NCBI GenBank assembly: GCA_032622095.1
Contig: CP136061.1
Coordinates: 169,699,107-169,763,106 of the forward strand
DNA: 64,000 nt
Origin: Siphonodentalium dalli
Taxonomy: Eukaryota > Mollusca > Scaphopoda > Gadilida > Siphonodentaliidae
Direction of reading: 5' to 3'
Shown here piece by piece: positions 1 through 64,000 of this stretch. The notes under the pieces were generated by a model. The model ran no database searches. It was not told the DNA's origin and saw only the letters and a list, made by a program, of their open reading frames with translations. A program made the translations under genes and the position numbers. The stretch's first letter is position 1. Each line of letters begins with the position of its first letter.

Positions 1-80
1 TACATGTATGTTAGATATCATTACATGATTATTTGAAAACACATATCCGTATGGAAAACAAACTATTTTACCACTGGCCA

Positions 81-201
81 AGTGGTCCTGCTAATATGCT
101 ATGATGCTGGTGGTCCTGCTGAATTGCTATGATGCGGGTAGTGCAATTCATAGCAATTAAGCAGGACCCAACCGCATCATAGCACATTAGCAGGAACACT
201 T
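81..201. repeat. Nested imperfect hairpin, ~120 bp
   Basis: The left side reads GTGGTCCTGCTAATATGCTA and the right side closes with its imperfect complement, TAGCACATTAGCAGGAACAC. An inner pair (GGTCCTGCTGAATTGCTATG against CATAGCAATTAAGCAGGACC) folds within it. The left half also repeats itself directly (GGTCCTGCT twice), so this is a doubled fold-back unit. It is probably a small MITE remnant; no target duplication was identified. Confidence 0.6.
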
Positions 202-805
202 GAACAGGGTATATTTACAGTGTCAAATCGAATGGGCATCTTTTAACCATATTTTTGAACAATTTCCTAGAAGTGTTCGAAAATTGAGAACTGAATTTCA
301 ATTTTTTTTTATGAGGTTTCGATTGAAAAATTTCTAACTTAGCTCATCAGGATTAACATTGTCGCACAGCTATATTCTCTTTCCCAACAAAGTCTATAGA
401 ACATACATGTAAAATTACAGCTATGCTTTAATTAATCAACTCGCCTTATATTACTCGGGTATTACTGCAGTATTCAGGCGGGTTCATGCGATCAACCGCA
501 GTCAGTTATACCGCCGCAGAATGTGGTCCACCTCACATTTGCAGTTAGGCTGTATTTTTCATGCGATGTTTATATGAATTTTGTTTTAAAGTTGACATTG
601 TAATCACACCAGAATTTTTTTTTATTGTTTCAAAATGTCTAGATAGAATTCAGAATTTTTGTGGTAAAAACAATTAACTTGGTTATCACAGTTAACACAT
701 ATTACTGTGGTAAGATTACCAGCGGATACCGCATGTCAACAGGGACTGCATGCTCTAATTAATTATCAGGTTTAACATGTTTATACTGGATACAGTTCAT
801 TTTAA

Positions 806-1749
806 AGGTACTCAATCCGGTTCGATGATACCCATATAATCAGATTCCAACATCATACATTTGTATTTAGAAAGGCTGCTTCAGTTACGTTATCAGAATT
901 GATTAATTGCCCTAAAATAATGCTAACCACTGTCAACTAAAGTATACAATTGCCTGACATATGTTATTTATCAACATGTTGTTCTACAAAATTTGGCCTT
1001 ATTATCAACAGAAAGCCTCTTGATTTTAGAGTTATCCATCTTCATCTGAAATTTGGTCCGAGACCGTGGGCCACTATTAATTCTTGATCGTGAAAAATAG
1101 TATATTTCAAAAATTGATATCTAATAACTCTGAGCTTTGATAGGTGGTGGGTTCCTCGACTCGTACCAAATATCTTTTACCCCCCAAGTCCAAATAAAGA
1201 GTAATGTGCGAGCATTAATTCAGGGGGCCCTTAATCAAATTATGCATCTTTAAATTCAAATACAGTTTAAAGATGCATAATCCGATTAAGTGCCCCTCAT
1301 TTGCTATTTACATATACATGTATATGGAATCGGGGGGGGGGGGGGGGGGGGGTAAAAATATTTTAATCAAGTCGAGGGACCCACCTACATGTATCAAAGC
1401 TCAGAGTTATTAGATATCAATTTTTGAAATTTTAATATTTATCACCATCGATACTTAATAGTGGCCCAGAAAAATTTGACGAGCCGACGGTCTCAGACCA
1501 AATTGCGGATGAAGATGGATAACTCTAAAATGAAGAGGCTTTGTGTTGATAATAAGGTCAAACTTCGTCGAACAGCATGTTGATAAATATAACGTATCAG
1601 GCGATTTTATACTATACATGTAGTTGACAGTGGTTAGCATTATTTTTGGGCAATTAATCGATTCTGATATTACTGAAGCAGCATTTCTAAAAAAAATGTT
1701 GTTGTTGGAATCTAATTATATGGGGACCATCGAATCTGATTGAGCACCT
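806..1749. mobile_element. 944-bp fold-back element flanked by TTAA
   Basis: The left part (806-1165) and right part (1364-1749) are imperfect inverted copies. Ends are AGGTACTCAATC and, reversed, AGGTGCTCAATC. A TTAA lies directly outside each end (802-805 and 1750-1753), matching the target duplication of piggyBac- or Kolobok-type elements. The loop holds a run of 21 G (1332-1352). No transposase frame is present, so it would be non-autonomous. Arms have drifted with many substitutions, indicating an old copy. The superfamily is inferred only from TTAA. Confidence 0.6.
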
Positions 1750-1782
1750 TTAATAGTTAGCTATATGAGTTATATACACAAA

Positions 1783-2173
1783 AGGCGACACCAATTTTTA
1801 AGTCCGGTTTACGAACACCTCCTACAACTTTTTTTCCATTTCATGAATTTTTTTTTTACTTTTTTGTCCCAAATTTGTTTACACGCGTACTGATTTTCAT
1901 GTGCTGTCGCATCCGTTCTGCTTATGATCATTTGCAGATCCATATTTTCATGTATTTCATGACAAGAAATGTCTTGTTTGGTTCAGAATTTCATTCGAAA
2001 AGTTTTTTTTCACAATTTTTGTCAAATTTATGTAAAATTTCAAGATTTACTTGATATAAATTGGGGGGGGACAATTTTTTTTATTTTTATTTTTTTCCCC
2101 TCCTGCATCTACTTTTTTTCTCCCCACATCAGCCCACATGTTCGTAAACCAGACTTAAAAATTGGTGTCGCCT
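1783..2173. mobile_element. 391-bp MITE-like element with ~35-bp inverted ends
   Basis: The left end AGGCGACACCAATTTTTAAG and the segment ending ...GGTGTCGCCT at 2173 are inverted copies over about 35 bp, extending to TTTACGAACA / TGTTCGTAAA. The centre is poly-T/poly-A rich with no coding frame. A clear target duplication was not seen. It sits only ~30 bp beyond the preceding fold-back element. Confidence 0.6.
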
Positions 2174-2195
2174 AATAGACATTTAAACTTTGAAA

Positions 2196-2415
2196 ATTGT
2201 AGGTTTCCGGATGATAACTTCAGTTTGTGTGATCATATCTGAACCAAATGTTTATCAGACCAAAATACAGGTCAAGTTCGAATATAGGTGTGCTCCGCTC
2301 ATTTTTGCGAGAGTTATGGCCCTTTTTCGACTTAGAATCGTGTTAATTTCTGGTTTCCGCATCATAATTTTAGTTTGTGTGATCAAATCTGAATCAAATT
2401 TGGTATGATAGTTTA
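2196..2415. repeat. Dispersed repeat, two tandem ~150-bp units
   Basis: GGTTTCCGGATGATAACTTC near 2202 recurs as GGTTTCCGCATCATAATTTT near 2352, each followed by AGTTTGTGTGATCA(T/A)ATCTGAA. The pattern resembles short dispersed repeats common in molluscan non-coding DNA. The open frame across it is a by-product. Confidence 0.5.
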
Positions 2416-3764
2416 TTATCCACCATTTCATGGGACACTGGTTGGATTGTTCTGAAATGTAGTATCGGATTTAGGGGACCTTGATATATTTTTCAGACAA
2501 GCTGATGCCCCAAAGAAGCCACTTTTTCTCACATTTGCTGAAATAGTATCCAAAACATCAACATATCAAGAGCCATTAGACTGAATTAGATAAAAATATA
2601 TCACTTGGGTCTGTTTAAGCTGGAAAATACTCAAAAATTTTATAATTTTCTGCTATTATATTTGCATACTAGCCTTTTTGCTGAATCGTGAATGCCGGTT
2701 ATATTGCCGTGTGAAATCCTAGTACCAGATAACATTGGGTATGTACATGTATATAGCATACCACCTGAAAATGGGTTGAATATCACATACCAAAGCGGGG
2801 TGGGGGTGTGTGTGACACCCTCCTTGATCATAGTCTGTATTCTACAGGGTATGTTAACTGTTTCGAGTTGGTGCAATTAATGTGATTGTTTAATCTCTAC
2901 CATCTGAAATCTATTTATAGCATATTTTGCTATCTGATCAATATTGCTACTTAGTACTGATATAAAACAGGATAAAGATGGTGTGTCTCTTTCCCGAATG
3001 TTCTGTTTACATGTACATTTGGGGGTTTATGAGTCAAATAATATCAGACAACATGTCCTTCTAACACTAAGAAATAATATGTTCTTATGAACCAGGACAA
3101 AATATGACTATTTCTGGAGCATTACAGCACATTATTACAAATCTATATTTGTAAGCAGTAAGATAATGACAGGAAACATGTCCTCAGACTAAGAAATAAT
3201 TTTTTGGTGTGTATTTCACACCACAGCTCATGTGTATACTCACATTAGTTTATGTCATTCAAAGGGAGAAACCCATTTAGAAAGTTTAAATGAGACAAAA
3301 CTACCTCACTGTAGATGTAGTTGCAAGGTACAACATGTACATGTATTCTGGTAAATGACATTGGAACTAAAATAATGATTTTTGTGTCCACCGGTATGTC
3401 ATGTACCAGTACTAGTATACATTGCAACTACATGTACATGTAACTTGCCTAACATACCATATACATGTATGAAGAGGGACTTTGCAAGTGTTTTTTAATC
3501 AAAATTTTAACCCAACTCTTGTTGTCAGTAAGTTTTAACCCATGCAGTTTAATGATTTTATATATTTATATATTACATGTGTTTCTATACATGTATTTTA
3601 TCTTTAGTTAGTTTGTTGTCCTTGAATAAACTTGTATTGCTGCACAATCAGTTTCCTTAATGTTCTATTATACTAAAACAACTCCATTGATAACAATACC
3701 CCTGCATCCCATCAAAATCTACTTCATTGCCATCCTCATCATTTCACTTTGATATCCCCACCCA
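2416..3764. other. No gene seen; intergenic, TACATGTA-rich
   Basis: AT-rich sequence with many TACATGTA and TGTATAC words. Short open frames occur on both strands, but none has a recognisable domain. Nothing further can be supported. Confidence 0.6.
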
Positions 3765-3972
3765 GGTGTACCTTGGTGTTATTCACCCAGGTGTTCCTTG
3801 GTGTTTCCTACCCATGTGTACCTTGGTGTTTTCTTACCCAGGTGTACCTTGGTGTTTTCTTACCCAGGTGTACCTTGGTGTTTTCTTACCCAGGTGTACC
3901 TTGGTGTTTTCCTGCCCAGGTGAACCTTGGTGTTTCCTTACCTGGGTGTACCTTGGGGTTTTCTAACCCAGG
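3765..3972 (+). repeat. Minisatellite, 26-bp unit, sense half
   Basis: Repeats of CCCAGGTGTACCTTGGTGTT plus a short T-rich linker. Unit starts at 3841, 3867 and 3893 give a 26-bp period. The next 460 bp carry the same motif inverted, so the two halves can pair. The repeats create spurious frames rich in Pro-Gly-Val-Pro-Trp-Cys. Confidence 0.85.
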
Positions 3973-3989
3973 TGCATCTCAATGGGAAA

Positions 3990-4450
3990 TCCACCTGGGT
4001 AAGAAAACACCAAGGTACACCGGCGTAAAAAAAACACCAAGGTATACCTGGGTTGGAAACATCAAGGTACACCTGGGTGGGGAACACCCAGGTAGGAAAC
4101 ACCAGGGTACACCTGGGTGAATAACACCAAGGTACACCTGGGTGGGAAACACCCAGGTAGGAAACACCAGGGTACACCTGGGTGAATAACACCAAGGTAC
4201 ACCTGGGTGGGAAACACCCAGGTAGGAAACACCAGGGTACACCTGGGTGAATAACACCAAGGTAACCTGGATGGGAAACACCCAGGTAGGAAACACCATG
4301 GTACACCTGGGTAAATAACACCATGGTACACCTGGGTGGGGAAACACCCAGGTAGGAAACACCAGGGTAGACCTGGGTGGGAAACACCCAGGTAGGGTAC
4401 ACCTGGGTGTGGTCACCTGGGTAATTACACCCAGGTTTACCCATACCAGG
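3990..4450 (-). repeat. Minisatellite, inverted half with 65-bp higher-order period
   Basis: The reverse complement of the preceding motif (AACACCAAGGTACACCTGGG) continues here. ACCAGGGTAC occurs at 4101, 4166 and 4231, a 65-bp higher-order unit built from about three basic units (short, long and truncated). Degenerate ACCTGGGT words continue to about 4600. With 3765-3972 it forms one large fold-back minisatellite whose orientation switches near 3980. Confidence 0.85.
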
Positions 4451-4599
4451 GTTTTTATCCAGTTTCAGGTGGGTAAATCATGGTAAAACCCAGGTTTCGC
4501 GGGGTCTTGATGGTTGGTGGATGTCTTGGTAGATAGATTTTTACCTGGGTTTCGGCCCAAAAAACCTGGGTGGATTTACCCAGGTACATTTTTATATGG

Positions 4600-5560
4600 G
4601 GTAGCCCGTGCTAGAGGAAATTGTTGAAGAGTCACACACAAACACACACACACGGACGACGATACCAAGCCATGGCAATAGCTAAAACTTTACAAAGTAA
4701 AGTTGAGCTAAAAATGAAAACACCACCTTCCCACCTGGGCCACCCATATTTTTCAATGACCGTTTATTACCAGAAACACATGTATAGTTTTCACCTGAAG
4801 AATAAATGTGAAATGGGCCTCTCTGGCTCACATATATGTTAGTTAAGACTAACCCAACCATTTGTTTTATTAGCTGAACTTTACTTTGTAAAGTTTGAGC
4901 TATTGCCATGGCTTTGTCGTCTGTGTGTGCGTATGTGTGTGTGTGTGATTCGTCAACAATACAGGCTACAGGTGCTACTTGTGGTCGGATCATTATGAAA
5001 TTTGACATAGCTGTTGATATCAACATTTAGACTAGAACCGTTCATTTTGGGGTCATTCTGAAGAAAAAAAACATGGCCGCCAGCGACCATCTTGGATTTC
5101 AATATTCAATCCATTAGCACGGGCTACAGGTCGTACTGTTCTTCTGATTATCATGAAATTTGTCACGGATGTTAACAATGACATGTAGATGCGAACGAGT
5201 AACTTTGGGGTCATTCGGCCAAAAAAATGGCCACTGGCAGCCATCTTAGATTTTACTGTTTGCATGACTAAATTCTCTGGCACAGCCTACAGGTCGTACC
5301 TTTGGTTGGATCATCATGAAATTTGTCACGGATGTTAATATTGACATGGAGATGGGGAATGAGTAATTTTGGGGTCATTCGGCTACATTAGTGGGGTCGT
5401 TCGGCCAAAAATCATGGCCGCTGGCAGCCATCTTGGATTTTACTCTTTGCATGACTAAATCCTTTGGCCAGGGTTACAGGTCGCATCTTTTGTCAGATCA
5501 TTGTGAAATTTGTCATGGATGAGATCGAGTCATTTTTTGGTTATTCGGCCAAAATCATGG
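4600..5560 (-). repeat. Diverged 164-bp-family monomers with inverted tails
   Basis: From about 5040 to 5560 there are reverse-complement, diverged copies of the monomer that forms the arrays at 23412-34417 (hallmarks: GGCCGCCAGCG / TTGGATTT, ACAGGTCGTAC, TCATGAAATTTGTCA). The family tail, with a CA/GT tract next to CCATGGCAATAGCT, occurs twice in opposite orientation (4610-4700 and 4850-4970). It is an older, independent insertion of the same element family. Confidence 0.7.
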
Positions 5561-6090
5561 CTGATGGTCAAAAACTCAAAATGGACAAAATGAATTTTTA
5601 TTCCAAACCAATTGCAGCACATCTCACACCATATCATATGTCATCTTATATGATGCACATTCTTTATTCAATATTCCAATGATGTTATAGATATTCTTTT
5701 CTGACAGAAAAGTATTTAAAAATGTATGCCGTTTCATGTTAAACCAAAAATTAAATCAACTTTTCTTATATTTCAGATCAGTTGTTCATGCACTTGTAGC
5801 CCAGTCCATGCACAGAATATAAATAGAAGGAATGAAAGAATGATTGAGACCGATGGGTGTCAGCATGGTTTGAGGATTGCACCACTAGAATATTGACAGG
5901 TACATACATGTACATTAGAATTCTGAGAGCGGACATTTGAAACATTTTTTTGTTATAACTGATGTAGTTTATATCTACAGCTCAGCTTGTCAAAGGTTCT
6001 TTACTAAATACTCAGTGACAAGTAGTTCCCTTAGGATATTTTCTATCTGTTGGTGTATCCTGAATTCCCTCCAAATGAATAATAGACATA
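5561..6090. other. No gene seen; possible untranslated exon around 5777
   Basis: A pyrimidine stretch followed by TTTCAG at 5770-5776 looks like a splice acceptor and precedes a less AT-rich stretch of ~100 bp. There is no sustained reading frame. Too weak to call a gene. Confidence 0.2.
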
Positions 6091-6258
6091 CAGTAATGCC
6101 CTCAGTATCGACCTCTTAACCAAAGCAGAATTATGGGTAACTTTTCAGGATTTAGTCGGAAATATGGCTCTCGGGAGAGCTTTCCGATAAATGGCAACAA
6201 GCCATATTTCCGACTAAATCCTGAAAAGTTACCCATAATTCTGCTTTGGTTAAGAAGT
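6091..6258. mobile_element. MITE family copy 1 (right end lost)
   Basis: CAGTAATGCCCTCAGTATCG begins directly after a TA dinucleotide (6089-6090), which suits Tc1/mariner-type ends. From 6111 to 6258 it is an almost perfect hairpin of ~60-bp arms around a ~30-bp loop. The terminal ...GGGCATTACTG expected on the right is missing: after TTAAGAAGT the sequence diverges. Comparison with 8188-9650 shows the full right end. No coding capacity. Confidence 0.6.
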
Positions 6259-8187
6259 TAAAAGGCACCACTCAACAGACATTTCCGTCACTAGAAATAT
6301 ATATTGTGGGACAAAAATATTACGATGTTTAGAACACAATTTATTTGGCAGTGGCACATGTATTTTATGTGATTCAATATCTAGGGATGAATATATGAGA
6401 CAGCATATATGTTTCTTTCATGTTTTGATGATAACTGCACTTATATAATCATGTTATCAAAACAAGTTTCATAAAATGTCTGTTGTTGTAACAAATTTTG
6501 TCTGAGGGAGAGTGACCTCATATTCAATTCTTCACTAAAGGCCAGTATAGATTAGACATCAAACTTTACAATTTTGCCAACCTTGATATATAACATTGCT
6601 GGTGGATTGATATTACAAGAATTGTTATTTTATAATTTTAATGAGAATAACAATTAAACTAAACTGAAAGTTATTGTCTTTTGCACTGTTTGTTGGCCTC
6701 GACTGAAACTATTCACTTTTTCTGGTTACTAACATTCAAGATCTGCTATCCAAAACTTGACGCCAATTCCAGTGAGTCACACACTCCATGAGTTAGGCAG
6801 CACCAGTCTCCTTTATATAGTGATGTTGGTTTCTATAACATAAAATATTGTTATCGTTCTATTATAGGTTCTAATGGAGAGAGAGATGTAGATATGGCTG
6901 GAAGGACAAGACTCCAAGTAATTGCACAACTGCAGTTCTTTAAACACACTTGAATTTAGCGAATTGCCACATGTACAATCATTACATTCTTACAATGTTA
7001 CCAGCAGTTTTGTGAAGTAACACAATAATGACAATGATATTGAAAAAGATATATTGCTATGTTCGATGCACTTTCTCAGCAATGCCATGAAGAAAATCTC
7101 ATTCCTGATTAACATGCAGATCAAGCAATGGTTAGTTCAAATGATGTCATACTGTGCTTTTCAATTTAAACTGTGTCCATCTTGGTTATCGGAATGATTC
7201 TGGAAGAGAAAGCTCTATGGCTGAGATGATATAATTGTCTACAACAAATTAAATATGCTATATATTTTTGGAATAAATATACATGTACCATATACATGTA
7301 CGATATTTAAATACTAGTACACATCTTTTCATTTAGGAATTCTGATTCCTTATTCATGCCCAATACTGACTGAACTACTAGGATCCCCTGTATATCAATT
7401 GTATACATGTACCTTACTCATATTTGAATTTGTGCAGTACTATGTTTCGCTCTATTTTAAATTCTGAGCGACTTCTAAACTTACAAATATTTTTGTATAT
7501 GATGACAATTTCAGTTCTTCATTATCGCTAAAAATACTTGTGCATATTAAAGATCATCTTGACAAAAATTCCTTCAGTCTGGAATATATATGTTTATATT
7601 TTAGAAGAAATTCAACTTAAAATATCTAACCATGATTTAGCTATACACATGTGAATAATAAATGCACACTAGCGAAAAATAGTACAATGTACTGCACAAA
7701 TTTAAATATGACTGAAGAATATATTCTATAATCAGGATACTTTGACCCTGAGAATGTGACAAAAGTAAAAACAGTCTATATACAACATCATATATTTTTA
7801 CTTCAGCAGATAATTGTAGTCTCTGGGATTAATATAAAAAAGTCAAATTTGTTCACCAAAAAAAGTCATTATCACTAATATTGGTATTAGTTAGTAGTTT
7901 AATCTCTTTAATATATCAACAAAAGTAGATTATATAGAAATATGTTTTTATCCCAAAAGTCATTGATTTATGGCTACATATACAGCTACATGTACATTGT
8001 ACCAGTCAGTGCTGATTGTTGATGTTACTAAAGATCTGCATGCAAAATACAATAATCATTTAAATATGCTTATCATTATGGTACTCACATTATTACATTA
8101 TAATGATTTGTCCTGATGAGTTAACCACATCTCTCGTTCTCCATCATTAATATAGTCTGAAAATAGAAATGTATAAAGGTAGTGAAT
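6259..8187. other. No gene seen, ~1.9 kb
   Basis: AT-rich intergenic sequence with several TACATGTA words and no repeat resolved by eye. A TTATAG followed by a short purine-rich segment near 6865 could be an acceptor site, and AATAAA occurs near 7271. No open frame supports a gene. Confidence 0.5.
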
Positions 8188-9650
8188 CTCGGGGAGAGCT
8201 TTCTGATGAATGGCAACAAGCCACATTTCTGACTAAATCCTGAAATGGGTGATTTCACGGGAAGTGTAGCATGAAGGAATTTGACACATATCTCCCTTAA
8301 ATTCATGTTCAGTGTATGACCAACCTACCATTCATTTTTTATCATATAAAGGTATATTTATGTGACCGGCGCAGCAAATTTCAGCTGAATATGACAATTT
8401 TTTACAATTTTATGACCAGAAATGTGCATTTTTTTGCCATTTTCTCTGTGCCAAACAGGAAATGGTCTCAATAATAAGGTGATTATAAGAAAATATATAG
8501 TACAAAGGAAACAAGTTTCATACAGTAATTATAATCTAAGAAATTCTGTTCTTATTAGCGAAAATTTCATGTAAAAATGTCAAAAATATGTAATTTTATG
8601 TCAATTTTTGTTATTTTGGAGACATTCCGTTAAAAAAATAAAAAAACACCAAAATCCATTAAATATGTCACATATGGTGTATTTTCAACAATAAGGATAT
8701 GATATCTAATATAGATGTGCTATTATTTCTGTGATTAAAAATTAGTGATTTTTTTAGTTCTTTGATTAGTGATGACAAAAATTCCGTTAAAAAATGTCCT
8801 TTCCTGAACATGGCTTTTTCTGAAATTTTCTCATTACCAGCCACCTTAACAAGGAAAGTAAATTTTAATAATGGCATTAGATGGCATGACAGACATAACT
8901 GTCAGAAAGTTTGGTATGTAACACACTAGTAATGTAAAAAAAATTGATTTATCATTGTTTAAAAAAATGTCCTTTCCTGAACGATTTTTGACAATATGCA
9001 TTGAGGTCATATATCGGAGGAAAAACACCTGTAATCACCAGTGCAATATATATCACTTGGGAACACATATCAAATTTCTCAAAAACCTTTCAAGTATTTT
9101 TTATAATTCTGTGGATTTTTAATTTGTAGAAGGCACACAAAAGTAGTGTTTTTGGGTTGTTTTTAACACTTTATTCAAATTTGTCATAAGTAACAGCAAG
9201 GCTTTTGACAAAATATGATCACTTCCAAACACTGAAAGTGGAATAACTTTGGAGCCGAATAAAAATTTTCAATTCTGTAAAAACTGTTATATTTTAGAAG
9301 CTCTCCTCGGCAGCTTGAGACATATTGTGGTAAATGAGATCTCATCTGAAATTTTCAGTTGAATTCCATGTTTACTGCTGCTGTTTTTTCATCTTTAATT
9401 TAAAGATGTTATAGTGATGCCATATCTATGGTATGATGTAACTTTTTAAACAATGGTTCCCATGCTATAAATTTTGTGGAGATGTGTTCCCTGTATTCCA
9501 GCTACAAAATAAAAACAAAACGAAAGTGATTGAAGAAACTTCATTTTTGAGTGCATTTGGCACTTTCCGTGCTACACTTCCCGTGAAGTCACCCAAATGT
9601 TACCCATACTTCTGCTTTGGTTAAGAGGTCGATTACTTAGGGCATTACTG
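8188..9650. mobile_element. MITE family copy 2 (left half lost), interrupted by another element
   Basis: 8188-8246 matches the loop and start of the right arm of the hairpin at 6091-6258 (CTCGGGGAGAGCTTTC..., ACTAAATCCTGAAA). The arm resumes at 9595 (GTTACCCATACTTCTGCTTT) and ends GGGCATTACTG at 9650, followed by TA. The gap between is the inserted element 8247-9594. The left terminus is absent. Confidence 0.55.
8247..9594. mobile_element. 1348-bp non-autonomous element with 25-bp inverted ends
   Basis: The left end GGGTGATTTCACGGGAAGTG and the right end (reversed: GGGTGACTTCACGGGAAGTG) match over about 25 bp with one mismatch. AAAT lies on both sides (8243-8246 and 9595-9598); the uninterrupted family sequence at 6230 shows one host site (CCTGAAAAGTTACCC), so a 4-bp duplication is likely. 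No transposase frame; the inside is AT-rich. Confidence 0.55.
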
Positions 9651-9654
9651 TATA

Positions 9655-10680
9655 ACTTGGCTAATTTAACCCAACATCTGCCTCACAAGTTCACAACTTA
9701 TTATACTGATACTGCGACTTGTTAAATCCATCAAATTATCACTCTCTGTGAGTCCAATAGCTATTCACCTAATTAAACATTATATTTACCAGTCATGGTC
9801 CTTGCTGGTTTAAAGCATGGACACAAAACATATGTTTCAAGCATTTGTGACCAGGAAGTAGTATTTAAAACAACTATCAGTTGTGTTAATCTAACATATT
9901 CATGATTTAGGTCCTGTGCACCATTCTATGACCATACATGATGGGACAGGTCACAGGACCTCATTTTTGAAGATTTTTCAAACTCTATCCACAAGACGAG
10001 AACATTAGGGAGCCATAGCAACCATTTATTCACACAAATTATGGTTCAATCAATGCCTAGGACATCCCCCATGCCAGAAATACAGATACAAAAATATCTG
10101 CCACAAGGGCTTCCAGTGCATCCATGCACAGTTGCATATAAATCAGAATAATAGAGTTCACATGAATTTTGAAAGGGAAAAAACACATAGAAATCCATAT
10201 ACATTGATATATGGACTATATTTTGAAAGGAAAATTCATTATATGTTGAAAAATGTAAAACTTTTGTTTATACTCGCACAATGATCAGATAAATTATGTG
10301 CACTTTAGAGGTAACCTTGCACTATTATCAAGGCTAATTAACATAACCCTAGATATTTTCATGTATTTAAGATTCATCAGCCATGTTTGGGTTTCAGCCA
10401 TTTCAAAATTTCAGATCTACTAGACTTTAATATGCTTATTTTCAAACTGATTTAAGATCTTTTTAGTTCATAAATTTATTTCGGCATGTGTTGCAACAAT
10501 AATAATTGGTACATGTAGCAACCTGAATATTTGTCACATGACTGATATTTAGAGAAATGTCTGTTTTCAACCTTATTTGAGCTGATTTTTGTCAAAATTT
10601 GTCTATATTTGACCCACAGTGTGCAGCGGTGTGTGTATTCCTAGAGTATGTGGGACCCGAATTCACATTTACCAGTATTA
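9655..10680. other. No gene seen, ~1 kb
   Basis: AT-rich sequence with no recognised coding frame, RNA gene or repeat. Confidence 0.5.
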
Positions 10681-10683
10681 GCT

Positions 10684-10957
10684 GATAAAATGGTATGACA
10701 TAAATGGTATCAGTGTGGGCAATGCCGTCACTTATTATACCCTTGGCTGTCTTAAGCGAAATAATGGTTCGCTTAATAAGAGTAATCCATTCTCATGAAT
10801 TAGACTGAAGCACAATTCACTCACACATAGTTCAGACATGCTCTCTCAGAATTCCGCTCAAGTTGAAACCTTTGACATAGTAGTATCTCAGTCTTTGAGT
10901 CAACTAATAGGGGAAGGCTCCACACACTGATACCATTTATGTCATACCATTTTATCC
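10684..10957. mobile_element. ~275-bp fold-back MITE-like element
   Basis: GATAAAATGGTATGACATAA at the left pairs with the closing ...TTATGTCATACCATTTTATC at the right, extending through ATGGTATCAGTGTG / CACACTGATACCAT (about 38 bp). The interior holds no reading frame. No target duplication was established. Confidence 0.6.
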
Positions 10958-11823
10958 AATGTGAGAGAGGTAAAACAAACAATGGTGGTTAAGAGTAACT
11001 GAATTATGATTTACCATAATACAATGATACTTCAGAGCAATATATTTATGCTTAAAGCTTAATTGAATTGTTTTATCATAATTAGCTTATATCAGTAAAT
11101 GTGCATTAACTTTGCATATACTCTGGAAATTTTTTTCAACTGGTACCTATATCTTTCCAATTGTTGGAAAATTAAAAACTGAAACCCCTTTATTGGTGGA
11201 TGTGTTAACATTTATTAACTGACTATGCTTAGCATATATGATTTATGCAGCACAATAAATTAGCTTATCCTGAAGCATGATTGGGTTCTTCGGCTATCTT
11301 ACCTCAGGTATAATGGTATAAGCTGATGCAAAGATTGTAGGCGGAGCAGGGGGATGGGGGTAGTCAAAAATTTGCAGGAAGGAATGAATTTTTTTTTGCA
11401 TCTGGCATTTTCGGGGACCCATCACCACCAAACCTGCAAAACCAATATGTTTTTTACTCCCAATTTGTTTACATCCACCTCCCAAATTTCACTAAATTTG
11501 GTTCAAAACTGAATAAAGCTGTACTGATATTACTCATATGACTGGGAATGATCTATTTCATTTAGTTCAAATAACAGTTTAACCTGTTTCAGAAGCTGTT
11601 TTGATGGAAATAAACATAGTCACATCACTCTATCAGACTTGGGTACTTCAGGTCTTGCCAGAGATCATCTTAGTTGATAGACAAGCAAATAATTCACTGA
11701 TTGGCTTGATGCACTGATGACAGATATTTTTTACCCATTGATAGTCAGATACTTTCTATCCGTTGATAGTGACATTTAATGTCAGTTGCTCGCTCATTTT
11801 CCATTCACACAATGATCTATGCA

Positions 11824-13072
11824 TTAGGCCTAAAAAAAATACGTCTGTTTCCGCTAACCCGACCGACCCTATTTTAAACCCCCGACCCTAAACTTTTTAT
11901 TGCCATTGCACAAAAAAAAAATTTGACCAAAAAAAAATTTAATTAATTTTTTTTTTTTAAATTTAGGTCCCAATTCATATCATAACAAGATGCAAAACAT
12001 TTATATATTTATATATATTGACATAAGAAATTTAAGTTTACAAAAAGTTTTAAGTTTAACAGTTGGAATCATACTGTAAAGTATGTTTGGCTTTATCTAG
12101 CTTTCATCTGTGAAAACTTCAAATAATTTGAGTTCAGGTACCGGTATGTTATCATTCAGCGTTCAGACTTCAGTATTTCAATCAATTACAGCACAGGAAC
12201 ATTAACAATTTGATCAAATCAACCTGGTTATCAAGTGGGATCTCATAATACCAAATGAAAAATTAACATAGTCATTACTACCTTAATACATGTACATTGT
12301 TTCTGTACTACATGTACATGTAGTATTTCTGTACTACATGTCCTACATGTACATGTAGTATATTATGTACGGTATGTGTCTCACTTGAATTTTATAAAAT
12401 AGCCTATTTATGAATTAGAGTGATAATAGCAAATCTCATTTCAAGCAGGATAAGCATAATCCATTGAACCAAAAGATATCTGACAATAACTTATAAGCAT
12501 TTCCAATCCATACATATATAAAAAAGTTCCAAAGTTATACTTGAGAAACTTGATCAAATTGGCCTCTCAGTAAAATTCAAAATACTAACTCAAAGAGCCT
12601 TAGATTAGCTCTAAATGCAATGGATTTTCAAAAACTTTCCAGGGGGAAAACCCCCACCATCATCAGGGGGTCACCCTTCTCAAGCATTCCTTCGCTCATT
12701 GCCCAAAAACAGGTGTCCCCCAAAAATACCTAGATCCTTCACTGAATGCGGAGGAGAAGGTGGTGTTGTGAAGCCATCCTTAAGAGATCGGTACAAGACA
12801 GTCACTCCAATATGTGAACAGTGCAGTGGTGCTGGACTGACTCCAGTTGTCGCCAGACCATATGGGAAATATTAGGATTATCAAAGACTATATTAGTATA
12901 TAGACTAGTATATCTGTAAATAAGCATATGTAAGATTGAATATTATTCAGTTATTTATAAAGATACTGGAAAAAAAAAAGTTAACAAAAAAAAAACAGTT
13001 AAGCCTACCTACCTACCCTAATTTTTTTTAGCTCGTTAGCGGAAACAAAGGTATTTTTTTTTTTAGGCCTTA
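11824..13072. mobile_element. ~1.25-kb inverted-repeat element ending in AGGCCTAAAAAAA
   Basis: The left end TTAGGCCTAAAAAAAATACG continues to TGTTTCCGCTAAC. The right end is its inverted counterpart (GTTAGCGGAAACAAAGGTAT then poly-T and AGGCCT). The inner ends also mirror each other loosely (CCGACCGACCCTA versus CCTACCTACCCTA). The interior contains poly-A, an AT-rich stretch and a short frame described separately. A related AGGCCT plus poly-A fragment lies at 16602-16625. Confidence 0.55.
12615..12875 (+). pseudogene. Short frame with Cys-x-x-Cys tail, possible exon relic
   Basis: An 86-codon frame opens with ATG inside the inverted-repeat element 11824-13072. The first third is low-complexity (Pro/Gly/Ser) and overlaps a repeat-like stretch. 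The last ~40 residues look more protein-like: CEQCSGAGLTPVVARPYGKY, a CxxC followed by a basic/aromatic end. I do not recognise the family. It may be a captured or decayed terminal exon, or chance. There is no promoter or splice context to support expression. Confidence 0.2.
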
Positions 13073-13133
13073 GCGACACGAAGACAGGTTTATTTATTTA
13101 AGTTTTACGTTTCTGGAAGGTTCTTTTGTAATA

Positions 13134-14740
13134 GTGTGGTGAAGGAATTTTTTCACCCCACCGTCCCATATGCAAAAAGACATAGATTAATGTCATCTCC
13201 ACTGCACTAAGGCCCCCCCCCCCCCCCCCCCCGGTATATAATATCTGCCATTGAAAGATTCTACTGGTATGCAGACAATATATGTGGTTGCATCAATTTC
13301 AGCTTGAGGGGAGCTCTATGGGAGTGAAATTATTTATGTATAAGCATAACTAATTTACATTTAGGTATAATTGATCTACACTTAAGCATATTTTATTTAC
13401 CCTCATTCCTCAAGCATTTTCACATTTATTATTTATTTACGCTTAAGCTCAAAACATTGATTCCCCCATGAATTAATTTCAAATGGCACAGGCCTAAACA
13501 CATCAATAAAGTTTATATAGACCCACCATATGATGGAAACAATCCCCCAGTAACCCCAAGATGTTTTATGACCATGGGAATGGTATAGATCTGTGCAGGA
13601 TATGTCTCTTTTATAAAAATACTATATCTCAGGGATGGAGACACAAATTCTTGGGGACAGGGATGCTGATATTATGAAAATAGGGGTTTTCCCCCTATTT
13701 CAAGTCAATAAGTACACCATATATGAGGGAAGCAAACCCCCAGTAACCCCTAATTGCCTATTTACGGCCATGGAAATGGTATATATCTATGCAGGAGATG
13801 TCCCTTTAATAAAATATACTACAGCTCTGGGAGTGAGGCACTTATTAGGACACCAGGGACAGAAATGCTTCAACTATTGAGTCTGTATGGGACTACTACT
13901 TTGGGCCCATGATAATATACTATGAGATTGACTCAAATCATTCACAATCAGAGGGAAGTGTGGTGAAGGAATTTTTTCACCCCACCGTCCCATATGCAAA
14001 AAGACATAGATTAATGTCATCTCCACTGCACTAAGGGCCATATGAGGTCCCAGTACCATACATATGGTATTTTTGTTGTTATAAATACTCAAAATGTGTT
14101 TTTATCTGTTACAAATGTCAAATAAGTGCTCAAAGTAAAACATTTGCATGGGTCACCCACCCCGAAATACCTTCCTGTAAATTTCGTATTACACCCCCCC
14201 CCCCCCCCCCCCCCCGGTATATAATATCTGCCATTGAAAGATTCTACTGGTATGCAGACAATATATGTGGTTGCATCAATTTCAGCTTGAGGGGGAGCTC
14301 TATGGGAGTGTAATTATTTATGTATATAAAGCATAACTAATTTACATTTAGGTATAATTGATCTACACTTATTAAGCATATTTTATTTACCCTCATTTCT
14401 CAAGCATTTTCACATTTATCATTTATTTACGCTTAAGCCCTAATTGCCTATTTACGGCCATGGAAATGGTATATATCTGTGCAGGAGATGTCCCTTTAAT
14501 AAAATATACTACAGCTCTGGGAGTGAGGCACTTATTAGGACACCAGGGACAGAAATTTTCTTCAACTATTGAGTCTGTATGGGGCTACTACTTTGGGCCC
14601 ATGATAATATACTATGAGATTGACTCAAATCAGTCACAATCAGAGGGAAGTAAGGGAGAGCAAGTTTGGTATTTAATTGTTAGACGCATATTTGTACTTG
14701 AGTGCAAATGATTTATGCTTAAGTGCAAATATTTGCAAAT
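13134..14740. repeat. Duplicated block with poly-C tracts
   Basis: A ~80-bp piece (GTGGTGAAGGAATTTTTTCA...) occurs at 13134 and 13959. A piece starting with a poly-C run (13213-13232 and 14194-14215) followed by GGTATATAATATCTGCCATT is repeated over ~250 bp. A third piece (TAATTGCCTATTTACGGCCA...) occurs at 13750, 14440 and, diverged, 15790. Order is shuffled between copies, so this is a mosaic of tandem duplications. The similar short open frames in the copies are read-through of the repeat. Confidence 0.75.
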
Positions 14741-14995
14741 AAATAATAAATATGAAAGCCCCCCCCCCCCCCCGCCCATCATTTCAGCCCCAGGGGAGTT
14801 TTGAGATCTGGAATTTGATTTATGCTTAAGTGTATGGGAGGCCATATTCACATTTAATAATTAATTTCTGCTTAAGCACAATCAATTGCACTTAACACTT
14901 GAGCGTAATCAATTGTGCTTAAGTGCAATTAATTGCGCTAAAGCGCAAATAATTACGCTTCAGTGCAATCATTGCGCTTATGCGCAATTCATGGT
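14720..14995. repeat. Cluster of short GCGCTTAAGCGC-like palindromes
   Basis: Repeated words such as ATTGCGCTTAAGTGCAAT and AATCAATTGCACTTAA, each nearly self-complementary, are spaced 15-25 bp apart. The core is TTGCGCTTAAGCGCAA with drift. A second cluster lies at 16045-16215. Also present is a poly-C run at 14760-14773. Confidence 0.75.
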
Positions 14996-14999
14996 TATA

Positions 15000-16040
15000 G
15001 GTAACTAAACACCCCTGGTGAATAAATAGGTTTCTCCATAACTTAGCATTAACTCCTATTGACATATCACCTCTTGGTTTCATTGGTTTGGATGGGTAGG
15101 GAGCTAGCCCAACTTCTTTATCAAAATGGCTGACTCGCAATAGTATCACCTTCTGTTTTAGTTGGAGCGACTCGTGATAGCATTATAATATCTTCAGTAT
15201 ATATTAGTTATTCTGTATTAGTCGGGGCGACTTTGATTTTCCTCAATTTTCGAGTATACAGGCACACCATATGAGGGAAGCAAGCCCTCGGTGGAACTAT
15301 ATGACCATGGCAATACTATAGATTTGTGCAATAAAAAGAACTAGAGCTCGAGGACTGAGACACCAAAGCTCCAGGAATGAGACACCAATCTTTTTTGACA
15401 GGGATGCTGATAATATGAAAATAGGGTTATTTCCTCTGATTTAAGTCAATAAGTAAACCATATGAGGTAAGCAAGCCTTCATGCAGTGACACCACATGCA
15501 TGCTATAGTATATGACCATAGTAAGGGCCCAAATCTGTGCAATAATACATTAAAAAACATCATACAAAAAATTACTAGAGTTCCGGGAAGGAGACATAAA
15601 TTCTTTGGATAGATGGATGCTAATATGTAATTAGGGATTATCCTTGTTGAACACACACTCACAGTTGACTGTTGAGTACTCAGGCCAATTAAAACAGGTT
15701 AAAATTAGCCCAATGCTCCTCTTGTGTTGCTAGTTGATACACCAGGTCATGCCAATAATTTATGGGTAAGTTAGATAGTAGTAACCCTTAATTCCCTTTT
15801 TATGGCCATGGAAATGGTATATATCTGTGCAGGAGATATCCCTTTAATAAAATATACTAGAGCTCTGGGAGTGAGACACCAATTCCTGGGACACCACTGA
15901 CCAGGGACAGAGATGCTGACATGGATATATGTTTTTTCTTCAACTTCGAGTCTGTATGGGGCTATTACTATGGGCCCATCATAATTTACTATGAGATGGA
16001 CTCAATCATTCACAATCAGAGGGAAGTAAGGGAGTGCTAG
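15000..16040. repeat. Diverged copies of the 13134-14740 block; no gene
   Basis: Segments resembling the upstream block recur (ATATGAGG(G/T)AAGCAAGCC near 15270 and 15466; AATGGTATATATCTGTGCAG near 15812). Near 15155 and 15217 two similar short motifs occur (TTAGTTGGAGCGACT / TTAGTCGGGGCGACT). No reading frame of note. Confidence 0.45.
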
Positions 16041-16044
16041 GTAT

Positions 16045-16215
16045 TTGCGCTTAACCACAAATGATTTGCGCTTTAAGAGCAAATAAATTGATAGACACAT
16101 ATTTGCGCTTTAGTGCAAATGATTTGTGCTTAAGGGCAAATTGTTTTGTGCTTAGGGGCAAATTGTTTTATGCTTAAGCGCAAATGATTTGCGCTTAAGC
16201 GCAAATAAATAATAA
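16045..16215. repeat. Second GCGCTTAAGCGC palindrome cluster
   Basis: AAATGATTTGCGCTTAAGCG-type units appear at least seven times, alternating with A-rich spacers. Each unit is a near-palindrome centred on CTTAAG. This is the same family as at 14720-14995, about 1.1 kb away. Confidence 0.75.
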
Positions 16216-16663
16216 ATGTGAAAAGGGCCTCCCATAGTTGCCCACTTCCGATCAACTTCGCATCAAAATTATGGACTTACATGTATTGTGCAGATAAAAT
16301 ACTGTTAATCAATTAGAGAACTTATATATTTGATTTTCCGTTGATAGTAACTAGCCCATCTGAGAATAACTTTTGGAAACTCAATGTGGGAAAAAATAAT
16401 CCACCCTACTATTATTTGGGCCTGTAATTTATTCAATCTGGGAAAATTTTCCACAATCATGGTCATGAAAAATATTACAGTATTATTATATTTTTTTGGT
16501 AGGCCTACTAGTACTAACAGCAACACTGCACATGCTACATATACTGCTAGTACTATTTGAATGGTGAATAACGAGACCTTCAACTTCAAGACGACAAGAG
16601 TAAGGCCTAAAAAAAAAAAATTAATATTGCCTGTTGGAATTTGTGTGGATATCAATTTCAATT

Positions 16664-17003
16664 TTATAGCGAAGAGTGGTACAATTTTTTACCTCTTTTT
16701 TTTTTCACGACGACATCTTCGACATTTTCACCATCGGCATCGTCTTCGCTACTTGACAACCCAAGTTCTGCCGACAAAATCGACCCTTTCTTCTTGCCAA
16801 TCTTGGGCTGGTTCTGACAGCTCATTTTGCTTGTTCCACATTTGCAGCCTCTGCTGCAAAATGTCCCCGCATCCAAACAGGGACACGATGTCCGCAACGA
16901 ACGAGACGTGCATGGCCGACTTCCTCCACGCGCATACATTCCCGCATGAACAATTAACAGCCACCGGATCGCTTCCAAATCTATTTTTTAAACGTTCCGC
17001 CAT
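16664..17003 (-). pseudogene. Cysteine-rich frame pair, possible exon relic or frameshifted gene
   Basis: On the minus strand an ATG in good context (AAAAATGGCGG, 17003) opens a frame beginning MAERLKNRFGSDPVAVNCSC. From about 16978 the next frame carries a more convincing continuation: TSCPCLDAGTFCSRGCKCGT, then a Lys-rich stretch, an acidic patch (SSSEDDADGEN) and a basic end (VVKKKRGKK). The CPC-x6-C-x3-CKC spacing resembles zinc-binding cysteine modules of the CXC type. A single-base slip between the two frames would put all cysteines in one product. I cannot name the family. It could also be a real exon with an intron boundary, or chance. Confidence 0.3.
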
Positions 17004-17300
17004 TTTTATATTATTAATGCCTGTCCGTCAGCATATGATTGATGATGCATTCTGGTCTTTCTGACCCTTGACCCTTCGACCAATGCTTGCAATATCTAAA
17101 CACCGATTTACGATGAAGGCCTGGGTTTGCTGGTGCGCGCGCCACCATGGCAATCCGATTATTCTGGGCAAGAATAATTTCATATAGAAATAACAGTACT
17201 ATCACTTTAAAAAGAGATAATTATAATTTCTGTTGAAAGACACGGAATAATTATTTACTGAATATATTCAATATAAAGATAGACTGATCAGTTTTATACA

Positions 17301-17403
17301 GATCAACCAGTGGTTCACCGAGACCTGCAGATGATTGTTGAGCTTCGGTACATTCAATGCGATTATTAATAAACATGCAGGTCTGGGTGAACCACCAATA
17401 GAT
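17301..17403. repeat. ~100-bp hairpin
   Basis: GGTTCACC(G)AGACCTGCA near 17313 pairs with TGCAGGTCTGGGTGAACC near 17375-17393, and outer GATCAACCAG / CCAATAGATC also partly match. A third half-copy (GTTCACCCAGACCTG) lies near 17692. Probably a short fold-back repeat. Confidence 0.5.
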
Positions 17404-17409
17404 CTTTAT

Positions 17410-19202
17410 TTAGACTAATCGATCTAATATAGACTGGTCTTACACCACCTAGATGCATCTGAGATAAGGGGAGTCACACTAAACTGTTCCATGATATCGT
17501 TCAACTTGGTAACTACTTAAAAACATTTGGATTTCTTTTGAGAGAATGAGAATATAAATAAACGTTTAAAAATCTTCAAACAAACACCATTTAAATATTC
17601 AAGAATTGGAGTGAGCACCTCTCGGCTACTGACAGTACTGACTCGGCATGTCAGTGTCAGCCATGTTTTATTGGATTTCGATCAATTGGTGTTCACCCAG
17701 ACCTGATATTTAAATGTGAATTTGGGCTCCCTTTCCCATACAATTTAGTAAGACACGAACTTACGCAACCTTCCAAGTCTGCATGGGGTTGACATCAGCC
17801 GATATACTGCAACGTATTCATCGATCAGTTCATGCCAATAATGGAAACTAGTTTGTGACTCGTCTTCCATTCCAGATCATTCCAAATTCAACCTGCTGGC
17901 TGCTGTCAACTGTCTAGGATTACTTGAGTACCGGTACCGGTACGATTAAACGGACACTGACCGTGGAATGTCGCATTTCCATATCACATAAGCGTTGCGA
18001 GTATAATTTCTGCAATATATGCTGTCTTTGTGGTGCGAATTTCTCACAACAAACGTCGTTAACTTGCGAAGTAACAATGCGGAAGTTACAATTTTTGGGT
18101 TTTCCCAACCCGGAGGTAAACAAATCAGACAGTGCTTAAAGTCACGCAGTCGGAGGACATCGCGTGGCGAGGGGACTGAACTCTGTTTTGCAACTTGCGA
18201 TCGACGTACCACCGGTCATCTGAGTACTATACCTTTAATGCAATGTTAACACATCGCGAAGAGGGCTAACCATCGCTAATTTTACCTGTTTTATTTTAAT
18301 CCACAACAAAGCCAATGACAATATTGTTTTATCTTGCGTGTGACTTCAGTGCTCATATTGCGATTGTTCAATCAACTACATTCACAGTTTCTAGTAGCTA
18401 TTATTAAGTATCTTCTTTTTAAACAAAGTGATACAAACAACTTTATAAGTATTTATGTAAGTGCAAAATATTAAACAATAAAGCGCCACCTCATAGAAAG
18501 AAAAACGAATGCATATTCACAAATTATAAATAAAGCTTATATTAATCAGATTGGGTATTGTGAATATTCTTTTGAGTATTAAAACGCCTATAAAATGGAG
18601 ATATCCCCACGGACTTTCACTAGTCTGAAAATGGCAAACGAAGATTGTATCCCATGGGATGGCCTGGACGACCTGCTCCCTGAATGTACAGATAGTTATA
18701 TTTTGATTGAAATTGATCAACAGTTATGCATGTAGTGTCTGATATGGCTGAAGGTTGTTCTTCAGTTTTCTGTTTCTTCGACTGGTCCTTTCTTTTTTGG
18801 CGGATACACTTCCGTTTTGTCGCAGGCATACGGAAATGACAAAGTAAGGCATGACTACTAGTATATTACTAATAATCAGTTTGTTTCCTAGGTTGATTCT
18901 ATTTGGGGACATGGGGGGGGGGGGTGAGAGCCCGAGACTGATATAACATTTAATATGATACAACATATACATGTTCAAATATACATGGACATACATGTAG
19001 AATGTAAAGCATTTTGATGCAATAGGAAACTTTCTCAAGTTAAATTTGACAATTGAACATCATGAAATACAGACAGTACAATTTCCACGGACCGTATCCA
19101 AGCACGCCGATATACCGGTTGTACTTGTCAGATATTAATGAAATTTGCTCAACTTTAAGATAAGATATTGGTAAAACATGGTTATTAATCCTTGTACAAT
19201 TT
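17410..19202. other. No gene seen, ~1.8 kb
   Basis: Contains a CCGGTACCGGTAC palindrome (17932-17943), a stretch of overlapping short frames on both strands near 17920-18250 with no recognisable domain, and a G run near 18913. Nothing supports a gene. Confidence 0.45.
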
Positions 19203-20230
19203 GCTAATAGTCATCCCAAGACATATGATCACATATGCCAAATCAAAATTAAGTGATCATTTTATTCAAATTTTGGTTATATATGATTACATGCTCAAGT
19301 TCCCACCCCCATACTTGCAAATTAACATTTCCAAGAAAATCCAACCAATGTTAATTCTACATGAAAAAAGTGTCAAAAATTTAGTAAAATATGATGAAAT
19401 TAATTTAAGGACATAAATAGCTATATTATGATTTTAAAATCACCACCCATTCCATTTTTGTCAGAGCCATTTTAGAAAACTTGAGAAAGTGGTAGCCCTC
19501 CCCCATAAAAACGAGAAAGGCTGTCAGTCTTAAAACAACACACTTACATTGTGATATAACAAACAATTCCTGCAATAAAACTTTGCAAAGTATGCTGAAA
19601 GTCACTCAGGGATATATAAGAAAACAATCTAATGCAATGGTTTCATGCCACATCTGGTTATTTTGGAAGAGTTGTTGAAATTCGAACGCGAGTGTGCTAG
19701 ATTGGGAAATGTCCATTTTTAACAATTGATGCTCATTTCTTGTAAAGTTATGAACCGAAAAATAAAAAAAACAACTTCAATGCAACTGAAAGTCATCGCC
19801 TAATGTATCAGCAATATAAATATTGCAAGCTTTCTATTTTAATTGCGGCCATGTTCATGTGGCTGCAAAAGTCGTAAGTCTGTTACACATAAATGGTATC
19901 AGATGTCCACCCCCAATAGCTCGAATTTCGGAAATTGAAATACATTTCCACGAAATTTCACCTTTAATGGACATGGTTGAAATACAGCAAAAGCGTGTAT
20001 AATAAATTGGTATTGGATGTGATCTTTAAGATATCCTTTCAATTTATATCGGATCAATGAACTCACAAATTTTGTCCCCCGGTATTTTTTTTCTTGTGTT
20101 TTCTGTGTTGTTCAGTGTTCGTTACGGGAGAATCTAATGCTTTTAATTCGTCTACGAGCATCTTACGACGAACGTTATGAGATTAGCGGTCGCTTAGTTT
20201 GATTATTAGACAAAGTTTTATTTTAGAACG

Positions 20231-20236
20231 TATAAG
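20231..20236. other. Empty target site TATAAG
   Basis: TTTTAGAACG-TATAAG-TTAGTACAAT is intact here. In copy B the same context is split, with TATAAG at 35431-35436 and again at 61081-61086 on either side of the large palindromic element. This fixes the target and the 6-bp length of the duplication. Confidence 0.95.
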
Positions 20237-20689
20237 TTAGTACAATACTCACGTTTTTTAGATGTAGATATCCTTTTAAAAGCAAAACACAAGACAACCC
20301 CGCATACGACGAAAACAAGAGTGAAATGAGATCTCGCGAAGTCACGCGATCCGCGATATTTCATATACCGGCGCGTGGCCAAGCACTGCGGCTTCTAATC
20401 GCCCTCATATATACATCGCTGGTAAAATGCAGATCTTTCATATAAATAATTGTCTAAAAATATTTTTCTGAAATTGTCGGCCATTTTGGATTTCCGACTG
20501 CGGATCTTACATTTTGTTTACAAACTGATTTCATTATTTTAATTTTCAAACGTCTTAAAAAGGATTAAAAATCAGATATATACTGCAGCATTTAATTAGA
20601 AACAATTAAAACAATAATTTTATGAAACTTGAAAAACTTTTTTATTGTTGTCATACAGTTGTGATCAAAATAATTACGGTTACAATTAT

Positions 20690-20762
20690 GGCCGATAATA
20701 TCGGCCCTGGCAATTTACCGACGGGACATTTGGGGTCGATATTATCGGCCCCTGGCAATCAA
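20690..20762. repeat. Doubled GGCCGATAATATCGGCC palindrome
   Basis: GGCCGATAATATCGGCCCTG appears at about 20691 and a variant (GGTCGATATTATCGGCCCCT) ~45 bp later, each followed by GGCAAT. The motif is itself palindromic. In copy B (around 61540-61610) the second unit reads GGCCGATAATATCGGCCCCT, a perfect dyad. Confidence 0.6.
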
Positions 20763-20867
20763 AGAGTTAAATGCATGTCATTTTTATGTAATTACACAAA
20801 AACACAACACTCAAAACAAATCGTACAGAGTAACTGATGCATATATCACCACCCTCCCCCCCCCCCA

Positions 20868-20988
20868 AATATGAACCGTAATGTTTTTGTTTTATCCATA
20901 GTAGCCATACGTTGAATTTGGTTTTTGCCCTGTCGGTGTGAGCATTCAGTGACTTGTCAAGCTGAAATCCAAGGTATGTATGGCCTCT
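20868..20988 (-). pseudogene. Possible reverse-transcriptase fragment (non-LTR type), copy A
   Basis: On the minus strand the frame reads HTYLGFQLDKSLNAHTDRAK followed by TKFNVWLLW. The YLGF-x-LD-x-(S/T)L-N...H pattern resembles the segment after the catalytic palm in non-LTR retrotransposon reverse transcriptases. Only ~40 residues remain, with no catalytic motif. The corresponding part of copy B has a one-base insertion that breaks the frame. Recognition is by motif pattern only. Confidence 0.35.
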
Positions 20989-23411
20989 GAAACAAATAAT
21001 CTACAAGCAAATGCAGTTATCAATACGAAACTGTGAATAGTAATTCACACATGAAGATAGGACAGATAAAATGTTTCAGTAGATTTTCACTAATTTATCC
21101 AATTTGATACCGGTAGTCTCTTTAAGGTAGCAGTACGCGATTTCCAGCAATTTTGCCAACCTGGGAGAGGGTACTGCATGTACTTCAAATCAATGATGAG
21201 CCATTATCTTTGGCATAGGTCCCATCAAGCATGTTTTAATTTCGACAGAAATTTTAGGTGTAATCATTTGTCTGTACTTTAGCTTCTTCGTACAATTTGT
21301 TATTGAGTTATGCCCCTTGGTTTGTACACACTAAACGCTCAATTTTACCAATTTTTGGATTCAAATTGACCATTTTCAACCCAAAAACAGACCATGATAG
21401 AGCGAATGTCAGTAAATAAGCTTCTTCCCCCTGATAGAGCTATGTTAAAGCTGAGATATATTTGAAATAGAAAAAAAGTTATCTTATCAATTTGAAAAAA
21501 ATGTCTTGCGAGCCCAGATGACAGAATTCAGGGGAGAGAAATCGGGCTATTTTCCTGTAACCAATAACACAGAGTTGGCCTCCACTGAATACGAAAACCC
21601 TGTTGTGTATCCAAATTTTTCATTTGTTGGAGAACTTTCCCAGTTTTGTAAAATAATTAATTAAACATTCAAACCAGTAAATACACATTTAACACAGGCT
21701 GCACTGGCTGTTATGCCCCCCAGATACTTATTTTTCTATATTCAGACCCCCTACAACCCGTGAAATTGTGTACTGCCACCTAAGCTCTATGATAATCATG
21801 TCCCAATTGTCAGTTGAGATCCAGTTGCTCAACGTCAACATTACAATTCGTTCAGGCAAAAGAAATTTCATCGGATAACAAGAACTATCTTTTTTATTTA
21901 GTCATGTATGTTATTGCCAAAGGAGACATTTCTGTCCTGGGCAACTTACTGTAAACTAACAGAGCTGTTTCATGTATGCTTTTAATAGCAGTATACATGA
22001 TATGAACTTAGCGATGAGTCGACTTCATGAAATAGAACATGTGCTGATGTAGTCATTGTCAAACTGGCCAGCTATGTCAAATTTTGTAACGTGATTCCTA
22101 TCACTGAATTTAGAGACGACATTAGTTGATAAAAAAACGCAGATTTTTTAACAAATTGCGTGGCGCAGACTATGAAACGAAAAGTTTCTGTGCGTATGTA
22201 CTAAATATTATTACGACCGTCATGTAACATTTTTATATTGAAAACAATTATTATAATTGTTGTTAGTGTGAACATGACCGTAAAGTTGCCGCATTCGTTA
22301 CCTAACGGGTGATGTAGTGGTTGCTATGGACATATCTACCTTTGAAAACATACCATATGTATGAGTTTCTGATAATTTAACTGATATAACCCGTTTCATA
22401 ATATGGTATGAGTTTCGGGCAATTTACATGATAATTTTTTTTTAGAATATGCCATATTATGCTTATATTGACAATAATGCATCACTAAAGGTTGTTGAGG
22501 TTTCAATGTTGCTAGGTAACCACCTACCATTGACAACTCTACTTAAAACTGACAGACCATTCAGTTATTTTTATCAGAATGTCAGAATGACGTACCAATC
22601 GATCGTTGGAATACATTTTAATGAGACATGTAAAAATATTGACCCACATTTATGTAGATACCACCTGACCCTCCCCCACCCCCATGGAATCCGACACTCG
22701 CACCGACACTCGACAATGGCATCCATGCAGAACACTCTATCACAGTGTGATAGCATCCGCATACTAGTCCTTCCAATCCATGCCATAACTACATATATGT
22801 CAATACATAGGCATGGGTCATTTACAAGTTTACAGGAGCTCATACATGAGCATGACCTATATATTTCAGACTGAGATATCATGAACTACCTTTAGGAACC
22901 GGTGCCAATTTCCTATTGGGCAGCCATGGGCCCATTACCAACCCATAGCTCATGACCTATCTATGAGGGGGGCCACCCCACCCCCTCTGGCATCCGGCAT
23001 AAAATGGGGGGGGGGTGGCATCGGGAATACTCCATAACAGAGGGTGGCATCCGGAATACTATTTATACCAATTTAACCCATTGTTGCAAAACGTTTATAG
23101 CTAAAACAACGCATTGGTAGTATCAAATGTGCAATTCATTCTACATATGACCATATATACCCAAAGAAAGAATGAGACGTGGGAGTGCTATGCAACTATC
23201 CCTTTACGTTGCTATATTCCGTTTCCGTGTCACAGCATAAAAACCTTCCATGGGGGGATTCTGGGTCGGGTTTTAGCCTCTTCAATGATATTTTTGTTTT
23301 GAAATTCACCACACCCAACGATGCGGCCAACCTGAGTAACACCGTACTCATTGATGAGGAGGGTTTTTAGCTCCGATAATGAAATATTAGTTCCATTTGA
23401 CAGAGACAAAC

Positions 23412-26400
23412 AATGAAAGTGTCAATGACACTGTAGCTCAACTTAGGTAGGGGAATAATTTAATGGTCGACAGTAAATGGAGGAATAGGAAAAGTGCTAA
23501 TTGAAATGTCTAAGAAAGACTAGATGTACATGTCAATATCAACATTCATAACAGGTTTCATAATGATCGGATCAGGGATGTGGTGATTATGGTGTGCCAA
23601 AGGATTTATTGATGCAAAGAGTAATTTCTAAAATGGCCACCGGCAGCCATGTTTTTTTCCGAATTACCTCAAAATGACTTGTTCCCATCTACAGCCTTTA
23701 CAAATCTCATAATGATCTGAACAAAGGTATGACCTGTAGCCTATGCCAATGGATTTAGTCATGCAAAGAGTAAAATCCAAGATGGCTGCTGGCGGCCATG
23801 TTTTTCGGCTGAACGACCCCAAAATGACTCGTTTCCCATCTACATGTCATTGTAAACATACATGACAAATTTCATGAAGTTCCGACCAAAGCTACGACCT
23901 GTAGCCCGCACCAAAGGATTTATTCATGCAAAGAGTAAAATCCAATATGGCTGCTGGCGGACATGTTTTTTAAGCCAAACGACCCCAAAATGACTCGTTC
24001 CCATCTACATGTTAATATTAACATCCATGATAAATATCATGATGATCAGACAAACAGTACGACCTGTAGCCTGTGCCAATGGATTGAATTTTGAAATGCA
24101 AGATGGCTGCCAGCGGCCATGTTTTTTGGGTGTATGACCCAAAAATGACTCGTTCCCATATACATGTCAATATCAATATTCATGACAAATTTCATAAAGG
24201 TCAGACCAAAGGTACGACCTGTAACCCGCGTCAAAGGATTTAGTCATGCAAAGAGTAAAATCCAAGATGGCTGCTGGCGGCCATGTTTTTTGGTCGAACG
24301 ACCCCAAAATCACTCGTTCCCATCTACATGTCATTGTTAACATCCATGACAAATTTCATGAAGTTCTGACCAAAGCTACAACCTGTAGCCCGCGCCAAAG
24401 AATTTAGTCATGCAAAGAGTAAAATCCAAGATGGCTGCTGGCGGCCATGTTTTTTGGCTGAACGACCCCAAAATCACTCGTTCCCATCTACATGTCAATG
24501 TTAACATCCATGACAAATTTCATGAAGTTCTGACCAAAGCTACAACCTGTAGCCCGTGCCAAAGAATTTAGTCATGCAAAGAGTAAAATCCAAGATGGCT
24601 GCTGGCGGCCATGTTTTTTGGCTGAACGACCCCAAAATCACTCGTTCCCATCTACATGTCAATGTTAACATCCATGACAAATTTCATGATGATCAGACGA
24701 ACATCACGACCTGTAGCCAGCGCCAATGGATTGAATTTTGAAATCCAAAATGGCCACCAGCGGCCATGTTTTTTGGCCGAATGACCCCAAAATGACTCGT
24801 TCCCATCTACATGTCAATGTCAACATTCATGACAAAATTCATAAAGATCAGACCATAGGTACGACCTGTAGCCCGCGCCAAAGGATTTAGTCATGCAAAG
24901 AGTAAAATTCATGATGGCTGCTGGCGGCCATGTTTTTTGGCCGAACAACCCCAAAGTCACTCGTTCCCATCTACATGTCATTGTTAACATCCATGACAAA
25001 TTTCATGAAGTTCTGATAAAAACTACGACCTGTAGCCTGCGCCAAAGGATTTAGTCATGCAAAGAGTAAAATCCAAGATGGCTGCTGGCGGCCATGTTTT
25101 TTGGCTGAACGACCCCAAAATCACTCGTTCCCAACTACATGTCAATATTAACATCCATGACAAACTTCATAATTATCAGACGAACAGTACGACCTGTAGC
25201 CCGTGCCAATGGATTGAATTTTGAAATCCAAAATGGCCACCAGCGGCCATGTTTTTTGGCCGAATGACCCCCAAAATGACTCGATCCCATCTACATGTCA
25301 ATGTCAACATTCATGACAAATTTCATAAAGATCAGACCAAAGGTACGACCTGTAGCCCGCGCCAAAGGATTTAGTCATGCAAAGAGTAAAATCCAAGATG
25401 GCTGCTGACGGCCATGTTTTTTGGCTGAACGACCCCAAAATCACTCGTTCCCATCTACATGTCAATATTAACATCCATGACAAATTTCATGATGATCAAA
25501 CGAACAGTACGACCTGTAGCCTGTGCCAATGGATTGAATTTTGAAATGCAAGATGGCTGCCAGCGGCCATGTTTTTTGGGTGTATGACCCAAAAATGACT
25601 CGTTCCCATATACATGTCAATATCAATATTCATGACAAATTTCATAAAGGTCAGACCAAAGGTACGACCTGTAACCCGCGTCAAAGGATTTAGTCATGCA
25701 AAGAGTAAAATCCAAGATGGCTGCTGGCGGCCATGTTTTTTGGTCGAACGACCCCAAAATCACTCGTTCCCATCTACATGTCATTGTTAACATCCATGAC
25801 AAATTTCACGAAGTTCTGACCAAAGCTACAACCTGTAGCCCGCGCCAAAGAATTTAGTCATGCAAAGAGTAAAATCCAAGATGGCTGCTGGCGGCCATGT
25901 TTTTTGGCTGAACGACCCCAAAATCACTCGTTCCCATCTACATGTCAATGTTAACATCCATGACAAATTTCATGAAGTTCTGACCAAAGCTACAACCTGT
26001 AGCCCGTGCCAAAGAATTTAGTCATGCAAAGAGTAAAATCCAAGATGGCTGCTGGCGGCCATGTTTTTTGGCTGAACGACCCCAAAATCACTCGTTCCCA
26101 TCTACATGTCAATTTTAACATCCATGACAAATTTCATGATGATCAGACGAACAGCACGACCTGTAGCCCGCGCCAATGGATTGAATTTTGAAATCCAAAA
26201 TGGCCACCAGCGGCCATGTTTTTTGGCCGAATGACCCCAAAATGACTCGTTCCCATCTACATGTCAATGTCAACATTCATGACAAAATTCATAAAGATCA
26301 GACCATAGGTACGACCTGTAGCCCGCGCCAAAGGATTTAGTCATGCAAAGAGTAAAATTCATGATGGCTGCTGGCGGCCATGTTTTTTGGCCGAACAACC

Positions 26401-27180
26401 CCAAAGTCACTCGTTCCCATCTACATGTCATTGTTAACATCCATGACAAATTTCATGAAGTTCTGATAAAAACTACGACCTGTAGCCTGCGCCAAAGGAT
26501 TTAGTCATGCAAAGAGTAAAATCCAAGATGGCTGCTGGCGGCCATGTTTTTTGGCTGAACGACCCCAAAATCACTCGTTCCCAACTACATGTCAATATTA
26601 ACATCCATGACAAACTTCATAATTATCAGACGAACAGTACGACCTGTAGCCCGTGCCAATGGATTGAATTTTGAAATCCAAAATGGCCACCAGCGGCCAT
26701 GTTTTTTGGCCGAATGACCCCCAAAATGACTCGATCCCATCTACATGTCAATGTCAACATTCATGACAAATTTCATAAAGATCAGACCAAAGGTACGACC
26801 TGTAGCCCGCGCCAAAGGATTTAGTCATGCAAAGAGTAAAATCCAAGATGGCTGCTGACGGCCATGTTTTTTGGCTGAACGACCCCAAAATCACTCGTTC
26901 CCATCTACATGTCAATATTAACATCCATGACAAATTTCATGATGATCAAACGAACAGTACGACCTGTAGCCCGCGCCAATGGATTGAATTTTGAAATCCA
27001 AGATGACCACCAGCGGCCATGTTTTTTGGCCGAATGACCCCAAAATGACTCGTTCCCATCTACATGTCAACATTCATGCAAAATTTCATAAAGATCAGAC
27101 CAAAGGTACGACCTGTAGCCCGCGCCAAAGGAAATTGTTGACGCACACACGGACGACGGACGCCAAACCATGGCAATAGC
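23412..27180 (+). mobile_element. Satellite-bearing element 1 with ~164-bp monomer array
   Basis: Starts with AAATGAAAGTGTCAATGACA (hairpin GTGTCA-A-TGACAC) and a ~110-bp leader, then more than 20 monomers with period 164 bp (TAGTCATGCA at 24241, 24405, 24569). Two monomer classes alternate: one has GGATTTAGTCATGCAAAGAG, the other GGATTGAATTTTGAAATCC. It ends with a tail containing GGAAATTGTTGACG, a CA tract and CCATGGCAATAGCTCA. The leader-array-tail plan resembles the satellite-carrying 'pearl'/Helitron-like elements described in bivalves; that assignment is inference. Frames inside are artefacts because 164 is not a multiple of three. Confidence 0.8.
24046..26945 (+). repeat. Higher-order repeat: two 1450-bp units
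   Basis: The stretch starting at 24046 recurs almost unchanged at 25496, and 24556 at 26006, giving a shift of exactly 1450 bp (about nine monomers). The same sequence of monomer variants, including rare ones such as GTATGACCCAAAAATGACTC, repeats in order. Only a handful of substitutions separate the units, so this duplication is far younger than the monomers. Confidence 0.9.
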
Positions 27181-27935
27181 TCAAACTTACAAAACTCAAC
27201 AAAAAAGATTTTTAACTTTAAAGAAAAATTCGGACTAATAATATCGATATGGTGTCACAAGAAGCTTGTACAGAAAAAATTATTCAAATCGGTTCATATT
27301 TGTTAAAGTTATTAAGTCAGACAGAATTTTCTAAGTCAAAATAAGTCGAAAATGAAGTGTAATATTACGAAAAACAGTCTGAGCCAATCCCTAGCCGCAT
27401 CATGTAGAGAGGGTATTGTGAGAATCATGTATACCAAAAATTATTGAAATCGGTTCATATTTGTTAAAGTTATTAAGTTGGACAGAATTTTCTGAGTCAA
27501 AACAAGTCGAAAAAGAGGCGTAACTTGAAAAAGAAAAGTCGGACCGAACCGCAATTAGCATCATGCGGAGAGACCGTCCTAAGGAGGTTGCATACAAAAT
27601 ATTATTGAAATCGGTTCATAGTTGTTCGAGTTATGAGGTCGGACGGAAGGACACACGGATGGAGAAAGCGTGACGGACAGATGGACGCAGTCAATCCAGT
27701 ATACCCCCCATTTTCTTCGAAAGTGGGGGTATACAAAAGATGAATAACTCTAGAATGGAAAATCAGAACAAAACGATGGTACCCTCTATTTAATGTCCTC
27801 ATAGTAGTGAACATCCATACCTAATTTCATTGAGATCCGAGCACAACTGTTCAAGTTATGACATGAAAAGACATTGGACGGATGTACACGCACACACACG
27901 CACGCACGGACAGGTGCAAAACAGTATACCCCCTT
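27181..27935 (+). repeat. Conserved downstream region, copy 1
   Basis: About 750 bp after the array tail, beginning AAACTTACAAAACTCAAC. It contains repeated GAAATCGGTTCATATTTGTT blocks, GACGGA-type simple repeats, a CCCCCATTTTC/GAAAGTGGGGG inverted pair near 27705-27730 and a CA tract. It recurs at 31616-32372. Non-coding, with many stop codons. Confidence 0.75.
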
Positions 27936-27939
27936 TTTA

Positions 27940-28450
27940 GCTCACCTGAGACGAAGTCTCCGGTAGAGGTATAGTCATCACTCCTCGTCCGTCCGTCATA
28001 CCGTCCATCCGTCCGTCAACAATCATCTTCTTGTCCCGAACCGTAAGACTTAACGTGTTCATATTTGGTGTGGATGTTCCCTAGGTGAAACACATTCAGA
28101 TTTGTTCAAATGAGGTCACTGGGTGGAATAGTTGTGAAAGCAGGGCCATAACTCTATTCCTCCATAGTAATTCTTAGAACGACTTCTTTTACTGAACTAT
28201 AAGGCCATATGGATTCATATTTGGTGTGGATGTTCCCTAGTTGACTCACATTCAGATTTGTTAAAATGAGGTCACCAGGTTGACTAGTTGAGAAACCAGG
28301 GCCATAACTCTATTCCTCTTAGAATGACTTCTTCTTTTGAACCATTTGACCGATTTAGCTTACATTTGGTATGGAGAGTCCTTGTGTGACTGGGGTTCCG
28401 ATTTGTTCAAATGGGGTCACTGGGTCAAATAGGGGCAGAGCCAGGGCCCA
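27940..28450 (+). repeat. Dispersed repeat AGCTCACCTGAGACGAAGTC, tandem parts
   Basis: Starts TTAGCTCACCTGAGACGAAG followed by GTCCGTCCGTC repeats. Then ~150-bp units recur, with CATATTTGGTGTGGATGTTC at 28060 and 28217 and CATAACTCTATTCCTC at 28147 and 28304. This is a style of repeat widespread in molluscan DNA. The 122-codon frame across 28371-28739 includes a poly-C run and is not a credible gene. Confidence 0.6.
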
Positions 28451-28869
28451 GGGACATAACTCTTCAAAAAAAGTTAATTCAAATCCTTGTTTTAAACCCT
28501 TGCCCCCCCCCCCCCTCCACCCCACCTCCCCCACCACTGCATGTCCCTGCCACCCCACACCAGAGATCCCTGCAAGGTTCACCCCATTAAAAGCCTTACA
28601 CTTTAGTTATATGACATGCCAGGAACTGACCAGCCTTAATTCTCACAGTGCCCACAGCTGTGTGTCCAGTCATTATAAAGTAATTAACTTTTATCTCAAT
28701 ATCCACATTTATCAGGCCAAGAGAGAAAGATGTGTGTGAATGAAATTAATCCTATGTGTTTACAGCAATCTCAAATACAACTCTAACTGTTTGACAGTGT
28801 ACATATTTTATAATAGTATTAGTATTAACCATTTCATTACCAGAGCTATGCTGGTACAGCAATAAAGAC

Positions 28870-29450
28870 CCTGCACCAGTGTATTCTCCTATATATAAGA
28901 GAATACACTGGGGGTTCAAGATCAAGGAAATATTGTTAGGCCAATATAGTCAGACATCCAAATAAATCACACATGTCCTATTCTCGCAGGGATGTCCCCA
29001 CATATGTTTGGGGAGGGGGCAAATTTCTCAGATTTGTTCATTGAGATGTAATTGTTTTTCCAAAACCAATTACATATACTAAAATAAAATGAATATAAAA
29101 TAATAGACCATTGATCAAGAGAAATGAGCTCCTAGTTTTAATATTTGTCCAATATTTATTATTTTATAACAAAGTACTAGTATCATGCCAGTGCATTGTC
29201 TTATATATGTGAGTGTCCCATAGGTAGCCTCACCTAAGAGAATGCACTGGTTTTCGAGGTTAAGGAAATATTGTTAGGCAAATGTAGACAAGCATCCAAT
29301 AAATCACAGATGTCCTATTCTTGCAGGGATGTCCCCATGGGTTGAGGGGGTGGAATTAGCAGATTTGTTCAATGAGATGTAATTTGTTTTCTCAAAATTA
29401 ATTATATAGACTAAAATGAATATAAAATAGTAAACTACTTAATTTTTTAA
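28870..29450 (+). repeat. Direct repeat, two ~240-bp copies ~345 bp apart
   Basis: GGAAATATTGTTAGGC followed by AATAAATCACA(C/G)ATGTCCTATTC and GCAGGGATGTCCCCA occurs near 28924 and again near 29269, with substitutions. An internal hairpin, TATATATAAGAGAATACACTGG with an earlier CAGTGTATTCTCC, lies at the start of copy 1. Confidence 0.7.
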
Positions 29451-29754
29451 CCCCCAGATTACATTATATAAAATATATGGCATATTATATACCATTTGAA
29501 AGAGCAAGCTCCAAAACATTGTATTATCAACTTATCCAGTATAATCAACTGTGGACATGTTGTTTTTATTGAGTTGCCAAAGAGTTTTGTCATCTAGATT
29601 GCAGTAAAAAGCTAAATTATTTTCAATGCAGGGGGAATAACTCTATATATTAAAGATGGAGTTCTTCCCCTTCCATTAAAAAAGTTTGAATTATGTTGCA
29701 TTTTGGGATCCAAAGTGGGGGGGGGGGGGGGGAGTCATTCTATAATTTCAAAAG

Positions 29755-30300
29755 TTTTTGGCTCACCTGAGACAAAGTCTGGTGGAGCTATAGTCATCAC
29801 TCCTCGTCCGTCCGTCAACAATTCTTTAAACTTCTCCTCTGGAACCATAAGACCGAATGGGTTCATAGTTGGTGTGGATATTGCCTTGGTGACTCACATT
29901 CAGATTTGTTCAAATGAGGTCACTGGGTCAAATGTGGGCAGGGACATAACTCCACAAAATATTAAAAATTGCAAGTGGTTAACTCTCCCACACCCACCAC
30001 TTCACCAGAACATATTTGGCAAACTTGAAGTGTTCTTTGAAAGAACCACCAGCTCTATTTAGTTCACATTTAATATTGAGGCTCCTTTGGTGATGTGTGA
30101 TTCAGAATTGTTTAATCAGGGTCACCAGGTCAAGTAGGTGCAAGGCCAGCTACATTACTCTTTCTCTCCATAGTAATTCATCATACGTCTTCTATGCAAG
30201 AATGAAATGGCCTATTTTGCTTATATTTAGTAGGAAATTACCTCGGGTGACAGATTTGTGAAAATGGCATCACAAAGTCGAATAAGGGCATTGCCAGAGA
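29755..30300 (+). repeat. Second dispersed AGCTCACCTGAG-type repeat
   Basis: TTGGCTCACCTGAGACAAAGTC with GTCCGTCCGTC, CATAGTTGGTGTGGATATTG and the AATGAGGTCACTGGGTCAAA motif matches 27940-28450 in order. It is preceded by a G run (29717-29732). Another run of 14 G lies at 30603-30617. No gene. Confidence 0.6.
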
Positions 30301-30772
30301 CATAACTATTTCACAACATAGTAATTCTTAAAATATGTATGACAGAGCCAAGAACTAGTTGGCTTATTTAGCATGGAATATTCTTGTTTGACTGCGATAC
30401 AGATATTTTTAATGGGGTAACCTGGAAAAATAGGACAGTTTCCTTCTTAATATGCTTCCTTCACAAGGACCATCAGGTCTATTTTATAAAAAGGCGCTTG
30501 TGGGATTGGAAATTTCCAACAATTGGGAAAGTTTGAGATATCAATTGTGTAATTCCAACCTAAGACTTGGGAGTCTGGAGCCCAGTCGAGAGGGGACTTG
30601 TTGGGGGGGGGGGGGGTGATCAGTAGTGTACATTTGGCCACATATCCTGTTTAGATCTACTTCTTTTAAAGTGATTATGAAAAGTTCTGACTGTTGTGGT
30701 CTCCAGAGTCCCAGTCTTATCAGTCTTTGCAGTCTGGTGAGCGACCCCACAGTCATTGACTGTCTTGTTTAA

Positions 30773-31615
30773 ATGAAAGTGTCAATGACACTGTAGCTCA
30801 ACTTAGGTAGGGGAATAATTTAATGGTTGACAGTAAATGGAGGAATAGCAAAGGTGCTAATTGAAATGTCTAACATGTGCCAAAGGATTTAGTCATGCAA
30901 AGAGTAAAATCCAAGATGGCTGCTGGTGGCCATCTTTTTTGGCCAATTGACCCCAAAAGGACTCGTTCCCATCTAAGTGTCATTGTTAACATCCATGACA
31001 AATTTCATGAAGATCTGACCAAAGCTATGACCTGTAGCCCGCGCCAAAGGATTTAGTCATGCAAATCCAATGTAAATCCAATGTAAATCCAAGATGGCTG
31101 CTGGCGGCCATGTTTTTTGGCCGAACGACCCCAAAATGACTCGTTCCCATCTACATCTTATTGTTAACATCCATGACAAATTTCATGAAGTTCCGACCAA
31201 AGGTACGACCTGTAGCCCGCGCCAAAGGATTTAGTCATGCAAAGAGTAAAATCCAAGATGGCTGCTGACGGCCATGTTTTTTGGCCGAACGACCCCAAAA
31301 TCACTCGTTCCCATCTACATGTCAATATTAACATCCATGACAAATTTCATGATGATCAAACGAACATTACGACCTGTAGCCCGCGCCAATGGATTGAATT
31401 TTGAAATCCAAGATGGCCACCAGCGGCCATGTTTTTTGGCCGAATGACCCCAAAATGACTCGTTCCCATCTACATGTCAATGTCAACATTCATGCAAAAT
31501 TTCATAAAGATCAGACCAAAGCTACCACCTGTAGCCCGCGCCAAAGGAAATTGTTGACGGGCACACACACGCGCACACGGACGACGGACGCCAAACCATG
31601 GCAATAGCTCAAACT
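30773..31615 (+). mobile_element. Satellite-bearing element 2 (short array)
   Basis: The same leader as at 23412 (AAATGAAAGTGTCAATGACA...) is followed by about five ~164-bp monomers and the same tail with a CA tract and CCATGGCAATAGCTCA. Its last ~370 bp nearly match the end of element 1 (26837-27200). One monomer has a triplicated AATCCAATGTA near 31065-31090. Confidence 0.8.
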
Positions 31616-32372
31616 TACAAAACTCAACAAAAAAGATTTTTAACTTTAAAGAAAAATTCGGACTAATAATATCGATATGGTGTCACAAGAAGCTTGTACA
31701 GAAAAAATTATTCAAATCGGTTCATATTTGTTAAAGTTATTAAGTCAGACAGAATTTTCTAAGTCAAATTAAGTCGAAAATGAAGTGTAATATTACGAAA
31801 AACAGTCTGAGCCAATCCCTAGCCGCATCATGTAGAGTGGGTATTGTGAGAATCATGTATACCAAAAATTATTGAAATCGGTTCATATTTGTTAAAGTTA
31901 TTAAGTTGGACAGAATTTTCTGAGTCAAAACAAGTCGAAAAAGAGGCGTAACTTGAAAAAGAAAAGTCGGACCGAACCGCAATTAGCATCATGCGGAGAG
32001 ACCGTCCTAAGGAGGTTGCATACAAAATATTATTGAAATCGGTTAATAGTTGTTCGAGTTATGAGGTCGGACGGACGGACGGAAGGACACACGGATGGAG
32101 AAAGCGTGACGGACAGATGGACGGATGGACGCAGTCAATCCAGTATACCCCCCATTTTCTTCGAAAGAGGGGGTATAAAAAAGATGAATAACTCTAGAAT
32201 GGAAAATCAGAACAAAACGATGGTACCCTCTATTTAATGTCCTCATAGTAGTGAACATCCATACCTAATTTCATTGAGATCCGAGCACTACTGTTCAAGT
32301 TATGACATGAACAGACATCGGACGGATGTACACGCACACACAGACAGGTGCAAAACAGTATACCCCCCTTTT
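31616..32372 (+). repeat. Conserved downstream region, copy 2
   Basis: Near-identical to 27181-27935, with small differences: an extra GACGGACG unit near 32070 and a shorter CA tract near 32330. Together with the array end it forms a ~1.1-kb paralogous block. Confidence 0.8.
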
Positions 32373-32373
32373 T

Positions 32374-34417
32374 TAAATGAAAGTGTCAATGACACTGTAG
32401 CTCAACTTAGGTAGGGGAATAATTTAATGGTTGACAGTAAATGGAGGAATAGCAAAGGTGCTAATTGAAATGTCTAACATGTGCCAAAGGTCATGCAAAG
32501 AGTAAAATCCAAGATGGCTGCTGGTGGCCATGTTTTTTGGCCAATTGACCCCAAAAGGACTCGTTCCCATCTACGTGTCATTGTTAACATCCATGAAAAA
32601 TTTCATGAAGATCTGACCAAAGCTATGACCTGTAGCCCGTGCCAAAGGATTTAGTCATGCAAAGAGTTAAATCCAAGATGGCTGCTGGCGGCCATGTATT
32701 TTGGCCGGACGACCCCAAAATCACTTGTTCCCATCTACATGTCAATACTAACATCTATGACATATTTCATGATGATCAGACGAACAGTACGACCTGTAGC
32801 CCGTACCATTGGATTGAATTTTGAAATCCAAGATGGCCACCAGCGGCCATGTTTTTCGGCCAAATGACCCCAAAATGACTTGTTTCCCATCTACATGTCA
32901 TTGTTAACATCCATGAAGTTCCGACCAAAGCTACGACCTGTAGCCCTTGCCAAAGGATTTAGTCATGCAAAGAGTAAAACCCAGGATGGCTGCTGGCGGC
33001 CATGTTTTTTGGCCGAACGACCCCAAAATCACTCGTTCCCATCTACATTTCAATATTAACATCTATGACAAATTTCATGATAATCAGACGAACAGTACGA
33101 CCTGTAGCCCGCGCCAATGGATTGAATTTTGAAATCCAAGATGGCTGCCAGCAGCCATGTTTTTTTGCCGAATGACCCCAAAATGACTCGTTCCCATTTA
33201 CATGTCAATGGCAACATTCTTGACAAACTTCATAAACATCGGACCAAAGGTACGACCTGTAGCCCGCGGCAAAGGATTTAGTCATGCAAAGAGTAAAATC
33301 CAAGATGGCTGCTGGCGGCCATGTTTTTTGGCCGAACGACCCCAAAATGACTCGTTCCCATCTACATCTTATTGTTAACAACCATGACAAATTTCATGAA
33401 GTTCCGACCAAAGATACGACCTGTAGACCGCGCCAAAGGATTTAGTCATGCAAAGAGTAAAATCCAAGATGGCTGCTGGCGGCCATGTTTTTTGGCCGAA
33501 CGACCCCAAAATAACTCGTTCCCATCTACATGTCATTGTTAACATCCATGACAAATTTCATGAAGTTCTGACCAAAGCTACAACCTGTAGCCCGCGCCAA
33601 AGAATTTAGTCATGCAAAGAGTAAAATCCAAGATGGCTGCTGGCGGCCATGTTTTTTGGCTGAACGACCCCAAAATCACTCGTTCCTATCTACATGTCAA
33701 TATTAACATCCATGACAAATTTCATGATGATCAGACGAACAGCACGACCTGTAGCCCGCGCCAATGGATTGAATTTTGAAATCCAAAATGGCCACCAGCG
33801 GCCATGTTTTTTGGCCGAATGACCCCAAAATGACTCGTTCCCATCTACATGTCAATGTCAACATTCATGACAAAATTCATAAAGATCAGACCATAGGTAC
33901 GACCTGTAGCCCACGCCAAAGGATTTAGTCATGCAAAGAGTAAAATCCATGATGGCTGCTGGCGGCCATGTTGTTTGGCCGAACAACCCCAAAATCACTC
34001 GTTCCCATCTACATGTCATTGTTAACATCCATGACAAATTTCATGAAGTTCTGATAAAAACTACGACCTGTAGCCTGCGCCAAAGGATTTAGTCATGCAA
34101 AGAGTAAAATCCAAGATGGCTGCCAGCGGCCATGTTTTTTGGCCGAACGACCCCAAAATGACTCGTTCCCAACTACATGTCAATATTAACATCCATGACA
34201 AATTTCATAATGATCAGACGAACAGTACGACCTGTAGCCCGCGCCAATGGATTGAATTTTGAAATCCAAAATGGCCACCAGCGGCCATGTTTTTTGGCCG
34301 AATGACCCCAAAATGACTCGATCCCATCTACATGTCAATGTCAACATTCATGACAAATTTCATAAAGATCAGACCAAAGGTACGACCTGTAGCCCGCGCC
34401 AAAGGATTTAGTCATGC
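32374..34417 (+). mobile_element. Satellite-bearing element 3, truncated by a duplication junction
   Basis: Third copy of the leader, followed by about 12 monomers. It stops inside a monomer (GGATTTAGTCATGC) and passes straight into the duplicated segment (TAATAGTCATCCC) with a 2-3 base overlap, so its tail is missing. The junction is the expected head-to-tail breakpoint of the duplicated unit. Confidence 0.8.
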
Positions 34418-35436
34418 TAATAGTCATCCCAAGACATATGCCAAATCCAAATTAAGTGATCATTTTATTCAAATTTTGGTTATATATGATTACATGCTAA
34501 AGTTCCCACCCCCATACTTGCAAATTAACATTTCCAAGAAAATCCAACCAATGTTAATTCTACATGAAAAAAGTGTCAAAAAATTAGTAAAATATGATGA
34601 AATTAATTTAAGGACACAAATAGCTATATTATGATTTTAAAATCACCACCCATTCCATTTTTGTCAGAGCCATTTTAGAAAACTTGAGAAAGTGGTAGCC
34701 CTCCCCCATAAAAACGAGAAAGGCTGTCAGTCTTAAAACAACGCACTTACATTGTGATATAACAAACAATTCCTGCAATAAAACTATGCAAAGTATGCTG
34801 AAAGTCACTCAGGGATATATAAGAAAACAATCTAATGCAATGGTTTCATGCCACATCTGGTTATTTTGGAAGAGTTGTTGAAATTCGAACGCGAGTGTGC
34901 TAGATTGGGAAATGTCCATTTTTAACAATTGATGCTCATTTCTTGTAAAGTTATGAACCGAAAAATAAAAAAAACAACTTCAATGCAACTGAAAGTCATC
35001 GCCTAATGTATCAGCAATATAAATATTGCAAGCTTTCTATTTTAATTGCGGCCATGTTCATGTGGCTGCAAAAGTCGTAAGTCTGTTACACATAAATGGT
35101 ATCAGACGTCCACCCCAATAGCTCGAATTTCGGAAATTGAAATACATTTCCACGAAATTTCACCTTTAATGGACATGGTTGAAATACAGCAAAAGCGTGT
35201 AAAATAAATTGGTATTGGATGTGATCTTTAAGATATCCTTCAATTTATATCGGATCAATGAACTCACGAATTTTTCCCCCGGTATTTTTTTTCTTGTGTT
35301 TTCTGTGTTGTTCAGTGTTCGTTACGGGAGAATCTAATGCTTTTAATTCGTCTACGAGCATCTTACGACGAACGTTATGAGATTAGCGGTCGCTTAGTTT
35401 GATTATTAGACAAAGTTTTATTTTAGAACGTATAAG
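34418..35436. repeat. Segment duplication, copy B, left part
   Basis: Matches 19203-20236 with sparse substitutions and short indels (for example CATATGCCAAATCC against CATATGATCACATATGCCAAATC). It ends in TATAAG, the left target duplication of the large element. Confidence 0.95.
35431..35436. other. Target-site duplication, left (TATAAG)
   Basis: Directly abuts the AGTAGTAG terminus; the matching copy is at 61081-61086 and the unoccupied site at 20231-20236. Confidence 0.95.
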
Positions 35437-35449
35437 AGTAGTAGTGTGA

Positions 35450-35600
35450 GGAAGGATACGGGAGTGAAAATCCTTTGTTAACATCAAAGGGTTTTCAATA
35501 TTCCACTTTCAACATCAAAGGAATTCCTCAAAAGATCAAAGGATTCACATTTCACACCTCAGTATTCCACTTTCAAACCTCAGTGTGAAAATGTGCTTTG
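35450..35600. repeat. Subterminal repeats of the large element
   Basis: Within 150 bp of the end, TATTCCACTTTCAA occurs twice, AACATCAAAGG twice, GATCAAAGGATT once and CACACCTCAG/AAACCTCAGTG twice. Such short subterminal repeats are candidate protein-binding sites for the enzyme that recognises the ends. The mirror copy is at about 60917-61067. Confidence 0.6.
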
Positions 35601-35782
35601 ATATCACCAAACAAGGAAATGAACTGAAAAACCCCGTATTTTCTATAAGCTGTGATCTCTCCAAACAAGGAAACGAACTGAAAAACCCTATATTTATCAA
35701 AGTGGGTCAGTACAGTAATAAATATATTAAGTCCGGTACATCTATATATATCTACGTATATATTAAAACCACTAACAGTTGA
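35600..35782 (+). other. Short duplicated motif encoding KQGNELKNP twice
   Basis: CCAAACAAGGAAATGAACTG at 35607 recurs as CCAAACAAGGAAACGAACTG at 35661 (54 bp apart, a multiple of three). The open frame here reads KQGNELKNPVFS then KQGNELKNPIF. It has no ATG at its left edge except an internal one at 35591. The repeat may be structural DNA rather than coding. It is mirrored at 60735-60917. Confidence 0.35.
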
Positions 35783-35812
35783 AACCAAAATATTTAAACT
35801 TTATAAATCTCA

Positions 35813-35995
35813 ATGGATAATTGGACACATCCGTGCAAATCATCAGACGGTATAGACATATATCCAGGTAGAACTATTTTGGCGACAGCTGTTAAACGAT
35901 ATTATGGAATTCCACAACAATATATAATGAGGAAAGCAGAATTAACCAGATTGATTATGCTACTAATAGAAGAGATACACCCATTGGTTCGCTAG
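35813..35995 (+). CDS. Uncharacterised 60-residue frame near the left end
   Basis: ATG-initiated frame beginning MDNWTHPCKSSDGIDIYPGR, with a probable amphipathic helix at residues 40-55 (RKAELTRLIMLLIEEI). It lies 376 bp inside the element terminus. Beyond it, in another frame, a stretch ending at 36039 reads GCDTEPNCKCYFCE, a Cys-x5-Cys-x-Cys-x2-Cys cluster like a small zinc-binding site; a frame slip in the ancestor could join the two. I recognise no family. The mirror copy at 60522-60704 differs at residue 9 (Lys to Thr). Similarity between arms does not prove coding because the arms are recent copies. Confidence 0.25.
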   Translation: MDNWTHPCKSSDGIDIYPGRTILATAVKRYYGIPQQYIMRKAELTRLIMLLIEEIHPLVR

Positions 35996-36282
35996 GTTGT
36001 GATACTGAACCTAACTGTAAATGTTATTTCTGCGAATGACCAATACAAGAATTGAAGAGAAATTCCAAAAAAACACTACATAGAATTTACCTGACTGGTG
36101 ACGTCACCCCTTAATGAGATGTATGACAGGAACATTATGATGTGTGACAGACAACCTAACAACGAGTGATATTTCTAAATCGTGAAAATACAGAGGAACT
36201 ATATTCTTTAAAAATAAATCTCAATTTATATACAACCTAAACTATTGTGTTTGAATAACTTTTCCTATAATTAAAGGGGGGT

Positions 36283-36510
36283 TCGGTTGTTCACTCGGTA
36301 GAGTGTCAGGTGTATTACACCATCACAGACCGTCCAGCGCTGACGAAGTTGGTTCGAACCCCGTGATAGCGAGGGTGACCTGAATCGTGTATATTGACAA
36401 GTTTGTCAGTTGCTTTCCGGGGGTCGGTGGTCTCTACACGCAGTGGAACGATTTCCCGGTGGAGTTAAGCCTATGCGTGGTCTTTCCTCCACCCTAGCGG
36501 CAAGAATGAC
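36283..36510 (+). mobile_element. tRNA-derived SINE, best-preserved copy (left arm)
   Basis: An A-box-like element (GTTGTTCACTCGGTAGAGTG) and a B-box (GGTTCGAACCCC at 36351) are spaced as in a tRNA promoter. They are followed by a conserved-looking core (GTCAGTTGCTTTCCGGGGGT, CGGTGGTCTCTACAC, ATTTCCCGGTGGAGTTAA) and a tail ending near AATGACGATAAACCC. Four related sequences in the same arm share this core. It is not a functional tRNA: no acceptor stem and a long loop. The family name is not known to me. The mirror copy is at about 60007-60236. Confidence 0.65.
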
Positions 36511-37544
36511 GATAAACCCTAACAAAACAAACACGTAGATGAATTCAAATGCCAAACAAAGTAATAGCAGACAGGCGTGGGAAAAAATCGGCTACCATAC
36601 AATGCGGATATATGTATCCCAAGTGGTGGTCTCCACTATAATAAATACCGATAACACTATCTGAAGCAAATATGTGTACGGACGGACAGACGAATGGCTG
36701 CATGTACCAAATATTCCAGAGATGCAATATAATCGAATATCAGACGCGAATACTCAACAACGACAACACTATTTGCTAAATATAACTTACCCATAACCAA
36801 TCACCCGCAAAATATAGATCACCAACAACCCTGTAATCGGAATGTATCCCATAGCAACTATATGTATATGTATAGCTAGCATGAATCGTGTTTGCAAGCA
36901 GTTAAAATTCAAAATAACCCCGTGAAGGGTCCGGGTCAAATACGTGACATATAAAAGGAAATAAGATTAGAAATCGTTACAGTTTATAAACGAGAGGTGA
37001 ACGCGGGGGAGCTTAGCAAAAGGATGCGTGTTTTGCAACGGGGCGTGACAAACCTGCTAAACTCCGAAAATGCTATTTTGTCAGTAATAAAAAATTGAAC
37101 CTGAGTCGTACGTGAACAGTCAGGGAAGTTTAAGATATGTACATGATGTTTATCCAACTGTGCCAATTCCCTCGAGTAACAATTGAAACCCTCTAATGAA
37201 CTGACAAATATAAGGTCAAGAAGGATAAACAACAAATTAAGTTGGTCCCCAATTAACCCTTATAGCCCAAACTATAGAAAATAGGTCGGAGACTTATACA
37301 GAGAGAGAAGACATTTCCGATGAGAATAAATATCTGCGGAATGTACACGAATCAAAGATAAGGACGTTATTATAGTCCCTGCATATATCCCAATCATTGA
37401 ACGCTCTTTATTATTGGACAACCAAATATTATAATAATTTACCAGACAAAAAAGTCCAGCCATGTAATTGTCCGCCTATTAATGAAATTCGAGGCAAGGC
37501 AAAGTATAATGTCATTAGTGGTAGTACTTGACTAAATATTAAAT

Positions 37545-37860
37545 GCAATATAGTTTCGACCTTCACAAAGAGACACGTATAGTACACAGTAATAAACCGT
37601 CCAGCAAAGGTGGAGATGCTTTGAACCTTGGTGTAGGGAGGGTGATCATAATAGTACATACCAGACCCTTTCAATGAGCTAGAGACTTCTAGACGTGGGG
37701 GGTTCTATTTCCCGTAAAATTAACCCCTTGCGTCGTCGTTCCACCCACCGAGAAACTAACAATGTTATTACAGTCCCTAAGCAGACCCAGAGTGATGGAA
37801 CGCTCTTTATTATTAGGGACTGGGCACTATAAACATTAATTAGCCCAGGCAAAAACATTT
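37545..37860 (+). mobile_element. Diverged SINE copy with AATAATAAAGAGCGTTC tail motif
   Basis: In order it contains ACCGTCCAGC, TTTGAACC (B-box position), GGAGGGTGATC, GTGGGGGGTTCTATTTCCCG, AATTAACCCC and TTCCACCC, each with a counterpart in the SINE at 36283. Its tail has GAACGCTCTTTATTATT, which also occurs at about 37399 and, inverted, at 38018, so a second truncated copy or tail duplication lies at 37330-37470. The mirror is at about 58657-58972. Confidence 0.5.
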
Positions 37861-39889
37861 GCCTATACAAGTTATATGTATATGTAATTGTTGATAATTC
37901 TTAAATTTCTATGCAATGTATTGCAGAATGTCTAGACTAATTGAATATGGTGGGAGTATTTAAATTATTCATGTCTTGAAACCTTTAGACAACTTTAAAT
38001 TCACCTGTATATAATAAAGAGCGTTCTAATCACGCCGAGTATTTGTGTATAAAGTGCAAAGCACAAGGAATATCACCACTAATAAGTCAATACAACAGTA
38101 TAAAATATGTTTATTTTGATTGGTGGAATAAACAATAATCAATATGTGTAAGGTAGATTAATTAAATGCTCTTCTTAAATGCTCTTCTGTTCAAATATAC
38201 AACAATTGGATCAAGTTAACCGTGGAATATCTGATTGTATAGGACCGAATCAATACAACTTTTGAAATTTCACCCACAGCAAGTGGTACCAACCAGAGCT
38301 TATACACATGGATCTCATAATTGAATTAATATATAGTCTGAATGAATAGTTCTTCAACAGGGGGTGGTCCAGCCTAATCCAATACAAGGTACACAGAGAT
38401 GGAGAACATGAAATATATAATTAAATATATTTCTACGCACACAGTTCATACATTTAGAATACTTATTCATAGAAGCTCGTAATATAATGCACTCCAATTC
38501 TGAAATTCCTTTTATATGCTCAACAATGGTATCATTTCCCCAAAATAGCCACAATCTAGCATTCTGAGAACCAAATCGAATCAGTACCTTCCCAATTCAT
38601 ACAACAGAGTAACAAAATGGAGATATGTATCTGTGTTTGTACAGCATATCTGCAGAATCAAATAACAGACAAGATGGTGAAAACAGCAGACTACAAATAT
38701 GAGTGACCCATAAGGTGTTATTCCTCAAATGTTAAACCAAAATTTGAAATCTATACAACTGAATTATGTGCACGCTTAATATGTTGTAAAATGTCTACAA
38801 CCCACAGATATCTTAACTAAGCTATCTGATCACACCTGCACATACCGATAGACTACTCAGATGATGAAAACCGATCCAATCAGATCCCGTTATAACGAGT
38901 ATAAAATATATGTGTATAAGAATATAAAATGTAAATCACATAATGGCATTTGACACAAACGAAAATAGAGAAGTTGTACTGATTTATTTACATGTAATTC
39001 CACTGGAATATGAAGGGCTGTTCGAGTGACCTCTGAAGTCTCGATTACAAACTATGTAATAAATTGAATGAATTAGTAAGTCAAACACAAGGTAATGCCT
39101 CGAAATTATAGTCCAAATCAGAAGTTGGTATTAATCAAAGAACAGTTCTTCTAATCTCAACCTGTATATTTAGTCAGACCTATAGGTACGTCTATAGTGT
39201 GCTTAAGAGTTTATGGAAAGGTCAGGTCTAGTTTAATTAATTCAATCTCTGAAAATAAGTTCCATTCTAATCAGACCTATATACCCCACGTGATGAGTAA
39301 AAAAACTGGTGAAATAAAATGCAAATCATATTAAACACTGAAATTTGACAAATAAATGATGAGGAGATACTTATCTGCGTTGGTAACGGATATGCGCGAA
39401 ATGATGCTCACTAATGTAAATTTAGTGACGCTAGCACTAGCGGTCCACTCTCAATAACAGATGAGGTACTAGATAACAATCAAAATATCTTGGTTATATG
39501 TTTATACCGGCACATAATTCACAAATTTCTGAGGACAAAAGGGCTGTAACTCCAATACAAATTGATGCACGAACCCGTGATGTGTGTATCTATGGGCGGT
39601 CATTCGGTCGGAAATTACATGAAATAAAAGTTAATGGTGGTTTGTGAATACAACTACAATCTATTTCAAACCAATAGTCTCCATTTTCAAACCAATAGTC
39701 GTTCTTTGATTCAATAAGAGACAATTCCGTGTTAACATATATAGATTCATAATCAATGTTGACCGATGCAAAATTAATGTTCAATTTTAATTTAATAGCA
39801 TTCATTGTTCAACTAATATCTAATAACAAACAATTAATACAGCTTCGCTCATATTCAATAAACGTATATTCCGTTTCAAGAGCCATATT

Positions 39890-40520
39890 TTCTTAATCAA
39901 TAGACATATTTCAAACCAATAGACGATTTCCCACGATCAGTGATTATCGTTATCAAACTAATCGACCTTATTGTAAAACTAGTAACTTATTGTATAACTA
40001 ATAACTAAAACCATAATTAACTTATTGTAAAACTAATAACTTATGGTAAAATTAATAGACCTTATTGTAAAACTAATAACTTATTGTAAAATTAATAGAC
40101 CTTTTTGTAAAATTAGTAGCTTATTGTATAACTAATAACTAAAACCATAATTAACTTATTGTAAAACTAATATCCTATTGTAAAATTAATTGACCTTATA
40201 GTAAAACTAATAACTTATTGCAAAATTAATAGACCTTATTGTAAAATTAATTGACCTTAATGAAAAACTAGTAACTTGTTGTATAACTAATAACTAAAAC
40301 CATAATTAACTTATTGTAAAATGAATAGACCTTATTGTAAAACTAATATCTAAAACCATAATTAACTTATTGTAAAACTAATAAATTATTGTACAATTAA
40401 TAGACCTTATTGTAAAACTAATAACTTATTGTAAAATCAATAGACATATTTCAAACCAATAGACTATTTCCCACGATCAATGATTATCGTTATCAAACTA
40501 ATAGACCTTATTGTCATTCT
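39890..40520 (+). repeat. AT-rich array in the left arm
   Basis: Irregular tandem repeats of AACTTATTGTAAAACTAATA with variants ATTAATAGACC and ACTAAAACCATAATTAACTT; about 20-25 bp between ATTGTAAAA words. It is bounded on both sides by a larger duplicated piece, TAGAC(A/G)TATTTC...CCACGATCA(G/A)TGATTATCGTTATC (about 39903 and 40442). Strong strand asymmetry: A/C-rich here, T/G-rich in the mirror. Confidence 0.85.
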
Positions 40521-43500
40521 TATATTTAATAGATATAAATTATCACAAGACGTTCTATTTCGATCAATGCAATAGGTTTCGTTTTAAAATCAATATCTAA
40601 TAGCGGAATCAACTATTTCCTAAATACCTTCATTACCCAATTCTCCGACACCCCTGCAAATATGTTAAAAATCTACAGAAACCGGTTTAATTAGTATATA
40701 TTCAATGATTTGCAATCTAGCACACATAAGTCGAGGTCCCAGATAAGATGTTAAATTGGTATTAATAGTCTATCGTGTTTGGGTAAATTCAATAAAATCA
40801 ATCTACAACAATTAATATTGATCAATAGCATAAAAGCTTTATGTTAAACAAGTTATAGAGGTCGAGTTTAATACAGTACACATACAGAAAATCATCTTTC
40901 CAATGTATACAACCTGATTAAAGTAATGAATATACATGCGATCGAAGTTCCATTGACAAACGTGAAAAAATCCATTCAAGCGAAATGAAAGTACTATTAC
41001 TGCATTGACTGTGTGAGTTTACCGACTTCATTTAATGTTGACCAATATTTTGTTTATATAGTTAATATTCCGATCCCATCGGTGTAGTAACGCTGATATA
41101 ACTTTCACTGAGTTGAAAATTCATTTAGCCTTTCGTATTGGCATGACTCAACTATAATCAGCAAATCGATTCGCGTGTATTGAATACAACCGATCGATGT
41201 TATCATAATGAATAGGGTAAATATCAAATGAACAATTAAGTTATTACCACTCGCACACGAACTCTATGACACCATCAAAATAGACATATCCGTTCATTTC
41301 CATGATACAGCGAAGCAATAAACGTATGCTTACGAATACGAGATCAGGGATAAACAATTGTGTTATCGAAAATAAGATGAAGGTCAACATGGTATACGGA
41401 AAAGCAAATGGTGAGGGCTCGTAGTAAGTATGAAATATTTGAAAGCAGGTGGATGGTCTTAAAAATTGGTTAAATATCAGTAGAAAAATATAGATGATTG
41501 AGTTTGCGAGCAATCCGGACTATCATGAGATATACATTCTGGAATTTAATACACGAATTAAATCTCAAGGGGAATAACTGTGAAGTTAAGTACACCATTG
41601 TTACTTGAGATGTGATAAACAACCAAGCGGTATGTCTCGTGGAACAGAATGTAAGAAGTTCAAGTTTTGTGTCCAACGTGTAGCACACGGAAGAGGAATT
41701 ATCTAAGCTTCTAATAAGCTAATGGTCGATTAGCGCTGTGCAGTCAACGGGGAAAATGGGATTTGTCTGCGTGGAAATGTCATATTTTGATTCAAATCAA
41801 TTAAGTCTACCCGTGGTCAAAGTTTGAGCAGCTTGTTATCACCGATCCAATATTGTTTACACGTTGTGCTATAAGGTGAACATATGACTATCAACGTTTG
41901 CGTTTGTCGCCGCAAAACAATGTGAATATTCTCCATAGCAATACCATAATTAACACAATTATACGTGCATGTGAATAATCCTAGCTATTTATGTGTGGTC
42001 ACTGTGTAACTTGACCATAATTGCATAATGATGCTGTTTGACACTATCACCACTCCCCAATTGACCTAGATTATGATCGTAGTATACATGCAGTTATAAT
42101 ATAGTGTCCAGTCCTTGTCCTCACTTATTCTATATTTAAGCAGTATTTTCCCGAGTTAAAAAATTTGAAATAATTTTAAATGAGTTAAATCCGATTTATA
42201 ATAATATTAATTGAATTTGGTACAGGTTGATATAGTTAAATGTCGGAAATATTAAAAAATAATATCAAGCAGAAAGGTCATATGTTCAATGTGGGTAAAC
42301 CATAGTCCATGGTACCTTGCAGCTATTTTGGGGTATTATTTACCGTGGATTTATATCGTTTAAATCTCTCATCTTAACATATCACAAATAGAGACTTTCT
42401 CACGTGTATTACGAAAGGTGTTAATATGTCCCCCGGTAAATATCCAGAAAGCACGCACGGCATCGATATTTATTCCATATCTAATTTACTCGAACCGAAA
42501 AAGATCATGTGATATATATAAAGCTGTAAGAATCTGTCAAAGAGCTGTTGAACTGAACCGTAAACAGTCCGTGACAATTTACCTGGATATTCTATCCCGG
42601 TCCTTGATAGTATAGACCCATATTTGAACTTTCGACTGGAATCTGTAAAATTCCTAAACTCAAATACATATTCCACTATTATGATATCCGATAAGCATTT
42701 AATACATTTCGATATGCAAGTTTCGTCATGGTTCACATCGAACGTAGCCAACAACGATTCTTTTTATTACTATTACATCATCTTTACGACGTTATTCGAT
42801 TCATCGTGGAAGGGTGTTGGTGTGAGAGCTGCGTGTTCAGGTATTGTCTTTAGTTTTCTTTTTATCTCCTCGGTTGTAGCTGTACTCTTATTATCAACTC
42901 ATTATATGTTTCTTTCCTTTTGTTGTCTCCTTAATTTTCTAAGGTGATGGTTTTTGTGTTCAATGTTTCGTATTATATGTATAACTCTTCAATATTGGAG
43001 GAAATAAAGATATATCTAGTTTGCACTGTTGTCCACTGGATCCAGTCCATACTTCCGGGGACCTGCGTAGTTATTCAGACGTTCTATTATCTAGAACGAC
43101 TATAACCAATACGAATGCGTCAAACTACGTAATTTCAATATCATTATACGATAGATACAACAGTTATCACCCGGAAGATATACTTGTTTTTTTGGAAAGT
43201 CCATGCGTGAATTGAAACGACCATGCACTAAACTGCCTACTTAGTAATTGGTACAAGTTGTTCAAATGTCTTAAGAATTGTCGATTCATCAAAACAAACG
43301 GAATGAGATGTTTGTCTTAACTTGAGTTCACATTGTCATTGTATAAAACACTGGTTTAGAAGATTCTTTAGATACTTCAAACTCGTATAACAAGCGCAAT
43401 AACCCGGATGATATAGTCTGGTTCCCCAGGTTGCATTACTGACTAGGTTCCGCGTATCTTGGTGAAGTTTAATTGTGCCATAATTCAACATACCGTTATC

Positions 43501-44099
43501 TTACAAGAGTATAGTTAACAAGACATCCGAGAATGAGATTGATTTATCCACCCAAAATCACATACAAAACCACATGATGTTCAGATTATCTCATAATTCG
43601 ACGTGGATCTTGAGCGTTAAATTGTTGGTAAATGGAGCAGGTGGTGAGACAATACAGTTTCATAATATGATAAACGCGAAGTCAACCAACTTAGCGTTGT
43701 ACGTCGAATGTTCGCGCTATTATATCCGGCAATACAATTATAATAGACATCCAAGTTTGCACAAAGCACGCAGCAGTTCCGTATAAACACGACATCAATC
43801 AATTGATCAACCGTTTGTGGCACTTGTGATTGCTGTTCCTGCTTCATGTTCTAGTCCATCAGAACGTTCCTCCAGAAATTACATAGAGGCTGGTCGTAAC
43901 GGGGTCTCAAATCGAGATTCGCACAAGAATTAAGAGGCGCACAATAGTTTGCTTTTCAACCTACCACATATACATGGCTATTGAATGGACATTTGTCTCG
44001 TCTAACTACTAAACTACAATATGATTGTTTGCGTTATAGATGTGTATTGCCTTTCTAACCGCTAAACCATAAAACTAAGTGTTAGTGTCATGTGTAAGA

Positions 44100-44310
44100 T
44101 GCGTATATATATATATAGGTTGTTAATCTCACGGGGTAAGGAACGTGGGAACATCTATGATCAGAAAGAAAATTGAAGTCGCGTGGAAACAACCGCTCCT
44201 CGGAAAGTAACTGAAAACTTGTCTGGATACACAAGTTTTCTGTCTCATTGCACGCATCGCAAAACTGCACCTATTTGGAATCGAACGTCAGCGCTGAACG
44301 GCGCGATAGT
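44100..44310 (-). mobile_element. Diverged SINE copy (left arm)
   Basis: Read on the minus strand it gives CAGCGCTGACGTTCGATTCC (B-box-like), then GACAAGTTTTCAGTTACTTTCC, GAGCGGTTGTTTCCACG and CCCCGTGAGATTAAC. This parallels the core of the SINE at 36283 in the same order. The mirror is at about 52194-52404 on the plus strand. Confidence 0.5.
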
Positions 44311-45007
44311 ATAAAACAATAGATACCACACACGTAAAATCGCGGGAATAATACACATATTAGTGTATAGGCGATCGGGGGAAATTTGAGGAACGATAAA
44401 GTGCGCGAAACGATAAAAATTACCTCCATACAATTGAATTGAAGGACCTGTGAGTGAATGTGACGATCGATATAAAATTACCAGTCAGTAAAATGCCTTG
44501 CTTATGCACCCCGAAAAGTAGAGCAAACGAAGACTCAACACCTTTGGACGTGGTAATTGATATAATCGTGATTTGTTGTCAAAAAGCTGGTATACATTTT
44601 TCTCATAAAGTCATATATATGTTTATATTCGATTTTGTTAACATATCACGATCAAATCAATCGCAGTGAGTGATAGTATGTGGTTTCTGCATGTATACGC
44701 ACAAAGGTTATATGGTTATGAATCGAATCTACATTGAGGCCTAGATCTCTCAGAGATGTTAGCTCGATCGGTTAATGGTTCGCTTTGACCAACACACCTA
44801 TGTACCGAGAGACATAATTTTATAAACTAAAACGCACCCCACTTATCGGTATGTCCGGGTTAGCAATAAGCAAGATTGTGATCTTCAGTTGTTCGTATGT
44901 CCAACACGTTAAATGCTTAATATGGTGAAGATGTCGCGGATAAAATAAAATATAGTATGTACCTGATCAATTTCGCACCATCAAACTAATTATACTATGG
45001 AGGTAGT

Positions 45008-45012
45008 TAAAT
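45008..45012. other. Empty site for the nested transposon in the left arm
   Basis: Here the sequence reads GGTAGT-TAAAT-GAGTTCTCCCGG without interruption, the exact reverse complement of the joined flanks of 47118-51491. It shows that the insertion happened in one arm after palindrome formation, or was excised precisely from the other. Confidence 0.9.
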
Positions 45013-45164
45013 GAGTTCTCCCGGAAGTGATAAACTTATACAATCCAGTGTTTCTGGTAGTTTGTCTTATTTAGGTTGTATTGATTTCAGTCGTCATATA
45101 GGCTACATTGCGAACGTATCGGGTTTTGGTCAGTATAACTGATGTATGGTTAATTCCATGGAAT

Positions 45165-45292
45165 ACGTGACGTGGAAACCAACCCAACCCCGAACAGAAT
45201 CTGACATATACATAAGCAAAACGTTCCATTGTGCCCATAGCAAATATGTGGCTCATATACTATGATCATTACCAACTGAGCTACCAAGTATC
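45165..45292 (-). mobile_element. Probable SINE remnant with A-box (left arm)
   Basis: On the minus strand it begins TTGGTAGCTCAGTTGGTAAT, a good tRNA A-box, and ends with a core-like TGGTTTCCACGTCACG...CCATGGAATTAACC resembling the other SINE cores. The B-box is not recognisable. The mirror is at 46833-46960. Confidence 0.4.
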
Positions 45293-45524
45293 CAACTATA
45301 AGACGGTATACAAGGTTACAACTAGTATACAGTGATACCGAATCCCGTGAGTGTAGCGAAGAGATTCCTATGCCTGGGATAATCTTAACCATTTTGTGAA
45401 TTGGTGTGTGTATACATATGTCTGGATGAACGGACGAGCAGATTGGCAAAGACATCTGGATTTATTCGAAACTTTTATTGATTGATGCATTAAATTGATA
45501 GGTATGGTTGCACCATACACAACG

Positions 45525-45526
<2 letters not shown>

Positions 45527-45622
<96 letters not shown>
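45527..45622 (+). repeat. GA microsatellite (left arm)
   Basis: An almost pure (GA)n tract of about 95 bp, followed by GATAGAGATAGAGAGTCTG. The matching CT tract in the right arm is about 44 bp shorter. The Arg-Glu repeat frame across it is an artefact. Confidence 0.95.
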
Positions 45623-46049
45623 GTCTGTTTCAAATGTGTGCGATCTGTATCGACTAATATTCTCGCTGTATAGCTTCTTTAATGTCTTGTAAACACTATC
45701 AAGGACTGATTCAAACTATTGAGGATTATAAGTCACTATCGTGAAGATCAGCAGTATGCTTCAACTAACTCATGCATATACTAGATTTTCTTACAAAGAA
45801 ATACCTGTCAAGCAGGAATCGTAGAATATGCTATAGAGACTAGTTCCTTATCCAGTGACCTATAATATGTATGTATGTGGTTCGGACGGAAACGTGTCTG
45901 AATGATGTCCCAAATAACAAAGGTTTAACCCCAACCTGTGTAAAGCAAACAACGTTTTGATATCATACACGTTCAGTAATGGCTCACTCTCGATGGAAAG
46001 GGATCACTGTAAGACAGTGGTCGTATATTCTAACCAGAGTGATGAGTCA

Positions 46050-46110
46050 ACAATTGGATATTTTCCAACCGCCCCCCGGAGGGGGGGGGGGGTGGCGGTT
46101 GGAAAATATC
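46050..46110. repeat. Palindrome centre, no real spacer
   Basis: Left side TTGGATATTTTCCAACCGCC, then CCCCGGA and a run of ~13 G, then TGGCGGTTGGAAAATATCCA. The dyad axis is near 46084. The only asymmetries are a few bases in the C/G run and CAATT against CAATACT just outside. A spacer of about ten bases or fewer makes this a near-perfect 21-kb dyad able to extrude a cruciform. Confidence 0.9.
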
Positions 46111-46544
46111 CAGTATTGTTGACTCATCACTCTGGTTAGAATATACGACCACTGTCTTACAGTGATCCCTTTCCATCGAGAGTGAGCCATTACTGAACGT
46201 GTATGATATCAAAACGTTGTTTGCTTTACACAGGTTGGGGTTAAACCTTTGTTATTTGGGACATCATTCAGACACGTTTCCGTCCGAACCACATACATAC
46301 ATATTATAGGTCACTGGATAAGGAACTAGTCTCTATAGCATATTCTACGATTCCTGCTTGACAGGTATTTCTTTGTAAGAAAATCTAGTATATGCATGAG
46401 TTAGTTGAAGCATACTGCTGATCTTCACGATAGTGACTTATAATCCTCAATAGTTTGAATCAGTCCTTGATAGTGTTTACAAGACATTAAAGAAGCTATA
46501 CAGCGAGAATATTAGTCGATACAGATCGCACACATTTGAAACAG

Positions 46545-46546
46545 AC

Positions 46547-46598
<52 letters not shown>
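46545..46598 (-). repeat. CT microsatellite (right-arm mirror)
   Basis: CTCTCTATCTCTATC followed by pure (CT)n to 46598. It is the mirror of 45527-45622 but about 44 bp shorter, consistent with slippage after arm duplication. Confidence 0.95.
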
Positions 46599-46600
<2 letters not shown>

Positions 46601-46832
46601 CGTTGTGTATGGTGCAACCATACCTATCAATTTAATGCATCAATCAATAAAAGTTTCGAATAAATCCAGATGTCTTTGCCAATCTGCTCGTCCGTTCATC
46701 CAGACATATGTATACACACACCAATTCACAAAATGGTTAAGATTATCCCAGGCATAGGAATCTCTTCGCTACACTCACGGGATTCGGTATCACTGTATAC
46801 TAGTTGTAACCTTGTATACCGTCTTATAGTTG

Positions 46833-46975
46833 GATACTTGGTAGCTCAGTTGGTAATGATCATAGTATATGAGCCACATATTTGCTATGGGCACAATGGA
46901 ACGTTTTGCTTATGTATATGTCAGATTCTGTTCGGGGTTGGGTTGGTTTCCACGTCACGTATTCCATGGAATTAA
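46833..46975 (+). mobile_element. Probable SINE remnant with A-box (right-arm mirror)
   Basis: Plus-strand mirror: TTGGTAGCTCAGTTGGTAAT at about 46837, core GGTTTCCACGTCACGTATTC and GGAATTAACC at 46967. Immediately inside the 4.4-kb insertion. It is not an intact tRNA gene. Confidence 0.4.
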
Positions 46976-47112
46976 CCATACATCAGTTATACTGACCAAA
47001 ACCCGATACGTTCGCAATGTAGCCTATATGACGACTGAAATCAATACAACCTAAATAAGACAAACTACCAGAAACACTGGATTGTATAAGTTTATCACTT
47101 CCGGGAGAACTC

Positions 47113-47117
47113 ATTTA
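47113..47117. other. Target-site duplication of the nested transposon, left (ATTTA)
   Basis: ATTTA directly precedes CAGGGCC; its partner is at 51492-51496, and a single copy sits at the mirror site 45008-45012. Confidence 0.9.
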
Positions 47118-50100
47118 CAGGGCCTGGAACCTACGTCACCGGAAGGGTAACCCTACATCAAAATAACTGTAAATAAAGTTCGACTCGCTACTTCGACATC
47201 GCTTTTTAAATAAATACAATCGATTTTGATGTAGTATTATAAGCAAAGGAGCTATGCGACCTGCAAATCTCAACAAATACAGAAACCGAAAATCGGAAAG
47301 AATTGCTTATAATGAGAATTTCGCGTTCGCAATTCAAAATCGCGTCCGATTTCCTATTTTCGTGCCGGTGTTAACGCCAACATTTCATGTTCTCCGCGCC
47401 CTAAACTCATTTAAAAACCGTATACATTGAGTTTCGGGATATTATAAATCGTAAAATTTGAATCAATAACAAAAAAATAACTTTTCCGTGGTTTGTTTGT
47501 AAATTTCTTAAGACACAAAGAATTTTTATGAATTTGTCTATTAATGGTAACGCCCACATCGCGTTGACGCTCACATATTGGCCTGTTTGCACTAACAATT
47601 GAGTCACCATCCGTATAATCCGGTAGATGAATCCGGTGTTCACATAAACACTCTGTTAAATGCGTTACAATACACAAATGCTGTTATAGAGATGCCAATA
47701 TACTATTTGATAATACTATATATAAAGACGAACATAAATTAATGGCATAATCATTGTTTTTATGTTCTCGTTGTATATTCGGTAGTTTAATTAAGTGTAT
47801 GTCATGTCATTCGTTCTCTTATTCCATATTCATTGTAGTATTATTTTGTTATTCCAGTCTATTTCCGTTGGTTGAATCCATGTTAATTTGTTCATATTTC
47901 CAGTTTCGTCTGATAGTTGTCGACTTGTCGTTAAAACATTATCATGCAATAAAGATTTCTTTAATTATATTCTATTACTAACATTCATTGTTTACCCATA
48001 TTTATTGATAATGAATTGAATGTGTTATTCGGTCCAGGAACCTTCGTTGTCAAACAATTAATCTGGTCACGCATCAATTATATTCGCAATCCAAAACCAA
48101 AACATCGGGATATATGTAACGGATAAATACACCCTGTCCCACCATCAGTCAATAATCATAAAGTATGGTTAGGTACTCAAGTCCCAAAAACTAATTGGTC
48201 ACATATATATTAACTATAGCAGGTTATATAGTGAATTGTGAGCATAATATGGTTCCTGTGGTTGGATATTCATTTAGTTCGGTTATGTTTAACATTATAT
48301 ATTACAAAATTTTATATAAAACTGGATATTCCGTTTATTGAATACTTTTGCGGACAAAAATGATATATACAAGGAAAAAAACAACTTAAAGTTGAATAGA
48401 AGAAAAAATTACAACAAAAAGAGGCTTGTTGTGTCGTCTGAGAGGGGGGGGGGGGTCTACAAACAAAATTATGTATATAGGGCCGGGGTGGGTGGGTGGT
48501 CCAGAGGCGGAAAAAATCGTACTTGTAATTGTTTTCTATATAGCAGCTATAGTGACCTCTTTAGCCTCAGATTTAGCAACATTCTGGATTTCACAGGATC
48601 CCGGACCACTTCACAGTGGACCACCGTAATAGCGTTCAGGAAACTTATTATCAGCGGAAGAAATATTTAGTAACACAATTAATATATTACCCAGTTGTAT
48701 TACTTGAATAAAAGTAATAAAACATAAAAACTGTATCACAAATTGGATACTACATGGTGAATACTCAATGATGACTATATATCATTAACATGATTGTTGC
48801 ATAACATGAAATTGAAAAGGGTATCTCATAAATTTATAATGTCTGAAATACTGTCTTGTCCTGGCATGTAATCAAATTTATTCCTCCTGGTTATTTCTCA
48901 TCTTGAATGATTGCAAGTAATGTTAATTTGCAACAATTATCAAAATAAAACTGAATTGGTCATGATGAATGACCGTTAACTGTTTACTGCTCAGACAATC
49001 CCACTAAAGGTGACGCTATTCTCATTGAATTTCCGAACTTCATCTTGGAGCTTTACTGCTCAACAAGTCTAAACTAAAATAATAATTGTATACTGTATTC
49101 ACTTACAAATAGATGAACTGAAATAAAGTGATGCATTAAGAAATGACATTCAATTCTTCATTCTGGTCTATCACCATACCAAACCACATCAAAATTCGAC
49201 AACCGACACTTAACACTTATATTGCAAAAACTTTGTACGGACTGAATTTCATGAAGTCGAACACGGCCCATAACTCTGGTAGGCATTAATAGTCACAACC
49301 CGTGATATTATGCATATTTGTTCCACATTTCTGGTCCGTCACCATGCCATAGGGCATACAAATATGACAACCGACCCTTGAGTTATAATGCAAAATGATT
49401 GTACGGACGGACGGCTCGAGACGTCAACTATATACCCGCCGACTAATATTGGGCGGTATAAGAACCATATATCTATGTGTATACCTAACCAAAAACAATT
49501 CCCCTCCCCCACCCACCCCACCCCGATGGAGAAGACTTAAAAGAGTTCTTTGGTCATCTACAAATAATTGTGGAACCCCTGACCTGTTTACCACTATTTA
49601 CACTGGTCGGTGTTCTCTGTCAGACACAACACACTCGATTTATTAAGGCTGTACTGAGGTCTAGGGCGATTTGTGACATATAGTGTACCTACACAATGCT
49701 TTATTATTGTTGTTAGATACTGAAAACACACTGAAACGTCTGGAAATACAGATTATTTTTCGTTTTTTTCTGATCTGTGTTTACCAATTAGTAAGACAGT
49801 TAACACCGTTATTGAAGAACGGCTAAAAAAAACTCTGAAATTTTGATAAAAATATGAGAAAGAGGGGGTGGGTCCCCAAAATTTTGGAGGAAAACAATAT
49901 TTTTTGGGGTGGTGGGTCCCTCTGGTCAGAAAAAAACCTTTTTGGTGTGCAATTTTTTTCCAGACCCCGCCCCCCCCCCCTGGCTGGCTCAACCAATTTT
50001 CGTGGCTGGTTATCTAGCTAAGCCGGCTTAGTCACGACGTTCGTGGCTGACGAAATATATATGGCGGCTCAGTCGGCTGAGACGTTATCATTCAGAGTAT

Positions 50101-51491
50101 TTCGTTTCCGAAATTTTCCTAATACCCGGTTATAGACACCCGCTGGTTTTAGCGTTTGTTGTGAACCCGTATAATTCCAGACCACGCGTGTTTTGGTGGT
50201 GTTGGGCTTTTCCGTTATGGCGAGAATACACGATGGCCTCGGAAAATGACTGGCAGGGATGTACTATGTAGTTTCCCATCTATACAATCGGTATAAGTTA
50301 CATTGCGACTTCTGTCGACTTCAGACGGCTATCATCACTGGCATCTTGCGATATATGCATGCATCATTGAATGCTGAATCCGATAGTATTGATATATAAT
50401 ATGTCAAACTATTTTCTATTACCTTAAATTCTACATGTTATGTGCATATATTGACAAATGTCAGCGATATGAGACTGAGTCGTGTCGAAATAAACGATTT
50501 CGCCATCGGCAGTCACTGCATTTAATTACTATATAAGAATGACGGTGTGTGTTGTCAATTTAGATATAACATTTGTAAAAATAACTACTTTGAACAAGAT
50601 TATTCTCCACTCCTATTCGATCACCTTACCGGAGTGTTTCACATCACTTTAAAAGTTTTTTTCTTTTATTAATTTCAGAAACATTTGAATTTGAAACAAA
50701 AATTGAATAATACAACTTAAAGCTTCTTCCTGGTTCAACTCAAGCAGTGTCGATATTGCGATTTATTCATTTATAAAAGTTTGGTTTATTTTAGCCTATA
50801 ATTATATGTATATGATGCATCAACCAGAATGACCCTTATTCTTATTCCCTATAATAATATTGATATATAACGGTCATATAATTACTTATTATTTTATTCA
50901 TTTATGTCTTGTGATAGTTATTCCGTGAAAAACGTATTAATTAGCCTGCCACAAGTGAAGTAGTCTACTTTTGAGCCGATATATACCGATTCGCCTCGGC
51001 AATATTCGGGGATCTTATAGCGAGGGAAGAATTATACTCTTGCGCTGCCATAAGTTCCATTAACTGTGAAGGCATACACTACTCACTAGTCCTAAAACTA
51101 ATTGTGATATTCGGCAAGTGAAAGAAAGAATTCAGCCAAATTGCCAATTTTGGAATCAAATGTTGACTATATATGTAGGCGTTACCATTTATGTCACAAT
51201 TCCAGATTTAAAGTCAATGTAGGCGTTACCATTTCAAAACTCTGAAACATGCCTCGAAAATTGGTGACGGAAACCACCTGAACGCGATAATCTTTACAAC
51301 CGTTACATATATATCTCGGTACAGATGACTGTGAGCTAGCAAACAATGTTTTACAGCTCATAAACAATGATTTTTTTTAGTGGTTTATGAACATAGTTTG
51401 CAAAAACGACAAATACTTACTTCGAGTCGCACCGAGCAGCCGCCATTTTTCGGTGAAAAACTTTGTTTTATGACGTAGGTTCCAGGCCCTG
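47118..51491. mobile_element. 4,374-bp transposon nested in the right arm only
   Basis: It begins CAGGGCCTGGAACCTACGTC(A) and ends with the exact 21-bp inverted copy. ATTTA flanks both sides (47113-47117 and 51492-51496) and occurs once in the left arm (TAAAT at 45008-45012), proving a clean 5-bp duplication. Subterminal AATGTAGGCGTTACCATTT occurs twice near the right end (51173, 51216) and inverted near the left (47542). CAGGG ends are common in hAT elements, but these usually duplicate 8 bp; 5-bp duplications are known in some hAT subgroups and in Transib/ProtoRAG types. No frame above ~110 codons, so non-autonomous. Confidence 0.85.
49150..49430. repeat. Dispersed repeat inside the nested transposon, two units
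   Basis: TTCTGGTC(T/C)(A/G)TCACCATACC occurs near 49160 and TTCTGGTCCGTCACCATGCC near 49328, each followed by GACAACCGAC and ending in GTACGGAC. The second ends with GTACGGACGGACGG. Non-coding dispersed repeat of the molluscan style. Confidence 0.5.
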
Positions 51492-52193
51492 ATTTAACTA
51501 CCTCCATAGTATAATTAGTTTGATGGTGCGAAATTGATCAGGTACATACTATATTTTATTTTATCCGCGACATCTTCACCATATTAAGCATTTAACGTGT
51601 TGGACATACGAACAACTGAAGATCACAATCTTGCTTATTGCTAACCCGGACATACCGATAAGTGGGGTGCGTTTTAGTTTATAAAATTATGTCTCTCGGT
51701 ACATAGGTGTGTTGGTCAAAGCGAACCATTAACCGATCGAGCTAACATCTCTGAGAGATCTAGGCCTCAATGTAGATTCGATTCATAACCATATAACCTT
51801 TGTGCGTATACATGCAGAAACCACATACTATCACTCACTGCGATTGATTTGATCGTGATATGTTAACAAAATCGAATATAAACATATATATGACTTTATG
51901 AGAAAAATGTATACCAGCTTTTTGACAACAAATCACGATTATATCAATTACCACGTCCAAAGGTGTTGAGTCATCGTTTGCTCTACTTTTCGGGGTGCAT
52001 AAGCAAGGCATTTTACTGACTGCTAATTTTATATCGATCGTCACATTCACTCACAGGTCCTTCAATTCAATTGTATGGAGGTAATTTTTATCGTTTCGCG
52101 CACTTTATCGTTCCTCAGATTTCCCCCGATCGCCTATACACTAATATGTGTATTATTCCCGCAATTTTACGTGTGTGGTATCTATTGTTTTAT

Positions 52194-52404
52194 ACTATCG
52201 CGCCGTTCAGCGCTGACGTTCGATTCCAAATAGGTGCAGTTTTGCGATCCGTGCAATGAGACAGAAAACTTGTGTATCCAGACAAGTTTTCAGTTACTTT
52301 CCGAGGAGCGGTTGTTTCCACGCGACTTCAATTTTCTTTCTGATCATAGATGTTCCCACGTTCCTTACCCCGTGAGATTAACAACCTATATATATATATA
52401 CGCA
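52194..52404 (+). mobile_element. Diverged SINE copy (right-arm mirror)
   Basis: Plus-strand mirror of the 44100-44310 copy. TTCGATTCC lies at 52221 and TTTCAGTTACTTTCCGAG at 52287. One substitution distinguishes it near 52248 (GATCCGTGC against GATGCGTGC). Confidence 0.5.
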
Positions 52405-55400
52405 TCTTACACATGACACTAACACTTAGTTTTATGGTTTAGCGGTTAGAAAGGCAATACACATCTATAACGCAAACAATCATATTGTAGTTTAGTAGTT
52501 AGACGAGACAAATGTCCATTCAATAGCCATGTATATGTGGTAGGTTGAAAAGCAAACTATTGTGCGCCTCTTAATTCTTGTGCGAATCTCGATTTGAGAC
52601 CCCGTTACGACCAGCCTCTATGTAATTTCTGGAGGAACGTTCTGATGGACTAGAACATGAAGCAGGAACAGCAATCACAAGTGCCACAAACGGTTGATCA
52701 ATTGATTGATGTCGTGTTTATACGGAACTGCTGCGTGCTTTGTGCAAACTTGGATGTCTATTATAATTGTATTGCCGGATATAATAGCGCGAACATTCGA
52801 CGTACAACGCTAAGTTGGTTGACTTCGCGTTTATCATATTATGAAACTGTATTGTCTCACCACCTGCTCCATTTACCAACAATTTAACGCTCAAGATCCA
52901 CGTCGAATTATGAGATAATCTGAACATCATGTGGTTTTGTATGTGATTTTGGGTGGATAAATCAATCTCATTCTCGGATGTCTTGTTAACTATACTCTTG
53001 TAAGATAACGGTATGTTGAATTATGGCACAATTAAACTTCACCAAGATACGCGGAACCTAGTCAGTAATGCAACCTGGGGAACCAGACTATATCATCCGG
53101 GTTATTGCGCTTGTTATAGGAGTTTGAAGTATCTAAATAATCTTCTAAACCAGTGTTTTATACAATGACAATGTGAACTCAAGTTAAGACAAACATCTCA
53201 TTCCGTTTGTTTTGATGAATCGACAATTCTTAAGACATTTGAACAACTTGTACCAATTACTAAGTAGGCAGTTTAGTGCATGGTCGTTTCAATTCACGCA
53301 TGGACTTTCCAAAAAAACAAGTATATCTTCCGGGTGATAACTGTTGTATCTATCGTATAATGATATTGAAATTACGTAGTTTGACGCATTCGTATTGGTT
53401 ATAGTCGTTCTAGATAATAGAACGTCTGAATAACTACGCAGGTCCCCGGAAGTATGGACTGGATCCAGTGGACAACAGTGCAAACTAGATATATCTTTAT
53501 TTCCTGCAATATTGAAGAGTTATACATATAATACGAAACATTGAACACAAAAACCATCACCTTAGAAAATTAAGGAGACAACAAAAGGAAAGAAACATAT
53601 AATGAGTTGATAATAAGAGTACAGCTACAACCGAGGAGATAAAAAGAAAACTAAAGACAATACCTGAACACGCAGCTCTCACACCAACACCCTTCCACGA
53701 TGAATCGAATAACGTCGTAAAGATGATGTAATAGTAATAAAAAGAATCGTTGTTGGCTACGTTCGATGTGAACCATGACGAAACTTGCATATCGAAATGT
53801 ATTAAATGCTTATCGGATATCATAATAGTGGAATATGTATTTGAGTTTAGGAATTTTACAGATTCCAGTCGAAAGTTCAAATATGGGTCTATACTATCAA
53901 GGACCGGGATAGAATATCCAGGTAAATTGTCACGGACTGTTTACGGTTCAGTTCAACAGCTCTTTGACAGATTCTTACAGCTTTATATATATCACATGAT
54001 CTTTTTCGGTTCGAGTAAATTAGATATGGAATAAATATCGATGCCGTGCGTGCTTTCTGGATATTTACCGGGGGACATATTAACACCTTTCGTAATACAC
54101 GTGAGAAAGTCTCTATTTGTGATATGTTAAGATGAGAGATTTAAACGATATAAATCCACGTTAAATAATACCCCAAAATAGCTGCAAGGTACCATGGACT
54201 ATGGTTTACCCACATTGAACATATGACCTTTCTGCTTGATATTATTTTTAAATATTTCCGACATTTAACTATATCAACCTGTACCAAATTCAATTAATAT
54301 TATTATAAATCGGATTTAACTCATTTCAAATTATTTCAAATTTTTTAACTCGGGAAAATACTGCTTAAATATAGAATAAGTGAGGACAAGGACTGGACAC
54401 TATATTATAACTGCATGTATACTACGATCATAATCTAGGTCAATTGGGGAGTGGTGATAGTGTCAAACAGCATCATTATGCAATTATGGTCAAGTTACAC
54501 AGTGACCACACATAAATAGCTAGGATTATTCACATGCACGTATAATTGTGTTAATTATGGTATTGCTATGGAGAATATTCACATTGTTTTGCGGCGACAA
54601 ACGCAAACGTTGATAGTCATATGTTCACCTTATAGCACAACGTGTAAACAATATTGGATCGGTGATAACAAGCTGCTCAAACTTTGACCACGGGTAGACT
54701 TAATTGATTTGAATCAAAATATGACATTTCCACGCAGACAAATCCCATTTTCCCCGTTGACTGCACAGCGCTAATCGACCATTAGCTTATTAGAAGCTTA
54801 GATAATTCCTCTTCCGTGTGCTACACGTTGGACACAAAACTTGAACTTCTTACATTCTGTTCCACGAGACATACCGCTTGGTTGTTTATCACATCTCAAG
54901 TAACAATTGTGTACTTAACTTCACAGTTATTCCCCTTGAGATTTAATTCGTGTATTAAATTCCAGAATGTATATCTCATGATAGTCCGGATTGCTCGCAA
55001 ACTCAATCATCTATATTTTTCTACTGATATTTAACCAATTTTTAAGACCATCCACCTGCTTTCAAATATTTCATACTTACTACGAGCCCTCACCATTTGC
55101 TTTTCCGTATACCATGTTGACCTTCATCTTATTTTCGATAACACAATTGTTTATCCCTGATCTCGTATTCGTAAGCATACGTTTATTGCTTCGCTGTATC
55201 ATGGAAATGAACGGATATGTCTATTTTGATGGTGTCATAGAGTTCGTGTGCGAGTGGTAATAACTTAATTGTTCATTTGATATTTACCCTATTCATTATG
55301 ATAACATCGATCGGTTGTATTCAATACACGCGAATCGATTTGCTGATTATAGTTGAGTCATGCCAATACGAAAGGCTAAATGAATTTTCAACTCAGTGAA

Positions 55401-55989
55401 AGTTATATCAGCGTTACTACACCGATGGGATCGGAATATTAACTATATAAACAAAATATTGGTCAACATTAAATGAAGTCGGTAAACTCACACAGTCAAT
55501 GCAGTAATAGTACTTTCATTTCGCTTGAATGGATTTTTTCACGTTTGTCAATGGAACTTCGATCGCATGTATATTCATTACTTTAATCAGGTTGTATACA
55601 TTGGAAAGATGATTTTCTGTATGTGTACTGTATTAAACTCGACCTCTATAACTTGTTTAACATAAAGCTTTTATGCTATTGATCAATATTAATTGTTGTA
55701 GATTGATTTTATTGAATTTACCCAAACACGATAGACTATTAATACCAATTTAACATCTTATCTGGGACCTCGACTTATGTGTGCTAGATTGCAAATCATT
55801 GAATATATACTAATTAAACCGGTTTCTGTAGATTTTTAACATATTTGCAGGGGTGTCGGAGAATTGGGTAATGAAGGTATTTAGGAAATAGTTGATTCCG
55901 CTATTAGATATTGATTTTAAAACGAAACCTATTGCATTGATCGAAATAGAACGTCTTTAATTGTGTATTGGTGATAATTTATATCTATT

Positions 55990-56625
55990 AAATATAAGAA
56001 TGACAATAAGGTCTATTAGTTTGATAACGATAATCATTGATCGTGGGAAATAGTCTATTGGTTTGAAATATGTCTATTGATTTTACAATAAGTTATTAGT
56101 TTTACAATAAGGTCTATTAATTGTACAATAATTTATTAGTTTTACAATAAGTTAATTATGGTTTTAGATATTAGTTTTACAATAAGGTCTATTCATTTTA
56201 CAATAAGTTAATTATGGTTTTAGTTATTAGTTATACAACAAGTTACTAGTTTTTCATTAAGGTCAATTAATTTTACAATAAGGTCTATTAATTTTGCAAT
56301 AAGTTATTAGTTTTACTATAAGGTCAATTAATTTTACAATAGGATATTAGTTTTACAATAAGTTAATTATGGTTTTAGTTATTAGTTATACAATAAGCTA
56401 CTAATTTTACAAAAAGGTCTATTAATTTTACAATAAGTTATTAGTTTTACAATAAGGTCTATTAATTTTACCATAAGTTATTAGTTTTACAATAAGTTAA
56501 TTATGGTTTTAGTTATTAGTTATACAATAAGTTACTAGTTTTACAATAAGGTCGATTAGTTTGATAACGATAATCACTGATCGTGGGAAATCGTCTATTG
56601 GTTTGAAATATGTCTATTGATTAAG
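55990..56625 (-). repeat. AT-rich array in the right arm
   Basis: Reverse complement of 39890-40520, made of TATTAGTTTTACAATAAGTT units. The segment between conserved flanks is 13 bases longer than in the left arm, so array length or its close flank has changed since the arms were copied. Confidence 0.85.
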
Positions 56626-58656
56626 AAAATATGGCTCTTGAAACGGAATATACGTTTATTGAATATGAGCGAAGCTGTATTAATTGTTTGTTATTAGATA
56701 TTAGTTGAACAATGAATGCTATTAAATTAAAATTGAACATTAATTTTGCATCGGTCAACATTGATTATGAATCTATATCTGTTAACACGGAATTGTCTCT
56801 TATTGAATCAAAGAACGACTATTGGTTTGAAAATGGAGACTATTGGTTTGAAATAGATTGTAGTTGTATTCACAAACCACCATTAACTTTTATTTCATGT
56901 AATTTCCGACCGAATGACCGCCCATAGATACACACATCACGGGTTCGTGCATCAATTTGTATTGGAGTTACAGCCCTTTTGTCCTCAGAAATTTGTGAAT
57001 TATGTGCCGGTATAAACATATAACCAAGATATTTTGATTGTTATCTAGTACCTCATCTGTTATTGAGAGTGGACCGCTAGTGCTAGCGTCACTAAATTTA
57101 CATCAGTGAGCATCATTTCGCGCATATCCGTTACCAACGCAGATAAGTATCTCCTCATCATTTATTTGTCAAATTTCAGTGTTTAATATGATTTGCATTT
57201 TATTTCACCAGTTTTTTTACTCATCACGTGGGGTATATAGGTCTGATTAGAATGGAACTTATTTTCAGAGATTGAATTAATTAAACTAGACCTGACCTTT
57301 CCATAAACTCTTAATCACACTATAGACGTACCTATAGGTCTGACTAAATATACAGGTTGAGATTAGAAGAACTGTTCTTTGATTAATACCAACTTCTGAT
57401 TTGGACTATAATTTCGAGGCATTACCTTGTGTTTGACTTACTAATTCATTCAATTTATTACATAGTTTGTAATCGAGACTTCAGAGGTCACTCGAACAGC
57501 CCTTCATATTCCAGTGGAATTACATGTAAATAAATCAGTACAACTTCTCTATTTTCGTTTGTGTCAAATGCCATTATGTGATTTACATTTTATATTCTTA
57601 TACACATATATTTTATACTCGTTATAACGGGATCTGATTGGATCGGTTTTCATCATCTGAGTAGTCTATCGGTATGTGCAGGTGTGATCAGATAGCTTAG
57701 TTAAGATATCTGTGGGTTGTAGACATTTTACAACATATTAAGCGTGCACATAATTCAGTTGTATAGATTTCAAATTTTGGTTTAACATTTGAGGAATAAC
57801 ACCTTATGGGTCACTCATATTTGTAGTCTGCTGTTTTCACCATCTTGTCTGTTATTTGATTCTGCAGATATGCTGTACAAACACAGATACATATCTCCAT
57901 TTTGTTACTCTGTTGTATGAATTGGGAAGGTACTGATTCGATTTGGTTCTCAGAATGCTAGATTGTGGCTATTTTGGGGAAATGATACCATTGTTGAGCA
58001 TATAAAAGGAATTTCAGAATTGGAGTGCATTATATTACGAGCTTCTATGAATAAGTATTCTAAATGTATGAACTGTGTGCGTAGAAATATATTTAATTAT
58101 ATATTTCATGTTCTCCATCTCTGTGTACCTTGTATTGGATTAGGCTGGACCACCCCCTGTTGAAGAACTATTCATTCAGACTATATATTAATTCAATTAT
58201 GAGATCCATGTGTATAAGCTCTGGTTGGTACCACTTGCTGTGGGTGAAATTTCAAAAGTTGTATTGATTCGGTCCTATACAATCAGATATTCCACGGTTA
58301 ACTTGATCCAATTGTTGTATATTTGAACAGAAGAGCATTTAAGAAGAGCATTTAATTAATCTACCTTACACATATTGATTATTGTTTATTCCACCAATCA
58401 AAATAAACATATTTTATACTGTTGTATTGACTTATTAGTGGTGATATTCCTTGTGCTTTGCACTTTATACACAAATACTCGGCGTGATAAGAACGCTCTT
58501 TATTATATACAGGTGAATTTAAAGTTGTCTAAAGGTTTCAAGACATGAATAATTTAAATACTCCCACCATATTCAATTAGTCTAGACATTCTGCAATACA
58601 TTGCATAGAAATTTAAGAATTATCAACAATTACATATACATATAACTTGTATAGGC

Positions 58657-58972
58657 AAATGTTTTTGCCTGGGCTAATTAATGTTTATAGTGCCCAGTCC
58701 CTAATAATAAAGAGCGTTCCATCACTCTGGGTCTGCTTAGGGACTGTAATAACATTGTTAGTTTCTCGGTGGGTGGAACGACGACGCAAGGGGTTAATTT
58801 TACGGGAAATAGAACCCCCCACGTCTAGAAGTCTCTAGCTCATTGAAAGGGTCTGGTATGTACTATTATGATCACCCTCCCTACACCAAGGTTCAAAGCA
58901 TCTCCACCTTTGCTGGACGGTTTATTACTGTGTACTATACGTGTCTCTTTGTGAAGGTCGAAACTATATTGC
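58657..58972 (-). mobile_element. Diverged SINE copy (right-arm mirror)
   Basis: Mirror of 37545-37860 at the expected reflected position, on the minus strand. The AATAATAAAGAGCGTTC motif is at 58700-58717. Confidence 0.5.
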
Positions 58973-60006
58973 ATTTAATATTTAGTCAAGTACTACCACT
59001 AATGACATTATACTTTGCCTTGCCTCGAATTTCATTAATAGGCGGACAATTACATGGCTGGACTTTTTTGTCTGGTAAATTATTATAATATTTGGTTGTC
59101 CAATAATAAAGAGCGTTCAATGATTGGGATATATGCAGGGACTATAATAACGTCCTTATCTTTGATTCGTGTACATTCCGCAGATATTTATTCTCATCGG
59201 AAATGTCTTCTCTCTCTGTATAAGTCTCCGACCTATTTTCTATAGTTTGGGCTATAAGGGTTAATTGGGGACCAACTTAATTTGTTGTTTATCCTTCTTG
59301 ACCTTATATTTGTCAGTTCATTAGAGGGTTTCAATTGTTACTCGAGGGAATTGGCACAGTTGGATAAACATCATGTACATATCTTAAACTTCCCTGACTG
59401 TTCACGTACGACTCAGGTTCAATTTTTTATTACTGACAAAATAGCATTTTCGGAGTTTAGCAGGTTTGTCACGCCCCGTTGCAAAACACGCATCCTTTTG
59501 CTAAGCTCCCCCGCGTTCACCTCTCGTTTATAAACTGTAACGATTTCTAATCTTATTTCCTTTTATATGTCACGTATTTGACCCGGACCCTTCACGGGGT
59601 TATTTTGAATTTTAACTGCTTGCAAACACGATTCATGCTAGCTATACATATACATATAGTTGCTATGGGATACATTCCGATTACAGGGTTGTTGGTGATC
59701 TATATTTTGCGGGTGATTGGTTATGGGTAAGTTATATTTAGCAAATAGTGTTGTCGTTGTTGAGTATTCGCGTCTGATATTCGATTATATTGCATCTCTG
59801 GAATATTTGGTACATGCAGCCATTCGTCTGTCCGTCCGTACACATATTTGCTTCAGATAGTGTTATCGGTATTTATTATAGTGGAGACCACCACTTGGGA
59901 TACATATATCCGCATTGTATGGTAGCCGATTTTTTCCCACGCCTGTCTGCTATTACTTTGTTTGGCATTTGAATTCATCTACGTGTTTGTTTTGTTAGGG
60001 TTTATC

Positions 60007-60236
60007 GTCATTCTTGCCTTAAGGGTGGAGGAAAGACCACGCATAGGCTTAATTTCACCGGGAAATCGTTCCACTGCGTGTAGAGACCACCGACCCCCGG
60101 AAAGCAACTGACAAACTTGTCAATATACACGATTCAGGTCACCCTCGCTATCACGGGGTTCGAACCAACTTCGTCAGCGCTGGACGGTCTGTGACGGTGT
60201 AATACACCTGACACTCTACCGAGTGAACAACCGAAC
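60007..60236 (-). mobile_element. tRNA-derived SINE (right-arm mirror copy)
   Basis: Reverse-complement copy of the SINE at 36283-36510, with B-box GGTTCGAACCCC read on the minus strand at about 60155-60166. It has a few substitutions, such as CTTAAGGGTGGAGG where the left arm gives CCTCCACCCTAGCG. Confidence 0.65.
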
Positions 60237-60521
60237 CCCCCTTTAATTATAGGAAAAGTTATTCAAACACAATAGTTTAGGTTGTATATAAATTGAGATT
60301 TATTTTTAAAGAATATAGTTCCTCTGTATTTTCACGATTTAGAAATATCACTCGTTGTTAGGTTGTCTGTCACACATCATAATGTTCCTGTCATACATCT
60401 CTTTAAGGGGTGACGTCACCAGTCAGGTAAATTCTATGTAGTGTTTTTTTGGAATTTCTCTTCAATTCTTGTATTGGTCATTCGCAGAAATAACATTTAC
60501 AGTTAGGTTCAGTATCACAAC

Positions 60522-60704
60522 CTAGCGAACCAATGGGTGTATCTCTTCTATTAGTAGCATAATCAATCTGGTTAATTCTGCTTTCCTCATTATATATTGT
60601 TGTGGAATTCCATAATATCGTTTAACAGCTGTCGCCAAAATAGTTCTACCTGGATATATGTCTATACCGTCTGATGATGTACACGGATGTGTCCAATTAT
60701 CCAT
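60522..60704 (-). CDS. Uncharacterised 60-residue frame near the right end (mirror copy)
   Basis: Mirror of 35813-35995, identical except residue 9 (Thr instead of Lys; GTACAC in place of GCAAAT). It keeps its ATG, its stop and the downstream cysteine cluster in the alternative frame. Possible small protein of the element, unproven. Confidence 0.25.
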   Translation of the reverse strand: MDNWTHPCTSSDGIDIYPGRTILATAVKRYYGIPQQYIMRKAELTRLIMLLIEEIHPLVR

Positions 60705-61080
60705 TGAGATTTATAAAGTTTAAATATTTTGGTTTCAACTGTTAGTGGTTTTAATATATACGTAGATATATATAGATGTACCGGACTTAATATATTTATT
60801 ACTGTACTGACCCACTTTGATAAATATAGGGTTTTTCAGTTCGTTTCCTTGTTTGGAGAGATCACAGCTTATAGAAAATACGGGGTTTTTCAGTTCATTT
60901 CCTTGTTTGGTGATATCAAAGCACATTTTCACACTGAGGTTTGAAAGTGGAATACTGAGGTGTGAAATGTGAATCCTTTGATCTTTTGAGGAATTCCTTT
61001 GATGTTGAAAGTGGAATATTGAAAACCCTTTGATGTTAACAAAGGATTTTCACTCCCGTATCCTTCCTCACACTACTACT

Positions 61081-61086
61081 TATAAG
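61081..61086. other. Target-site duplication, right (TATAAG)
   Basis: Directly follows the CTACTACT terminus and continues into TTAGTACAATACTC, exactly as in copy A at 20237. Confidence 0.95.
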
Positions 61087-64000
61087 TTAGTACAATACTC
61101 ACGTTTTTTAGATGCAGATATCCTTTTAAAAGCAAAACACAAGACAATCCCGCATACGACGAAAACAAGAGTGAAATGAGATCTCGCGAAGTCACGCGAT
61201 CCGCGATATTTCATATACCGGCGCTTGGCCAAGCACTGCGGCTTCTAATCGCCCCATATATACATCGCTGGTAAAATGCAGATCTTTCATATAAATAATT
61301 GTCTAAAAATATTTTTCTGAAATTGTCGGCCATTTTGGATTTCCGACTGCGGATCTTACATTTTGTTTACAAACTGATTTCATTATTTTAATTTTCAAAC
61401 GTCTTAAAAAGGATTAAAAATCAGATATATACTGCAGCATTTAATTAGAAACAATTAAAACAATAATTTTATGAAACTTGAAAAACTTTTTTATTGTTGT
61501 CATACAGTTGTGATCAAAATAATTACGGTTACAATTATTGCCGATAATATCGGCCCTGGCAATTTACCGACGGGACATTTGGGGCCGATAATATCGGCCC
61601 CTGGCAATCAAAGAGTTAAATGCATGTCATTTTTATGTAATTACACAAAAACACAACACTCAAAACAAATCGTACAGAGTAACTGATGCATATATCACCA
61701 CCCTCCCCCCCCCCAAATATGAACCGTAATGTTTTTGTTTTATCCATAGTAGCCATACGTTGAATTTGGATTTTTGCCCTGTCGGTGTGAGCATTCAGTG
61801 ACTTGTCAAGCTGAAATCCAAGGTATGTATGGCCTCTGAAACAAATAATCTACAAGCAAATGCAGTTATCAATACGAAACTGTGAATAGTAACTCACACA
61901 TGAAGATAGGACAGATAAAATGTTTCAGTAGATTTTCACTAATTTATCCAATTTGATACCGGTAGTCTCTTTAAAGGTAGCAGTACACGATTTCCAGCAA
62001 TTTTGCCAACCTGGGAGAGGGTACTGTACTTCAAATCAATGATGAGCCATTATCTTTGGCATAGGTCCCATCAAGCATGTTTTAATTTCGACAGAAATTT
62101 TAGGTGTAATCATTTGTCTGTACTTTAGCTTCTTCGTACAATTTGTTATTGAGTTATGCCCCTTGGTTTGTACACACTAAACGCTCAATTTTACCAATTT
62201 TTGGACTCAAATTGACCATTTTCAACCCAAAAACAGACCATGATAGAGCGAATGTCAGTAAATAAGCTTCTTCCCCCTGATAGAGCTATGTTAGAGCTGA
62301 GCAATATTTGAAATAGAAAAAAAGTTATCTTATCAATTTGAAAAAAATGTCTTGCGAGCCCAGATGACAGAATTCAGGGGAGAGAAATCGGGCTATTTTC
62401 CTGTAACCAATAACACAGAGTTGGTCTCCACTGAATACGAAAACCCTGTTGTGTATCCAAATTTTTCATTTTTTGGAGAACTTTCCCAGTTTTGTAAAAT
62501 AATTAATTAAACATTCAAACCAGTAAATACACATTATGCCCCCCAGATACTTATTTTTCTATATTCAGACCCCCTACAACCCGTGAAATCGTGTACTGCC
62601 ACCTAAGCTCTATGATAATCATGTCCCAATTGTCAGTTGAGATCCAGTTGCTCAACATCAACATTACAATTCGTTCAGGCAAAAGAAATTTCATCGGATA
62701 ACAAGAACTATCTTTTTTATTTAGTCATGTATGTTATTGCCAAAGGAGACATTTCTGTCCTGGGCAACTTACTGTAAACTAACAGAGCTGTTTCATGTAT
62801 GCTTTTAATAGCAGTATACATGATATGAACTTAGCGATGAGTCGACTTCATGAAATAGAACATGTGCTGATGTAGTCATTGTCAAACTGGCCAGCTATGT
62901 CAAATTTTGTAACGTGATTCCTATCACTGAATTTAGAGACGACATTAGTTGATAAAAAAACGCAGATTTTTTAACAAATTGCGCGGCGCAGACTATGAAA
63001 CGAAAAGTTTCTGTGCGTATGTACTAAATATTATTACGACCGTCATGTAACATTTTTATATTGAAAACAATTATTGTAATTGTTGTTAGTGTGAACATGA
63101 CCATAAAGTTGCCGCATTCATTACCTAACGGGTGATGTAGTGGTTGCTAGTGTGAACATGACCGTAAAGTTGCCGCATTCATTACCTAACGGGTGATGTA
63201 GTGGTTGCTATGGACATATCCACCTTTGAAAACATACCATATGTATGAGTTTCTGATAATTTAACTGATATAACCGTTTCATAATATGGTATGAGTTTCG
63301 GGCAATTTACATGATAATTTTTTTTTAGAATATGCCATATTATGCTTATATTGACAATAATGCATCACTAAAGGTTGTTGAGGTTTCAATGTTGCTAGGT
63401 AACCACCTACCATTGACAACTCTACTTAAAACTGACAGACCATTCAGTTATTTTTATCAGAATGTCAGAATGACGTACCAATCGATCGTTGGAATACATT
63501 TTAATGAGACATGTAAAAATATTGACCCACATTTATGTAGATACCACCTGACCCTCCCCCCACCCCCCATGGAATCCGACACTCGCACCGACACTCGACA
63601 ATGGCATCCATGCAGAACACTCTATCACAGTGTGATAGCATCCACATACTAGTTGCTATACGGTAGGAACTTGTGTCCTTCCAATCCATGCCATAACTAC
63701 ATATATGTCAATACATAGGCATGGGTCATTTACAAGTCTACAGGAGCTCAAACATGAGCATGACCTATATATTTCAGACTGAGATATCATGAACTACCTT
63801 TAGGAACCGGTGCCAATTTCCTATTGGGCAGCCATGGGCCCATTACCAACCCATAGTTCATGACCTATCTATGAGGGGGGGGCCACCCCACCCCCTCTGG
63901 CATCCGGCATAAAATGGGGGGGGGGGGTGGCATCGGGAATACTCCATAACAGAGGATGGCATCCGGAATACTATTTATACCAATTTAACCCATTGTTGCA
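61087..64000. repeat. Segment duplication, copy B, right part
   Basis: Continues the match to copy A from 20237 (TTAGTACAATACTC) to the window end, where 64000 corresponds to 23098. Differences include an extra copy of a ~58-bp unit (GTGTGAACATGACC(A/G)TAAAG... at 63089 and 63148, single in copy A), a ~35-bp deletion near 62534 and a ~20-bp insertion near 63652. It contains no gene. Confidence 0.95.
61726..61849 (-). pseudogene. Possible reverse-transcriptase fragment, copy B, frameshifted
   Basis: Same YLGFQLDKSLNAHTDRAK-like minus-strand frame as at 20868-20988, but GGATTTTTGCC replaces GGTTTTTGCC (one extra base), shifting the frame after the Arg-Ala-Lys. This shows the fragment is not under coding constraint. 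Confidence 0.35.

Follow-up and report, generated by a model that had tools for sequence, protein, structure and literature searches.

A full-length palindromic element in a scaphopod genome, probably a non-autonomous member of a palindromic Polinton lineage

The element at positions 35437-61080 of the window (the whole 64,000-nucleotide stretch of Siphonodentalium dalli DNA analysed) is a single 25.6-kb insertion built of two mirror arms of about 10.6 kb around a 3-base centre. It is probably a non-autonomous member of a palindromic Polinton (Maverick) lineage that was formed by fold-back and has been inherited in palindromic form. A wider reading, tentative and just short of an even chance, is that of a long-lived Polinton lineage whose full-palindrome genome is replicated, spread and inherited as such, the halves staying identical as the whole genome is one terminal inverted repeat, with a gene-bearing form and non-coding satellites living off it.

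Architecture and insertion of the window element

As the initial annotation had proposed, the element is a discrete insertion with a 6-bp TATAAG duplication: both ends are flanked by it, and the window also contains a paralogous site without the element (GAACGTATAAGTTAGTAC, near 20231). Of the two flanks, the left one matches 19231-20236 at 98.8% and the right one 20228-22326 at 97.5%. The features of the region are as follows.

19231..23088, plus strand: paralogous copy of the flank without the element (empty site), from flank alignment
35431..35436, no strand: left target-site duplication TATAAG (paralogous empty site about 20231-20236)
35437..46077, plus strand: left palindrome arm, about 10.6 kb; starts (AGT)3GTG; no gene detected
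35437..35643, plus strand: terminal 207 bp common (about 95%) to both ends of C3:55520322-55542469
36278..36540, plus strand: dispersed repeat in the arm, mirrored in the right arm; from sequence and genome-wide matches
39950..40445, plus strand: minisatellite in the arm; mirror at about 56072-56562
46078..46080, no strand: centre, GGA, flanked by the runs C6 and G12; a small hairpin with imperfect pairing, TGGATATTTTCCAACCGCC..GGCGGTTGGAAAATATCCA
46081..61080, minus strand: right palindrome arm, including the nested insertion
47118..51491, no strand: nested transposon, confined to the right arm; inverted ends of 21 bp (CAGGGCCTGGAACCTACGTCA) and a duplication of 5 bp (ATTTA)
60874..61080, minus strand: the same terminal 207 bp, right end
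61081..61086, no strand: right target-site duplication TATAAG

Alignment of the inverted blocks confirms that the repeat comprises both complete halves. Block 35437-40546 pairs with 55971-61080 (5110 nt) and 40547-45015 with 51489-55957 (4469 nt), each at 100% identity; further blocks pair 45008-45579 with 46546-47117 and 45571-46054 with 46115-46598. These matches are far beyond chance. What separates the arm blocks is a transposon that inserted later, so the original palindrome was about 21.3 kb long. With this nested insertion (4374 bp, or 4.4 kb) excluded, 10.57 kb of the arms can be aligned with 25 substitutions, alongside one 13-bp indel, a difference in GA-repeat length and small differences adjoining the centre. 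Since the arms differ by 25 substitutions, the palindrome is no read artefact. The dispersed repeat at 36278..36540, which we take to be SINE-like, contains 6 of the 25 arm differences, and its genome-wide matches fall at positions 840-1001 of the query. The centre reads C6-GGA-G12 (about 46072-46092), and a related motif is present at the centre of a sister subfamily.

A Pfam scan of the nested insertion gave no coding domain and one unrelated match (E 0.1). Judged from its end letters alone, it was presumed to be hAT-like. The hallmarks of hAT elements are a transposase and an 8-bp duplication, and membership was rejected on the 5-bp duplication and on the transposase domain, which was not found.

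The termini had been described as AG-starting, which is correct as far as it goes; in full the ends read (AGT)3, AGTAGTAGTGTG. This is the (AGT)n or (AG)n end motif given for Mavericks in the description of their ends in PMC8097293, and the 6-bp target duplication is likewise that of Polintons. A further Polinton trait, a short terminal inverted repeat with a unique interior, is lacking, the repeat covering the whole element. The repetition at the ends fits the jumping-back outlined in PMC8097293; protein-primed replication of the window element itself is putative.

Within the window copy no recognisable core gene was detected by Pfam and tblastn searches (PolB, rve integrase, ATPase and capsid), as had been claimed of it. 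A six-frame Pfam scan of the left arm gave matches only below the family cut-offs. This type of scan missed the PolB-like protein of a gene-bearing palindrome found elsewhere in the genome (below), so the search was repeated with that element's own proteins. Against the whole window, tblastn gave no Polinton protein match (best E 0.31), and in a positive control on a Polinton monomer on C2 all ten of ten proteins were recovered at 8e-16 or better. The longest open reading frame of the arm (127 aa) is ordinary compared with order-2 Markov sequence (100 simulations: mean 119, maximum 179), and 12 arm frames reach at least 80 aa against a simulated mean of 7.5. Searches for tRNAs and Rfam families were negative as well. 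As the Polinton core genes were not detected, the window element can be called a non-autonomous derivative only.

Relatives elsewhere in the genome

A search of the source genome with the 300-bp end, in which 17 of 17 candidates were scored, found seven two-ended and three single-ended elements. The two-ended elements comprise one gene-bearing palindrome, four non-coding palindromes with the same arm (the window's included) and two shortened copies. Perfect 6-bp duplications flank six of the seven (TATAAG, TGCATC, AATATA, TATATT, ACTAAA, GCCGAT), while the seventh, on C9, has imperfect flanks (ATATAG/ATCAAG). The other palindromic copies that had been expected thus exist, with target duplications of their own, and the suggestion of a one-off defective genome gives way to a palindromic lineage that has several copies and is split into two subfamilies.

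The gene-bearing relative, C3:55520322-55542469, is a 22.1-kb palindrome with 27 substitutions between its arms over 10,883 bases. Both arms hold open reading frames for integrase, ATPase, capsid-like and PolB-motif proteins, the PolB and capsid labels being assigned by us from motifs. No protein matched a Pfam PolB model, the rve match (23.0 bits) lies under the Pfam cut-off of 32.6, and searches of PHROGs and PDB sequences identified neither the PolB nor the capsid-like protein. The first integrase frame matches a transposase family in PHROGs (4e-7). The window element has its terminal 207 bp in common with this Polinton-gene element at about 95%, and together with the ends and the 6-bp duplications this upholds the proposed Polinton kinship. 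A full Polinton with the same ends had also been predicted; the gene-bearing relative does exist, but it is itself palindromic and not a standard monomer. In viral contigs the end pattern had no matches, and the PolB pattern matched one stretch, which is unconfirmed.

The search for the arm's inner 2 kb gave 14 candidate places, all scored, which are mostly palindromes or derivatives; three of them (C5:228814194, C9:166512297 and C9:166520211) hold it in one orientation only. Among the PolB matches listed, none lies within 25 kb of any such place.

The sister subfamily is about 7% divergent and palindromic about the same centre; one copy, C3:17047075-17068946, has the target duplication CACAGA. 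The sister stretches fetched match the window arm solely at about 849-1058 and 8540-10616. One end of the PolB monomer C8:104107827-104129504, the gene-poor end, matches the sister arm over about 3.1 kb at 94-97%, whereas the two ends of the monomer have just 378 bp in common, which argues for the copying of a single terminus to both sides. For the sister subfamily the initial annotation's proposal to this effect is therefore supported. The argument depends on that subfamily, as the standard monomers found in the genome carry sister ends and none was found that has the ends or the inner arm of the window element. The C8 stretch adjoining PolB (104115501-104120500) had no match to the sister centre pieces. 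When the window arm was compared with the gene-poor half of the monomer on C2, no similarity was detectable, unlike for the sister arm and the C8 monomer; the window arm and the C2 monomer are perhaps too distant.

Arm variation and the origin of the palindromes

In the proposed mechanism, a linear Polinton genome undergoing protein-primed replication would fold back or switch strand near its middle, so that a single terminus, together with the half adjoining it, would be copied to both sides. The product would keep two good Polinton ends and could be replicated and inserted by the integrase and protein-primed polymerase of gene-bearing relatives, as suggested by the perfect duplication of 6 bp that flanks six of the seven two-ended elements; one related palindrome has Polinton genes in each arm. 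Once formed, it would be transmitted as a palindrome, its arms alike during replication: the displaced single strand probably folds into a full-length hairpin in which mismatches are repaired or copied. Divergence of the arms would begin once the element is integrated; the site patterns and the one-arm insertions are best accounted for in this way.

Within copies the arms diverge by 0.11-0.62%, and full-length copies differ from one another by 0.5-2.0% (the C3-C7 pair aside). Divergence between subfamilies is mostly 7.3-8.0% (6.4-6.7% for C9_L). Substitutions set both C9 arms apart at 92 sites and both C1 arms at 16, and 12 are common to all four C3 and C7 arms; four sites pair C3 and C7 arms crosswise and one pairs C1_R with C9_R. 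None of the shared substitutions separates all left from all right arms. Across three inner pieces, the subfamilies show 93 fixed differences at which the two arms of each copy agree, and no site separates sister left from sister right arms. A 44-bp deletion is mirrored in both arms of C3 and C7, as are blocks of 663 bp and about 86 bp in C9. Small central asymmetries are identical in three copies, and one-arm insertions are seen in C1, C7 and C3. As shared changes almost always pair both arms of one copy or lineage and insertions after integration are one-armed, the palindromic form looks inherited and not remade for each copy. The C3 and C7 arms count against this, being equally close within and between copies (0.11-0.19% either way). 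Changes confined to one arm (nine in C1_L and nine in C1_R, for example) would be expected in number after integration, yet also of any drifting repeat.

One of the main alternatives, unlikely on present evidence, is that every palindrome is a dead-end product, arising anew from fold-back of a monomer at one and the same central hairpin. In its favour, the motif at the centre is by nature an imperfect hairpin that could guide repeated fold-back at one spot, and monomers with sister ends exist. The places holding the inner 2 kb, mostly palindromes or derivatives with no listed PolB match nearby, and the central asymmetries shared by three copies speak against it, although three of those places show one orientation only. 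It is improbable that the palindrome moves as an ordinary transposon and that its arms are later homogenised by chromosomal gene conversion, like sex-chromosome palindromes. In C1, C9 and the sister copy C1:18.05 the two arms are indeed each other's nearest relatives; those of C3 and C7, however, are not, the one-arm insertions or deletions in C1, C3 and C7 remain unconverted, and the substitutions specific to one arm lie scattered.

Assemblies are known to go wrong at giant palindromes, and this one is seen in assembled sequence alone. Fold-back reads or mis-joined copies are nonetheless a very remote explanation, given the 25 arm differences, the transposon confined to one arm, the differing flanks that adjoin at the empty site, the target duplications, and the same structure at other loci, each with its own duplications. 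It is equally hard to credit a cut-and-paste origin, in which the element would be of foldback or MITE type and belong to a superfamily that makes 6-bp duplications. No gene was detected in the window copy, and Tc4 and Galileo are long inverted repeats, but the (AGT)n ends, the 6-bp duplication and the 207 bp common to both ends of a Polinton-gene element set this class aside.

Known systems and significance

The likeness to Polintons lies in the (AGT)n ends, the 6-bp duplication and, in gene-bearing relatives, the integrase, packaging ATPase, capsid-like and PolB-like genes. To our knowledge, their protein-primed replication has been inferred to date and never observed. The inverted repeats of vertebrate Mavericks span 46-1447 bp in the figures given by PMC8097293, and that of the C2 monomer 176 bp at 93%, whereas here the repeat is the entire element, at 10.6-10.9 kb per arm. 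Cryptophyte Polinton-like viruses, as characterised in the relevant sections of PMC12220804, are also integrated, with long terminal inverted repeats and 6-bp duplications from an rve integrase, features common to the palindromic Polintons; a filter of 100 bp to 8 kb was applied to the repeats there, and those sections hold no full palindrome. No palindromic Polinton appeared among the matches listed in a literature search whose scope excluded most subscription papers.

Symmetric adenovirus recombinants and snap-back defective genomes are linear, protein-primed genomes with a single terminus at both ends. The palindromic Polintons share this build; the adenovirus forms are laboratory or infection products, while the copies here are integrated and have diverged into subfamilies. 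The foldback transposons Tc4, FB and Galileo are, like the window element, mostly inverted repeat, but belong to other superfamilies, with other duplications and much shorter arms. The rDNA of Tetrahymena, a palindrome of about 21 kb arising at a short inverted repeat, is similar in size; it is a programmed somatic amplification, whereas the window element is a transposon.

The palindromes offer a natural record of linear-DNA replication and end repair, in which the arms seemingly change together before integration and diverge after it. They resemble parasites of a virus-like element, of the satellite (defective-genome) kind, and are preserved in chromosomes, where the history of each copy can be set against that of the others. 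If the proposed reading is true, the non-coding palindromes would be satellites akin to defective interfering genomes, fixed in an animal germline.

Structure of the insertion

The window (C1:169699107-169763106 in a genome of 2.23 Gb and nine contigs; 64 kb, G+C 37%, no N) contains an element at 35437-61080 whose inverted arms start at 35437 and 61080, both heading inwards. Because TATAAG lies on either side of it and an unoccupied paralogue of both flanks, with a single TATAAG, lies inside the same window, the element is a genuine, discrete insertion present in just one copy of a segmental duplication, with the 6-bp target duplication claimed in the initial annotation. Its description there as a giant inverted repeat with halves of about 10.6 kb also stands: the arms align over 10.57 kb (nested insertion 47118-51491 excluded) with 25 substitutions, and differ otherwise by one 13-bp indel, GA-repeat length, and small changes at the centre, which reads CCAACCGCCCCCC-GGA-GGGGGGGGGGGGTGGCGGTTGG. 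Since unlike flanks adjoin at the empty site, substitutions separate the arms, and a transposon sits in the right arm only, the palindrome is not an artefact; a fold-back read would yield none of the three.

Features of the window
19231-23088 versus 34434-35436 plus 61081-64000: segmental duplication, 95.6-98.8% identical, element in one copy only
36278-36540: SINE-like repeat with many genome-wide matches, containing 6 of the 25 arm differences
47118-51491: nested non-coding transposon, 4374 bp, right arm only, 21-bp inverted ends CAGGGCCTGGAACCTACGTCA, 5-bp duplication ATTTA
23594-27132, 31085-31548, 32490-34424: 164-bp satellite arrays adjoining the element, higher-order periods 319 and 483 bp
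3760-4408: minisatellite of ACACCTGGGTGGGAAACACCAAGGT type, long ORFs on both strands, probably spurious

The observed/expected CpG ratio is 0.98 in the arm versus 0.59 in the first 35 kb, a flank that is itself very uneven (0.2 to 0.96 per 2-kb stretch across 1-35000).

Relatives with shared ends and Polinton genes

A genome search with the end of a gene-bearing palindrome on contig C3 (17 of 17 candidates scored) returned seven two-ended and three single-ended elements. The kin that the initial annotation proposed to seek elsewhere in the genome are thus present: six two-ended elements besides the window's, three of them palindromes on the same arm. Perfect 6-mer duplications flank six of the seven, the C9 copy having ATATAG/ATCAAG.

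Elements with this end type
C1, window element: palindrome on the common arm
C7:76285239-76308753: palindrome, same arm
C3:258034564-258059020: palindrome, same arm
C9:65447364-65469269: palindrome, same arm, part of one arm lost near the centre
C5:133349138-133366917: asymmetric, arm 1-9655 on one side, 1-1212 on the other
C8:58923529-58926304: asymmetric, arm 1-2462 on one side, 1-315 on the other
C3:55520322-55542469: gene-bearing palindrome
C5:259046443, C3:97133742, C1:272923850: single-ended, second end of this type absent within the 30-40 kb fetched at each

The two asymmetric elements are deletions across the centre, an expected fate of palindromes. Their first 840 bp are of a different end type, common to both.

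The gene-bearing palindrome (22.1 kb, flanking duplication GCCGAT) has 207 bp of its end in common with the window element. The two arms, which lie on either side of a 375-bp centre, are set apart by 27 substitutions in 10,883 bases. The terminus at both of its ends is the integrase-side one. Polinton kinship, as proposed, is borne out in that the ends belong also to an element with Polinton genes; that element is itself a palindrome and not a standard Polinton.

Genes of the gene-bearing palindrome, left arm from the end inwards
1st: 120-aa ORF
2nd: integrase in two ORFs (rve 9.9e-5, 23.0 bits, below cut-off; PHROG transposase 4e-7; chromo 2.9e-10, above cut-off)
3rd: 146-aa ORF and 111-aa ORF
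4th: capsid-like ORF, 353 aa
5th: A32/FtsK-type ATPase (2.1e-6 and 1.6e-5, each a little above its cut-off)
6th: 123-aa ORF
7th: PolB-like ORF, 1224 aa
Right arm: both integrase frames again, together with ORFs for a 110-aa product, a capsid-like protein (439 aa), the ATPase, a 123-aa product and a PolB-like protein (1273 aa) (the 120-aa ORF is absent from this listing, and the 146-aa ORF straddles the boundary of two fetched pieces)

The 1224- and 1273-aa ORFs are taken by us to be PolB from the motifs YADFET, DANNLYGWAM, NNSIYGKT and DTDS, and the 353- and 439-aa ORFs are likewise presumed capsid proteins. Pfam PolB models found no match in the PolB-like ORF of this palindrome.

An 800-aa piece of this PolB has at least 57 matches in the genome (56 of 474 candidates scored), and the one inverted close pair among the matches listed is the gene-bearing palindrome; most PolB loci among them are not palindromes. 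The nearest other PolB listed (77%) lies in a monomer, an ordinary Polinton at C2:18178228-18197125, which is 18.9 kb long, keeps the same gene order, and has an inverted repeat of 176 bp (93%), the duplication GGCGGG, and the end AGTAGTAGTGTACC. Vertebrate Mavericks, as described in PMC8097293, have an (AGT)2 end motif, 6-bp duplications, and inverted repeats of 46-1447 bp; the C2 monomer resembles them in motif and duplication length. On contig C5, PolB matches and Polinton ends are clustered in two stretches, 223-229 Mb and 259-263 Mb.

The window element itself has no recognisable core gene, as first described. A six-frame Pfam scan of the left arm and nested insertion found no family at its cut-off, which alone is a weak test here because the PolB-like protein of the gene-bearing palindrome was also missed. 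The proteins of that palindrome, run by tblastn against the whole window, gave nothing below E 0.3; in the control on a monomer, 10 of 10 found counterparts at 8e-16 or better.

A sister subfamily and the doubled terminus

The window arm also has matches elsewhere, at 85-92%, to its inner 2 kb (14 of 14 candidates scored). The palindromes of this sister subfamily at C1:18047863/18050076 and C3:17055960/17058171 run across the centre without a break and are 99.0-99.3% self-complementary over a stretch of 4.1-4.6 kb; their central motif is related to that of the window element. The C3 element (C3:17047075-17068946) is 21.9 kb long with the duplication CACAGA, and the C1 element (C1:18038977) has about 250 bp missing at its right end.

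A 1000-bp query from the sister end (40 of 157 candidates scored) was found, among the matches listed, on both sides of the C3:17.05 palindrome, of C8:98954960-98980233, where inverted matches occur in the interior as well, and of C8:134033420-134054975, known from its ends only. At least eight other elements listed match about 1000 bp at one end (the first 91 bp missing in one) and 378 bp only at the other; three of the eight have a PolB match inside (C8:104107827-104129504, C5:260933386-260954446, C5:261651657-261672831). Further sister-end matches have no partner among the candidates scored. In the C8 monomer (C8:104107827-104129504), the C-terminal part of PolB is the sole Polinton-protein match in 9 kb read on the 1000-bp side. 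From that end, the element aligns to the sister arm over about 3.1 kb (94-97%, with an indel), and the match is weaker further in. Because this gene-poor end matches their arm, the sister palindromes have, on this alignment, a PolB Polinton's gene-poor terminus on either side. The earlier proposal of one terminus copied to both sides therefore holds for the sister subfamily; the snap-back event itself we infer. The gene-poor terminus twice here, and the integrase-side terminus twice in the gene-bearing palindrome, would be the outcome of a fold-back or strand switch from either terminus.

Compared with the sister arm up to about 4.1 kb and from about 8.5 kb inwards, the window arm matches only at about 849-1058 and 8540-10616. 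The first 840 bp of window-type arms differ by 2.3-4.3% between most copies (C3-C7 0.1%, C5-C8 0.7%), more than most of the interior. Since they diverge between copies, yet by just 0-1.1% between the two ends of one copy, ends seem to have been exchanged between lineages, the exchange reaching both sides.

Paired change of the arms

Site patterns were compared in 17 pieces of eight arms (7 of the 17 without one or two arms). Both C9 arms are separated from the rest by 92 sites and both C1 arms by 16, 12 sites mark all four C3 and C7 arms, and none divides all left from all right arms. Four sites join C3 and C7 crosswise (C3_L with C7_R, or C7_L with C3_R), and one joins C1_R with C9_R. The other sites are single-arm changes, which are numerous (e.g., 9 + 9 in the C1 arms), or, in a few cases, mixed patterns. 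Arms of C3 and C7 are no closer within a copy than between copies. In three inner pieces, 93 sites fixed between the subfamilies show the same base in the two arms of each copy. Indels are mirrored too: C3 and C7 share a 44-bp deletion, present in each arm, and C9 has two blocks, likewise in each arm. By contrast, three insertions are confined to a single arm: in C1, the nested insertion; in C7, a gypsy-type RNase H/integrase fragment (left arm, L009:4018-5889); and in C3, one of 3.9 kb. The simple reading of this contrast is that a free element would have its arms made equal, and that they diverge after integration.

Alternative mechanisms are repeated fold-back at the central hairpin, which we think unlikely, and gene conversion of the arms in the chromosome, which we hold to be quite improbable. 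Among the literature matches listed, from a search with most subscription papers outside it, no palindromic Polinton appears.

The palindrome was probably formed by a fold-back event, replicated by protein priming at its (AGT)n ends, and mobilised in trans. Adenovirus-type replication involves a panhandle. Here, it is proposed, that structure would extend to the whole molecule: the displaced strand would form a full-length hairpin, and mismatch repair would then make the two arms alike.
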